A stretch of 42,836 bases of DNA from a virus. Positions 1 to 42,836 of this stretch are shown one piece after another. The notes under the pieces are model-generated. The model had not been told where the DNA came from, searched no databases, and saw only the letters and a list, made by a program, of their open reading frames with translations. Made by a program: the position numbers and the translations under genes. The stretch lies in the IMG/VR virus record IMGVR_UViG_3300032116_000436, positions 1 to 42,836 of that record. One strand, given 5' to 3'. Each line of letters opens with the position of its first letter. Position 1 is the first letter of the stretch.

Positions 1-615
1 ATCTGGCTAGGCGAGTATCAGAGGAACAGCGAGGCCCGCGTCTTTCGGAACTGGCGCATTGATCGCCTGGACGTTCCATCGGACGCAAGGCCCTACTTCG
101 GAGCGGATTGGGGCTTTGCCATTGATCCGACCGTCCTGGTTCGTGCCTACCTGTGGGATCGAACGCTCTACATTGATGCAGAGGCGCACAAGATCGGTTG
201 CGAGATCGACCGGACGCCGCAGCTATTCGACCAGATCAGCGGTTCAAGGGAGTGGCCGATCACCGCTGACAGTTCTCGACCTGAAACCATCTCATTCATG
301 CGGCGGGCTGGCTTCAACATCCATGGGGCTGAGAAAGGCCCGAACAGCGTCAAGGATGGCGTTGAGTTCCTGAAGAGCGTGGACATCGTGGTGCATCCCA
401 AGTGCACCCACCTGATCGATGAACTGACGCTCTACTCGTGGAAGACCGACAAGCTGACCAACGAGATACTTCCCGTTCTGGAAGACAAGAAGAACCACGT
501 CATCGACGCGCTGCGATACGCCCTTGAAGCGACACGCAAGGCCGTCCCCAAGCTCGATGAAGTCGAGTTCTACGCAGGCCCGCCCCAGCATTCGGGCGGA
601 TGGCTGGGAGTGTAA
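1..615 (+). CDS. terL: Terminase large subunit, C-terminal part (left copy, cut by window edge)
   Basis: The frame is open from base 1 and matches residues 203-406 of the complete terminase at 40928-42148, so the window cuts into the gene. This part is the RNase H-like nuclease domain that cuts concatemeric DNA during headful packaging. Its acidic residues lie in GADWG, TADSS and HVIDALRYAL, as in the PBSX/Terminase_3C type. It differs from the right-hand copy at about 39 bases but only two residues (F/H and G/V near the C-terminus), so both copies look functional. The next gene starts 3 bases after the stop. Confidence 0.93.
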   Translation: MWLGEYQRNSEARVFRNWRIDRLDVPSDARPYFGADWGFAIDPTVLVRAYLWDRTLYIDAEAHKIGCEIDRTPQLFDQISGSREWPITADSSRPETISFMRRAGFNIHGAEKGPNSVKDGVEFLKSVDIVVHPKCTHLIDELTLYSWKTDKLTNEILPVLEDKKNHVIDALRYALEATRKAVPKLDEVEFYAGPPQHSGGWLGV

Positions 616-618
616 GAT

Positions 619-993
619 ATGGCAAATGGATTTGAGATCATCCAGCACGGTGAATCGCTGGTCACAAGGGCGATCCGATCGGCTGCCAACACGACCGGCG
701 TTGTCGTGAAAGCGACGCCGGGGCGGCTTTACGGTGGGCTTATCACCAACTACGCCGCATCCGGGCGCTTCATTAAGATTTATGACAAGGCGACGGCCCC
801 GACATCATCTGACATTCCGCTTTTCACAATGTTTGCTGGCGCAACTGGCACCACCCCCATTGTTAGCACTCCTCTCGTTTACGGCATTCCGTTTTCCAAC
901 GGCATTTCCTACCGCATCACAACGGGGCAGGCTGAAAGCGACGACACCGCACCGGCTGCCGGTGATGTGAACGGATATTTGGTCTTCACATGA
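619..993 (+). CDS. Conserved small protein between terL and portal (left copy)
   Basis: 124 aa of unknown function. It is rich in Gly, Thr, Ala and Ile with no signal or membrane segment, and the pattern suggests a compact beta-rich protein. Its place between terL and the portal, and the strong protein conservation between the two copies in this window (only S13T, K57M, T79A and D108N despite many silent changes), argue for a virion or packaging role. The start has GGGAG upstream, and the gene overlaps the portal start by 4 bases (ATGA). P22 has no gene at this place. Confidence 0.85.
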   Translation: MANGFEIIQHGESLVTRAIRSAANTTGVVVKATPGRLYGGLITNYAASGRFIKIYDKATAPTSSDIPLFTMFAGATGTTPIVSTPLVYGIPFSNGISYRITTGQAESDDTAPAAGDVNGYLVFT

Positions 994-2978
994 TCGAACC
1001 TGACGGAATGGAGAAGGGCGGCAAGAAGCCCGAGCACCGTCAGGTCATGGAACGCTTCAACCTCGCGTGGGAAGCCGACCGCGACAACCGTGACGATGCG
1101 CTGTCCGATCTGAAGTTCGTCGCTGGCGATCAGTGGCCGCCGGACGTTCGCAGGCAGCGTGAAGCGCAGGGCCGTCCGTGCATCACGGTCAACCGGATGC
1201 CGCAGTTCATCCGTCAGGTGACGGGCGACATGCGGCAGTCTCGTCCTGCGATCAAGGTGTCTCCCGTCGATGATCAGGGCGACCCCGAGATTGCGCGGAT
1301 GTATAATGGCATCGTTCGCCAGATCGAACGCATTTCAAAGGCCGATATGGTCTATACGATGGCGTTCCAGGCTGCGGTGGCCTGTGGCGTTGGTCACTTC
1401 CGCGTCGGGACCGAGTATTGCAAGGACAGCGTAACCGAGCAGGACATCATCATCCGGGCCATTCAGAACCCGCTTGGTGTGTTCTGGGATCCGAATGCAA
1501 AGGAGATCGACCGCTCGGACGCTGATTATTGCTTCGTGGTCGATGGCATCACGGAAGAGGCGTTCAAGAAGAAGTATCCCAAGGCCATTCTGTCTCCTGT
1601 CGATCCGGTTGACGCCAGTCAGGACACGTTCCTGTTCTGGCGCGATGATTCCATGATGCGGATCGCGGAGTACTGGTACAAGAAGCCGAAGAAATACACG
1701 CTCGCTCTCATGGAAGACGGCAAGACCGTCAACCTGTCGGACTTCAAGCCTGAGCTTCAGCCGTTCCTTCCCGTTGCAAGGGATCAGAATGGCGAGCCGA
1801 TCCAGCGTGAGGTGGACGGGTTTGAGGTCGAGATGGTCATCGTCTCGGGTTCGGAGGTCCTTGAAGGCCCTTACAAGTTCCCGGTCGCTCATATCCCGAT
1901 CATTCCGGTGATTGGCGAGGAAACCGTCATCGGGACGCAGGCTGTCCGCTCTGGCCTCATTCGTCATGCGAAGGACCCGCAGAGGCTCTACAACTACTGG
2001 CGCTCCTCGGCTGCCGAGTTGATTGCCCTCGCTCCCAAAGCGCCGTTCATGCTCACGCCCGAGCAGATCAAGAACCACCGTGCGATGTGGGATCGTGCGA
2101 ACGTCTCGCCGCTTCCGTACCTGCTCTACAGCCCCGACCCGCAAGCTCCTGGCGCTCCGCAGCGCATCGCCGCGCCGCAGCCTCCGAATGCTCTCTGGCA
2201 GGAAGCCCAGATCGCAGCCGATGACATGAAGGGCACGACAGGCATTTACGATGCTGGCTTGGGTGCGAAGTCGAATGAAACCTCTGGCAAGGCCATCCTC
2301 GCCCGTCAGCGGGAAGGGGACACGTCCACCTACCACTTCTTCGACAACCTCGCCTACGCCATCCGCAGGGCCGGCGAGATCGTCTGTGCGCTGATCCCGA
2401 AGATCTATGACACCGAGCGCGTTGTTCGTCTTCTGAATGAGGATGGCTCCGAAGCCTGGGTGAAGGTCAACCAGACAACGATTGCCGAGAATGGCGAGCC
2501 GATGACGATCAACGATCTGTCGGTCGGCAAGTACGATGTCACGGTCTCGACCGGACCGAGCTACAACACGCAGCGCATCGAAGCCGCCAACGCCATGGTT
2601 GAGTTCGCTCGTGCCTATCCGAACGCTGCCCCGGCGATGCTCGACAAGATCGCGAAGATGATGGACTGGCCGGAACACGAGGTCATCGCGGCCCGCCTGA
2701 AGGCCATGCTGCCGCCACCGCTTCAGCAGTTGTTCGACATGATCGATGAGACCGGCGGCGACACCGAGAAGATGGCGCAGGCACAACAGGCCATGCAGCA
2801 ACAGCAGCAGCCTAACCCGATGGCCGAGCTTGAGGCCCGCGAGAAGGCGGCAAAGATCGAAAACACCATGGCGAAGACGGAAGGCGAGAAGGCCAAGACC
2901 GCACAGGCCATGCAGAACCTCATGGCCCCTCCGGTCATCATGGACCCTGAGATCGCGATTCAGCCCGCGCAAGGCTGA
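990..2978 (+). CDS. Portal protein, P22 gp1-like
   Basis: 662 aa, close to the length of P22 gp1 (725 aa). Portals form the dodecameric ring at the head vertex through which DNA is packed and ejected. The N-terminal stretch (DLKFVAGDQWPPDVRRQR, then RPCITVNRMPQFIRQVTGD) is typical of the P22-type family. The C-terminal 100 residues are Gln- and Lys/Glu-rich (KMAQAQQAMQQQQQ) and predicted helical, fitting the barrel or tail end. The start overlaps the preceding stop; an internal Met at residue 7 is possible. A strong terminator follows. Confidence 0.95.
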   Translation: MIEPDGMEKGGKKPEHRQVMERFNLAWEADRDNRDDALSDLKFVAGDQWPPDVRRQREAQGRPCITVNRMPQFIRQVTGDMRQSRPAIKVSPVDDQGDPEIARMYNGIVRQIERISKADMVYTMAFQAAVACGVGHFRVGTEYCKDSVTEQDIIIRAIQNPLGVFWDPNAKEIDRSDADYCFVVDGITEEAFKKKYPKAILSPVDPVDASQDTFLFWRDDSMMRIAEYWYKKPKKYTLALMEDGKTVNLSDFKPELQPFLPVARDQNGEPIQREVDGFEVEMVIVSGSEVLEGPYKFPVAHIPIIPVIGEETVIGTQAVRSGLIRHAKDPQRLYNYWRSSAAELIALAPKAPFMLTPEQIKNHRAMWDRANVSPLPYLLYSPDPQAPGAPQRIAAPQPPNALWQEAQIAADDMKGTTGIYDAGLGAKSNETSGKAILARQREGDTSTYHFFDNLAYAIRRAGEIVCALIPKIYDTERVVRLLNEDGSEAWVKVNQTTIAENGEPMTINDLSVGKYDVTVSTGPSYNTQRIEAANAMVEFARAYPNAAPAMLDKIAKMMDWPEHEVIAARLKAMLPPPLQQLFDMIDETGGDTEKMAQAQQAMQQQQQPNPMAELEAREKAAKIENTMAKTEGEKAKTAQAMQNLMAPPVIMDPEIAIQPAQG

Positions 2979-3003
2979 CAGTCCCGGCTGAACCGGGTCA
3001 GAG

Positions 3004-3027
3004 GCCGTCCTTCGGGGCGGCTTTTTT
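3004..3027 (+). terminator. Rho-independent terminator after portal
   Basis: A 7-bp G/C-rich stem (3004-3010 with 3015-3021) closed by a TTCG tetraloop and followed by six T residues. It lies between portal and scaffold inside what must be one late operon, so it should be read through or attenuate, which fits a late antitermination system. Confidence 0.85.
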
Positions 3028-3039
3028 CATGTGAGAACC

Positions 3040-3822
3040 ATGGAAGAGCAGACCACGCAGCCGGTTGACGTTGAGCCGGTAGCCGTCCCTCAGGCTGAAA
3101 CTGAGGCCCCGGTCGAGACCACCGAAAAGGTCGAAGCTCCTGAAACAGAAGCCACTACGGAAACCCCGGAACCGGCAGAAGAGAAGCAGGAGAAGCCGAA
3201 ATCCCGCGCTCAACAGCGTGTGGAAGAGGCCCTTGCCGCGAAGAAGGAAGCCGAACGCCGCGCCGCAGCACTAGAGGCGCGTCTGAAGGTCCTTGAGGCG
3301 CAGCAAGCCCCGAACCCCGATTCCTACGACGATCCCACGAAGTTCCAGGCCGACCTGACCAGCCACGCAGTCAAGCAGGCGCGGGCCGATGAACTGAAGG
3401 AAGAGGCGCAGGAAGCCCGCAAGAGCGCCGAAGAGGCGCGTCATTCCGCATGGCGTGAGAAGGTCGAGACCGTCAAGGATCGGTTCCCCGACTTCGACAT
3501 CATCGCGCACAACCCGCAACTGCCCGTCTCGGAGACGATGGCGGACGTTATCTCAGAGCACGATAACGGCCCGGCCATCCTCTACTACCTCGGCAAGAAT
3601 CCCGAGGAAGCACGGCGCATCGCGTCACTCCCGCCAGCCCGTCAGGGTCTGGAACTCGGCCGCATCGAAGCGAAGGTTTCGATCCCGCCGCCCAAGCGAA
3701 CATCAACGGCACCGCCGCCCGCGCCGAAACTGGCCGGGGGTGGGTCGCCTTCCACGACACCAGCACCCGACAACATGAGCATGGACGCCTTTGCAGCATG
3801 GCTGCTGAAGGACGCCAGCTAA
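3040..3822 (+). CDS. Scaffolding protein
   Basis: 260 aa, acidic, Pro/Glu/Thr-rich in the first 55 residues, then a long charged coiled-coil region (EALAAKKEAERRAAALEARL), then a conserved block (PQLPVSETMADVISEHDNG, ILYYLGKNPEEARRIASLPP) found in scaffolds of P22-like phages. It directs coat assembly and leaves the prohead. Position between portal and coat is the P22 order. The ATG at 3040 is chosen; an in-frame GTG at 3031 would add three residues. Confidence 0.85.
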   Translation: MEEQTTQPVDVEPVAVPQAETEAPVETTEKVEAPETEATTETPEPAEEKQEKPKSRAQQRVEEALAAKKEAERRAAALEARLKVLEAQQAPNPDSYDDPTKFQADLTSHAVKQARADELKEEAQEARKSAEEARHSAWREKVETVKDRFPDFDIIAHNPQLPVSETMADVISEHDNGPAILYYLGKNPEEARRIASLPPARQGLELGRIEAKVSIPPPKRTSTAPPPAPKLAGGGSPSTTPAPDNMSMDAFAAWLLKDAS

Positions 3823-3851
3823 TGCGGGTGCCTGCCTAAGGGCTCCCCGAA

Positions 3852-5099
3852 ATGTCCAATTCCCAGCTTACGGCTGACATCATCGCGAAAGCGGCGGTGG
3901 CAGTTCTCGACAACAACCTCATTTTTGCGGACAAGGTGTTCCGTGGCTATGAGGAAGACTTCAACATGTCTCCGAACGGCTACACCGTTGGCGACACCAT
4001 CTCGATTCGCAAGCCGGCTGACTACACCGTTCGTGACGGTGCCGTTGCCTCGGCTCAGGACGTGGTGGAAGGCAAGACGACCATCCAGGTCAACAAGCGC
4101 AAGGGCGTGGACTTCAAGTTCACCTCGCAGGAACTGTCCCTGAACATCAAGGACCTGACCGAGCGCGCCATCAAGCCGGCTATGGTCCAGCTTGCCAACC
4201 AGATCGACAGCGATGTTGCGGCTCTCGCAAAGGACATCCCGTCGTGGGTTGGCACTGCCGGCCAGACCATCAATTCCTACGCTGACTTCGCTCTTGGCCC
4301 CCAGCGCCTTGACGAATATGCGGTGGGTTCTGAGGGTCGCATGGCTGCCCTTGCTCCCTCCGATCATTGGGGCCTGCTTGGCTCCCAGACCGCCCTGTAC
4401 ATGCAGGACGTTGCCAAGGGTGCCTATCGCAAGGGCTCGCTCGGCATGATCGGTGGCGTTGACACCCACATGAGCCAGAACGTGCAGTCCCTGACCATGG
4501 GCTCGCGCACCGGCTCCCCGCTGATCGACCTGTCCATCACCGCCTCGACCGTTTCGTATGCGTCGGTCAAGGACACCATGGTGCAGACGATCCACATCGA
4601 CACCCTCGGCGGCGCGACCGACACGATCAAGGCTGGTGAGGTCTTCACCATCGATGGCGTGTGGGCCGTCAACCCGGTCACGAAGGCTCGCCTTCCGTTC
4701 CTGAAGCAGTTCGTCGTTGTTTCCGACGCGACTGCGGTGGGTTCGGAGACGGATCTTGAGATCTATCCGGCCATGATCTGGACGGGTGCCTTCAAGAACG
4801 TCGACATCACGGCTGTTACGGACCTGAACAACCAGGCCGTGACGTTCTTCGGTACGGCTTCGACCCCGTATCGCCAGAACCTTGTGTTCCAGAAGAACGC
4901 CTTCGCTCTGGTCACGGTCCCGCTTGTCTCGCCTCCGGGCGCAACCCAGGTGGGTCGCCAGACCTACAAGGGCACGTCGGTTCGTGTGATCCCCGTCTAT
5001 GACGGCATCAACGACCATTCGATGTGGCGTCTCGACATCCTTTATGGCGTCAAGACCATCGACCCGCGCCTCGCGACCCGCATCAGCGGTTCGACCTGA
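3852..5099 (+). CDS. Major capsid (coat) protein, P22 gp5-like
   Basis: 415 aa, near the 430 aa of P22 coat. The N-terminal pattern (VLDNNLIFADKVFRGYEEDF, GDTISIRKP, then VNKRKGVDFKFTSQELSL) is typical of the P22 coat family, an HK97-fold shell protein. It is preceded by scaffold and followed by a hairpin and a small head protein. Confidence 0.95.
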   Translation: MSNSQLTADIIAKAAVAVLDNNLIFADKVFRGYEEDFNMSPNGYTVGDTISIRKPADYTVRDGAVASAQDVVEGKTTIQVNKRKGVDFKFTSQELSLNIKDLTERAIKPAMVQLANQIDSDVAALAKDIPSWVGTAGQTINSYADFALGPQRLDEYAVGSEGRMAALAPSDHWGLLGSQTALYMQDVAKGAYRKGSLGMIGGVDTHMSQNVQSLTMGSRTGSPLIDLSITASTVSYASVKDTMVQTIHIDTLGGATDTIKAGEVFTIDGVWAVNPVTKARLPFLKQFVVVSDATAVGSETDLEIYPAMIWTGAFKNVDITAVTDLNNQAVTFFGTASTPYRQNLVFQKNAFALVTVPLVSPPGATQVGRQTYKGTSVRVIPVYDGINDHSMWRLDILYGVKTIDPRLATRISGST

Positions 5100-5105
5100 T
5101 CCCAT

Positions 5106-5138
5106 GGGGGCGGCTAACCACCGCCCCCTTCCTCTTTT
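5106..5138 (+). terminator. Terminator-like hairpin after coat gene
   Basis: A perfect 8-bp stem (5106-5113 with 5121-5128, GGGGGCGG/CCGCCCCC) with a 7-base loop and a pyrimidine-rich tail ending in four T. The interrupted T tract suggests partial termination or 3'-end protection rather than a full stop, as expected between an abundant coat gene and the next head gene. Confidence 0.65.
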
Positions 5139-5154
5139 CTGAAAGGACAGTCCA

Positions 5155-5412
5155 ATGGCTGTGAAGGAACTCTCGGACGGCGGTGGAGACGGCGCGCGTC
5201 TTGGTCAGTCGGCCACCGACAAGATTGGTTTCTATGGTGCGACCCCGATCGTGCAGCGCTCCGGTGCTGCTCAGGCTGCGGTTGCTGCCACGGCTGCCAC
5301 TGCATCGACCCCCTACGGCTACTCTGAGGCTCAGGCCAACGCCATCGTGACGCTGGTGAACGAGCTTCGCGCCGCCATGGTCGCTGCCGGCCTCATCAAG
5401 GGTTCGGCGTAA
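5155..5412 (+). CDS. Small head protein, decoration/head-fibre-like
   Basis: 85 aa. It contains a segment of the form ATDKIGFYGATPIVQRSG followed by an Ala-rich linker and a C-terminal helix (ANAIVTLVNELRAAMVAAGLIKG). Small proteins with this build often sit directly after coat genes and are annotated as head fibre or decoration proteins. A good AAAGGA site precedes the ATG. The virion role is inferred from position and family pattern. Confidence 0.85.
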   Translation: MAVKELSDGGGDGARLGQSATDKIGFYGATPIVQRSGAAQAAVAATAATASTPYGYSEAQANAIVTLVNELRAAMVAAGLIKGSA

Positions 5413-5419
5413 CAAGACC

Positions 5420-5443
5420 GGGGGAGGGGTTCGCCTCTCCCCC
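5420..5443 (+). terminator. UUCG-capped hairpin between head genes
   Basis: A 10-bp stem with one G-T pair (5420-5429 with 5434-5443) closed by TTCG. No T tract follows, so it may be a processing or stability hairpin rather than an intrinsic terminator. It resembles the hairpin after the portal gene in loop and strength. Confidence 0.55.
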
Positions 5444-5460
5444 ATTCATTTGAGGTTCCC

Positions 5461-5877
5461 ATGGCGACAGCACACGACATCATCGTTGACGCCCGCGCCA
5501 TGCTCGGGATCGACGAGGCCGAAGAGCCGCTTCAGGACTACGAAGCGCAGCGCGGCCTGACAGCACTGAACAACATGCTTCAGCAGTGGGTGCTGGAAAA
5601 GACCATCATGGCCGCCCCCACGCTCGATAGCCTCACCGAGACGGTATCGGTGGACACCTACGGGCTTTCGTCCATTGCGGATGAGGGGAACGAGGCGTTC
5701 ACGGCCTGTCTCGCTGTCCGCCTTGCCCCCCGCTATGGCAAGCAGCCGGACGCGGTGACGGTGAACCTCTGCAACAACGGGAAAGAGGCAATCCAGAACG
5801 CCTCCTTTGATCCCGACAGCGTGAACGCGGACAATGACATTCCGGTCATGCCGTCGCAGCGGCTGGTGGACTACTAG
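5461..5877 (+). CDS. Head-completion (tail accessory) protein, P22 gp4-like
   Basis: 138 aa. The opening (TAHDIIVDARAMLGI, then QRGLTALNNMLQQW) is the mark of the P22 gp4 family, which binds the portal ring after packaging and forms the adaptor for gp10. In P22, gp4 also has muramidase activity; no catalytic residue can be confirmed here. The stop codon is directly followed by the ATG of the gp10-like gene. Confidence 0.88.
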   Translation: MATAHDIIVDARAMLGIDEAEEPLQDYEAQRGLTALNNMLQQWVLEKTIMAAPTLDSLTETVSVDTYGLSSIADEGNEAFTACLAVRLAPRYGKQPDAVTVNLCNNGKEAIQNASFDPDSVNADNDIPVMPSQRLVDY

Positions 5878-7230
5878 ATGCTTGAAGCGCCGTTTGCCAT
5901 CAAGGCGGGCAAGAGTGCGACAGAGCAGAACACCCGCGAAAACCTGATCAATATGTACGTTGAGAAGGTCCCGCAGGGGCGTGGCGGGCTGGTCCGCATC
6001 GGTCGCCCTGGTGTGCAGAAAAACCATTCGGTGAGTGGAGAAGCGCGCGGCGTCGCCTATCTGAAGGGCGGTGACTATGCTGTCATTGGTGACGGGTTCT
6101 ACCGCCTGACCACGACGGAAAGCATTCGTCTCGGGACGCTTCAGACCGCTAACGGCAAGTGTTCCTTCGGTGAGAACGCCACGCAGATCGGGATTTGCGA
6201 CGGCTTCGGCCTTTATTCATGGGATGGAACGACGTTCTCGCAGACATCGTTGCCGATCACTGCCGCAGGCTCCTTTGCTGCCCTTGACGGCTACGGCGTG
6301 TTCAACGACCGCAATTCGGGACGGTTCTACAGGACCGACCTCAACGACTTCACGACGGTTGGCGTGCTGAATTTCGCCACCGCCGAAAGCCAGCCGGACA
6401 GGCTTGTTCGCGTGTTCACCGATCATCGTCAGATTTGGCTGTTCGGTGAGACCTCCATTGAGGTGTGGGAGAACGTCGGCACGTCCGGGTTTTCGTTTCA
6501 GCGGGTTGGCGGCGTTGCCCTTGAGAGGGGCTGCGGCGGTGCCTACACGGTTGCAGCCGAAGACAACACGGTTTTCTGGCTTGGAAACGATGGAATGGTC
6601 TACCGGGCGGATGGATACCGGCCCGCGCGCATCTCGGATGAGGGTGTTGAGCGCCTGATTGGCGAAGCAAGGCCCTATTCGGACGCTTATGCGTGGGTTT
6701 ACGCCATTCCGGGGCACAAGTTCTATGTTCTGACGTTTCCGGGGCGTCTGACGGTCGCCTATGACATCGCAACGGGTGCGTGGCATCAGGCGAAGACGTG
6801 GGAGTCCGCATCCTGGGACATCGTGGGGCCTCATCGGCTCGGTGCGACTGTGGTTTTGGGCCATGGTGGCGTCTGCCAGCTTGTCCCGACAGCCTATCAG
6901 GACAACGGCGACATTCTCGAGCGTGTGGCAATCGCCCCGCCGATCTATAACAACGGCAAGCGCATTCAGATTGACGCCTACTGGCTCGATTGCGAGACGG
7001 GGATTGTTGATCCGGGTGTTTCGCCCTCTGTCATGCTGTCTCTTGCAAAGGACGGGATGACTTTCGGCAACGTCAGGACGCGGGCCTTGGGTGCTGTGGG
7101 TGATTACAAGCGCCGCGCCGTGTGGCGTAACCTCGGGATTGCCCGTGACTGGACGTTCCGGTTGAGCTTCACCGACAACGCCCCGTTTACAGTCGTTTCA
7201 GGGCGCATGGAAGCGCAGGTGCTGGGGTGA
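5878..7230 (+). CDS. Packaged-DNA stabilization protein, P22 gp10-like
   Basis: 450 aa, near the 472 aa of P22 gp10, the tail-hub protein between gp4 and the tail needle. The N-terminus (NTRENLINMYVEKVPQGRGG, then RIGRPGVQKN) and repeated beta-propeller-like segments (YAVIGDGFYRL, VFTDHRQIWLFGETSIEVWE) fit the family. It directly follows the gp4-like gene. No recognisable gp26 tail needle follows. Confidence 0.88.
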   Translation: MLEAPFAIKAGKSATEQNTRENLINMYVEKVPQGRGGLVRIGRPGVQKNHSVSGEARGVAYLKGGDYAVIGDGFYRLTTTESIRLGTLQTANGKCSFGENATQIGICDGFGLYSWDGTTFSQTSLPITAAGSFAALDGYGVFNDRNSGRFYRTDLNDFTTVGVLNFATAESQPDRLVRVFTDHRQIWLFGETSIEVWENVGTSGFSFQRVGGVALERGCGGAYTVAAEDNTVFWLGNDGMVYRADGYRPARISDEGVERLIGEARPYSDAYAWVYAIPGHKFYVLTFPGRLTVAYDIATGAWHQAKTWESASWDIVGPHRLGATVVLGHGGVCQLVPTAYQDNGDILERVAIAPPIYNNGKRIQIDAYWLDCETGIVDPGVSPSVMLSLAKDGMTFGNVRTRALGAVGDYKRRAVWRNLGIARDWTFRLSFTDNAPFTVVSGRMEAQVLG

Positions 7231-7652
7231 GCGCCGCCCCGCAGAACATTCAGTTTGTGGATGACAGGCGGTTCCTGACGAGAGAGGCAAGGGCATACCT
7301 CGCAAGGATCACGGAACGGAGCGTTGAGCAGCTTATAGCTGGTCAAATCCTGACCTTGAGCGCGGTTGCCTACGCATCGTTCTCGTTCAATCAGGCGGGT
7401 GAGGTGACGGCGGCGACAGCAGCCAATCCGACCGGAACTGATGCCCAGGTTGTTGTCTATGTGGTGCCGAACGGCGAAAGCCCTGCGGCTCAATACATCG
7501 TGGTTTCGTTTCAGGACGTGCCGGCGCTGTCGAGTGTTTCACTCACGGGATTGGTCAATCAGGCCATCCCTCCGGGGGCGTCGATCTACGCATATGCCAG
7601 CGTTGCCGATACGGTGACGCTCACGGTTTCGGGTGTTCGCAGGGCTCAATGA
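7227..7652 (+). CDS. Hypothetical tail/connector protein
   Basis: 141 aa, GTG start overlapping the gp10-like stop by 4 bases. The sequence is rich in Val, Ala, Thr and Ser with alternating hydrophobic residues (AQVVVYVVPNGESPAAQYIVVSFQ is one such region), suggesting a beta-sandwich. No known motif. Its place after gp10 and coupling to the next gene suggest a connector or tail role. Confidence 0.8.
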   Translation: MSAAPQNIQFVDDRRFLTREARAYLARITERSVEQLIAGQILTLSAVAYASFSFNQAGEVTAATAANPTGTDAQVVVYVVPNGESPAAQYIVVSFQDVPALSSVSLTGLVNQAIPPGASIYAYASVADTVTLTVSGVRRAQ

Positions 7653-8065
7653 TCCGTCAGGCTCGTCTTTCCGACATCCCCAGGATTGTCGAGATGGGCG
7701 CGAAGTTCCACGCCATGTCTGACTATACGTTCGTTCCCTACGATCCGCAGGCTTGTGCAGCGTTTCTAGAGGGTACGATCAGCAACCCGGACGGGATCGT
7801 TCTCTGCCATGAACGGGGGATGATCGGCGGGGCTCTGGTGCCTCTCTACTTCAACCCGGCTCACAAGGTCGCGGTGGAGACGTTCTGGTGGGCGGATGCC
7901 GATGGCATGGCCCTTCTGGATCATTTCGAATGGTGGGCAGAGGCGCGCGGCGCTTCGGCGGTCACTCTCTCATGTCTTGGTGGAAAGCGCGACAAGGCCC
8001 TTGGCCGGGTCTTTGAGCGGCGCGGCTATTCCAAGGCGGAAACCTCTTACATGAGGGCTATCTAA
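7649..8065 (+). CDS. GNAT-family N-acetyltransferase-like protein
   Basis: 138 aa. The N-terminal helix RQARLSDIPRIVEMG and the central beta-strand then EWWAEARGASAVTLSCL are typical of the GCN5-related fold, and the C-terminal RVFERRGYSKAETSYMRAI is the usual GNAT ending. The acetyl-CoA loop is not clearly conserved, so activity is uncertain. GNAT-like genes are found between connector and ejection genes of several podoviruses. It overlaps both neighbours by 1-4 bases, so it is expressed with the late genes. Confidence 0.78.
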   Translation: MIRQARLSDIPRIVEMGAKFHAMSDYTFVPYDPQACAAFLEGTISNPDGIVLCHERGMIGGALVPLYFNPAHKVAVETFWWADADGMALLDHFEWWAEARGASAVTLSCLGGKRDKALGRVFERRGYSKAETSYMRAI

Positions 8066-8940
8066 TGGCGGCAATATCAGGGCTGATCGCGGCTGGCGTC
8101 GGTGCTGCCGGCGCTATCGGCGGCGCGGCTCTATCGTCCTCGGCTGCAAAGAGCGCGGCTAACACCCAGGCTGCGGCACAGGCACAGGCGACGCAATTCC
8201 AGAGGGATGCGCTTCAGCAGACCCGCGTTGACAACGCACCGTGGATGTATGCCGGGCAGACCGCGCTTTATGGTCTAATGGATGGTCTAGGTCTGTCGCG
8301 TCCGCAGAACCCGGTATTCTACGATCCCAACTCCGGGCCTGTCGGTTCGCAGTACGCCCAGGGCTCCAATCAGAACGCCATGAACGATGGCCGTTTCCAG
8401 ACGGGCGGGATTGCCAATTCCCCCGCCGGTCAAACGTCGAATGCCACCTCGGCTTGGGGCGGGCAGATGACGCAGGGTGTCGGGTTCCAGCAGACGCCCG
8501 GCTATCAGTTCCAGGTTCAGCAGGCGAACGATGCGGTCCAGAACCGGCTTGCGGCTCTCGGCATGGCGGGTTCCGGCGACGCCATGAAGGCGCTTGCGAC
8601 CACCACCAGCGGCCTCGCCAATCAGGAATATGGAAACTACCTGAACCGCCTCGCATCAATGGCGGGCATGGGCCAGACGCAGACCTCGCAGAATAACGCG
8701 GCTGCAATGGGCGCGGCGGGGAATATGTCGAACATCGCGATGCAGGGCGGCAATCAGCAGGCGTCCAGCATCATGCAGGGGGCTAATTCGTGGAACACCG
8801 CGCTTGGCTACCTGACCAATCCGAACGGCCCGGTGATGAACGCCTTTAGCTCTCAGAATTGGGGCCAGCAGCCGCAGTTCTCCGGCTTCTCGGGGAATAA
8901 CGGCTATTCGTCGGGCATCATGTCGGGGCTGTCTCTATGA
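8065..8940 (+). CDS. Predicted ejection protein, P22 gp7/gp20 position
   Basis: 291 aa. It begins with a hydrophobic Gly/Ala segment (GLIAAGVGAAGAIGGAAL), then an Ala/Gln-rich helix and a conserved-looking DNAPWMYAGQTALYGLMDGLG segment, followed by Gln/Asn/Gly-rich low-complexity sequence. Podovirus proteins of this composition are internal virion proteins ejected into the host envelope with the DNA. No enzyme motif is seen. The start shares one base with the preceding stop (TAATG). Confidence 0.75.
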   Translation: MAAISGLIAAGVGAAGAIGGAALSSSAAKSAANTQAAAQAQATQFQRDALQQTRVDNAPWMYAGQTALYGLMDGLGLSRPQNPVFYDPNSGPVGSQYAQGSNQNAMNDGRFQTGGIANSPAGQTSNATSAWGGQMTQGVGFQQTPGYQFQVQQANDAVQNRLAALGMAGSGDAMKALATTTSGLANQEYGNYLNRLASMAGMGQTQTSQNNAAAMGAAGNMSNIAMQGGNQQASSIMQGANSWNTALGYLTNPNGPVMNAFSSQNWGQQPQFSGFSGNNGYSSGIMSGLSL

Positions 8941-10175
8941 ACAACATGATCAACCCGATGCAGGGTTTCATTCAGGGCAACCAGCTTGCGTCTCAGCAGG
9001 CTAATGATGGTCTTGGACAGCAGCGCCAGCGCGATGAACAGGCGATGCGGGCCATTCAGATGATCGGCTCGATTTCGCTTGGCGCGAAGGGCGGTTCTCT
9101 AGATGGTCAGGTTGATCCTGCGAAGTTCGAGCAGGGGCTGGACTTCCTTCAGCAGAACGGCGTCAACGTCTCGTCCTATCGTGGTCGCCCGGAAGTCGCG
9201 GATGTAGCGGCGCGGGCGTCCATGTCTGCCCTTCAGCAAATCCAGGGTGGCATGGCGGCAACGCAGGCGGCCCTTCAGCTCCAGGCGACGCTTGTGGGCA
9301 TCCAGCAGCGCCAGCAGGCCATTGAGTTGCAGGGCCGGCGCGACACCCGAGACGAGGCACGCGCGCAGCGTCAGGAGACGATGCAGCAGCAGCAGATCGC
9401 ACAGCAGGGCATTCCTGCCGGGTTCCGTCGCAGCGCCAATGGCGGCGTTGAGCCGATCCCCGGTGGACCGCAGGACCCCGCTGTCATCAAGCAGCAGGCA
9501 GAGGCACGTGGACGTGGCGAGGCTCCGCGCCTTGATAGCGGCACGATTGGCAAGCTGTCTGATGCAGGATCAAGCGTCTCGGATGCTGACCGCTTCATCG
9601 CAGGCTTTCAGGACAACTATGCAGGCTGGCGCGTCCCCGCCATCGGTGATGCGGCGAACCAGCTTGCGCGCAATACCGGCATCGGGAACCAGGAAGCGGC
9701 GACGTGGTGGCAGTCCTACGATAGGTTTAAGAACAAGGTCCGGAACGAACTGTTCGGCTCTGCCCTGACTGCGACGGAAAAGGCCGCGTTCGAGAAGGCT
9801 GACATCAACCCCGGCATGACGCCTGCTGCCATTCGAGCCAATCTTGAAGTCCAGCGGCAGGTTGCCGAAGCCGGCGCGAAAAGGCTGGCAGGAACCTACG
9901 TCCAGCAAGGCCGGTCTACGGCTGAGATTGAAGCGGCGCTTGGCATCCCGCTATCCCGTCTCGGATTGGCTCCCAAGGAAGCCGGTTCTGCGTCGGCAGC
10001 CACTCCTGCGCAAGGCCAGCCAGCGACCCGCGCAGCGGCTCCCGCTGCCGCTCCTGCGGCTAGTCCCCGCGTCATCGGCCCGGCTCCCGCTGGTGCGACC
10101 GAAGGAAGGACCGGACGCCTTCCCGATGGAACCCGCGTTATCGTCCGCAACGGACAGTTGGTGGTAGCTGAATGA
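8937..10175 (+). CDS. Predicted internal virion / ejection protein
   Basis: 412 aa, strongly Gln/Ala-rich with long predicted helices (QLQATLVGIQQRQQAIELQG) and a Pro/Ala-rich C-terminus. The middle (NYAGWRVPAIGDAANQLARN, WWQSYDRFKNKVRNELFGSALTATEKAAFEK) resembles a domain seen in large internal virion proteins of other phages. It overlaps the preceding gene (ATGA) and the next (ATGA), placing it as the second of three ejection proteins. Confidence 0.72.
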   Translation: MNNMINPMQGFIQGNQLASQQANDGLGQQRQRDEQAMRAIQMIGSISLGAKGGSLDGQVDPAKFEQGLDFLQQNGVNVSSYRGRPEVADVAARASMSALQQIQGGMAATQAALQLQATLVGIQQRQQAIELQGRRDTRDEARAQRQETMQQQQIAQQGIPAGFRRSANGGVEPIPGGPQDPAVIKQQAEARGRGEAPRLDSGTIGKLSDAGSSVSDADRFIAGFQDNYAGWRVPAIGDAANQLARNTGIGNQEAATWWQSYDRFKNKVRNELFGSALTATEKAAFEKADINPGMTPAAIRANLEVQRQVAEAGAKRLAGTYVQQGRSTAEIEAALGIPLSRLGLAPKEAGSASAATPAQGQPATRAAAPAAAPAASPRVIGPAPAGATEGRTGRLPDGTRVIVRNGQLVVAE

Positions 10176-13075
10176 TCACTGATCCGACCGAACGCGATCT
10201 CATCATCCGCACCGTTATTGGTGAGGCTGCATCCGAGGGTCCTGTCGGTCAGCTAGCCGTTGCCCACGTCATCGCCAACCGTATGCGCTCGGCTGGTCGT
10301 GGCGCTCGGGACATCGTGTTCGCCCGCAATCAGTTCGAGCCGTGGAATAACCCAACCACAGCCGCCCGTCTTCAGTCTATCCAGCCGACAGACCCGTCTT
10401 ATCAGCGGGTGGCACAGGCGCTAGAGCCGTTCTTTTCCGGTCAGTCTCAGGACCCGACCGGGGGCGCGACGCATTTCTATTCACCGACCGCACAGGCTGG
10501 CCTTGGCCGTCAGGCTCCCTCATGGGATAACGGTTCCGGTCATGATATCGGGCGGCATCGGTTCTTCACGCTCGGCTATGCTCCGTCTGCGTCCAGCAAC
10601 CCGCACGGCATCCCGTTTCCCGGTCAGCAAACCGCCACACCGGCATCCCCTTCCATGCCCGGCCAGACTGGTGGCTTGTGGGATCAGGCAGGTGCTCTGA
10701 CTGCCGGCATCCAGTGGGATGATACCCCGGACCCGGAAGCACCAGCCGCAGCAACGCCCGCCCCGACAGCATCCCCCGCTGCCCCAGCCGCCCCCGGTGC
10801 CCAGCCGACCCGCGAGCAGGTCGTTGACCAGATGTGGCAGAACAGGCCGCAGTTCGACTATTCGCAGAACCCGCCCCGCAGGATCGACGCCGCACAGCCC
10901 TCCGCAGCCCCCGCACAGCCCGCTTTGGCAATCCAGTGGGACGATGCGCCCCCGGAAGGCGCAACGGCTCCTGTGCCTTCCCCACGCCCGGCAAGCGCAC
11001 CTCTCGGAACGCCCGATGTCGGCGCGACCTTCGCAGCCACGGCACCCGCGTCTCCTGGTGCGCTTTCCGCTCCGAACCTTGATCAGACGTTCGCGCAGTT
11101 CCAGGGGGGTCTCCCCGCACAGGGCGAGGCGGTTGCCCAGCAGCGATCCATTCCCGAGATCACCATTCGCCCGCGTGACAGCCAGACGCGCCGGCAGCAA
11201 GCGCAGGCGGAGGCAGAGCGCAGCCTTGCCGAGCAGAACCCCGTTATGCGGACGGCAAACACGATTGTTCAGGGCGTGGCGCGCGGCGTCAACCCGTTCA
11301 TGGACGATACAGTGGCGTTCCTCGACACGATTGTCGGGCGTGGCGACGGGGCGACCTTCTCGCAGCGTTACGGGGCCAACCTCGACCGTCAGCGCGGCGT
11401 GAATGCGGCCTATGATGCACAGTCCCCGATTTTGTCGATTGGCTCCCAGCTTGGCGGCGGCCTTGCCCTCCCGGTGGGTCAGCTTTCCGCGCCAGCGAAT
11501 GCCATGACGCGGCTTGGCCGGGGTGCCATGGTCGGCGCTGGTTATGGCGCGGCCTTCGGTGCCGGTCAGGGTGACGGTCTGGCTGATAGGGCGCAAAGGG
11601 CGGCAACGGGCGCTGTCGTCGGCGGTGTGACAGGAGGCGCTCTTAACGCTCTTGTCGGGCCGCGACTTCCGCAGAACGCCATCACGACCCGCCCGTCTGG
11701 TCAGGCTGTCATAGATGCGGCTGACAGGCAGGGCGTGCAGGTGCCTCGCCTCATCGCCACGGATTCTACCGCGATGCAGCGGGTTGGGCAGGGCGTTCGC
11801 AACGTTCCCTTGGCTGGGGACCCGATTGTTCGGAACACGGATCGCATGGTTCAGCAGATGGGCGCGCGGATGGATGACACCGCCGCTGCCCTTGGTGGTG
11901 GTGCCGTCCCGACCGCAGACGCAGCCGGCGCTGCCGCTCGCTCCGGTATCGAGCAGACAGTTAGGGTCGCGATGCCGGCTCGCGCTGATCAGCTTTATGG
12001 GCGCGTTGAGCAGTTGGTGCCGCCCGGTCAGGTTTACCCTATTGGGCAGACCTCGCAGATCGCGCAACAGATCGTCTCCCGCAATCAGGCGGCTGGGCTT
12101 GGGCAGGGGCAGGCCGTCTCTGTCATTGATGAAGCCCTACAAAGGGGGGGCTTGACATACCAGGGAATGCGCGATCTCCGCACCCGCCTGAATGAAATGA
12201 CCAGTTTTGGGAACACGCCGCAGGGCATGTCCAATGCTGAACTCAAGCAGATTGGCGCGGCCCTGACCGCTGATATTGACGCTGCCGCTCGTGCTGCCGG
12301 CCCCGCTGCCTATCAGGCGCATAAAAGGGCGGATCAGTGGTATTCGGCTTGGACGCAGCGCCGCGAGACGCTTGGTCGGATCATGAACGCCAATTCGGAC
12401 GAGGGTATCATTACCCAAATCCAGAACGCCGCGTCGTCTCGCGCCTCGGCTGACATCTGGAAGCTCTCGACCGCCCGGAAGGCCATGCAGCCGGACGAGT
12501 GGAATGAAGTAGCTTCCGTCATCGTCTCCCGCCTTGGAAGGGATGGTGATGGGAATTTCTCCCCGGCCCGGTTTGTTACTGACTACGGGAAGCTTTCCGA
12601 GCGGGGCAAGGACATCCTCTTTCGGGCAACCGGAAACCGTACCCACGCTCAGGCCCTTGACGACATTGCCACGATTTCCAGTCGTTCGCGTGAGGTTCAG
12701 CGGTTCGGCAACCCATCGGGAACGGCGCAGAACCTTTCTGCTGCTGGCATCGGTGCCGGTTTGCTGGCTAGCCCTATCACGACGATGGCAACCGTCCTTG
12801 GCGGCAATGTCGTGTCTCGCGTTCTTGCGTCTCCGGCTACGGCTTCCTCTGCCGCTCGCTGGTCGCGCGCCTATCAGCTTGCCATCCAAACTCCTACCGC
12901 CGCCACCGTCTCAGGGCTTCAGATTGCGTCTCGTAACTTCGCTTCGACCTTGGGCGACAAACTTGGCGTAACGGTAGACCCAAACAGCCTCTTCCGCGCC
13001 CTTCCGTATCAGCGGTTCGGACAGAGCGAAGAGGACCGGAACAACGTTCCAGCCGGGGGGGCAGCAGCCCCCTAA
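10172..13075 (+). CDS. Large ejection protein with N-terminal SleB-like cell-wall hydrolase domain
   Basis: 967 aa. Residues 1-140 match the SleB/CwlJ hydrolase pattern (RTVIGEAASEGPVGQLAVAH, VIANRM, then DPTGGATHFYSP and PSWDNG); the Glu of GEA is the expected catalytic residue. Residues 150-340 form a Pro/Ala-rich linker containing two IQWDD repeats (about residues 179 and 252). The rest is Gly/Ala-rich helical sequence with hydrophobic stretches (about 420-500 and 860-900) of the kind found in gp16-like ejection proteins. The protein probably opens peptidoglycan during DNA entry. A terminator follows. Confidence 0.85.
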   Translation: MITDPTERDLIIRTVIGEAASEGPVGQLAVAHVIANRMRSAGRGARDIVFARNQFEPWNNPTTAARLQSIQPTDPSYQRVAQALEPFFSGQSQDPTGGATHFYSPTAQAGLGRQAPSWDNGSGHDIGRHRFFTLGYAPSASSNPHGIPFPGQQTATPASPSMPGQTGGLWDQAGALTAGIQWDDTPDPEAPAAATPAPTASPAAPAAPGAQPTREQVVDQMWQNRPQFDYSQNPPRRIDAAQPSAAPAQPALAIQWDDAPPEGATAPVPSPRPASAPLGTPDVGATFAATAPASPGALSAPNLDQTFAQFQGGLPAQGEAVAQQRSIPEITIRPRDSQTRRQQAQAEAERSLAEQNPVMRTANTIVQGVARGVNPFMDDTVAFLDTIVGRGDGATFSQRYGANLDRQRGVNAAYDAQSPILSIGSQLGGGLALPVGQLSAPANAMTRLGRGAMVGAGYGAAFGAGQGDGLADRAQRAATGAVVGGVTGGALNALVGPRLPQNAITTRPSGQAVIDAADRQGVQVPRLIATDSTAMQRVGQGVRNVPLAGDPIVRNTDRMVQQMGARMDDTAAALGGGAVPTADAAGAAARSGIEQTVRVAMPARADQLYGRVEQLVPPGQVYPIGQTSQIAQQIVSRNQAAGLGQGQAVSVIDEALQRGGLTYQGMRDLRTRLNEMTSFGNTPQGMSNAELKQIGAALTADIDAAARAAGPAAYQAHKRADQWYSAWTQRRETLGRIMNANSDEGIITQIQNAASSRASADIWKLSTARKAMQPDEWNEVASVIVSRLGRDGDGNFSPARFVTDYGKLSERGKDILFRATGNRTHAQALDDIATISSRSREVQRFGNPSGTAQNLSAAGIGAGLLASPITTMATVLGGNVVSRVLASPATASSAARWSRAYQLAIQTPTAATVSGLQIASRNFASTLGDKLGVTVDPNSLFRALPYQRFGQSEEDRNNVPAGGAAAP

Positions 13076-13100
13076 CGTCCACACACACGTCCACCACACG

Positions 13101-13124
13101 AGCCCCCTTTGCGGGGGCTTTTTT
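13101..13124 (+). terminator. Rho-independent terminator between ejection and fibre genes
   Basis: A 7-bp stem AGCCCCC/GGGGGCT (13101-13107 with 13113-13119), 5-base loop, and a run of six T. It separates the head/ejection block from the tail fibre block, so fibre genes need read-through or their own promoter. Confidence 0.85.
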
Positions 13125-13139
13125 CGTTCGGGGTGCTGA

Positions 13140-13982
13140 ATGTCCGTCACTCTCTTTTCACCGCCTTGGTCTCAGTTCGAGGCGGCTTCCGGCGCGCCGC
13201 TTGCTGGTGCCTTGCTCTACTTCTACGAGACCGGCACGACCACGCCTGTCACGGTCTATCAGGACAAGGACAGGACCACGGCTCACGCTAATCCTGTCGT
13301 GGCGGATTCCACCGGCACCTTCTCGGCAATCTACCTGCCAGACGGGATGTGCAAGGCGGTTCTGAAGACCTCCGCAGGCACGACGGTCCGCACCGCCGAT
13401 CCTGTCGGTGAGCTTGTTTCCGCTCCATCCGTCACTGCGGTTCCGACTGGTGGATACATCCCCTATGGCGGGACTTCCGCCCCCACGGGGTTCCTGCTTT
13501 GCGACGGCACGGCCTATTCCCGCTCCACCTATTCGGCGCTGTTTGCGGTCATCGGGACGGCATTCGGAACGGGTGACGGTGCGACCACATTCAACGTCCC
13601 CGACATGCGGGGCAGGGCTCCCTATGGCCGCGACAACATGGGCGGCAGCGATGCGGCCCGCATCCCCTCTGCCATCACCGGGCGAACGAGCGTCGGTGGA
13701 ACGGGCGGCGCTGCACAGACGACCCTGGTTGAAGCGAATATCCCCGCTCATACCCACACCGGCACGACATCCTCGGACGGCGCTCATACGCACACCGTTG
13801 CGATTGAGAGCGACGGCGCGGGCGGTTCTGGCGGCGCTGGTCGCATGAAGTCGGGCGGCACGACCACGACATCTTCCAATGGTGCCCACACCCACACCTT
13901 CACGACCTCTTCGGTTGGCTCCGGCACTGCCGCGACCACGCTTTCACCCGCCCTGTTCTCCAACTGGATCATTAAGACCTGA
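13140..13982 (+). CDS. Tail fibre protein with tail-collar domain
   Basis: 280 aa. The first 90 residues (SPPWSQFEAASGAPLAGALL, YFYETGTTTPVTVYQDKDRT) form a short domain common at the base of podovirus tail fibres. Residues 105-185 are a phage collar domain (YIPYGGTSAPTGFLLCDGTA, then NVPDMRGRAPYGRDNM). The C-terminus holds three HTHT motifs (AHTHT, AHTHTV, AHTHTF), like the metal-binding His-X-His of T4 gp12-type fibres. It likely takes part in receptor binding. Confidence 0.88.
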   Translation: MSVTLFSPPWSQFEAASGAPLAGALLYFYETGTTTPVTVYQDKDRTTAHANPVVADSTGTFSAIYLPDGMCKAVLKTSAGTTVRTADPVGELVSAPSVTAVPTGGYIPYGGTSAPTGFLLCDGTAYSRSTYSALFAVIGTAFGTGDGATTFNVPDMRGRAPYGRDNMGGSDAARIPSAITGRTSVGGTGGAAQTTLVEANIPAHTHTGTTSSDGAHTHTVAIESDGAGGSGGAGRMKSGGTTTTSSNGAHTHTFTTSSVGSGTAATTLSPALFSNWIIKT

Positions 13983-14344
13983 TGGGCACCACGGCACGCA
14001 AGGACATCAAGATCAAGAAGGGTGACGACTTCACCCTACAGCTTCGCCTCAAATACTATGAGGCGGACGGGGCACTAACCGCCCTTGATCTTACAGGGTC
14101 CACACTCACAATCCAATTCGATTTCGCGGATGGGACCACGTTGTCCTATCCATCAACAGGATCGGCGTGGACGATTTCCAGCCCCACGACGGGAGAGGCG
14201 ACGTTCACCCTCTCCGACACGGCCACCGATGCGCTTCCGAATGCGAAGTTCCGAGGCCGCTGGACGCTCAAGCGCACGATTGACGGCACCACGACCACCC
14301 ACATTGGCGGGTCCGTCTATCTTATCGAATGGACGGTGACATGA
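13982..14344 (+). CDS. Small beta-rich tail protein, BppU_N-like
   Basis: 120 aa, sharing one base with the preceding stop (TGATG). The sequence (KGDDFTLQLRLKYYEADG, LDLTGSTLTIQF, TGEATFTLSDTATDAL, GRWTLKRTIDG, IGGSVYLIEWTVT) follows the pattern of the small N-terminal domain of baseplate upper proteins, here as a separate gene. It is probably an adaptor or chaperone-like piece for the fibres. Resemblance is by eye only. Confidence 0.75.
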   Translation: MGTTARKDIKIKKGDDFTLQLRLKYYEADGALTALDLTGSTLTIQFDFADGTTLSYPSTGSAWTISSPTTGEATFTLSDTATDALPNAKFRGRWTLKRTIDGTTTTHIGGSVYLIEWTVT

Positions 14345-15195
14345 CGACGCTAGTTGTTGAAGTCATCGAGGATGGTCCGCAGGGGCCGCAGGGCGACCGT
14401 GGACCGGCCTTTACCCAGTATCAGGGCACATGGTCCGGCGCGACGGCTTACGTCGTCAATGACGCGGTATCCTATAACGGCTCCTCCTATATCTGCATCA
14501 TGGCTCACACCAATCAGGCACCGCCGAACGCGACCTATTGGGGCGTCATTGCTTCCAAGGGAGACACGGGCGCGACGGGCGCGACGGGACCGCAGGGGCC
14601 AACCGGCTCCGTATCCAGCATTGTCGCAACCGACATCACCGACAGCACCGCAACGGGGCGCTCTGTCCTTACCGGGAACGCTGCGACGGGGCGGACTGCC
14701 CTTGGCCTCGGGACGGCTGCTGTTGAGCCCACAAGCACCTTTGCGGCGGCTTCCCACAATCACGCTGCGGCTGACGTTACATCTGGCACGTTTGACATTG
14801 CGCGGATTCCCGAAGCCACCACAGCGCAGTTTCTCGGGAACACCGCAGACAAGGTTCTGTCTACGGACCAGGTATGGGCAGGAGCCGCCCCAGCCACATT
14901 GACGGACGCGGCGACGATTGCCGTTGATATGGCGACCGGCATCAACTTCACGGTAACGCTGACGGCATCCCGAACGCTCGGCGCTCCGTCCAATGCAAAG
15001 GCGGGTCAGTCGGGCGTCATTATTGTGAAGCAGAACGGCACGGGCGGTTGGACGCTTTCCTATAACGCTGTTTACAAGTTCCAGGGTGGTTCTGCTGTCG
15101 CCATCGACACGACCGCATCCCGAACGTCGCTTCTAAGCTACTTCGTCGAGGATAGTTCAAACATTCACATCTCAGTGGTTCCGGGCTCGCGATGA
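14341..15195 (+). CDS. Tail fibre with collagen-like repeats and a carbohydrate-binding-like module
   Basis: 284 aa from the ATG at 14341, which overlaps the preceding stop (ATGA). It opens with VVEVIEDGPQGPQGDRGPA, has a chitin-binding-like segment (WSGATAYVVNDAVSYNGSSY, then YWGVIA), then a second Gly-X-Y run (GDTGATGATGPQGPTG) and a beta-rich C-terminus. The N-terminal peptide VVEVIExGPQGPQ recurs in the tailspike at 16073, suggesting a shared attachment peptide. Confidence 0.85.
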   Translation: MTTLVVEVIEDGPQGPQGDRGPAFTQYQGTWSGATAYVVNDAVSYNGSSYICIMAHTNQAPPNATYWGVIASKGDTGATGATGPQGPTGSVSSIVATDITDSTATGRSVLTGNAATGRTALGLGTAAVEPTSTFAAASHNHAAADVTSGTFDIARIPEATTAQFLGNTADKVLSTDQVWAGAAPATLTDAATIAVDMATGINFTVTLTASRTLGAPSNAKAGQSGVIIVKQNGTGGWTLSYNAVYKFQGGSAVAIDTTASRTSLLSYFVEDSSNIHISVVPGSR

Positions 15196-16055
15196 TTCCG
15201 GGCCTTGGTCGGTTCGTCCCCGCTGCGCGTCAGGCGGGGTTGATCGTTGCTGTCGGCAACGGCGGCAGAATTGCGACATCGGAAACAGGTTCCTCATGGA
15301 CCACAAGAACAAGCGGAACCAGCAACGACCTGTTTGACGTGTTCAATTCAGGTACAAAATATATAGCAGTCGGTGAGGGGGGAACAATCCTGTCTTCGTC
15401 GGACGCTGTAACGTGGACAACTGAAACATCAGGAACCAGCACTAACCTTGCTGGCGTCACATGGAACGGAACGAAATGGTTTGCCTCTGCCGGAACAAGC
15501 GTTCTTGAATCATCGGACGGCGTATCGTGGTCTAGCGTTGCTCTGTCTGGTGGGTATACTGGCGTAAAGTTTGCTCCAAATGGTAGCAGTGTCGTCCTTG
15601 GCACTGGCGGCGATGACGTTCAGTTTTACAACGGTTCGTCATGGTCGCGGTGGGACACGCCAGCCGGATTTGTTTCGCGCGGGGCAGCTTACGGCGGCGG
15701 ATATTACGTTCTAGTCGGTGGTGCGGGTAAGGTTCAGCGGTCGTCTAACGGAACATCTTGGGCCTTTGAAACATTCGGGTCAACAAGCGGCGTCAATGGC
15801 GTCTGCTGGTCTGGCACTCAATTTGTGGCTGTCGGAACGCTTTTAGCTAGAACATCGCCTGACGGAGCTACGTGGACCGGGCGCACCACAGCCGGCTCTG
15901 ACGACATGAAACACGTTTGCTGGACCGGAAGCCAGTTTGTCGCTGTCGGTTATCGATCAGTAAGCGCAGCGGCAATCCAGACATCGCCAGACGGAATCAC
16001 GTGGTCAAGCCAGACGGCGGGCTTTTCCGAGCAACTGAATAGCGTCTGCGTCTAA
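15192..16055 (+). CDS. Asp-box beta-propeller adhesin
   Basis: 287 aa made of about six or seven repeats, each with an Asp-box-like turn: TSETGSSW, SSSDAVTW, ESSDGVSW, RSSNGTSW, RTSPDGATW and QTSPDGITW, alternating with strands such as TKYIAVGEGGTIL and TQFVAVGT. This is the BNR/sialidase-type propeller layout, though catalytic residues of a sialidase are not evident, so glycan binding is more likely than cleavage. The gene is noticeably less G/C-rich than its neighbours, which suggests recent acquisition. It overlaps the previous gene by 4 bases. Confidence 0.82.
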   Translation: MIPGLGRFVPAARQAGLIVAVGNGGRIATSETGSSWTTRTSGTSNDLFDVFNSGTKYIAVGEGGTILSSSDAVTWTTETSGTSTNLAGVTWNGTKWFASAGTSVLESSDGVSWSSVALSGGYTGVKFAPNGSSVVLGTGGDDVQFYNGSSWSRWDTPAGFVSRGAAYGGGYYVLVGGAGKVQRSSNGTSWAFETFGSTSGVNGVCWSGTQFVAVGTLLARTSPDGATWTGRTTAGSDDMKHVCWTGSQFVAVGYRSVSAAAIQTSPDGITWSSQTAGFSEQLNSVCV

Positions 16056-16072
16056 ACCCAAGGACAAGCTGA

Positions 16073-18169
16073 ATGCCTACACTTGACACGATTGTTGTCG
16101 AGGTGATCGAGCGCGGCCCTCAGGGTCCCCAGGTCCCCGATGGCGACAAGGGCGACATCACCGTCTCGTCCAACGGCACCGTATGGAATATCGACGCGGG
16201 GGCCGTGGGCGAAACGGAGCTTGCCAACGGTATTGTTGCCACATCAGCGACAACCCGCGTGACTCTCGCATCAGTCGATGGAACGAAATTCCCCGTCTGC
16301 AATCTCGTGGAAACAGGGCGAGAGGGGCTGTTCCGCTGGTCCTCGTCCAACCTCTCTTCCGCCGTGACAGCCGACACGCAGCAGGCCATTTACGTGCCCC
16401 CGGCATCCGATACGTCTGGTGCGTCCGGCGCGTGGGTTCGTCAGTGGGATGGCGTTAACGCACAAGTGACGTGGTGGGGCGTCAAGGCTGACAACGCGAC
16501 CAATGATGCGACGTCACTCCAAGCGGCAATCAACGCCGCTGCGCCCATTATCCATTTCCCTGACGGCACAATTCTATGGGGGTCGGCTTCTCCCATCGAT
16601 GGTGTCGGCAACCAGAAATGGCTCGGCTCTGGCACAGGAAACTCCGTCCTGAAGCTCGACAACAACTCTCCCACCGACAATTTTGTTCACTTCCAGAGCC
16701 TGTCAGACGTTGAGGTTCGTGACCTCACCATTGACTGGAACAGCAAGACCCCATCGGGGACGCACGGTGCCCTCGGCCTTCAGTCGTGCGACCGCATCAA
16801 GATACTCGACTGCAATTTCCCCAATCAGGCTACAGTCAGCATTGTCGCCACTGGCCTTCGTGACAGCGTGATCAAGGGAAACAGGATCACTCGGGCCACC
16901 ACGGACGACGCGCTCAATCAGGCGATCATCATTTCCCACGACGGGCGCACGAGCTACGGGAATGCGGTCGAGGACAATCGGTGTAATGGCTCTGCCATCC
17001 TCATCGCGTCATCGAACACAATCGTCGCTGGCAACCGCGTTACCGATTTCGGCTTCGGTGCCGGCGTGACTGTGGAAGCGGATGCTGACACCTACAAAGT
17101 GACGGTTGAAGGAAACCGCATCACAGGGGGCGTCGGTACTGACGTGAATGGTTACAAGTGCGGCGGCATTGAGATTTGGGCGGCTGATAGCATCGTTCGC
17201 GACAACCTGTGCTTTGACAATTCCGGTGCCGGCATCGACTTCGGCGGCAAAAACGGCATCGTCGAGGGGAACACCTGCATTGATAACGGGCAGACCAGCG
17301 GCTCTCCTGGTATTGTCGCCCGGTATCAGGACGCGACCTACAACGCATCTGGCACGGTCTTCTCTGGCAACCGCGGTTATGACACGCTCGGGGCGGGCGG
17401 CACTCAGACCTATGGCTACGAAGAGCAGTCCGCTTCACTGACAGGCATTGTGCTTTCAGAAAGCAACAACTTCGCCGGAAACAAGACGGCTGACACGCTG
17501 ATCCTATCGGCTGTCCGTGGCCTTCGCCACACCAGCGCCACAGCCGCGATCCTTGGGCCGGGTGCGCCTAATGTCCTCGGCATCTCCCGCGTTATGTCGG
17601 TCGGGACCCCGGCGGCTGGGAATTTCGGCGGGTATGAAATTCTTTCGGCAAGCACTCTTCGCGGGCTGCTCTACGGCAACAACTCCGGCCTGTTTATTGA
17701 GGGGTTCAACGGTAACGATGTCGCACTTCGTACCGGGGGGCTAGAGGCGCTGCGGGCAAGCTCCACGGCGGTTTCATCCACTCTTCCCATCCGTGGCAAG
17801 AACATGGCGCAACTGCTCTGGTCGATCACCGGGGCGAACATGAACTCGACCGCCGACCAAGCATTTACGAAGCACGGAACCTTTACGGGCTTCACGATCC
17901 TGATTGCAAAGGCAGTCAATGCGAGCGCGGCTGCCAGTAGCGCTGTCGGCGGTGTCTACACGTCTACAGCCAAAGGCGGTGACGTGCTGATAAGTGCATC
18001 ACAAGGGTACGCCAATCTCACAGGGGATAGTCGCGTTGGTCAGACAATCGCCGCTGCCGCATACGGGCAGGGTGTTTCGACCGCCTCTGCGCTTTATCTG
18101 TCACTGACCGCGGCGCATGGATCGGCGGTCACGGCTGATTATTACATCTACGGCTTTGTCGTTTCGTGA
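16073..18169 (+). CDS. Tailspike with right-handed beta-helix
   Basis: 698 aa. Residues 8-30 repeat the VVEVIExGPQGPQ peptide of the fibre at 14341. A pectate-lyase-like start (WWGVKADNATNDATSLQAAI) follows at about residue 135, then parallel beta-helix rungs with N/G turns (VEGNRITGG, IVRDNLCFDNSGAGIDFGG, VEGNTCIDNG, FSGNRGYD). Such spikes bind and often cleave surface polysaccharide. The last 100 residues (about 590-698) form a separate Ala/Ser-rich domain, perhaps for trimerisation. No catalytic acids can be assigned from sequence alone. Confidence 0.87.
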   Translation: MPTLDTIVVEVIERGPQGPQVPDGDKGDITVSSNGTVWNIDAGAVGETELANGIVATSATTRVTLASVDGTKFPVCNLVETGREGLFRWSSSNLSSAVTADTQQAIYVPPASDTSGASGAWVRQWDGVNAQVTWWGVKADNATNDATSLQAAINAAAPIIHFPDGTILWGSASPIDGVGNQKWLGSGTGNSVLKLDNNSPTDNFVHFQSLSDVEVRDLTIDWNSKTPSGTHGALGLQSCDRIKILDCNFPNQATVSIVATGLRDSVIKGNRITRATTDDALNQAIIISHDGRTSYGNAVEDNRCNGSAILIASSNTIVAGNRVTDFGFGAGVTVEADADTYKVTVEGNRITGGVGTDVNGYKCGGIEIWAADSIVRDNLCFDNSGAGIDFGGKNGIVEGNTCIDNGQTSGSPGIVARYQDATYNASGTVFSGNRGYDTLGAGGTQTYGYEEQSASLTGIVLSESNNFAGNKTADTLILSAVRGLRHTSATAAILGPGAPNVLGISRVMSVGTPAAGNFGGYEILSASTLRGLLYGNNSGLFIEGFNGNDVALRTGGLEALRASSTAVSSTLPIRGKNMAQLLWSITGANMNSTADQAFTKHGTFTGFTILIAKAVNASAAASSAVGGVYTSTAKGGDVLISASQGYANLTGDSRVGQTIAAAAYGQGVSTASALYLSLTAAHGSAVTADYYIYGFVVS

Positions 18170-18316
18170 TCAGAACGGCCACGGCGCAATCCAGCGGGCA
18201 TAGGCCAGCAGCGACACCCATAGCGGAGTCGTCACAAGGGCGATGATCGCGAGAACAAGCAGCACACCGCCGCCAGCCGCAACCAAGAGCCGAAACTGTC
18301 TCGCGATCCTCTCCAT
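18170..18316 (-). CDS. Possible 48-aa membrane protein on the opposite strand
   Basis: A short minus-strand ORF between the tailspike and the lysis genes encodes a basic N-terminus (MERIARQFR), a long hydrophobic stretch (LLVAAGGGVLLVLAIIALV) and a short tail with Pro and Trp. No plus-strand ORF in this stretch looks coding. The ribosome site is weak and it would be transcribed against the late operon, so it is only a candidate. Confidence 0.3.
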   Translation of the reverse strand: MERIARQFRLLVAAGGGVLLVLAIIALVTTPLWVSLLAYARWIAPWPF

Positions 18317-18372
18317 CCGCGAGAGTCTGATTCATCGGATTGGGCTCGTCAACCAATAGCCGGATACCGCCA

Positions 18373-18477
18373 ATGACACACGACTTTGCCGTGATTGCGG
18401 CGGGAGTGATCACGCTTGGCCTGCTCGCCCTTTTCGTCCTCGACATGAACCGGAACATCAGGGAGCGCGAGCGATGA
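18373..18477 (+). CDS. 34-aa single-span membrane protein ahead of the lysozyme
   Basis: Encodes a short N-terminus (MTHDF), one hydrophobic helix (AVIAAGVITLGLLALFVLD) and a charged tail (MNRNIRERER). It overlaps the lysozyme start by 4 bases (ATGA), the usual coupling in this genome. It could be a small holin, antiholin or spanin-like part. The ribosome site is poor. Confidence 0.55.
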   Translation: MTHDFAVIAAGVITLGLLALFVLDMNRNIRERER

Positions 18478-19163
18478 GAACCTCGCCAAAGGGCCTTGCG
18501 CTCATCAAGGAGTTTGAGGGCCTGCGCCTGAGCGCATACCGCTGCGCGGCGGGCGTCCTAACAATCGGTTACGGCCATACTTCGGCGGCTGGCGCGCCCG
18601 ATGTAACGCCCGGAATGCGGATCACGGCAACGCAGGCAGAGGCCATGCTGATCCGTGACCTTGGGCAGTATGAGCGCGCCGTCTCGGCGGCAGTCAAGAA
18701 GCCTCTGAACCAGGGGCAGTTCGATGCCTGCGTGTCCCTTTGCTACAACATCGGGACTGGTGCATTCGCTCGTTCGACTGTCGTTCGCCGCATCAATTCC
18801 GGGCGGATGAGTGAGGTTCCCGCTGCCTTCATGATGTGGACCAAAGGCGGCGGGAAAGTCCTTCCGGGCCTTGTGCGCCGTCGCCGCGCCGAAGCCGCTC
18901 TGTGGCGCTCCCTGCCCGATGAAACCGGGCCTGCCGGGCGTGGCGAGGTTGCCGAAGTCGAGGAAGACCGCACCGAAGTTCCGGCCGCCGAAAGCAAGCC
19001 ATTCTGGATGACGGTCGCATCTTGGTTCGCTGGCCTTGGACTGGCCTTCCCGAACATCGAAAACGCCTACGGCCTGATTGCCTTCCTCGCCATCCTGGCT
19101 GTCGGCGGCGTCTTCGCTTGGCTCGTCATGTCCGGGCGCGTCACCTTCAACAGGGGCGAGTGA
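18474..19163 (+). CDS. Endolysin: GH24 lysozyme with C-terminal membrane segments
   Basis: 229 aa. Residues 8-145 form a T4/P21-type lysozyme: E15-x8-C24-x5-T30 (EFEGLRLSAYRCAAGVLTIG), followed by GYGHTS and a typical end VLPGLVRRRRAEAALW. The usual Asp of the triad is Cys, a known variant. No signal sequence is seen. Instead residues 150-170 are acidic and 172-220 hold two hydrophobic stretches (SWFAGLGLAF and AYGLIAFLAILAVGGVFAWL), so the enzyme is probably tethered to the inner membrane by its C-terminus. It is coupled to the holin by TGATG. Confidence 0.92.
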   Translation: MRTSPKGLALIKEFEGLRLSAYRCAAGVLTIGYGHTSAAGAPDVTPGMRITATQAEAMLIRDLGQYERAVSAAVKKPLNQGQFDACVSLCYNIGTGAFARSTVVRRINSGRMSEVPAAFMMWTKGGGKVLPGLVRRRRAEAALWRSLPDETGPAGRGEVAEVEEDRTEVPAAESKPFWMTVASWFAGLGLAFPNIENAYGLIAFLAILAVGGVFAWLVMSGRVTFNRGE

Positions 19164-19573
19164 TGTTCTGGGGCGCGATCCTGAAATGGGTGACTGGCGA
19201 CCTTATCGGACAGCTAACCCGCGCCTATGAAGCCCGGCTGAAGGCTGCGAACGAGACCGAACGGCTTATCGCTGATGTCGCGATCAAGGACATTGAACGA
19301 CAGATGGCAGACCGCGCCGCTGCCAAGGAAATCCGCCTAGCCACGGCGGGCTTTTGGGAGATGCGGCTGATCACCGTTCTGATTGCCGCTCCCTTCGTCT
19401 TGCACCTCAACCTTGTTGGCTTGGACACCGCGTTCAAGCTCGGCTGGCGCATCCCGGCCTTCCCCCACCCGTTCAGCGAATGGCAGGGCGCAATCCTGCT
19501 CTCGTTCTTTGGCGTTCATGTCATCGGACAGGGAATTACAGCACTTGCTGGCGCTATTCGCGGCAGGCGATAA
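19163..19573 (+). CDS. Holin, GTA-type 3TM family
   Basis: 136 aa from the ATG sharing a base with the lysozyme stop. An amphipathic N-terminal part (LTRAYEARLKAANETERLIA) precedes FWEMRLITVLIAAPFVLHL and a last hydrophobic stretch (EWQGAILLSFFGVHVIGQGI), the pattern of the 3TM holin of alphaproteobacterial gene-transfer agents and phages. It would form the lesion that triggers lysis. This family supports an alphaproteobacterial host. Confidence 0.85.
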   Translation: MFWGAILKWVTGDLIGQLTRAYEARLKAANETERLIADVAIKDIERQMADRAAAKEIRLATAGFWEMRLITVLIAAPFVLHLNLVGLDTAFKLGWRIPAFPHPFSEWQGAILLSFFGVHVIGQGITALAGAIRGRR

Positions 19574-19698
19574 TATCACAATGGCGTTATGCTGTGGGAA
19601 GCTGCGCTATTTGCTTGCAAAATCCGAGACATCAACTTGCGATTGCCGTAAATTTAACGTGCTGATTTGGCGCGCCGACCTTGAAAGGGGGCGAAACC

Positions 19699-20316
19699 AT
19701 GAGCCGTGCCTTTAAATGGTTCCTGGCGCTTGTCGCTATTGCTTTTGCGCTGTCCTTGGCCGCGTGCACTCCGAAGGACATGCAGGGCGCGTCGGTGCGT
19801 GTCGTTATTTCTGGCGCGCACGGATCAGCGACACACATCGGCGGCAACGTTCTCCTGACTGCCGCGCATGTCGTTGACGGTAAAACCGGAATCGAAATCG
19901 AAACGGCAGACGGCAAGAAATATCCCGCCAAGGTTCTTTGGATTGCCAAAGAATATGATGTCGCTGTCCTCACCTATGAGGGGGGATCGCTTCCCTCGGC
20001 AGACATCTCTTGTGGCGCTCTGAAGCCAGACACGCCCGTCGTTGCATACGGCAGCCCCGGCCCGGTGAGGTTCGCAAGGTTCGCGGGCAAAATCGCAACC
20101 TCGGCGGCGCAATACGGGCCATGGGCTCTTGTCAACGTCATGGACCTGACCGTGTGGGGCGGGATGTCTGGCGGCGGCGTCTTTGATGTTCGCGGGCGTC
20201 TGGTCGGCGTCACTGTCGGCCTTTTTTCGGCCCCCGGCATGTTCGGCCCTGCCCCATCCGGCATCAGCACTATGGTTCCTTCGTCTGCAATCTGTAAAAT
20301 GTTGGGGAGAGGTTAA
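19699..20316 (+). CDS. Lipoprotein trypsin-like serine protease
   Basis: 205 aa from the ATG at 19699, preceded by AAAGGGGGCGA. The N-terminus is a lipoprotein signal with lipobox LAAC (Cys23). The rest is a chymotrypsin/HtrA-like protease: TAAHVVDG (His57), KEYDVAVLTYEG (Asp87), WGGMSGGGVFDVRGRLVG (Ser157). All three catalytic residues are present and there is no PDZ domain. It lies between the holin and a membrane coiled-coil gene, so it is expressed with lysis genes and would act in the periplasm or at the outer membrane. The substrate is unknown; envelope cleavage during lysis or a fitness role are both possible. Confidence 0.85.
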   Translation: MSRAFKWFLALVAIAFALSLAACTPKDMQGASVRVVISGAHGSATHIGGNVLLTAAHVVDGKTGIEIETADGKKYPAKVLWIAKEYDVAVLTYEGGSLPSADISCGALKPDTPVVAYGSPGPVRFARFAGKIATSAAQYGPWALVNVMDLTVWGGMSGGGVFDVRGRLVGVTVGLFSAPGMFGPAPSGISTMVPSSAICKMLGRG

Positions 20317-20606
20317 TGCCCGGCGTCAAGTTCGATTGGAAGCTGAACGCACCTTCCGCGCTTTACACGTTCCTGAGCGCCGCTGCGGGCATTCTCGTTG
20401 CCTTCATGATGCTGCAATCCAAGGTGGATTCCATCGTTAGCCGGATCGGCAACATGGAGGCGCGGATTGATAAGGTCGAAACCGCGAGAGAGGTTGACCG
20501 CCTTCAACGACAGACAGACCGGGACGCCTTCCTGCGAATGGAGGGTGACTTGCGCGTCATCCGGCAAATCGTGGAGGGGCTGAAACCGCAGGGGCCGGCT
20601 CGCTGA
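20316..20606 (+). CDS. Membrane protein with C-terminal coiled coil
   Basis: 96 aa, sharing one base with the protease stop (TAATG). One hydrophobic segment (ALYTFLSAAAGILVAFMML, residues 15-33) is followed by a heptad-rich charged helix (VSRIGNMEARIDKVETAREV and onwards). The topology suits an inner-membrane spanin-like or holin-associated protein. No Rz1-type lipoprotein is embedded that I can see. Confidence 0.78.
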   Translation: MPGVKFDWKLNAPSALYTFLSAAAGILVAFMMLQSKVDSIVSRIGNMEARIDKVETAREVDRLQRQTDRDAFLRMEGDLRVIRQIVEGLKPQGPAR

Positions 20607-21832
20607 TGCCTCCCTACGCCACGGACGAAGACCTTGCAAAAGCCGTGGAGGCGCATAAGGCCCACGGCGCTAGCAAGGCAGCGCAAATCCTTGGAATCCC
20701 CCGCACGACCCTTTCCAGCCGCGTGGAGATAGCAGCGCGAAGGGGGATGATGGGAACGGGTCCAGTCCTTCCCGGTTTCGAGATTAAATCGACATCGACG
20801 CAGCTAGGCCCCGATGGCGATCTGCAACGGGAGTGGATCAAGCAAGGCCCTGCCGCTGGCGTAGCTTATGAGCCGCCGCCCGGCCATGTCGTCAAAGGCG
20901 AGAGCGCGCTTCTCGATGCAGAGGGGAGGGTGCTTAATCGGTGGGTGAAGACGCGAGAGGGCATGGATGCTCTGGACGCGGTGGAGGCCATCAAGGCGGC
21001 CTTCGCTGACTATGAGCCGAGCGCGCCTCCTGTCGATCCTCCGAAGTCCCCAGACGAGAACCTGCTAAACCTCATTCCGGCGAACGACTGGCACATAAAT
21101 CTTCTGACGTGGGCTCGCGAGACGGGCACCAATTGGGATCTGAAGATTGCCGAGCAGGTGATCGGGCAGGGTATCGAAGACGCCATCAGCCGATCCCCTG
21201 AATGCGACACGGCTATCCTCCTCGGCGGTGGCGACCTCACACATGCGGACAACAACGAGAACCGCACAGCCCGCTCCAACAACGTCCTAGACGTGGATGG
21301 ACGCCACCAGAAGGGGCTTGAGGTTGCCTGCCGGCTGAAGGTCAGGGCAATCGACGCGGCTAGGCGGAAGGCCCGCAAGGTCATCGTCCGCATTCTCCCC
21401 GGCAACCACGACACGCACACAGCCGTTGCCGTCGCCTACTTCCTCCTTGCCTGGTATCGGAACGACCCCAACGTAACGGTGGATGTGGATGCGTCCCTGT
21501 TCTTCTGGCACCGGTTCGGGAACGTGCTGATCGGGGCGACGCACGGACACACCGTCAAGCTGAAGGACATGGCATCAATCATGGCGCATCGCCGCGCTGA
21601 GGATTGGGGCGCGACCAAGTTCCGCTATGTCCACGGCTTCCATATTCACCATCATTCCAAGTTCGCGACGGAGGGGAACGGTGTAATCATGGAGAGCCAT
21701 CAGGCTCCAATACCACAGGACGCATGGCACCATAATTCCGGGTTTCTTTCCGGTCGGTCCATGCAGGTCATCACTTATCACAAAGAGTTTGGCGAAGTCG
21801 CGCGCGTTCGTGTTGCGATGCTGGACGGGTAG
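20606..21832 (+). CDS. Metallophosphoesterase with N-terminal HTH
   Basis: 408 aa. Residues 1-45 look like a helix-turn-helix (HGASKAAQILGIPRTTLSSR). Residues 140-400 carry the calcineurin-like metal motifs in order: NDWHIN, GGGDLTHADNNEN, LPGNHDTH, GATHGHTV and GFHIHHH. Such enzymes cleave phosphodiesters with two metal ions, and related genes are common in late regions of alphaproteobacterial and other phages, often next to terminase. The substrate is unknown. It overlaps the preceding gene by one base. Confidence 0.87.
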   Translation: MPPYATDEDLAKAVEAHKAHGASKAAQILGIPRTTLSSRVEIAARRGMMGTGPVLPGFEIKSTSTQLGPDGDLQREWIKQGPAAGVAYEPPPGHVVKGESALLDAEGRVLNRWVKTREGMDALDAVEAIKAAFADYEPSAPPVDPPKSPDENLLNLIPANDWHINLLTWARETGTNWDLKIAEQVIGQGIEDAISRSPECDTAILLGGGDLTHADNNENRTARSNNVLDVDGRHQKGLEVACRLKVRAIDAARRKARKVIVRILPGNHDTHTAVAVAYFLLAWYRNDPNVTVDVDASLFFWHRFGNVLIGATHGHTVKLKDMASIMAHRRAEDWGATKFRYVHGFHIHHHSKFATEGNGVIMESHQAPIPQDAWHHNSGFLSGRSMQVITYHKEFGEVARVRVAMLDG

Positions 21833-21845
21833 TCTAGAATCGAAC

Positions 21846-21878
21846 GGGCCGAGTGGTGCTTGCAACACCGCTCGGCCC
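21846..21878 (+). terminator. Long inverted repeat after the phosphoesterase gene
   Basis: A 13-bp inverted repeat with one T-G pair (21846-21858 with 21866-21878) and a 7-base loop. No T tract follows. It sits just before the HNH gene and may be a terminator, a processing site, or the scar of insertion of the HNH gene. Confidence 0.5.
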
Positions 21879-21906
21879 TGACCACCACGAACACAGGACG
21901 TTCGCC

Positions 21907-22452
21907 ATGGCTAATAAAGAGATAGACATAGACAACCTGCGCCGTCTACTGCAATACGATGCAGAAACTGGGTCGCTTATTTGGCTTCCGCGCCCGCTGG
22001 AAATGTTCCCGAGTGAGCGGCATTGGAAAAGATGGAACACTTGTTTCGCGTGGAAACCCGCGCTTGGGTCGCTTGACGCCCATGGCTACCTGACAGGCAG
22101 AATATTCAATTCCCTCTATAAGGCTCATCGTGTCGCGTGGGCGCTGGCGACAGGCGCATGGCCAACTGCGGACATCGACCACATAAACGGCACCCGAGAT
22201 GACAACAGGCTTGAGAACCTTAGGTCTGTTTCGCGCCAAGAAAACCTCAAGAACCGCCGTTTGTCGAGCAACAACACAAGCGGCGCTCACGGTGTTTCGC
22301 TGCACAAGCAGGCTGGCAAGTGGCGCGCCCGCATAAGTGTCGACAACAAAGAGATAAGCCTTGGCCTCTTTGAAACCAAAGAGCAGGCAATCTTGGCTCG
22401 CCAAAAGGCCAACGCTGACTTCAATTTCCACGCATCTCACGGCAGGAGATAA
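21907..22452 (+). CDS. Free-standing HNH homing endonuclease with AP2 domain
   Basis: 181 aa from the ATG at 21907 (AGGA upstream). An N-terminal GSLIWLPRP region is followed by KAHRVAWALATGAWP, then the HNH_3 core IDHINGTRDDNRLENLRSVS and a C-terminal AP2 DNA-binding domain (GVSLHKQAGKWRARISVDNK, LGLFETKEQAILARQKAN). It is a paralogue of the same-length enzyme at 30552-31097. Such genes spread by cutting uninfected alleles. Confidence 0.9.
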   Translation: MANKEIDIDNLRRLLQYDAETGSLIWLPRPLEMFPSERHWKRWNTCFAWKPALGSLDAHGYLTGRIFNSLYKAHRVAWALATGAWPTADIDHINGTRDDNRLENLRSVSRQENLKNRRLSSNNTSGAHGVSLHKQAGKWRARISVDNKEISLGLFETKEQAILARQKANADFNFHASHGRR

Positions 22453-22455
22453 GTC

Positions 22456-22518
22456 ATGCAGGCGATTGTCCTGCACTCAGAGCGCGGTGAGATTGGCCGC
22501 CATCGGGTGAACGTATGA
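22456..22518 (+). CDS. Possible 20-aa coupled peptide
   Basis: A 20-codon ORF directly after the HNH gene, with GGAGATAAGTC ahead of its ATG and an ATGA overlap with the next gene. It may only serve to couple translation. No homology can be judged. Confidence 0.25.
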   Translation: MQAIVLHSERGEIGRHRVNV

Positions 22519-22676
22519 TGCCCCGCACCTTCGGACACATTCGCTACGTCCTTCTCGACCGCATCCCCGAGTTCGAAAAGCGAGGCTGGATGTTCATCAA
22601 CGATCTAGGCCCCACGCATGGCGTCTGGTCGTGCCTGATGTGGCGTTGCGAGTGTGAGCATCTGGGGGAACCGTGA
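22515..22676 (+). CDS. Conserved-looking 53-aa phage protein
   Basis: 53 aa (starts MMPRTFGHIRYVLLDRIPEF), with Cys residues near the C-terminus (SCLMWRCECEHLG). It contains KRGWMFINDLGPTHGVWSCL, a pattern I associate with small hypothetical proteins of alphaproteobacterial phages. It overlaps both neighbours by 4 bases. Function unknown. Confidence 0.6.
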   Translation: MMPRTFGHIRYVLLDRIPEFEKRGWMFINDLGPTHGVWSCLMWRCECEHLGEP

Positions 22677-22879
22677 CGGAGAATAGCGTAGCCACGACCC
22701 TCCTATGGGCGTCTCAACAGGGGTTCGCCAAGGTGCTTGTGGTCGGTGAGATGCCGAACGGAGAAACCAAGATCGCCCACGATGCAGACCTTGCAGAAAT
22801 CATCGCCACCCTCGACCTTGCCAAACGCAACCTCGACTTTCTCATTGAGAAGACGAAGCACTGCCGGCCCCTGCGGTAG
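22673..22879 (+). CDS. Hypothetical protein, last gene of the rightward late block
   Basis: 68 aa, GTG start overlapping the preceding stop. Soluble, with a C-terminal helix (IATLDLAKRNLDFLIEKTKH). It ends 33 bases before the end of the convergent minus-strand operon. No function can be assigned. Confidence 0.65.
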   Translation: MTENSVATTLLWASQQGFAKVLVVGEMPNGETKIAHDADLAEIIATLDLAKRNLDFLIEKTKHCRPLR

Positions 22880-22912
22880 CGCCATCGCTGACCCTCGGAA
22901 CGAGGACGGGGC

Positions 22913-23158
22913 TTAGTCTCCCTCGCCGCCTCCCGTCCCGCCTAGCCGAACCTCGACAGTCGCCGGCTCGGTCATGGTGATTGTGGTTTCACTGAGCATC
23001 TGCGGCCCCGGAAGAACCGCCGGCTTCATCCACACCAGCCGAACGCCTTGCGCTTCTATTGCAGCGAGAGCGGCGTCTGCGGCCCCCAGATTATCCCATG
23101 GCTTTCCGTCCAGCGCCTCGGTGATCGCGGCTGCGATAGCCTCACGTAGATCGCTCAT
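22913..23158 (-). CDS. Hypothetical protein, last gene of the leftward operon
   Basis: 81 aa, overlapping the preceding gene by ATGA. The N-terminus (SDLREAIAAAITEALDG, WDNLGAADAALAAIEAQGVR) is of a type often seen in small accessory genes of alphaproteobacterial phages. The C-terminus is Gly-rich. Function unknown. Confidence 0.7.
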   Translation of the reverse strand: MSDLREAIAAAITEALDGKPWDNLGAADAALAAIEAQGVRLVWMKPAVLPGPQMLSETTITMTEPATVEVRLGGTGGGEGD

Positions 23159-23322
23159 GTCTCCCCCCTCGCTTTTGCTGCAAGAAGTGCGGCTCTGGCT
23201 TTAGCCGCAGCATATCGAATGAGGGCGATGTCATCTTCATCAATGGCCGCCAGAAGATACTCCAGAATATCCCTGTCTGTGACCAAGTGGTGGGCGCTAT
23301 CCCAAGGCGTTGTTTTTATCAT
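23155..23322 (-). CDS. 55-aa protein resembling the N-terminus of HigA-like antidotes
   Basis: Starts at the ATG directly after the G10 tract (MIKTTPWDSAHHLVTDRDIL, then EYLLAAIDEDDIALIRYAAA). The pattern KTTxWDxAxxL-xxxxDIxxYLxAAxxxxDxALI resembles the start of chromosomal addiction-module antidotes of about 100 aa, but the C-terminal HTH is missing. It ends RGET with an ATGA overlap, the same junction expected upstream of it if the tract had 9 rather than 10 G. It can be read alone or as the tail of the fused ORF 23155-23913. Confidence 0.55.
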   Translation of the reverse strand: MIKTTPWDSAHHLVTDRDILEYLLAAIDEDDIALIRYAAAKARAALLAAKARGET

Positions 23323-23913
23323 GTCTCCCCCCCCCCTCGCGCGGATGGCGGTGGCGATGGCGTTCTTCGTGTTCGGGCCGTAAAGGAAACCGTGCTCGGT
23401 GCGGTGTCCTGCGGCAGGGAACCGCTCCGCCACCTTCGCGCACTTCTCCCTCTCGTCCGCCCTGATGGCGGCTTCGGAGGGGGAGGCGCGAACCCACTCC
23501 GGAGGCTTGGAGAGCGTTGCCTTGGGGATTGAGCGCCCGGCTTCCTTGGCCGCGTCGATCCACGCGAAGATCGCGCCTTGCATCTCCCGCACAGCATCGT
23601 GACGGCTATCGCCAACGGCACAGCAACCCGGAAGGTCCGGCGATGTGGCAATCCACGCCTCGTCCTCTTCCGACCACGCCAGATGAACAGGGTAGCACTG
23701 CGCTTCCTCGTCGCCATCAGCCACCGGCTCCGTCTCCCCCATGGCGGCGGTGAGGGCGGCGCGGGCAGCCTCCGTGTGGTGCTGCCAGCAGTTGTCAACG
23801 CCCGCTTGGATGCGGTCCTCGGTCGGCGGAGGGTTGTCGTATCGCGCCACGTTCTGGATGTGCAGACGGCACAGCGCCCGCGCGACCTTCTCGACCATCT
23901 CGTCACTCGGCAT
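23155..23913 (-). CDS. HicB-domain protein, fused in this sequence to the downstream ORF through a G10 tract
   Basis: As written the frame is open for 252 aa from the ATG at 23913, which overlaps the upstream gene by 11 bases. Residues about 55-125 form a HicB-like partial RNase H fold (YPVHLAWSEEDEAWIATSPD, LPGCCAVGD, then AIFAWIDAAKEAGRSIPKA). No HicA toxin is nearby. The segment REKCAKVAERFPA to IATAIRARG is a common phage C-terminus, after which the frame runs through ten G into the 55-aa ORF. With nine G the gene would end RGGET and stop at 23319, overlapping the next ATG. The long ORF is therefore probably a frameshift fusion of two genes; an N-terminal extension to 23958 is unlikely. 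Confidence 0.65.
   Translation of the reverse strand: MPSDEMVEKVARALCRLHIQNVARYDNPPPTEDRIQAGVDNCWQHHTEAARAALTAAMGETEPVADGDEEAQCYPVHLAWSEEDEAWIATSPDLPGCCAVGDSRHDAVREMQGAIFAWIDAAKEAGRSIPKATLSKPPEWVRASPSEAAIRADEREKCAKVAERFPAAGHRTEHGFLYGPNTKNAIATAIRARGGGDMIKTTPWDSAHHLVTDRDILEYLLAAIDEDDIALIRYAAAKARAALLAAKARGET
23327..23336 (-). repeat. Homopolymer of ten G (minus strand) at a gene junction
   Basis: Ten consecutive C on the plus strand. The neighbouring gene junction at 23155-23170 has the same sequence GCGA-Gn-AGACATGA with six G. Six and nine G give a stop in RGET; ten does not. The tract therefore decides whether the flanking ORFs are separate or fused. Confidence 0.9.
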
Positions 23914-24610
23914 TGGTGGGCTCCTTGAGGGCTTCGCGGGCGCGGCGGAAACGGCCAACGGTCAGATAGACCCAGCCCATGGCTTGATCGTCTGGTAGCG
24001 GTTTCCCCTTGTTGTCGATGTCAGACGCGACCGTGTCGAGGTATCCCGCGAACGGTGTCAGCGCCTCCCTTAGCTTATCCCTCTCTGCCGTAACGGCGGC
24101 GAGGGAGGCTCTTGCGCGGTCGGCGTCGGCCCAACGAGAAGCGACGATAGCGCGGCTGTCGCGGATCACGCCGGAAATGCACGAGTGAAGGATGCGGAGA
24201 TACGCGGACGGGTCGTCCTCGTCACGCATGTTGATCCTGTCCTTCAAGTGCGCTTCAAGGGACTCATAGACGCCTTGCCAAGCGGTGCAGGCTGACTGCG
24301 CCTCGTCCCGCTCTTTCTCCGCCTTCTCGGCGCGGGCTATGGCGGCAGCCCGGCCGCCTCGCTCGTTATCGAGCAGGTCGTCGCGCTCCTGCACTGCCTC
24401 CCGTAGCCTGTCCAGCTCGGCGTAGAGGGCGAGGATCGCGGCGGGGTTGGCGAGGTCTCGAAACCTTGCGAGCGAACCTTCAAGCCTTCGGTGGGCGCTT
24501 AACGTGCTGATTACCTGCCCGTCAAAGTTGGATGGTGTCCACACCCCCGGAAATGCTGCGGCGTAGTCGTTGTGTGCCGCCAGCGCGGCCTTTCGCAGGT
24601 CTTCGGTCAT
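23903..24610 (-). CDS. Hypothetical coiled-coil protein
   Basis: 235 aa from the ATG that overlaps the upstream stop (ATGA), with AAGGAG in range. Most of the protein is charged helix (ALYAELDRLREAVQERDDLL, AIARAEKAEKERDEAQSACT, RASLAAVTAERDKLREAL). Such Glu/Arg/Ala-rich proteins are frequent in accessory early operons of phages of high-G/C hosts. No enzymatic motif is seen. Confidence 0.75.
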   Translation of the reverse strand: MTEDLRKAALAAHNDYAAAFPGVWTPSNFDGQVISTLSAHRRLEGSLARFRDLANPAAILALYAELDRLREAVQERDDLLDNERGGRAAAIARAEKAEKERDEAQSACTAWQGVYESLEAHLKDRINMRDEDDPSAYLRILHSCISGVIRDSRAIVASRWADADRARASLAAVTAERDKLREALTPFAGYLDTVASDIDNKGKPLPDDQAMGWVYLTVGRFRRAREALKEPTNAE

Positions 24611-24870
24611 GGCTGCTCCTTGGCCTTGGCGAGGGTGGCGCGGGCGCGATCCCATGTCCGTATGATGCGGTCATGATAGAGTTCGCCGCCGAACGGGGAG
24701 TGCTCATCGTTCAAGGTCACGAGGTCGCCTAACGCCTTCCCCATCTCCTCGACCAGCGCCCGGAGGCGGGTGATCTCGGCGTCCTTGGCGGCGAGTTCCG
24801 GGCCTAATACGTCGGCGACAGCGCGGACGCTCTCCACCGCGATCCGGGTGGCGGTGTTGATGTCAGTCAT
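24607..24870 (-). CDS. Hypothetical helical protein
   Basis: 87 aa. It has an N-terminal helix (ATRIAVESVRAVADVLGPEL), then AAKDAEITRLRALVEEMGKA, and ends in a charged helix. It overlaps both neighbours. Function unknown; accessory gene of the leftward operon. Confidence 0.7.
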   Translation of the reverse strand: MTDINTATRIAVESVRAVADVLGPELAAKDAEITRLRALVEEMGKALGDLVTLNDEHSPFGGELYHDRIIRTWDRARATLAKAKEQP

Positions 24871-25171
24871 GGGCGGCGTCCTCCTTCAGGATGGCGTCGA
24901 TGCGGGAGAGGGCGGCGGTTACGGCTTCGATGTCATCGCGGAGCGCATGCTTCTCCTGGAAGTAGTCGCCAGCGTATGCGCCCCAAGCGCCGATATCCTC
25001 GCGCGCCCGTTCCAACGCCTCCCGCGCCTCCCTCAGCGCCTCCATGGCGCGGGTGTGGGTGGAGGCGAGGATGTATTCGGTGCAGCGATAAAACTCACGG
25101 TCGTGCGGTTCCAGCACCTTGAAAGGTCCGGTCGCGGATTGCTGTAGCCAAATCCTATCCGGCATTGTCAT
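24863..25171 (-). CDS. Hypothetical protein with N-terminal MPDRIWLQ motif
   Basis: 102 aa from the ATG that overlaps the upstream stop (ATGA). The N-terminal half (MPDRIWLQQSATGPFKVLEP, then EFYRCTEYILAS) is a pattern common in phage accessory proteins; the rest is helical and Glu/Ala/Arg-rich. Function unknown. Confidence 0.72.
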   Translation of the reverse strand: MTMPDRIWLQQSATGPFKVLEPHDREFYRCTEYILASTHTRAMEALREAREALERAREDIGAWGAYAGDYFQEKHALRDDIEAVTAALSRIDAILKEDAAHD

Positions 25172-25398
25172 CGCGCCCGCTCCTTGCCGTGCCAGATGCC
25201 GAAGACAATCCACTCATCCCGGCCGGTAGGGACCATCCCGACCGACGACCAAAGGGCATTGTGACGCGCAATCTGGATGTTGAGATACAAGGCACGAATG
25301 TGCCGAATGATTGGGGTGCGCTTCCACCAAGGTGCAGACGGCATACTCCAGCCATTTTCTGCACCGTCTTGAACCCACCGTTGCATCTCAGCGGTCAT
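25168..25398 (-). CDS. Hypothetical 76-aa protein
   Basis: Starts MTAEMQRWVQDGAENGWSMP, 11 bases inside the upstream gene. Trp-rich (SAPWWKRTPIIRHI, NALWSSVGMV) and ends EWIVFGIWHGKERAR. No membrane segment and no recognisable family. Confidence 0.68.
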   Translation of the reverse strand: MTAEMQRWVQDGAENGWSMPSAPWWKRTPIIRHIRALYLNIQIARHNALWSSVGMVPTGRDEWIVFGIWHGKERAR

Positions 25399-25696
25399 TG
25401 TCGTTCTCCATGGCGCGGCGGCCCTTGTCGGTGATGCGAGCCTCTGTGATCGGGCCGAAGCCAATGGAGACGAGCCCCATCTTCTTGAGGCGGGCGATCA
25501 TTGTTCCGCCGATCCGACCAAGCCCCTGGTGGCTCCACTGATTGCCGCCGCGCCGGACAACGCCTGGTCGCTCGACCATGCGCTGACCGAGGCTAGATGG
25601 CGTGATGCCCGGACGCTCGGAGATGGCCTGCAGCGCCCAGCACTGCGCCTTCGTCAGCCCCTCCACCTTATCTGCCAGCTTGGTGAGGTCAGTCAT
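25388..25696 (-). CDS. Winged-helix DNA-binding protein
   Basis: 102 aa. AQCWALQAISERPGITPSSL is a helix-turn-helix start, and TMIARLKKMGLVSIGFGP followed by EARITDKGRRAM is the typical third helix and wing of a MarR-like or PadR-like domain. It lies in the accessory part of the leftward operon, so it may regulate phage or host genes. The target is unknown. Confidence 0.75.
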   Translation of the reverse strand: MTDLTKLADKVEGLTKAQCWALQAISERPGITPSSLGQRMVERPGVVRRGGNQWSHQGLGRIGGTMIARLKKMGLVSIGFGPITEARITDKGRRAMENDNDR

Positions 25697-25895
25697 GGGT
25701 GGGGGCCTCGATCTTCAGGGTGGCGTATTCCTCGCCGGTCGCCTCGCGCCAGCGGGTCTGCATTTCGACGCGCAGGGCCTCCCATAGGTGCGGGGGCAGG
25801 TGGCCGTGGCGCTGCGGGTCAAGCCGCCCCTTCGACGCCAGCCCGACCAGCGCGCTTTCGTAGTGCCGCTGCAAGAAGGGTGTCGCGTCAGCCAT
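25689..25895 (-). CDS. Hypothetical protein
   Basis: 68 aa. HLPPHLWEALRVEMQTRWRE is the most distinctive part. It overlaps the winged-helix gene by 8 bases and follows the next upstream gene after 2 bases. Function unknown. Confidence 0.68.
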   Translation of the reverse strand: MADATPFLQRHYESALVGLASKGRLDPQRHGHLPPHLWEALRVEMQTRWREATGEEYATLKIEAPTHD

Positions 25896-25897
25896 GG

Positions 25898-26116
25898 CTA
25901 CCCCTCCTCGCCGTGGGGAGGGGTGGGGACAACGACGGTGACGGGGATGATGCGCCAGCCCCGCCTGAGCGCGCCATTCCAGCCGTCATCCCAATACTCG
26001 GCAGACTTCCTGCGGGCGTCCTTGGCGGTGCGGCTCACGGTGTCCATGACAGGGTAGAGGCCGCCCCGTTTCGTGGGCCACGCCGCGACAAAGGCTCGAT
26101 AGCGCGTCTCACTCAT
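25898..26116 (-). CDS. Hypothetical protein
   Basis: 72 aa from the ATG (MSETRYRAFVAAWPTKRGGL) overlapping the upstream stop by 8 bases. Basic and Trp-rich with a Pro-rich C-terminus. Function unknown. Confidence 0.68.
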   Translation of the reverse strand: MSETRYRAFVAAWPTKRGGLYPVMDTVSRTAKDARRKSAEYWDDGWNGALRRGWRIIPVTVVVPTPPHGEEG

Positions 26117-26615
26117 GTCCGGTCTCCTGCGGAGGGGTGGGTGGAAGGTCGTCAAGCGAGAGCCAGTGCGTGGGCTCCGGCATCCCAAATGATGACGCCG
26201 CGACCTCGTAAAAAATGCCGCCGTGCTTGTCCGATATGGTCATGTCGTCGTTGAGCGGGATGGTCAGCACCAGCCGCCAAAACTTGCCACCAAGGTCCCA
26301 AAAGCCGACCATGTGGTGCGGGTAGAACAGCACCCACGTTTCATCCTTCGGCGCGCTCGCAATCGCTCGCCACTCCCGTCCCGGCGTGTCTCGGGAGGGG
26401 GAAGGGGCGTCTGTCTTTTCAACACCCGCCCCGTAACGATCCGTTAGTGTCGCGCTGGGTTCCGCAGAACCCGCGTTCACTCCCTCATCGGGACTGGCAA
26501 CGCTAGTGTTTTCAATGGTTTGAGTGGTGGGCGCGACAGGGATTGAACCTGTGACCCCTCCCGTGTGAAGGGAGCGCATTGGCATTTGTTCATCCATCGT
26601 TTGCGCTGTGTTCAT
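26109..26615 (-). CDS. DUF551-like protein whose 5' end runs through the attachment site
   Basis: 168 aa from the ATG at 26615. Residues about 95-160 match a DUF551-like pattern (WRAIASAPKDETWVLFYPHH, FWDLGGKFWRL, then PTHWLSLDDLPPTPP). Codons 15-31 are a direct translation of the tRNA-Val 3' fragment, so the first part of this ORF is the attachment site. Site-specific integration would replace everything upstream of the tRNA 3' end by the host tRNA gene, giving the ORF a new 5' context. The functional start in a simple lysogen is probably downstream of 26524. Confidence 0.6.
   Translation of the reverse strand: MNTAQTMDEQMPMRSLHTGGVTGSIPVAPTTQTIENTSVASPDEGVNAGSAEPSATLTDRYGAGVEKTDAPSPSRDTPGREWRAIASAPKDETWVLFYPHHMVGFWDLGGKFWRLVLTIPLNDDMTISDKHGGIFYEVAASSFGMPEPTHWLSLDDLPPTPPQETGHE
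26525..26574 (-). other. Attachment site: 3' half of a tRNA-Val(CAC) gene
   Basis: On the minus strand this is the anticodon stem-loop (CTCCC, loop TTCACAC, GGGAG; anticodon CAC), variable loop, T arm (ACAGG, loop TTCAATC, CCTGT), acceptor strand CGCGCCC, discriminator A and CCA. The 5' half is absent. Phage integrases commonly use such 3' tRNA identity segments, and the integrase ends 128 bases away. Because phage genes lie on both sides, this is either attP of a free genome or the internal junction between tandem prophages. Confidence 0.92.
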
Positions 26616-26676
26616 GGTTTAGTGTCTCATTTCAGCGTCGTTTGCGCTACAGAAATCTTCTCTGAACCCCTGAAAA

Positions 26677-26688
26677 GTTCACGTGAAC
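26677..26688. promoter_or_regulatory. 12-bp perfect palindrome GTTCACGTGAAC between att and int
   Basis: It lies 15 bases downstream of the integrase stop and about 100 bases from the tRNA fragment. It may be an accessory (arm) site for integrase or excisionase. Its half-sites TTCAC/GTGAA are the same as in the repressor operators but without the 5-base spacer. Confidence 0.5.
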
Positions 26689-26702
26689 CTGTGGTCACTC
26701 CC

Positions 26703-27689
26703 TCAATCCAGTTCGAGGGATTTGGCCGCCCGACGAAGGTGCTGCGGCGTGAAGCGGGCATAGACGCGCTCGGTGATCCGGCTGTCGCTGTGCCCGAGGA
26801 ATGAGGCGATCTCCCCCATGGGCACGCCATCCTCTGCCATCCACACGGCGGCGGAATGTCGGAACACATGCGGCGAGACATCGGGCACGCCCGCATTCTT
26901 CGCGGTAAGCTGTAGGCCGGTCCTGACGCTCTTGACGCGCTTGCCGGCCCACTCCACCACATGCGCCGTTCGAGCGGCCTCCTTGGCCTCCGTAAGGACG
27001 CGGCGAAGGCTTTCATTCATGGGGACGGTTGCGCGCCCCTTCATCGGTCGGGGGCGTTCCTTGTCGCTAAGGATCACAAGGCCGCGCGCGAAATCGACGC
27101 GATCCCAGGTGAGATCAAAGAGGGCTGCGGCTCGACCGCCTGTCGAAATGGCGAGAGCAACGAAGGTGCGGATGTGCGGCATCGTGGCGTTGTCCATCAG
27201 CCGCTTCACCTGATCCCGTGTCAGGTGGATGTCTTTCGGGGCGGGTCTGGCAGGGCGCTCGATGTCGGGGGCGGCCGGGATGATCTTGGTCTTGGCCGCC
27301 CAATTCAGAGTGTTGCGAAGGTGTCCAAGCTCCGTGCCGATAGTCCCGTCGCCGCGTCCTTCCTTCCGGCGCTTGGCGGTGTAGGCCCGGCAGGTTCCGG
27401 CTGTGATGTCGGCAGGGCGCATCGCTCCGAAGAACGGGAGGATGGCGCGACCGCTCCATTCCATGTTCTGTGCAATCACGCGACCGCTCCTGTCTTCTCG
27501 ATACAGGGTCCAAAGCTGATGCACTGTCGGATCTGACGGTTTGTTCGCCAGCGCCGTTAGGCGGCTGAACTCTGCCGCCGCGCCTGCTGCATCGCGGCTT
27601 TCAAGCCGACGACGGGACGTGCGCTGTCCGTTGGTGTATTCTGCGATGGCCCAGCCACCACGGAACCGCTGAAGTCTGAAGTCGGGCAT
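26703..27689 (-). CDS. int: Tyrosine integrase
   Basis: 328 aa from the ATG at 27689 (MPDFRLQRFRGGWAIAEYTN). A SAM-like core-binding domain spans about 52-150 and the catalytic domain about 155-328. Catalytic residues are R186 (STGGRAAALF), probably K217, H274 and R277 (HVFRHSAA), H300 (LGHSD) and nucleophile Y310 (ERVYARF). It catalyses recombination between attP and the host tRNA-Val gene. The 5' end overlaps the excisionase-like gene by 133 bases in another frame. Confidence 0.93.
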   Translation of the reverse strand: MPDFRLQRFRGGWAIAEYTNGQRTSRRRLESRDAAGAAAEFSRLTALANKPSDPTVHQLWTLYREDRSGRVIAQNMEWSGRAILPFFGAMRPADITAGTCRAYTAKRRKEGRGDGTIGTELGHLRNTLNWAAKTKIIPAAPDIERPARPAPKDIHLTRDQVKRLMDNATMPHIRTFVALAISTGGRAAALFDLTWDRVDFARGLVILSDKERPRPMKGRATVPMNESLRRVLTEAKEAARTAHVVEWAGKRVKSVRTGLQLTAKNAGVPDVSPHVFRHSAAVWMAEDGVPMGEIASFLGHSDSRITERVYARFTPQHLRRAAKSLELD

Positions 27690-27835
27690 TCGATGGCTTC
27701 CACATCCGCCTGTCTGATGCGCCACAACTTCCCGCCAAGGCGGAATCCTGGCAAGTCGCCCTTCGCGAGCATCTTGCGAATGAGTGCCGGCGAAACCTGC
27801 CAGCGTTCGGCTAGCGTCTCAGGGGTTAGCAGCAT
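27557..27835 (-). CDS. Excisionase-like HTH protein overlapping int
   Basis: 92 aa. Residues 1-50 form a MerR-type helix-turn-helix (LTPETLAERWQVSPALIRKM, GDLPGFRLGGKLWRIRQADV) of the kind found in phage excisionases and AlpA-like regulators. The C-terminal 45 residues are encoded inside the start of int in another frame. Its place directly upstream of int suggests a directionality factor. Confidence 0.8.
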   Translation of the reverse strand: MLLTPETLAERWQVSPALIRKMLAKGDLPGFRLGGKLWRIRQADVEAIECPTSDFSGSVVAGPSQNTPTDSARPVVGLKAAMQQARRQSSAA

Positions 27836-28073
27836 TGACCGCCTCCTTCAGTGCGGCTCGGGCCGGCGTCGCCTCCTGATGCGTGAACGCGACCTTGCCG
27901 CGCCCGCTCTCGGTGCCAAACCAGAACTGGTAATAATCTCCGTTGCAGTCCTCGACACCGAGATACCAGCTAGCGTCGTCCAGTTGCTCGACCTGAAAGC
28001 TGCAATACTGCGCCACGATCTCGTCAATGCAGCGGGCCTTGCCTCTGCCCCGATAGCGAACCTCAACCGGCAT
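27819..28073 (-). CDS. Hypothetical 84-aa protein
   Basis: Acidic, aromatic-rich middle (ASWYLGVEDCNGDYYQFWFG), N-terminus MPVEVRYRGRGKARCIDEIV. It overlaps the excisionase-like gene by 17 bases and the upstream gene by 11. No recognised domain. Confidence 0.7.
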   Translation of the reverse strand: MPVEVRYRGRGKARCIDEIVAQYCSFQVEQLDDASWYLGVEDCNGDYYQFWFGTESGRGKVAFTHQEATPARAALKEAVNAANP

Positions 28074-28191
28074 TGACCACCTCCTTCAGTGCGAGGATGG
28101 CGGCTTTTGTGAGGACGTTGACGCACTTGTCGCCATCCCACAGTTCAACGCGCCCGACAGCCTTCACAGCCGCTTCTAGTGCCCTGCTCAT
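28063..28191 (-). CDS. Hypothetical 42-aa protein
   Basis: Short coupled ORF (MSRALEAAVKAVGRVELWDG, ending AAILALKEVVNAG), overlapping HNH upstream by ATGA and the 84-aa gene downstream by 11 bases. The tail resembles that of the next gene (ALKEAVNAANP against ALKEVVNAG), perhaps from local duplication. Function unknown. Confidence 0.6.
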   Translation of the reverse strand: MSRALEAAVKAVGRVELWDGDKCVNVLTKAAILALKEVVNAG

Positions 28192-28526
28192 CGTCTCACC
28201 CATTCGCCTGTCAACTTCTGTTTCCACCCGCTCGCACGCGAGCCGGGCATGGGGCGCTTGCTAGGGGCTCGCCAGCCGTTGTGCTTGGCTTCCCGTCGCT
28301 TAGCCTTCGCGGTGTTCGTCGCATCGTCTGCCGTCTTCGTCCTGTGGCACTTGGCGTGAGCGGGCCGCATGTTGTGCGGCTCGTCATCGCCTCCCAGCGC
28401 CAGCGGAATGACGTGCTCGACTTCCCACGCCTGACCCGGCTGGATCAGGCCGCCGCAGATGTGACACTGCCCCTTGTGGTCAAGGAACAGTGCCGCGCGG
28501 GCCTTTGTGGAAAGCGAGCGGCGCAT
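28188..28526 (-). CDS. HNH endonuclease
   Basis: 112 aa. A zinc-finger HNH core: CHICGGLIQPGQAWEVEHVI, PLALGGDDEPHNMRPAHAKC, HRTKTADD. Unlike the HNH/AP2 enzymes in this window it has no AP2 domain. Within the recombination operon it may be a phage DNA-processing enzyme rather than a homing enzyme. The start shares one base with the SSB-like stop (TGATG). Confidence 0.88.
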   Translation of the reverse strand: MRRSLSTKARAALFLDHKGQCHICGGLIQPGQAWEVEHVIPLALGGDDEPHNMRPAHAKCHRTKTADDATNTAKAKRREAKHNGWRAPSKRPMPGSRASGWKQKLTGEWVRR

Positions 28527-28756
28527 CAGAACGGCACGCTATCCGCGTCATCATCCCGCGCCGCAGGACGGGAGCCCTGGCGGTCTTCCTTGGGCTTGGC
28601 GGGGAAGGCAGACAGCCACGACACACCATGCGGCCCGGCAATCTTGATGTTGAACCCGTCGCCTTTCTTGGACGGGAACATGACGCCGATGTTCTGCCAG
28701 CGGCGCTTGCCGTCCTGGCCTTCCTCGGAAACTGCGATGTCGTAACGGTCTGTCAT
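28526..28756 (-). CDS. Small protein with SSB-like acidic tip
   Basis: 76 aa. The body (YDIAVSEEGQDGKRRWQNIG, VMFPSKKGDGFNIKIAG) suggests a small beta-barrel; the C-terminus ends DDDADSVPF, like the acidic Pro-Phe tip by which SSB recruits partner proteins. It lies two genes from the Rad52-like annealing protein. A single-strand DNA-binding role is inferred. Confidence 0.68.
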   Translation of the reverse strand: MTDRYDIAVSEEGQDGKRRWQNIGVMFPSKKGDGFNIKIAGPHGVSWLSAFPAKPKEDRQGSRPAARDDDADSVPF

Positions 28757-29130
28757 GCTGCCCTCTCTAGCTGCGACACATCAATTCCAAGATGCGTCTG
28801 GATTAATTCGATGGCCCTCTCATAGAAGGCGTTGAAGTCTTTTTGCGTCATCTTCTCAAACGCAGTGCTGTCGGGAACAAAGACAACGCTTCCGTCTAGC
28901 TGATATACTGGCGAAACATACCCCATTTCCGCCTTGATTGCATCGTGAAGGTGCTCGGCGGTGGGGTATTTAGTCGCGCCGGACGCCACGATTTCGTGAA
29001 GCTGCGACCAGTAAAGCGCGTTATGCTGTACGGAACGCGGGCGCTTTACTTCAACGCGGACCAGCCCATCACGCCAGCGGTCCTGAAGGTGGCGAGGATC
29101 GACAAAGACGGGGCGCTTTTCGGAGGGCAT
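28753..29130 (-). CDS. NinB/DUF1367-like recombination accessory protein
   Basis: 125 aa. The pattern VKRPRSVQHNALYWSQLHEI, then TAEHLHDAIKAEMGY and KDFNAFYERAIELIQTHLGI resembles small phage proteins next to recombination genes (NinB or DUF1367 type). It is coupled to the annealing-protein gene (TGATG). An in-frame GTG at 29133 would add one residue. The family assignment is tentative. Confidence 0.7.
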   Translation of the reverse strand: MPSEKRPVFVDPRHLQDRWRDGLVRVEVKRPRSVQHNALYWSQLHEIVASGATKYPTAEHLHDAIKAEMGYVSPVYQLDGSVVFVPDSTAFEKMTQKDFNAFYERAIELIQTHLGIDVSQLERAA

Positions 29131-29867
29131 CACACCGGATCCACGATCTGCTGCTTCTGCGTCATCAGCCGGTCCTTGATCGGCTTCAGGCCCTCAATGA
29201 GATCGGCGTATGCCTTGGTTCCCTCGACAACGAAGGCACTGAACCTGTTGTCGGCTTCGCCGGTCCACCACGTCACAAACTCGTGGTAGTCGTCGCACCT
29301 CTCGGCTATCGGGAGAGCGAGGCGCAGGTACGCCTGCTGCTCTTTTGTGTAGAGGTTTGGATTGGCTGGCGCGGGAGCCGCCGGGGAAGCAACAGCCCCC
29401 GCGCCGCGACTGGCGGGATTGCCAGCCGGTTCCGAAGCCACGTTCTCGCGGCTCTTGTCATAGAGGGCCAAGCCGAAAGGCCAGCCAAAGGTCATCAGCC
29501 CGCGCTTCCTAGCGTCCGTCTCAGCTTCCTTGATGGCACTCTCATGGGCCAGCCCGAGGTCGGCATCGATGCCGTGACCAGCGCCGACACCCTCACGGAC
29601 CACACCGTCAACGGTGATGCGAACGCGGGCGACGTAGGACACGCCCCAGCCATCCTTGCCGTCCCTGCCGATCTTGCGGGGCTTCTCGGCAACGCACCTG
29701 ATGTCCACCGTCTCGGATGCCCATGCATCGTGACCGAAGATGCGGTTGGCCTCGGCAATGGCAAACCAGCCTTCGACGTAATCAAGCTGGCGACCAGACT
29801 GCGTGCGCTTGGCGACGTTCTTGGGGTCAAGCGGCTTCTTAAGTTCCTTGATGGCTTCGGGGGTCAT
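29130..29867 (-). CDS. Rad52/Rad22-family single-strand annealing protein
   Basis: 245 aa from the ATG overlapping the upstream stop (ATGA). The N-terminal 130 residues (KKPLDPKNVAKRTQSGRQLD, YVEGWFAIAEANRIFGHDAW, HESAIKEAETDARKRGLMTF) are the Rad52-type annealing core. A Pro/Ala linker and a helical C-terminus follow. It would drive homologous recombination of the phage genome together with the SSB-like protein and the resolvase. Confidence 0.9.
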   Translation of the reverse strand: MTPEAIKELKKPLDPKNVAKRTQSGRQLDYVEGWFAIAEANRIFGHDAWASETVDIRCVAEKPRKIGRDGKDGWGVSYVARVRITVDGVVREGVGAGHGIDADLGLAHESAIKEAETDARKRGLMTFGWPFGLALYDKSRENVASEPAGNPASRGAGAVASPAAPAPANPNLYTKEQQAYLRLALPIAERCDDYHEFVTWWTGEADNRFSAFVVEGTKAYADLIEGLKPIKDRLMTQKQQIVDPV

Positions 29868-30058
29868 TTCGTGTCCTCCGCCAGAACCTTCCGGCCCTTG
29901 CTGGTGATGATGTATTCGCCGTGCCGCTTGACCATCAGGCCAGCCGCAACAAGGTTGGTGCAGCGCAGGCGCAATTGTTCGTTGCGCCATCCCTTGCCGA
30001 CCACGAACGAGCCTTTGCGGGCGGCAATTTCCAGCACGTTGATGGGCTCGCCGCTCAT
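29864..30058 (-). CDS. Small winged-helix-like protein
   Basis: 64 aa. RCTNLVAAGLMVKRHGEYII followed by TSKGRKVL looks like the recognition helix and wing of a winged-helix domain. It overlaps both neighbours by 4 bases within the recombination operon. Role unknown. Confidence 0.7.
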   Translation of the reverse strand: MSGEPINVLEIAARKGSFVVGKGWRNEQLRLRCTNLVAAGLMVKRHGEYIITSKGRKVLAEDTK

Positions 30059-30555
30059 GTCATGCGCACCGTCAAACTCGGAGCCCCGTTGGACAGGCTC
30101 GCACCAGGGACTGCCGTTCCCGCCTTCAGCGCATCGCGGATGGCTGACAGGTTCGGCTTGATTTCGTGCCGGAAGAACTCGGCGGGAATCTCGTTCTCAG
30201 CCCCGATCACCACCTTGGGCTGGCCGGGGCGGATGGATAGCGTCGCCTCGGGAAGCGTAATCTTGCTCACACCCAGAGCGGACATGACGCGCTCGATCAT
30301 GGCTCGGCAGTAGGAGACGCGATTGACGAAGCGGTCCTTCCGCTTGCCCATGTCCTCGATCATCCCGGCAAGCCCGGATGCGAAGGCGTCAGCGACAGCC
30401 ATTTCCTTGACGATGTGGCGGAGGACTTCCGAGACTGGAGCCTCACCATCAAGGGTGTCGAAGCGCAGAACCTCATCGTCCGCCAGTTCTGGGAACTCAG
30501 CCCGCAGGCGCTCGGCAATGGCTTCGATGCGCGGGATTTCGATGTCGGTCCTCAT
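30055..30555 (-). CDS. Gp157-like protein
   Basis: 166 aa. The central part (GMIEDMGKRKDRFVNRVSYC, RAMIERVMSALGVSKI, LPEATLSIRPGQPKVVI) matches the siphovirus Gp157 pattern: a coiled-coil region followed by a beta-strand pair. The family is often found beside annealing proteins and has been linked to phage resistance when expressed from plasmids. The exact role is unknown. Confidence 0.82.
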   Translation of the reverse strand: MRTDIEIPRIEAIAERLRAEFPELADDEVLRFDTLDGEAPVSEVLRHIVKEMAVADAFASGLAGMIEDMGKRKDRFVNRVSYCRAMIERVMSALGVSKITLPEATLSIRPGQPKVVIGAENEIPAEFFRHEIKPNLSAIRDALKAGTAVPGASLSNGAPSLTVRMT

Positions 30556-31097
30556 GCGGCTCTCCCATGATTTTCGTGGAAGCCAAATCTCACATTTGCT
30601 GCTGCGCGGGCTTCGGCGGCGTCTTCTATTGTTGAGAACGCTCCGAGGTGAATCTTCCTTCCGTCGATTTTAATTTGCGCCTTCCATTTTCTATCAGGCT
30701 TACACCAGTAGACTCCAAGTACGCCGCTTGTATTTGTCTTCGGCGTCTTTTGATTTCGCCGGTTTTGTCTAGGCGAAACGGCCCGAAGATTCTCTAGTCG
30801 GTTGTCCGTGCCGTCACCGTTGATGTGATCAATCTCTTGCGGCGGCCAGTACCCATGCTTCATAGCCCAAATAACACGGTGGGCTTTGTGCCATTTGCCA
30901 AGAATTGGGCCGTAAAAATACCCAGTCTTATCCTTGGTAGCGAGCGCCTCCTTCCCTGCAAATCGCTTATTCCACGCGTGGAAACTCAGGTCGCTCTTGA
31001 ACATCGACCGATCTCTTGGAAGCCACGTGAGTGTCCCGGCTTCAAAGTCGCAGATGAGCAGCTTTTTCAGCGTGTCAACGCTAATTTGCGATGTCAT
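30552..31097 (-). CDS. Free-standing HNH homing endonuclease with AP2 domain (paralogue)
   Basis: 181 aa from the ATG overlapping the upstream stop. Layout is identical to the enzyme at 21907-22452: GTLTWLPRDRSMF, KAHRVIWAMKHGYWPPQ, EIDHINGDGTDNRLENLRAV, then an AP2 domain (GVYWCKPDRKWKAQIKIDGR, LGAFSTIEDAAEAR). The gene is less G/C-rich than its neighbours, fitting independent transfer. It interrupts the recombination operon without breaking a gene. Confidence 0.9.
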   Translation of the reverse strand: MTSQISVDTLKKLLICDFEAGTLTWLPRDRSMFKSDLSFHAWNKRFAGKEALATKDKTGYFYGPILGKWHKAHRVIWAMKHGYWPPQEIDHINGDGTDNRLENLRAVSPRQNRRNQKTPKTNTSGVLGVYWCKPDRKWKAQIKIDGRKIHLGAFSTIEDAAEARAAANVRFGFHENHGRAA

Positions 31098-31315
31098 TTT
31101 CCGGCCCATTCTCTGCTGTCAATCTTCTGCACAGCCTCTGCGGCCAGTCGTGCAATCTCGCGAAGCTGGCTGCGATGCTCTCGAATGAGGTAGAAGTCAG
31201 ATGTCGGGAGCCGTCTCGTAATGTTCTCGATGTCGTCCCTGATCATGTGAAGCTGCTGCTCTAGGACAACAGACGGCGGAACAATGAAACGGTCCGTATT
31301 GATTGCGTCGCGCAT
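31094..31315 (-). CDS. Hypothetical helical protein
   Basis: 73 aa, predicted all-helical (VLEQQLHMIRDDIENITRRL, EHRSQLREIARLAAEAVQKI). It is coupled to both neighbours. Function unknown. Confidence 0.72.
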   Translation of the reverse strand: MRDAINTDRFIVPPSVVLEQQLHMIRDDIENITRRLPTSDFYLIREHRSQLREIARLAAEAVQKIDSREWAGK

Positions 31316-31581
31316 CACGCGGCCTCCATCGCTTCTTGGCGATTTATCTCAATTGCCGATGTCATGTCTTCGATGGCCGCGATAAGCGCATCGGAGACAT
31401 ATTCACGAACCATTCTGCTCGGAACACGCCCGCCGTTGCTGCTGGCGTTCTCGCTGACCAGAACGGCGAAGCGTTCCATGTGCTCGCTGATCAGCATCAC
31501 CTGATGGCGCAGGTCGTCATTCAGGCCCGACCAGTCGCGGTGCGTGGGGTACATCGGGAGGGTGGGGAGGGTCAGTGTCAT
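31315..31581 (-). CDS. Hypothetical helical protein
   Basis: 88 aa (MTLTLPTLPMYPTHRDWSGL, DLRHQVMLISEHMERFAVLV, ALIAAIEDMTSAIEINRQEA). A SD-like GGAGAG precedes the start. Early leftward operon; function unknown. Confidence 0.72.
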   Translation of the reverse strand: MTLTLPTLPMYPTHRDWSGLNDDLRHQVMLISEHMERFAVLVSENASSNGGRVPSRMVREYVSDALIAAIEDMTSAIEINRQEAMEAA

Positions 31582-31596
31582 GTCGCTCTCCGTTCG

Positions 31597-31803
31597 TCAG
31601 GCAGCGTTGACGGCGCGGTGGGCGGCTTCGAGCGCATAGCGGCGGCTCTCAAGCCCAAGCACTTTGAAGTTGTCGGTGATGTGCTTGCCGAGTTCCGCGT
31701 CATCGAGGAACGCGGAGAACGTCAGGATGTCGCGGTCCCTATGTTCGGGGCTGTTCTGGATCGCGGTAAGGACCGAGATCATCGCTTTGCGGCTAAGGGG
31801 CAT
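31597..31803 (-). CDS. Hypothetical protein, first gene of the leftward operon
   Basis: 68 aa from the ATG at 31803, chosen because GGAGAG lies 4 bases upstream; an in-frame ATG at 31815 would remove that site. Contains SRKAMISVLTAIQNSPEHRD and ESRRYALEAAHRAVNAA. Two repressor-type operators lie 30-80 bases upstream, so this gene and those after it are probably silent in lysogens. Confidence 0.72.
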   Translation of the reverse strand: MPLSRKAMISVLTAIQNSPEHRDRDILTFSAFLDDAELGKHITDNFKVLGLESRRYALEAAHRAVNAA

Positions 31804-31835
31804 GTCGCTCTCCATCTGCGATCTGATGGAGGCAC

Positions 31836-31884
31836 TTCACCACAAGTGAAATACTAGCGCAAGCAAAAAATCACTGACGGTGAA
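31836..31884 (-). promoter_or_regulatory. Two operators at the head of the leftward operon
   Basis: TTCACCACAAGTGAA (31836-31850) and ATCACTGACGGTGAA (31870-31884) share the form WTCAC-N5-GTGAA with a site at 32585-32599 in the repressor/Cro intergenic region. The A/T-rich sequence between them would hold the leftward early promoter. This is the layout of an O_L region. Confidence 0.72.
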
Positions 31885-31890
31885 TTATTT

Positions 31891-32250
31891 TCAGCGCTGG
31901 ACGGGGCAGGAGCCGGTGAACATCGACCGGACGGAACGGCTTCCAATGACCATATGGCGTGTCAAGGTCGCCTCGGAGACCTGCCCGGACAGGATGCTGA
32001 TTGTCATCAAGGACACACCAAGGCGCGTCGTCTCGATTACGGTTAGCACGTCGGCAGTCCGTATTGTGGCAGCTTCCGCCGAGCCGTTGTTCCCCACAAC
32101 GGTCACGACGTTGGGGGTCGCCTGATTGAACACCAGGGTAAAGCGGAGCTGGTCGGCGCTACCAAAAGCGTTGAAGGTGCAGCCGAGAACGAGCTGATCG
32201 GCGCTAGCTGGCCTTGCGAGTGCGAACAAGAGCATCAGCGACAGCCTCAA
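31891..32250 (-). CDS. Secreted protein downstream of the repressor (candidate lysogenic-conversion gene)
   Basis: About 119 aa from a TTG at 32250 giving a standard signal peptide (MRLSLMLLFALARPASA, cleavage before DQ); an ATG at 32235 would leave it too short. The mature part is about 100 aa, beta-rich, with one early and one late Cys (LVLGCTF, TGSCPVQ) that could form a disulfide. The gene overlaps the repressor gene end by 47 bases and is transcribed with it, so it is probably made in lysogens. A periplasmic role such as superinfection exclusion is possible but unproven. Confidence 0.7.
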   Translation of the reverse strand: MRLSLMLLFALARPASADQLVLGCTFNAFGSADQLRFTLVFNQATPNVVTVVGNNGSAEAATIRTADVLTVIETTRLGVSLMTISILSGQVSEATLTRHMVIGSRSVRSMFTGSCPVQR

Positions 32251-32531
32251 TCTGCTGCCGTTCCGCCGGAAGTGCCTGTTCCCAAATAGACCAAAGCCTG
32301 TTCGCATTGGACGGGTCTCGCATGATGAGCGACGCGGGATCGGTGTTCAGCGCTTCGGCCAGCCGCTCAAGTGTCGGCTGTGTGTATCCGCTCTGTCCGC
32401 GCTCAAGCATGGACAGGGCGCTGGCCTTCATATCAACGCGCTCGGCCAACTGCTCCAGCGTCAGGTGACGGTGCTTCCGCCATGCCCGGAGAAAGGTCGG
32501 CTGGTACTGCTTTCGCGCGTTCTTGACCATG
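32204..32531 (-). CDS. CI-type repressor, XRE family
   Basis: 108 aa from the ATG at 32531. An XRE helix-turn-helix occupies residues 12-70 (RKHRHLTLEQLAERVDMKAS, ALSMLERGQSGYTQPTLERL). The C-terminal 35 residues are a short helical extension (AERQQIEAVADALVRTRKAS) and there is no LexA-type self-cleavage domain, so induction would not follow the RecA route. The gene diverges from cro with four overlapping operator-like inverted repeats or half-sites between them. An ATG at 32605 would lie inside the operators and is rejected. Confidence 0.85.
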
Positions 32532-32576
32532 TGGCCATGGTGCCAACGAATCACGGCGCGGCTCCATCCCATCTCA

Positions 32577-32606
32577 GTGAAATAATCACTTGCAGTGAAT
32601 TTCACT
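32577..32606. promoter_or_regulatory. Overlapping operators between repressor and cro
   Basis: Three overlapping inverted repeats of the same half-site: AGTGA-N4-TCACT (32577-32590), ATCAC-N5-GTGAA (32585-32599) and AGTGA-N3-TCACT (32594-32606). They cover the -35 region of the cro promoter and the presumed repressor promoter, as in an O_R region. Confidence 0.78.
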
Positions 32607-32618
32607 CCCGGTTATAAA
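32590..32618 (+). promoter_or_regulatory. Rightward early promoter (cro)
   Basis: TTGCAG (32590-32595), 17-base spacer, TATAAA (32613-32618). The -35 lies in the operators. The expected start of transcription is at or within a base or two of the cro ATG (32625), which would make the message leaderless. Confidence 0.72.
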
Positions 32619-32624
32619 TGGCGC

Positions 32625-32825
32625 ATGAAAGCGCTGACCGCGAAAATCAAGAGCAACGGGATCACGGCTAAGGCCATTGCCGAGCGTGCCGGTCTTAGCC
32701 CGTCCTATGTCTCGATGCTGCTGAACGGTCAGCGCTCCAATCCCTCTGCATCCGTTGTCGGCAAGATCGTCGCAGCCTCTGGCGGCGCACTGAGCCACGA
32801 AGACTTCATCGGGTTTGAGGCATGA
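32625..32825 (+). CDS. Cro-like XRE regulator
   Basis: 66 aa. The HTH (GITAKAIAERAGLSPSYVSM, LLNGQRSNPSASVVGKIVAA) fills most of the protein, as in Cro. It starts 7 bases after a good -10 element with no ribosome site, so it is probably translated from a leaderless message. It diverges from the CI-type gene and likely competes for the same operators to set lytic growth. Confidence 0.85.
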   Translation: MKALTAKIKSNGITAKAIAERAGLSPSYVSMLLNGQRSNPSASVVGKIVAASGGALSHEDFIGFEA

Positions 32826-32826
32826 C

Positions 32827-33084
32827 TTACACCCTGCCCCCGTCCAGCAAGTCCCGTATCGCTTCTAGATACATCTGGCCCTCGACCAGCGTTTCCCGCT
32901 GCCGTGGCGTTGTCTTGTGCTGTCCCGAGATGGGCGTGATCTGCGACGCCAGCGCGTGCTCCTGCAAGAGCGCGATGGCCTCCAGCAGCTTCTTCCGCCC
33001 CTTTGGGGTGCGGGCATACGTGATGATGAATGCGTGGATACCTGCGCGAACTGCCAGCGTGTCGAAGCACTGCAACGATAGCAT
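32827..33084 (-). CDS. Hypothetical protein convergent with cro
   Basis: 85 aa from ATG with a strong GAGGGGG site. Sequence AVRAGIHAFIITYARTPKGR, KKLLEAIALLQEHALASQIT, ETLVEGQMYLEAIRDLLDGG looks like a natural helical protein. It ends one base from the cro stop, so it would be antisense to read-through from the rightward early promoter. The overlapping plus-strand ORF is Cys/Arg/Ser-rich and looks like a shadow. Confidence 0.65.
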   Translation of the reverse strand: MLSLQCFDTLAVRAGIHAFIITYARTPKGRKKLLEAIALLQEHALASQITPISGQHKTTPRQRETLVEGQMYLEAIRDLLDGGRV

Positions 33085-33213
33085 CAATTCCCCCTCTGCT
33101 ATGCGAGGGCGGTATTACGGGCTGTTGCGTGCCTTTGGGCAATCCGGTGAATCCCTAGTGTTTTCTTGGCGTTATCTAAAATTCGTTGCAACCTGCTCAA
33201 CCGGGGGTAGGCG

Positions 33214-33312
33214 ATGAACGATGACGACTGGACCGTCCACCTCATCGCATTCGGCCCCTGCATCGCGCTTGCGGCTGCTCTGATCTTCCTTTTCTGGACG
33301 GGGGTTCTGTGA
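33214..33312 (+). CDS. 32-aa membrane peptide
   Basis: Acidic N-terminus (MNDDDWTVH) and one hydrophobic helix (LIAFGPCIALAAALIFLFW). A GGGGGTAGG site precedes the ATG. First of four tiny coupled genes (TGATG/ATGA junctions), each with one predicted membrane span. Confidence 0.6.
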   Translation: MNDDDWTVHLIAFGPCIALAAALIFLFWTGVL

Positions 33313-33386
33313 TGGACCCGAACCTGTTCGTGCAGTTGGTTCTGTTCGGCCTGTGCTGCGTCATCGGTTCATGGGCGGTGCGGTGA
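33312..33386 (+). CDS. 24-aa membrane peptide
   Basis: MDPNLFVQLVLFGLCCVIGS plus WAVR. It shares one base with each neighbour (TGATG on both sides), which is the main support for it being translated. Confidence 0.5.
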   Translation: MDPNLFVQLVLFGLCCVIGSWAVR

Positions 33387-33553
33387 TGGGCAGGATTGTC
33401 GTGTGCATCGCTCTCTTCGCCGGAAGTTGCGCCATGGCCGCCATCTCCGAGTTGAAGATCACCGTGTTCGTGGCCGGCGTCGGTGCCGGCATCTGGCTCC
33501 TGAACGGCGTCGATGAGTTCTGTGAATGGCTGGACCGGAGGCGTTCGTCATGA
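33386..33553 (+). CDS. 55-aa membrane protein
   Basis: Two hydrophobic segments (GRIVVCIALFAGSCAMAAI and ITVFVAGVGAGIWLLNGV) and a charged C-terminus (EFCEWLDRRRSS). Coupled to both neighbours. Confidence 0.62.
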   Translation: MGRIVVCIALFAGSCAMAAISELKITVFVAGVGAGIWLLNGVDEFCEWLDRRRSS

Positions 33554-33687
33554 TCGACCGCCTCGCCAACGGCTTCACCCGCGCCGCAGACACTGCCGAG
33601 CACATCGCGGTGCATCACTTCTGGCTGTCCGTGTCGGTGATCGGCCTCCCCATTCTCGCCTGCATCGCCGCACTGGTGATCGCATGA
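33550..33687 (+). CDS. 45-aa membrane peptide
   Basis: Short soluble N-terminus (MIDRLANGFTRAADTAEHIA) and one hydrophobic helix (FWLSVSVIGLPILACIAALV). It overlaps the preceding gene by ATGA. Last of the four-gene membrane cluster. Confidence 0.58.
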   Translation: MIDRLANGFTRAADTAEHIAVHHFWLSVSVIGLPILACIAALVIA

Positions 33688-33962
33688 CCGCCCTTCATCG
33701 GCCGGTGAAGACAACTCTCGGCGGCAATGCCGGGTTTTGGGCTCTTTCCGCCTCCTGTCTGAGAAACGACTGGCAGGAGGCGGGTTCCCGCCGATGTGCT
33801 CTCCCGCGTGCCTTCAATAGCGACCGTCCTTCCCTCCCGCTGGTCGCGGACCTCCCCAGGCACGCCAACTGCGGCTTCGTGAATGAAGCTGCTTTTTCTT
33901 TCAGCAACCATCTCGCCAACGCCAGCAAGCACCCGGTCGAGAATGGTCTTGATGTCCTCCAT
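33615..33962 (-). CDS. Doubtful minus-strand ORF in an unresolved 370-base stretch
   Basis: Between 33688 and 34057 neither strand gives a clear gene. This minus ORF (115 aa, MEDIKTILDRVLAGVGEMVA) has a GGAGG site 5 bases before its ATG and a natural-looking helical start, but its second half is low-quality and it runs into the plus-strand membrane gene. The competing plus-strand ORF (from 33684) is rich in Ser, Arg and Cys. The stretch may instead be a control region or replication origin. Confidence 0.28.
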   Translation of the reverse strand: MEDIKTILDRVLAGVGEMVAERKSSFIHEAAVGVPGEVRDQREGRTVAIEGTRESTSAGTRLLPVVSQTGGGKSPKPGIAAESCLHRPMKGGHAITSAAMQARMGRPITDTDSQK

Positions 33963-34057
33963 GTGGCCTCCGTCGCCTCCTGTTCGGTGAGCAAACCTCA
34001 CCACAGGAGTAGTCGGAGATGTCCGCCAAGAAGTCGTCATTCCAAGGAGTGCGTATC

Positions 34058-34432
34058 GTGACAACCGCCACGCTAGAGGCCGCCCGGCTTATTCGGGAAG
34101 TCGCCCCGGCTAGGGACGGCGAGAACGTCAAGTCCCGCATCACGACTGCCGCCAATCGCCTGCGCTGGAAATGGAGCCGAGCACGTTCTGTCTGGCACGC
34201 GGATGGCCGCGTTCGGGTCAGGGTCGAGGAACTGGACCAGCTTCGCAAATGCACAGCGAAGGCTGAGATGAAGGCGGCGAACAATGAGCTTCAGGAACTT
34301 CGCGACACGGTTGCGCGCCTCATGGGCCGCCTGGATCGCATCGACGCGGATTTCTACGGCCCGACTGCTGATGCGCTGCGGGCTCAGATTCGCGGTGTGG
34401 ACGGAACGCATGGCCCTTCGGGTCGCACCTGA
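34058..34432 (+). CDS. Hypothetical DNA-metabolism protein
   Basis: 124 aa from GTG at 34058, chosen because AAGGAG lies in range and because the start TTATLEAARLIREVAPARDG resembles that of small proteins in alphaproteobacterial phages; ATG at 34019 (AGGAG upstream) is the alternative. Residues 20-55 look helix-turn-helix-like (VKSRITTAANRLRWKWSRAR), followed by a coiled coil (EMKAANNELQELRDTVARLM). Confidence 0.72.
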   Translation: MTTATLEAARLIREVAPARDGENVKSRITTAANRLRWKWSRARSVWHADGRVRVRVEELDQLRKCTAKAEMKAANNELQELRDTVARLMGRLDRIDADFYGPTADALRAQIRGVDGTHGPSGRT

Positions 34433-34447
34433 GATCGGAGACGAGAC

Positions 34448-34849
34448 GTGAACGAACAATCTCTGATCAGGCATTATTCCGAGGTTCGGCGGCGTCTGAT
34501 GATGCCGCCTGCCGCCCGCCGTCGCAGCCTCTATGACCTTCGCCACTATCCCGAGCCCATCGGGCCAGTGCGCGTTGTCATGGGTCCGGTGCCTGACATC
34601 GCGTCTCTCAAGACGCCGCTCAAGGTTCTCGTTGAGGCTCTGTGCAACGACCTTGGCGTGACCGCCGATGACGTTATCTGCAAGGTCAGGAAGGCACATT
34701 TCGTGAAGGCGCGCGCCCGCATTAGCCATTACCTCAGAGAGCAGGGATACAGCCTCAACGACGTGGCGCGGCGGATGAAGCGGGATCACACGACGATCCT
34801 CTATCTGCTCAACACCTATGACCGATACGGGGAGCGCGTTCATGCGTGA
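34448..34849 (+). CDS. DnaA domain IV-like DNA-binding protein
   Basis: 133 aa. Residues 55-125 resemble the C-terminal DNA-binding domain of DnaA: VEALCNDLGVTADDVICKVR, ARARISHYLREQGYSLNDVA, and RRMKRDHTTILYLLNTY with the signature DHTT. There is no AAA+ domain. It precedes resolvase, replication-protein and helicase genes, so it may mark or block a DnaA-box origin. Confidence 0.84.
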   Translation: MNEQSLIRHYSEVRRRLMMPPAARRRSLYDLRHYPEPIGPVRVVMGPVPDIASLKTPLKVLVEALCNDLGVTADDVICKVRKAHFVKARARISHYLREQGYSLNDVARRMKRDHTTILYLLNTYDRYGERVHA

Positions 34850-35483
34850 CCGTGTGGTGATGGGTATTGATCCAGGCGCTTCCGGTGCTTTGGGGGTGAA
34901 TGGGAGAAAGCGTGTCTTCGCATTGAAGCAAGGCCAGTCTCCGTCAATTGAGTGGCCTGGCTTTGTCGAAATCGACGGCGGCAAGCTCCGCAAGGAGGTC
35001 GAATATCGCGGGCGTCCAGTTTCTCGCTACTTCCTGCCAAAGAACTGCTCGTGCTGTGGAATGCGTATGCTTCAGGAGGCGGGGAACGCCAGCAGGGGTC
35101 ATAGGCCGTTTTGCTCTATGGTGTGCAGAACCAAGCAAAAGCGCCTTGACGTTGTTGGGAACAAAATAAAGAAACACAGAGACAGCGGTGGCCATCACGT
35201 CCTTGTAAAGGTTTTAAAGCACCCTCGCATGGACCGCCACGGCAACGTCTATGAGCATGTTCTTGTGGCAGAGCAGGTAGTTGGGCGTTTCTTGGATAAG
35301 AACGAGCGCGTCCATCACATCAATTGCGTCAAGGATGACAATCGCCCTGAGAATCTCCACGTGTGCGCATCAGACAGCGCGCACTTCAAGATTCACGGCT
35401 CGCTTAACCGTTGCGTTGCGGCGTTGCTCGCCAATGGGGCTCTGCGCTTCAACCCAGCGACAGAAGAATACGAGGTCGCCTGA
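34842..35483 (+). CDS. RuvC-like resolvase N-terminus fused to an HNH homing endonuclease
   Basis: 213 aa. Residues 1-19 (MRDRVVMGIDPGASGALGV) are the first strand of a phage RuvC-like Holliday-junction resolvase with its first catalytic Asp. From residue 20 the sequence changes to a homing endonuclease: zinc-binding pairs (CSCCGM, FCSMVC), EHVLVAEQVVGRF, and HNH_3 core VHHINCVKDDNRPENLHVCA. The rest of RuvC is absent downstream. Codon use and A/T content of the HNH part differ from the neighbours. The resolvase is therefore dead; the HNH enzyme may be expressed from the resolvase start. Confidence 0.82.
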   Translation: MRDRVVMGIDPGASGALGVNGRKRVFALKQGQSPSIEWPGFVEIDGGKLRKEVEYRGRPVSRYFLPKNCSCCGMRMLQEAGNASRGHRPFCSMVCRTKQKRLDVVGNKIKKHRDSGGHHVLVKVLKHPRMDRHGNVYEHVLVAEQVVGRFLDKNERVHHINCVKDDNRPENLHVCASDSAHFKIHGSLNRCVAALLANGALRFNPATEEYEVA

Positions 35484-35833
35484 TGGATGGCACGGCCTTC
35501 TCAGTTCCCGTCCCGCCATCGCTGAACATGTGCTTCAGCAACGTTCCCGGTCGCGGGCGCGTAAAGACGGCGCTTTATAAGGCGTGGATTGAGGAGGCCG
35601 GATGGGCGATAGCGTCACAGCGGCCCAGCAAGATCCAGGGTCCCTATCAGGCCATCATTCGTCTTCCTGAGAAGACGCCAGGCGACATCGACAACCGCGC
35701 CAAGGCCGTCCTCGACCTCATGGTCAAGCACAAGATCACGCCAGATGACAGGCTGCTGCACAAGTTGGTGGTGGAGCGCACCCCCGGCATCGCGAGCGCC
35801 TGCGTTTCGATCCTTCCGTGGGAGGCAGCATGA
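35483..35833 (+). CDS. rusA: RusA-family Holliday-junction resolvase
   Basis: 116 aa, sharing one base with the preceding stop. It begins with a PVPPSLN strand and has the family signature PGDIDNRAKAVLDLMVKHKI followed by TPDDRLLHKLVVER, with conserved acidic residues in GDIDN and PDD. It resolves recombination branches. It probably replaces the interrupted RuvC-like resolvase directly upstream. Confidence 0.87.
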   Translation: MDGTAFSVPVPPSLNMCFSNVPGRGRVKTALYKAWIEEAGWAIASQRPSKIQGPYQAIIRLPEKTPGDIDNRAKAVLDLMVKHKITPDDRLLHKLVVERTPGIASACVSILPWEAA

Positions 35834-36549
35834 GCCGCTGGTATCGCGCCTACTCCGGAACGGTGAAGGACGACAAGCTGGCCGAGGTGGCCGTCATTGT
35901 CGGGTGTTCTCGTTCTGTTGCCATCGCCACATGGCACGCCATTCTTGAGAGCGCCGCTGAGTGCAATGACGGTGGCCGCTTCGATACGACTTCACGCCGC
36001 GTTGCCGCTGTCCTTGGAGAGCCGGCGACGGTCATCGATCAGGTTTTCCAGGCAATGCAAGAGCTTGGAATGATCGAGGGGCAGGAGGTTGGGGCTTGGA
36101 AGAAGCGCCAATTTGAGAGCGACAGCAGCACGGAACGTTCCCGCAAGCACCGAGAGACCAAGCGCAACGGTGATGCAACGTTGCAGGAACGTTCTGCAAC
36201 GCCCCCATATACAGAGACAGATACAGAACATTCTCAGGTTATCTCTCTCCCTACGGTCGAGAGAAAACCTTCGACTGCGCCGCAAGCGGCCCCGACAGAT
36301 TTTCGAGGCGATCTTTTCGAGCGTGGCAGAACTTCCGTCGAGGCAATGACTGGGATGCCGGCCCCCAAGGCGCGAACCCTCATCGGCTCCTGGCTGAAGC
36401 TGGCGAACGACGAAGCCGTGATCGTGCTTGAGGCAATCGACGCTGCCAGCGAGGCGCGTCCAGCCGATCCGGTGCCGTGGATCAGACGAACAATCGAAAG
36501 CCGGATGCGAACTCGCGATCCGCCGAAACGGGTGTGGGGGTCGGTATGA
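35830..36549 (+). CDS. Replication protein with N-terminal winged helix
   Basis: 239 aa. The N-terminus (SRWYRAYSGTVKDDKLAEVA, then FDTTSRRVAAVLGEPATVID, QVFQAMQELGMIEGQ) resembles phage replication organiser proteins with a winged-helix DNA-binding domain. A polar linker and a C-terminal domain (MPAPKARTLIGSWLKLANDE, DPVPWIRRTIESRM) follow, as in helicase-loading partners. It overlaps rusA by ATGA. Confidence 0.8.
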   Translation: MSRWYRAYSGTVKDDKLAEVAVIVGCSRSVAIATWHAILESAAECNDGGRFDTTSRRVAAVLGEPATVIDQVFQAMQELGMIEGQEVGAWKKRQFESDSSTERSRKHRETKRNGDATLQERSATPPYTETDTEHSQVISLPTVERKPSTAPQAAPTDFRGDLFERGRTSVEAMTGMPAPKARTLIGSWLKLANDEAVIVLEAIDAASEARPADPVPWIRRTIESRMRTRDPPKRVWGSV

Positions 36550-36851
36550 GCGCGGCGGACATCTTCGCGAAATACCAAATCCGGGCAAATCCACACCGGA
36601 TGGGCAACCAGAAGACCAAATGCCCCAAGTGCTCACACCTCAGGCGCAACAAATCCGAGCCGTGCCTGTCGGTCCAAGTCACTGCCGAAGGATGCCGGTG
36701 GAACTGCCACCACTGCGGATGGAAGGGCGCTGAAAATGCTGGGAACGACGCATCTGGCATGGCTCGACAAGCGGGGGATCGATCCCGAACTCGCGACCCG
36801 CTTGGGGATTTACACCGCGCGGCGCGGCGAGAGTGGTTCCGTCACGCCTGA
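36546..36851 (+). CDS. Zinc-ribbon primase domain in its own frame
   Basis: 101 aa. The first 65 residues are a T7 gp4-like primase zinc-binding domain (KCPKCSHLRRNKSEPC, then CRWNCHHCGWKGA). After KGAEN the frame overlaps the helicase gene for 116 bases and the sequence loses any natural pattern (RSRTRDPLGDLHRAARREWF). In most phages this domain is fused to the Toprim-helicase. Here it is either a split partner or joined by a +1 shift near GCTGAAAATG (36729-36738). Confidence 0.75.
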   Translation: MSAADIFAKYQIRANPHRMGNQKTKCPKCSHLRRNKSEPCLSVQVTAEGCRWNCHHCGWKGAENAGNDASGMARQAGDRSRTRDPLGDLHRAARREWFRHA

Positions 36852-38211
36852 CGATGCCGGCGACATCCTCGTCTTCCCGTTCATCGAAGGCGAGAAGGAA
36901 ATCGGGGCCAAGTATCGCGGGCCTCAGAAGCGGTTCTGGCAGAAGCCGAACGCCCGGAAGACGTTCTGGAATGCCGACGTTTTGGACGATCCCGCGCTGA
37001 AGGCGGGGACACATGCGCTGGTCATCACCGAAGGCGAGATGGACGCTCTTGCGGTAATCCAGGCAGGCTATCCCTTCGCCGTCTCCGTCCCTGATGGTGC
37101 GCCTCCCGAGGGGCCTGTGTCGGAAGTCACGGACCTCGACCACGACACCAAATACAGCTTCATCCACAACAACTGGGATCGGCTGAAGGGCATCAAGCGG
37201 ATCATCATCGCCACGGACAACGACGGGCCAGGCAAGCGGCTTGCCGAGGAACTGGTGCGGCGTCTGGACCGGCTGCGCTGTTCGTGGGTGGCATATCCAG
37301 AAGGATGCAAGGACTTCAACGACGTTCTGGTGAGCCATGGCGGGCCTGAGGTCATCCGCATCATTAATCAGGCTAAGGAATACCCGGTTTCGGGGCTCTA
37401 CCGTCTGGCTGACATTCCGATCCCGCCGCCGCTTCAGGGCCTGTCCAGCGGATGGAAGAGCCTCGACAAGCACGTGAAGCTTTACAGCCCGGCGCTCATG
37501 GTCGTTACGGGATTTGCAGGGCAGGGCAAGTCCACATGGACGCAGCAACTCGTTGCCAATCTGGCGAGGCAATACGGCTGGGTCACGGCCATCGCCTCAT
37601 TCGAGATGATGATCCGGCCCTATGTGGTGGACGCGCTAGGGGCTGCCTTTCTCGACAAGCCCAAGTGGGTTGACCGGAAGATCAACTGGACGAAGGCGGA
37701 AGAGGACCGGGCCGAACGGTGGGTGGCGGATCACTTTGTCTTCATCGGCCCTGATGCCGAGTGTGACGATGACGCGGACATTTCCTGGCTTATCGAACGG
37801 GCTGAGGCTGCGGTCATCCGGCACGGTGCCAAGTGCATCGTCATCGATCCGTGGAACGAAGTCGATCATCTAAGGCGACGGGACGAGAGCCAGACAGAAT
37901 ATGTCGGGCGAGCCATCCGTCAGTTGAAGCGGTTCGCCAGCAGCTATAATGTTCTTGTGGTAATCGTGGCGCATCCGACAAAATCTGCTAAGGAAAAAGG
38001 CCCGGATCAGCTATCGTTGTACGACATTTCTGACAGCGCGCACTTTGCAAACAAGGCAGACATCGGCGTCATTATTGCCCGAAAGGGGAATCTGGAAATG
38101 GACACTCTGACGGCAGTGCTTGTGAAGAAGATCAGGCATCAGCCGGACATGGGCTTGCCGGGCGAAGTGGATTTGGACTTCGACCCAGTGAAGCGCCTGT
38201 TCATCGAGTGA
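36736..38211 (+). CDS. Toprim primase-helicase, T7 gp4-like, lacking the zinc domain in frame
   Basis: 491 aa. A Toprim domain lies at about 95-205 (VITEGEMDALA, IIATDNDGPG, CKDFNDVL) and a RecA-like helicase at about 230-490 with Walker A GFAGQGKST, Walker B KCIVIDPWNE and a VAHPTK motif. It unwinds the fork and makes primers. The ATG at 36736 has GGAAGG upstream. There is no upstream start in this frame because of a stop at 36547, so the zinc ribbon is only reachable by frameshift. Confidence 0.9.
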   Translation: MLGTTHLAWLDKRGIDPELATRLGIYTARRGESGSVTPDDAGDILVFPFIEGEKEIGAKYRGPQKRFWQKPNARKTFWNADVLDDPALKAGTHALVITEGEMDALAVIQAGYPFAVSVPDGAPPEGPVSEVTDLDHDTKYSFIHNNWDRLKGIKRIIIATDNDGPGKRLAEELVRRLDRLRCSWVAYPEGCKDFNDVLVSHGGPEVIRIINQAKEYPVSGLYRLADIPIPPPLQGLSSGWKSLDKHVKLYSPALMVVTGFAGQGKSTWTQQLVANLARQYGWVTAIASFEMMIRPYVVDALGAAFLDKPKWVDRKINWTKAEEDRAERWVADHFVFIGPDAECDDDADISWLIERAEAAVIRHGAKCIVIDPWNEVDHLRRRDESQTEYVGRAIRQLKRFASSYNVLVVIVAHPTKSAKEKGPDQLSLYDISDSAHFANKADIGVIIARKGNLEMDTLTAVLVKKIRHQPDMGLPGEVDLDFDPVKRLFIE

Positions 38212-38229
38212 GGCACAGAGGAGCGCAGC

Positions 38230-38451
38230 ATGAGCGAGAAGCTGGACGTGGAGATGCACATCAGGGTCTTCGATCAGCGCGGAAACTTTGTTGCCGTTCG
38301 CCCGGATTCTGACGGCCTCGGTCTTTTAGAGGTGGATGGCAAGGACGATTTCGGCCGCATCATCATGACAGTCGAGATGGCGCTAGAGGTAGCCGCCGCG
38401 ATCCATCGCGTTGCCGCCGACATGCGACCCGCCAAGCCCACAGGAGAGTGA
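38230..38451 (+). CDS. Hypothetical 73-aa protein
   Basis: Acidic, soluble (KLDVEMHIRVFDQRGNFVAV, DGLGLLEVDGKDDFGRIIMT). GAGG-like site before the ATG. It follows the helicase gene; function unknown. Confidence 0.7.
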   Translation: MSEKLDVEMHIRVFDQRGNFVAVRPDSDGLGLLEVDGKDDFGRIIMTVEMALEVAAAIHRVAADMRPAKPTGE

Positions 38452-38454
38452 AGG

Positions 38455-38640
38455 ATGGCCTACCGCGCAATCATGGCTCTCCTGCTCATCGCGTCATCAG
38501 TGGCTGCCGGCGTCATGCTTGGGGCGACCATGCCCGGATTGATCTTCGTATGGGCTCACTACCCGACGACGATCGGTATCGTGGCGGCTGTTGTCGGTCT
38601 CACGATCACCCGAACCGCAATCGGAATTGTGAGAGGCTGA
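38455..38640 (+). CDS. Membrane protein, two spans
   Basis: 61 aa with two hydrophobic helices (AIMALLLIASSVAAGVMLGA and YPTTIGIVAAVVGLTI), GGAG upstream of the ATG. The stop is directly followed by the ATG of the 14-aa basic peptide. Confidence 0.66.
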   Translation: MAYRAIMALLLIASSVAAGVMLGATMPGLIFVWAHYPTTIGIVAAVVGLTITRTAIGIVRG

Positions 38641-38685
38641 ATGGCACGTCGAGGCCGCAAGAGGAAACTCGGTAACCGCGTCTAA
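38641..38685 (+). CDS. 14-aa basic peptide MARRGRKRKLGNRV
   Basis: Seven of 14 residues are Arg or Lys. The ATG follows the previous stop without a gap. I recall similar MxRRGRKRK peptides opening small phage ORFs, so it may be a real micro-protein, a remnant, or a leader peptide controlling the NusG-like gene 61 bases downstream. Confidence 0.45.
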   Translation: MARRGRKRKLGNRV

Positions 38686-38727
38686 ATTTGCGTTTTTGCA
38701 ATGAGTGTGGTGTAATCATCCAACTGA

Positions 38728-38743
38728 TTTGCGGAGGCGCAAA
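38728..38743 (+). promoter_or_regulatory. Hairpin holding the ribosome site of the NusG-like gene
   Basis: TTTGCG (38728-38733), loop GAGG, CGCAAA (38738-38743) place the GGAGG of the next gene in the loop of a perfect 6-bp hairpin. A second TTTGCG at 38687-38692 could pair with the same CGCAAA and free the upstream arm, giving two alternative folds. Confidence 0.5.
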
Positions 38744-38746
38744 CGA

Positions 38747-39355
38747 ATGAGTTACCGCATCGCCCGCCTCATGACCAGAGCCGCAAAGGCCAGATCAATC
38801 AGGCCGCAGCTTTGGAAGAAGAAGCAGCAATGGCGGTTCATTGATGAGACATCGCCGCTTCAGCCGGCCCCACAGGCGGGCACTTGGCACGTCCTGCTAG
38901 TCGAGCCCAGGATGGAGAAGAAAGCCGCTGAGGCGCTTCGGGAGGCCGGCTATACGGCATGGTATCCGCAGACGGTGGAGATGCGGACCAATCAACAGCG
39001 AATGCTCCGGCGCAAGTTCAACGAGCCGCTATTCCAGCGATACGTGTTCGTGACAGGGCAGGGCTACCGGCTGGGGATGGTGGACTGCAAGCACGTCTCA
39101 ATGGTGGTCGGCAAGATTTCGCAGAAGGACATCAACGATCTTTCAAGCCGTCAGGCTGGCGGCGAGTTCGTTGCCAAGGTGGCCGGGCATGGTTTCGCCA
39201 AGGGTGAGCATGTCAAGGTCAAGGAAGGTCCGTTCGGTGGACTTGATGGCATCGTGGAAAAGACGACGCGGGATCGTGTGTCGATCCTCATGAACATTTT
39301 GGGCCGCTCAACTGAGATCAGTGTTGACGCATCTGTGATCGAGATGGCTGCTTGA
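38747..39355 (+). CDS. NusG-like transcription elongation/antitermination factor
   Basis: 202 aa from ATG at 38747 (GGAGG upstream). A basic N-terminal extension (SYRIARLMTRAAKARSIRPQ) precedes an NGN domain (GTWHVLLVEPRMEKKAAEAL, WYPQTVEMRT, LFQRYVFVTG) and a C-terminal KOW domain (FAKGEHVKVKEGPFGGLDGI, VSILMNILGRSTEISVD). NusG paralogues such as RfaH bind RNA polymerase and suppress termination. Being the last early gene, just before a promoter and the late operon, it probably plays the role of lambda Q. Confidence 0.86.
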   Translation: MSYRIARLMTRAAKARSIRPQLWKKKQQWRFIDETSPLQPAPQAGTWHVLLVEPRMEKKAAEALREAGYTAWYPQTVEMRTNQQRMLRRKFNEPLFQRYVFVTGQGYRLGMVDCKHVSMVVGKISQKDINDLSSRQAGGEFVAKVAGHGFAKGEHVKVKEGPFGGLDGIVEKTTRDRVSILMNILGRSTEISVDASVIEMAA

Positions 39356-39379
39356 CATCCAATGCGGCGTCGGTATTGT
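39352..39379 (+). promoter_or_regulatory. Predicted late promoter
   Basis: TTGACA (39352-39357), 16-base spacer, TATTGT (39374-39379), starting inside the stop region of the NusG-like gene. It would feed the structured stretch and then terS, terL and the head genes. Confidence 0.55.
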
Positions 39380-39384
39380 GATTG

Positions 39385-39720
39385 ACAACGCAGCCGCTAT
39401 GCGGCTGAATTGGCCCCTGTAGTGGCCGGACGGCATAGGCAATAGCCATGTGCCACCGCTGCATTTCTCGCGGCGGGCGTAGCTATATTCAGGCTCGGAC
39501 TTGCGTCCGGGCAGAGATCAGTCGGCGGCGTGGATGGACACGCTGAGAGTCGTCACTAACCCATCCAGACGCCCGGCGAACTGGGACGCCTCGAAAGAGG
39601 GCAATGGAGACCAGCGGAGATGGGGAGCCGGTATCAAGCCCGGCCCGACTGACAGCATACACAGCGACGGGTTCCGACCGGGCATCGAACACCGGTCCTA
39701 AGCACACCACGGGAACCGGT
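39385..39720 (+). ncRNA. Candidate structured RNA or leader between nusG-like gene and late genes
   Basis: About 340 bases without a convincing ORF but with many local hairpins: CAGCCGC/GCGGCTG (39391-39407, loop TAT), an 8-bp stem at 39493-39512 (loop TTGC), a GAAA-capped CCTC/GAGG stem (39589-39600), GCCGG/CCGGC (39627-39644) and GACCGG/CCGGTC (39676-39697). I cannot match it to a named family. It may be the site where the NusG-like factor loads, or a separate RNA. Confidence 0.45.
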
Positions 39721-39764
39721 CAGCGACCCGACGATGCGGGGCTGTGTTGAGAGAAGGTGCGCAA

Positions 39765-39920
39765 ATGTCGATCAAGATGCAGTGCGGGCTTGCCTTCGTT
39801 GAGATCCCCGTTGAGGCGCTTGATGGGATGAGCAGGGGCGATGTTGACGCTCTGGTTCGCAACCTTATCGAGTGTGGGGCTCGCCTTGATGCCGCCTCGC
39901 ACGAAATCAAGATCGACTAG
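39765..39920 (+). CDS. Hypothetical 51-aa protein
   Basis: Soluble (MSIKMQCGLAFVEIPVEALD, GDVDALVRNLIECGARLDAA), GAGAAGG upstream of the ATG. First ORF after the structured stretch. A terminator-like hairpin follows. Function unknown. Confidence 0.65.
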   Translation: MSIKMQCGLAFVEIPVEALDGMSRGDVDALVRNLIECGARLDAASHEIKID

Positions 39921-39942
39921 TCCTTTCGCGCGCTTGGCAGCG

Positions 39943-39968
39943 GGGCTCTCGGGGAAACTCGGGAGCCC
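39943..39968 (+). terminator. Terminator-like hairpin
   Basis: A 9-bp stem with one T-G pair (39943-39951 with 39960-39968), 8-base loop, followed by TTCTTCATT. It lies upstream of the terminase genes, so the late transcript must pass it, consistent with antitermination. Confidence 0.6.
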
Positions 39969-39989
39969 TTCTTCATTCGGAGGCTGGCG

Positions 39990-40088
39990 ATGTTGACCTT
40001 TGCCGCTGGCTTCTTCGCCTGCCTCGCACTGGTGGCGGTGATCATCGGGCGCATTGGCTACCGCTTCGCCGTGGAACTGTTCGAGTGA
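39990..40088 (+). CDS. 32-aa membrane peptide
   Basis: One hydrophobic helix (TFAAGFFACLALVAVIIGRI) and an amphipathic tail. CGGAGG site before the ATG and GTGA overlap with the next ORF. Confidence 0.55.
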   Translation: MLTFAAGFFACLALVAVIIGRIGYRFAVELFE

Positions 40089-40156
40089 TCCTCTATTCCC
40101 TCATCGTCCCCATCGGCACAGCCCTTACGCTGGCAATCATGGATTGGCTGTCATGA
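40085..40156 (+). CDS. 23-aa membrane peptide
   Basis: GTG start in a 4-base overlap, almost wholly hydrophobic (ILYSLIVPIGTALTLAIMDW). Its stop overlaps the next ATG (ATGA). Only the coupling supports it. Confidence 0.42.
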   Translation: MILYSLIVPIGTALTLAIMDWLS

Positions 40157-40494
40157 CGATCTCGGAATTTCAGGCGTGGCTTGAAGGCTACTCGGCATCG
40201 TTCGGTGAAGCGCCGTCCGCCGACCAGTGGGCAGAGATCAAGGGGCGCATTGCTCGGCTTCAGGTTGTGTCGTTTCCGCCTACCCGCGAATGGACCGGCG
40301 CGCCTATCGGTGGCTGTGCTTGCCCGCCCGGCACCATATGCAACAGCATCGTTTGCCCGCGTGGGTATCGGGTGACCAGCCCCTCAATGGGGGCTTCTGG
40401 CAGCGCCACGGTTGGCGGCGGGCCGACCCATACGGTTCTCCGCCCAGATCAACTGCCTAGCCAAACCCACGGTCGCAACGGAGGCTGGTCATGA
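40153..40494 (+). CDS. Hypothetical Cys-containing protein
   Basis: 113 aa. N-terminal helix (TISEFQAWLEGYSASFGEAP, SADQWAEIKGRIARLQVV), then a Gly/Pro/Cys-rich tail (GGCACPPGTICNSIVCPRGY). The helical start resembles small proteins near terminase genes of other alphaproteobacterial phages. Function unknown. Confidence 0.66.
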   Translation: MTISEFQAWLEGYSASFGEAPSADQWAEIKGRIARLQVVSFPPTREWTGAPIGGCACPPGTICNSIVCPRGYRVTSPSMGASGSATVGGGPTHTVLRPDQLPSQTHGRNGGWS

Positions 40495-40652
40495 CGATTG
40501 AATACCGCCCGGCAAGCGACTTCCCGTTCTGGGTCGTGAGGGAAGACGGCGCTATCGTGTGCGCGTGTCCGACTGAGGACGCAGCAAAGCGGGTTGTCCT
40601 GGGCAAGAAGTTTGAGCCCTATCCGAACGATCCGGGTTTCATGGTTGTGTAA
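40491..40652 (+). CDS. Hypothetical 53-aa protein
   Basis: MTIEYRPASDFPFWVVREDG, then CACPTEDAAKRVVLGKKFEP. Coupled to the preceding gene by ATGA. Function unknown. Confidence 0.66.
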   Translation: MTIEYRPASDFPFWVVREDGAIVCACPTEDAAKRVVLGKKFEPYPNDPGFMVV

Positions 40653-40692
40653 ATGCTTATCACATTGATTAACAAGGCGCGGAGCAGCAATC

Positions 40693-40950
40693 GTGTCGCG
40701 ATCCGACATTAAGCGCCAAGCGCAGAAGAACCTTGCCGGCCTAGCTCGCTCTCATACTGAAAAGGCACTGCTAACGCTTGTGTCTGCCATGGACAGCGAC
40801 GACGAGCGAGTGAGGGTCGATGCGGCGTCTCGCATCCTTGATCGTGGCTACGGCAAGCCGGCGCAGTCTGTCGAGGTGATGGGCGATGAAGACGGCGGGC
40901 CGATCCAAAACAACATCGTCGTGAGCTTTGTCCCAGGTTCAACTTCCTGA
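40693..40950 (+). CDS. terS: Probable terminase small subunit
   Basis: 85 aa from GTG (GGAG upstream). SRSDIKRQAQKNLAGLARSH and RVRVDAASRILDRGYGKPAQ follow a pattern common in small proteins directly before terL, where the AA..ILDRGYGKP motif is typical. It overlaps terL by 23 bases. It is shorter than most TerS proteins, so a TerS-like accessory role is possible. Confidence 0.65.
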   Translation: MSRSDIKRQAQKNLAGLARSHTEKALLTLVSAMDSDDERVRVDAASRILDRGYGKPAQSVEVMGDEDGGPIQNNIVVSFVPGSTS

Positions 40951-42148
40951 AGCGTTCGAGGGGCTATTCCAGCCTCACCGCTACAAAGCGTTTTATGGCG
41001 GTCGAGGGAGCGCCAAGTCACATTCGATAGCCACGGCTCTTGTGCTGATTGGAGCGCAGAAGCCGACACGCATTCTTTGCGCCCGTGAGATTCAGAAGAG
41101 CATCGCGGATTCGGTCAAGCGGCTCTTAGAAGACAAGATCAAGGCGTTAGGGCTTGACGGGTTCTATTCCTCGACCCTGACAGACATCAAGGGCAAGAAC
41201 GGGACTGAGTTTATATTCGCGGGTCTTCGGACGAACCCGGAAAGCATCAAGTCTCTAGAAGGCATCGACATCGCGTGGGTTGAAGAGGCGGCGACCGTCT
41301 CCCAGTCCTCGCTAGACATCCTCATCCCCACGATCCGCAAGGAAGGCTCGGAACTGTGGTTCTCATGGAACCCACGGTTCAAGAGCGATCCGATTGACGT
41401 GATGTTCAGGGAAAAGGAACCGCCCGGCGCTCTCGTCAAGCGGGTGCTGTGGTCGGACAATCGCTGGTTTCCTGCGGTCCTGAAACAGGAGCTTGAGTGG
41501 GATCGGGAACGAGACCCTGACAAATACGCTCACATCTGGCTAGGCGAGTATCAGAGGAACAGCGAGGCCCGCGTCTTTCGGAACTGGCGCATTGATCGCC
41601 TGGACGTTCCATCGGACGCGCGGCCATACTTCGGGGCGGATTGGGGCTTTGCCATCGATCCGACCGTTCTCGTTCGTGCCTATCTGTGGGATCGGACGCT
41701 CTACATCGATGCCGAGGCGCACAAGATCGGTTGTGAGATTGACCGGACGCCGCAGCTATTCGACCAGATCAGCGGGTCAAGGGAATGGCCGATCACTGCT
41801 GACAGTTCTCGTCCTGAAACGATCTCGTTTATGCGGCGGGCTGGCTTCAACATCCATGGGGCTGAGAAGGGCCCGAACAGCGTCAAGGATGGCGTTGAGT
41901 TCCTGAAAAGCGTGGACATCGTGGTGCATCCCAAGTGCACGCACCTCATTGATGAACTCACGCTCTATTCGTGGAAGACCGACAAGCTGACGAACGAAAT
42001 TCTACCCGTCCTTGAGGACAAGAAGAACCACGTCATCGACGCGCTGCGATACGCCCTTGAGGCGACACGCAAGGCCGTCCCCAAGCTCGATGAAGTCGAG
42101 CACTACGCAGTCCCGCCGCAGCATTCGGGCGGATGGCTAGGAGTTTAA
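40928..42148 (+). CDS. terL: Terminase large subunit (complete, right copy)
   Basis: 406 aa from TTG at 40928, inside the end of the small-subunit gene. The ATPase has Walker A GGRGSAKS (24-31) and Walker B IDIAWVEE (113-120). The nuclease has D238 (GADWG), D292 (TADSS) and D371 (HVIDALRYAL). It cuts and translocates DNA into proheads. Residues 203-406 are duplicated, with two changes, at the left end of the window. Confidence 0.94.
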   Translation: MSQVQLPEAFEGLFQPHRYKAFYGGRGSAKSHSIATALVLIGAQKPTRILCAREIQKSIADSVKRLLEDKIKALGLDGFYSSTLTDIKGKNGTEFIFAGLRTNPESIKSLEGIDIAWVEEAATVSQSSLDILIPTIRKEGSELWFSWNPRFKSDPIDVMFREKEPPGALVKRVLWSDNRWFPAVLKQELEWDRERDPDKYAHIWLGEYQRNSEARVFRNWRIDRLDVPSDARPYFGADWGFAIDPTVLVRAYLWDRTLYIDAEAHKIGCEIDRTPQLFDQISGSREWPITADSSRPETISFMRRAGFNIHGAEKGPNSVKDGVEFLKSVDIVVHPKCTHLIDELTLYSWKTDKLTNEILPVLEDKKNHVIDALRYALEATRKAVPKLDEVEHYAVPPQHSGGWLGV

Positions 42149-42151
42149 GAA

Positions 42152-42526
42152 ATGGCGAATGGGTTTGAAATCATTCAGCACGGTGAAACGCTGGTCACAA
42201 GGGCGATCCGTTCGGCTGCCAACACGACCGGCGTTGTCGTGAAAGCGACGCCGGGGCGGCTTTACGGTGGGCTTATAACTAACTACGCCGCATCCGGGCG
42301 TTTCATCAAGATTTATGACATGGCTACGGCCCCGACATCATCCGACATTCCTCTTTTCACAATGTTTGCCGGTGCCACTGGGACCGCTCCCATTGTTAGC
42401 ACTCCTCTCGTTTACGGCATTCCGTTTTCCAACGGCATTTCCTACCGCATCACAACGGGTCAGGCTGAAAGCGATAATACCGCGCCGGCTGCCGGTGATG
42501 TGAACGGATATTTGGTCTTCACATGA
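42152..42526 (+). CDS. Conserved small protein between terL and portal (right copy)
   Basis: 124 aa, differing from the left copy (619-993) at four residues. Same start context and the same ATGA overlap with the portal gene. Function unknown; probable virion or packaging role by position. Confidence 0.85.
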   Translation: MANGFEIIQHGETLVTRAIRSAANTTGVVVKATPGRLYGGLITNYAASGRFIKIYDMATAPTSSDIPLFTMFAGATGTAPIVSTPLVYGIPFSNGISYRITTGQAESDNTAPAAGDVNGYLVFT

Positions 42527-42836
42527 TCGAACCTGACGGAATGAAAAAGGGGGGCAAGAAGCCCGAGCATCGTCAGGTTATGGAGCGGTTTAATCTCGCA
42601 TGGGAAGCCGACCGCGATAACCGTGACGATGCTCTGTCTGATCTGAAGTTCGTCGCTGGGGATCAGTGGCCGCCTGATGTTCGCCGGCAGCGTGAAGCGC
42701 AGGGCCGCCCGTGCATCACGGTCAACCGGATGCCGCAGTTCATCCGTCAGGTCACTGGCGACATGCGGCAGTCTCGTCCTGCGATCAAGGTGTCGCCTGT
42801 TGACGATCAGGGCGACCCTGAGATTGCGCGGATGTA
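42523..42836 (+). CDS. Portal protein, N-terminal part (right copy, cut by window edge)
   Basis: 104 residues of a P22-like portal, differing from the left copy only at residue 8 (Glu to Lys) over the visible part. Open to the window edge. Confidence 0.93.
   Translation, partial: MIEPDGMKKGGKKPEHRQVMERFNLAWEADRDNRDDALSDLKFVAGDQWPPDVRRQREAQGRPCITVNRMPQFIRQVTGDMRQSRPAIKVSPVDDQGDPEIARM

Follow-up and report, generated by a model that had tools for sequence, protein, structure and literature searches.

Does the IMG/VR virus record IMGVR_UViG_3300032116_000436 hold one phage genome or two? This stretch of 42,836 nucleotides, analysed over its whole length and referred to here as the window, ends in a near-copy of its own beginning and carries a tRNA fragment among its phage genes. 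An initial annotation had read it as two related P22-like prophages placed head to tail, of which the first would occupy 1-26524 and the second 26575-42836, both inserted at the same tRNA-Val gene. The evidence assembled below points to a different reading, which we hold with considerable confidence, namely that the window represents a single P22-like temperate phage with a circular genome of 41.5 kb, assembled past its point of closure in a multi-strain, mosaic population.

Gene content and gene order

Family searches identified the packaging, head, ejection, spike, lysis, integrase and replication modules each only once per period of 41,533 bp. The plus strand encodes, in order, a P22-type portal protein (990-2978; family search), a scaffolding protein (3031-3822), the major head protein (3852-5099), head closure, acetyltransferase-like and DNA-ejection genes (5878-13075), tail fibre/collar-like and tail-spike genes (13140-18169), an endolysin (18474-19163) and a DNA repair exonuclease (20606-21832). 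An HNH gene and the tRNA fragment come next. A tyrosine integrase (26703-27725; PF00589, phrog_1) and a group of DNA repair/recombinase-like and Gam-like genes (29130-30555) follow on the minus strand, after which the plus strand carries a replication initiator and a primase/helicase (35818-38211) and a complete copy of the terminase large subunit, TerL (40928-42148; PF04466 and PF17288). The P22-type portal, scaffold, coat and head-closure proteins occurring in this order, and a tyrosine integrase with an adjacent attP, mark the window as that of a P22-like temperate phage.

Two other contigs bear this arrangement out. G004, a relative, has contig ends that share an exact overlap of 127 bp lying within a short tandem-repeat tract, and its circular gene order is that of the window (gam through terL, portal, scaffold, major head protein, closure, ejection, spike, lysis and exonuclease to the integrase). 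In the whole of the 19.9-kb contig L157, which is about 78-93% identical to the window where aligned, genes from the right part of the window run unbroken through terL into genes from its left part, with a single terL-portal copy. Modules that occur once each, the circular order of G004 and the unbroken terL region of L157 therefore indicate that the 41,533-bp period is one phage genome.

Other genes in the window include a NusG/KOW-domain protein at 38705-39355, which is a possible phage antiterminator, an HNH-AP2 homing-type endonuclease at 30552-31109, and an ORF with a HicB-like antitoxin domain on the minus strand (23155-23958) that lacks an obvious toxin.

Two alleles and the return to the left end

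Self-comparison confirms the repeat on which the initial annotation was based: 1-1303 aligns with 41534-42836 over 1303 bases without a gap and with 92 mismatches (92.94% identity), and at E<=1e-5 the window has no other match to itself. Both copies lie on the plus strand. The left copy (allele A) contains the 3' part of terL (1-615), a small ORF (619-993) and the start of the portal gene (from 990), while the right copy (allele B) contains the same genes and is 100% identical to parts of two independent contigs, L010 and L004. An exact end repeat is absent from the window, which IMG/VR classes as linear. Between A and B, the TerL C-terminus shows 41 substitutions (37 at the third codon position, two residue changes), the 124-residue ORF 25 (21 and four) and the portal N-terminus 25 (23 and one), so that third positions account for 81 of the 92 substitutions and the three ORFs together show seven residue changes, as had been reported. 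If substitutions were random, about 75% would be computed to be nonsynonymous. The two copies are therefore alleles that function and are subject to purifying selection; sequencing error does not account for them. It had also been argued that circular permutation of one phage would yield identical copies; this is true of a clone, but does not hold for a metagenomic population.

The sequence beyond the right end can be followed in the same two contigs. Contig L010 (3300031963) is identical to the window over 36735-42836, with zero differences, and past the right end it carries six B alleles up to position +30 and is then identical to allele A from +31 to +156, which corresponds to window 1335-1460. 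Contig L004 (3300031951) shows no difference from the window over 41493-42836, and its allele B extends from 41493 around to 3315, within the scaffolding gene, after which it equals A up to 6016 with one difference. This lies at base 4229, where a third contig, L003, too departs from the window. The change from B to A in L004 is abrupt, its divergence falling from about 9% to 0%. Both L010 and L004 may be chimeric assemblies themselves. Their extensions show that in two samples the sequence beyond the right end leads back to the left part of the window itself; in tandem prophages it would have continued in a second, different phage.

The position of the contig ends suggests how the overlap arose. 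L003 (3300008450) matches 1-5819 with the one difference and has 28 additional bases on its left, equal to 41506-41533. It thus starts at 41506, L004 starts at 41493, and base 1 of the window corresponds to 41534; the first A/B difference, at 41620, is 86 bases from the start of the window, 114 from that of L003 and exactly 127 from that of L004. A k-mer size of 127 is usual. Three contig starts within 41 bp, just before the alleles diverge, are as expected of a graph fork between coexisting strains, and the plus-strand stretch at 41506-41619, which is free of A/B differences over at least 114 bp directly upstream of 41620, is its likely site.

Strain variation is also seen at and shortly beyond the end of the head gene, where a second variable patch spans 5161-5889. 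Contig L236 (3300005525), which matches 5161-22775, has another allele at 5166-5709. It equals contig L011 up to 5753, and from 5754 onwards it has the allele of the window, while L011 differs up to 5889.

The tRNA-Val fragment and the sequence across it

The tRNA 3' fragment with phage genes on both sides is indeed present. Alignment with intact tRNA-Val genes places it on the minus strand at 26525-26577, as the 3'-terminal 53 nt of a tRNA-Val(CAC), extending from the anticodon loop TTCACAC to the terminal CCA and missing the first 22 nt. Neither ARAGORN nor Rfam finds a complete tRNA in the window, and Rfam finds no RNA of any kind there. The fragment lies 125 bp past the stop codon of the integrase, and integrases of relatives, in viral contigs as well as in alphaproteobacterial genomes, have the same tRNA-Val core downstream. 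About a dozen relatives have a similar integrase/fragment layout, as is known for integrases whose attachment site is the 3' end of a tRNA gene. Two controls show what surrounds such a core in a free phage: in G011, a 42.75-kb contig with an exact end overlap of 123 bp, the tRNA-Val core is found mid-contig, and in phage Sc-Yong805-1 (OP858991), deposited as complete and circular, a tRNA-type 3' fragment ending in CCA is located just past an integrase 43% identical to that of the window and has annotated genes on both sides. A further relative with the same core, G012, was left out as a circular control since it has no end repeat. Phage genes flanking a tRNA 3' fragment are thus the picture of a free phage. 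The central junction of a tandem dilysogen would not be distinguishable from such an attP, and the fragment alone is no argument for tandem prophages.

Searches for an integrated form gave the following results. No exact copy of the attB core occurs in the 385 genomes sampled from the class around Aureimonas frigidaquae. No attL contig was found in IMG/VR, where the exact 36-base pattern of the attP left arm matches only L011, and a scan of IMG/VR with the integrase retrieved only L011 above 57% identity.

L011 (3300008266, 31,126 bp) matches window 5452-36577 with 28 differences, all within 5517-5889. Over 5890-36577 it is 100% identical to the window and runs straight across the tRNA fragment, with 20.6 kb to its left and 10.0 kb to its right. 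L010, identical from 36735, shows 29 differences over 36293-36734 and has a different gene module before 36225. As L011 is identical up to 36577 and L010 from 36735, the haplotype of the window changes after 36577 and not at 26525, and a strain boundary at the tRNA, as proposed, is not supported. Allele A of 36735-41505 is present in none of the contigs compared.

The segment in which L010 departs from the window has features of its own. When window 34818-35833 is compared with L010:261-761, a 221-residue HNH endonuclease ORF of the window is seen to start with the first ~24 residues of a 166-residue L010 protein. That protein is intact in L010 and resembles RuvC-type resolvases (motif MGIDPGASGA; no Pfam match), and the window carries a RusA-type resolvase (PF05866) after the HNH ORF. 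Judging from these sequences, it looks as if one Holliday-junction resolvase has been exchanged for an HNH endonuclease and another resolvase. In the replication initiator (35818-36549 versus L010:761-1480), the N-terminal halves are unrelated and the C-terminal halves near-identical, with a breakpoint near 36225 that is common to contig L131.

Alternative readings and comparison with known phages

Tandem prophages at one tRNA-Val gene would account for a period equal to one phage length, for ends that differ by 7% and for phage genes on both sides of the tRNA fragment, the middle junction of a dilysogen having the same form as attP. The free-phage attP accounts fully for the fragment, though, as G011 and Sc-Yong805-1 illustrate, and the fragment sits at the attP place for this integrase family. 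The same 31-kb arrangement across the tRNA recurs in a second sample (L011), and the supposed second phage differs only in a patch where it can be traced, becoming A-identical again at about 1335 or 3316. Further, the samples together contain more than two alleles (A and B at terL-portal; in L236 and L011 also a further variant at 5161-5889), host DNA could not be recognised anywhere in the window, and no prophage end occurs among the IMG/VR contigs with this integrase or attP left arm. We therefore regard tandem prophages as very unlikely, and give equally little weight to the special case of a true dilysogen of two near-identical phages that differ in short allelic patches and recombine together at one tRNA-Val. 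What stands of the initial annotation is that the window joins two related strains and is not one clonal genome; the boundary at the tRNA and the tandem-prophage arrangement are not supported. A natural 1.3-kb diverged terL-portal duplication within a single real phage genome appears more improbable still. In its favour, the reading frames of both copies are open and show purifying selection, but the ends of the repeat coincide exactly with both contig ends, the contig end cuts the second portal copy, L010 and L004 lead from the right copy directly into the rest of the portal gene, present once, where this would be expected, and L157 has one terL-portal copy.

One variant of the single circular genome takes the join to be an artefact of assembly: sequence of L011 type, on the left and in the middle, and sequence of L010 type, on the right, would then never share a physical molecule. 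The probability of this variant overlaps with that of the circular genome itself. We consider this a real if lesser possibility, given that the window follows the L011 haplotype as far as 36577 and that of L010 from 36735, before which L010 differs. Homologous recombination occurring naturally in the conserved primase region would leave an identical picture, and the step in the divergence of L004 argues for real mosaics.

The circular reading may be put together as follows. The genome would be of headful type and circularly permuted. The assembler would have left the strain fork in terL along allele A, completed one turn of the circle, come back into the part of terL common to both alleles, and stopped after a further 1.2 kb in allele B. 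The tRNA-Val fragment would be the phage's own attP, which the integrase presumably joins to the tRNA-Val(CAC) gene of the host, restoring the 3' end of that gene upon integration. The closest genome relatives of the integrase are alphaproteobacterial, and the host is probably an alphaproteobacterium as well. The integrases of OP858991 and of PP438413 (L337 and L338), deposited with Synechococcus and Nostoc as hosts, are both 43% identical to that of the window, and the stated hosts deserve a check because the best genome relatives of the window integrase are alphaproteobacterial.

On this interpretation, ends that repeat each other closely but not exactly can, in phage contigs from metagenomes, be the sign of a complete circle closed over a strain-variable segment, and pipelines that require exact end repeats call such genomes linear. 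The window would also contribute a P22-like phage that is new and essentially complete, attP included, and whose host is probably an alphaproteobacterium. With P22-like (Lederbergvirus-type) temperate podoviruses it shares the portal, scaffold, head, head-closure and ejection genes in P22 order, a 41-kb genome and a terminase of the PF04466/PF17288 type. Its portal protein matches 96 Salmonella phage records but is less than 60% (at best about 41%) identical to that of any deposited phage, and megablast finds no DNA match between the window and deposited phages. The circular IMG/VR phage contigs G004, G008 and G011 close with exact, k-mer-type end repeats of 127, 94 and 123 bp, whereas the overlap of the window is 1303 bp long and, owing to the different strain alleles at its two ends, only 93% identical.
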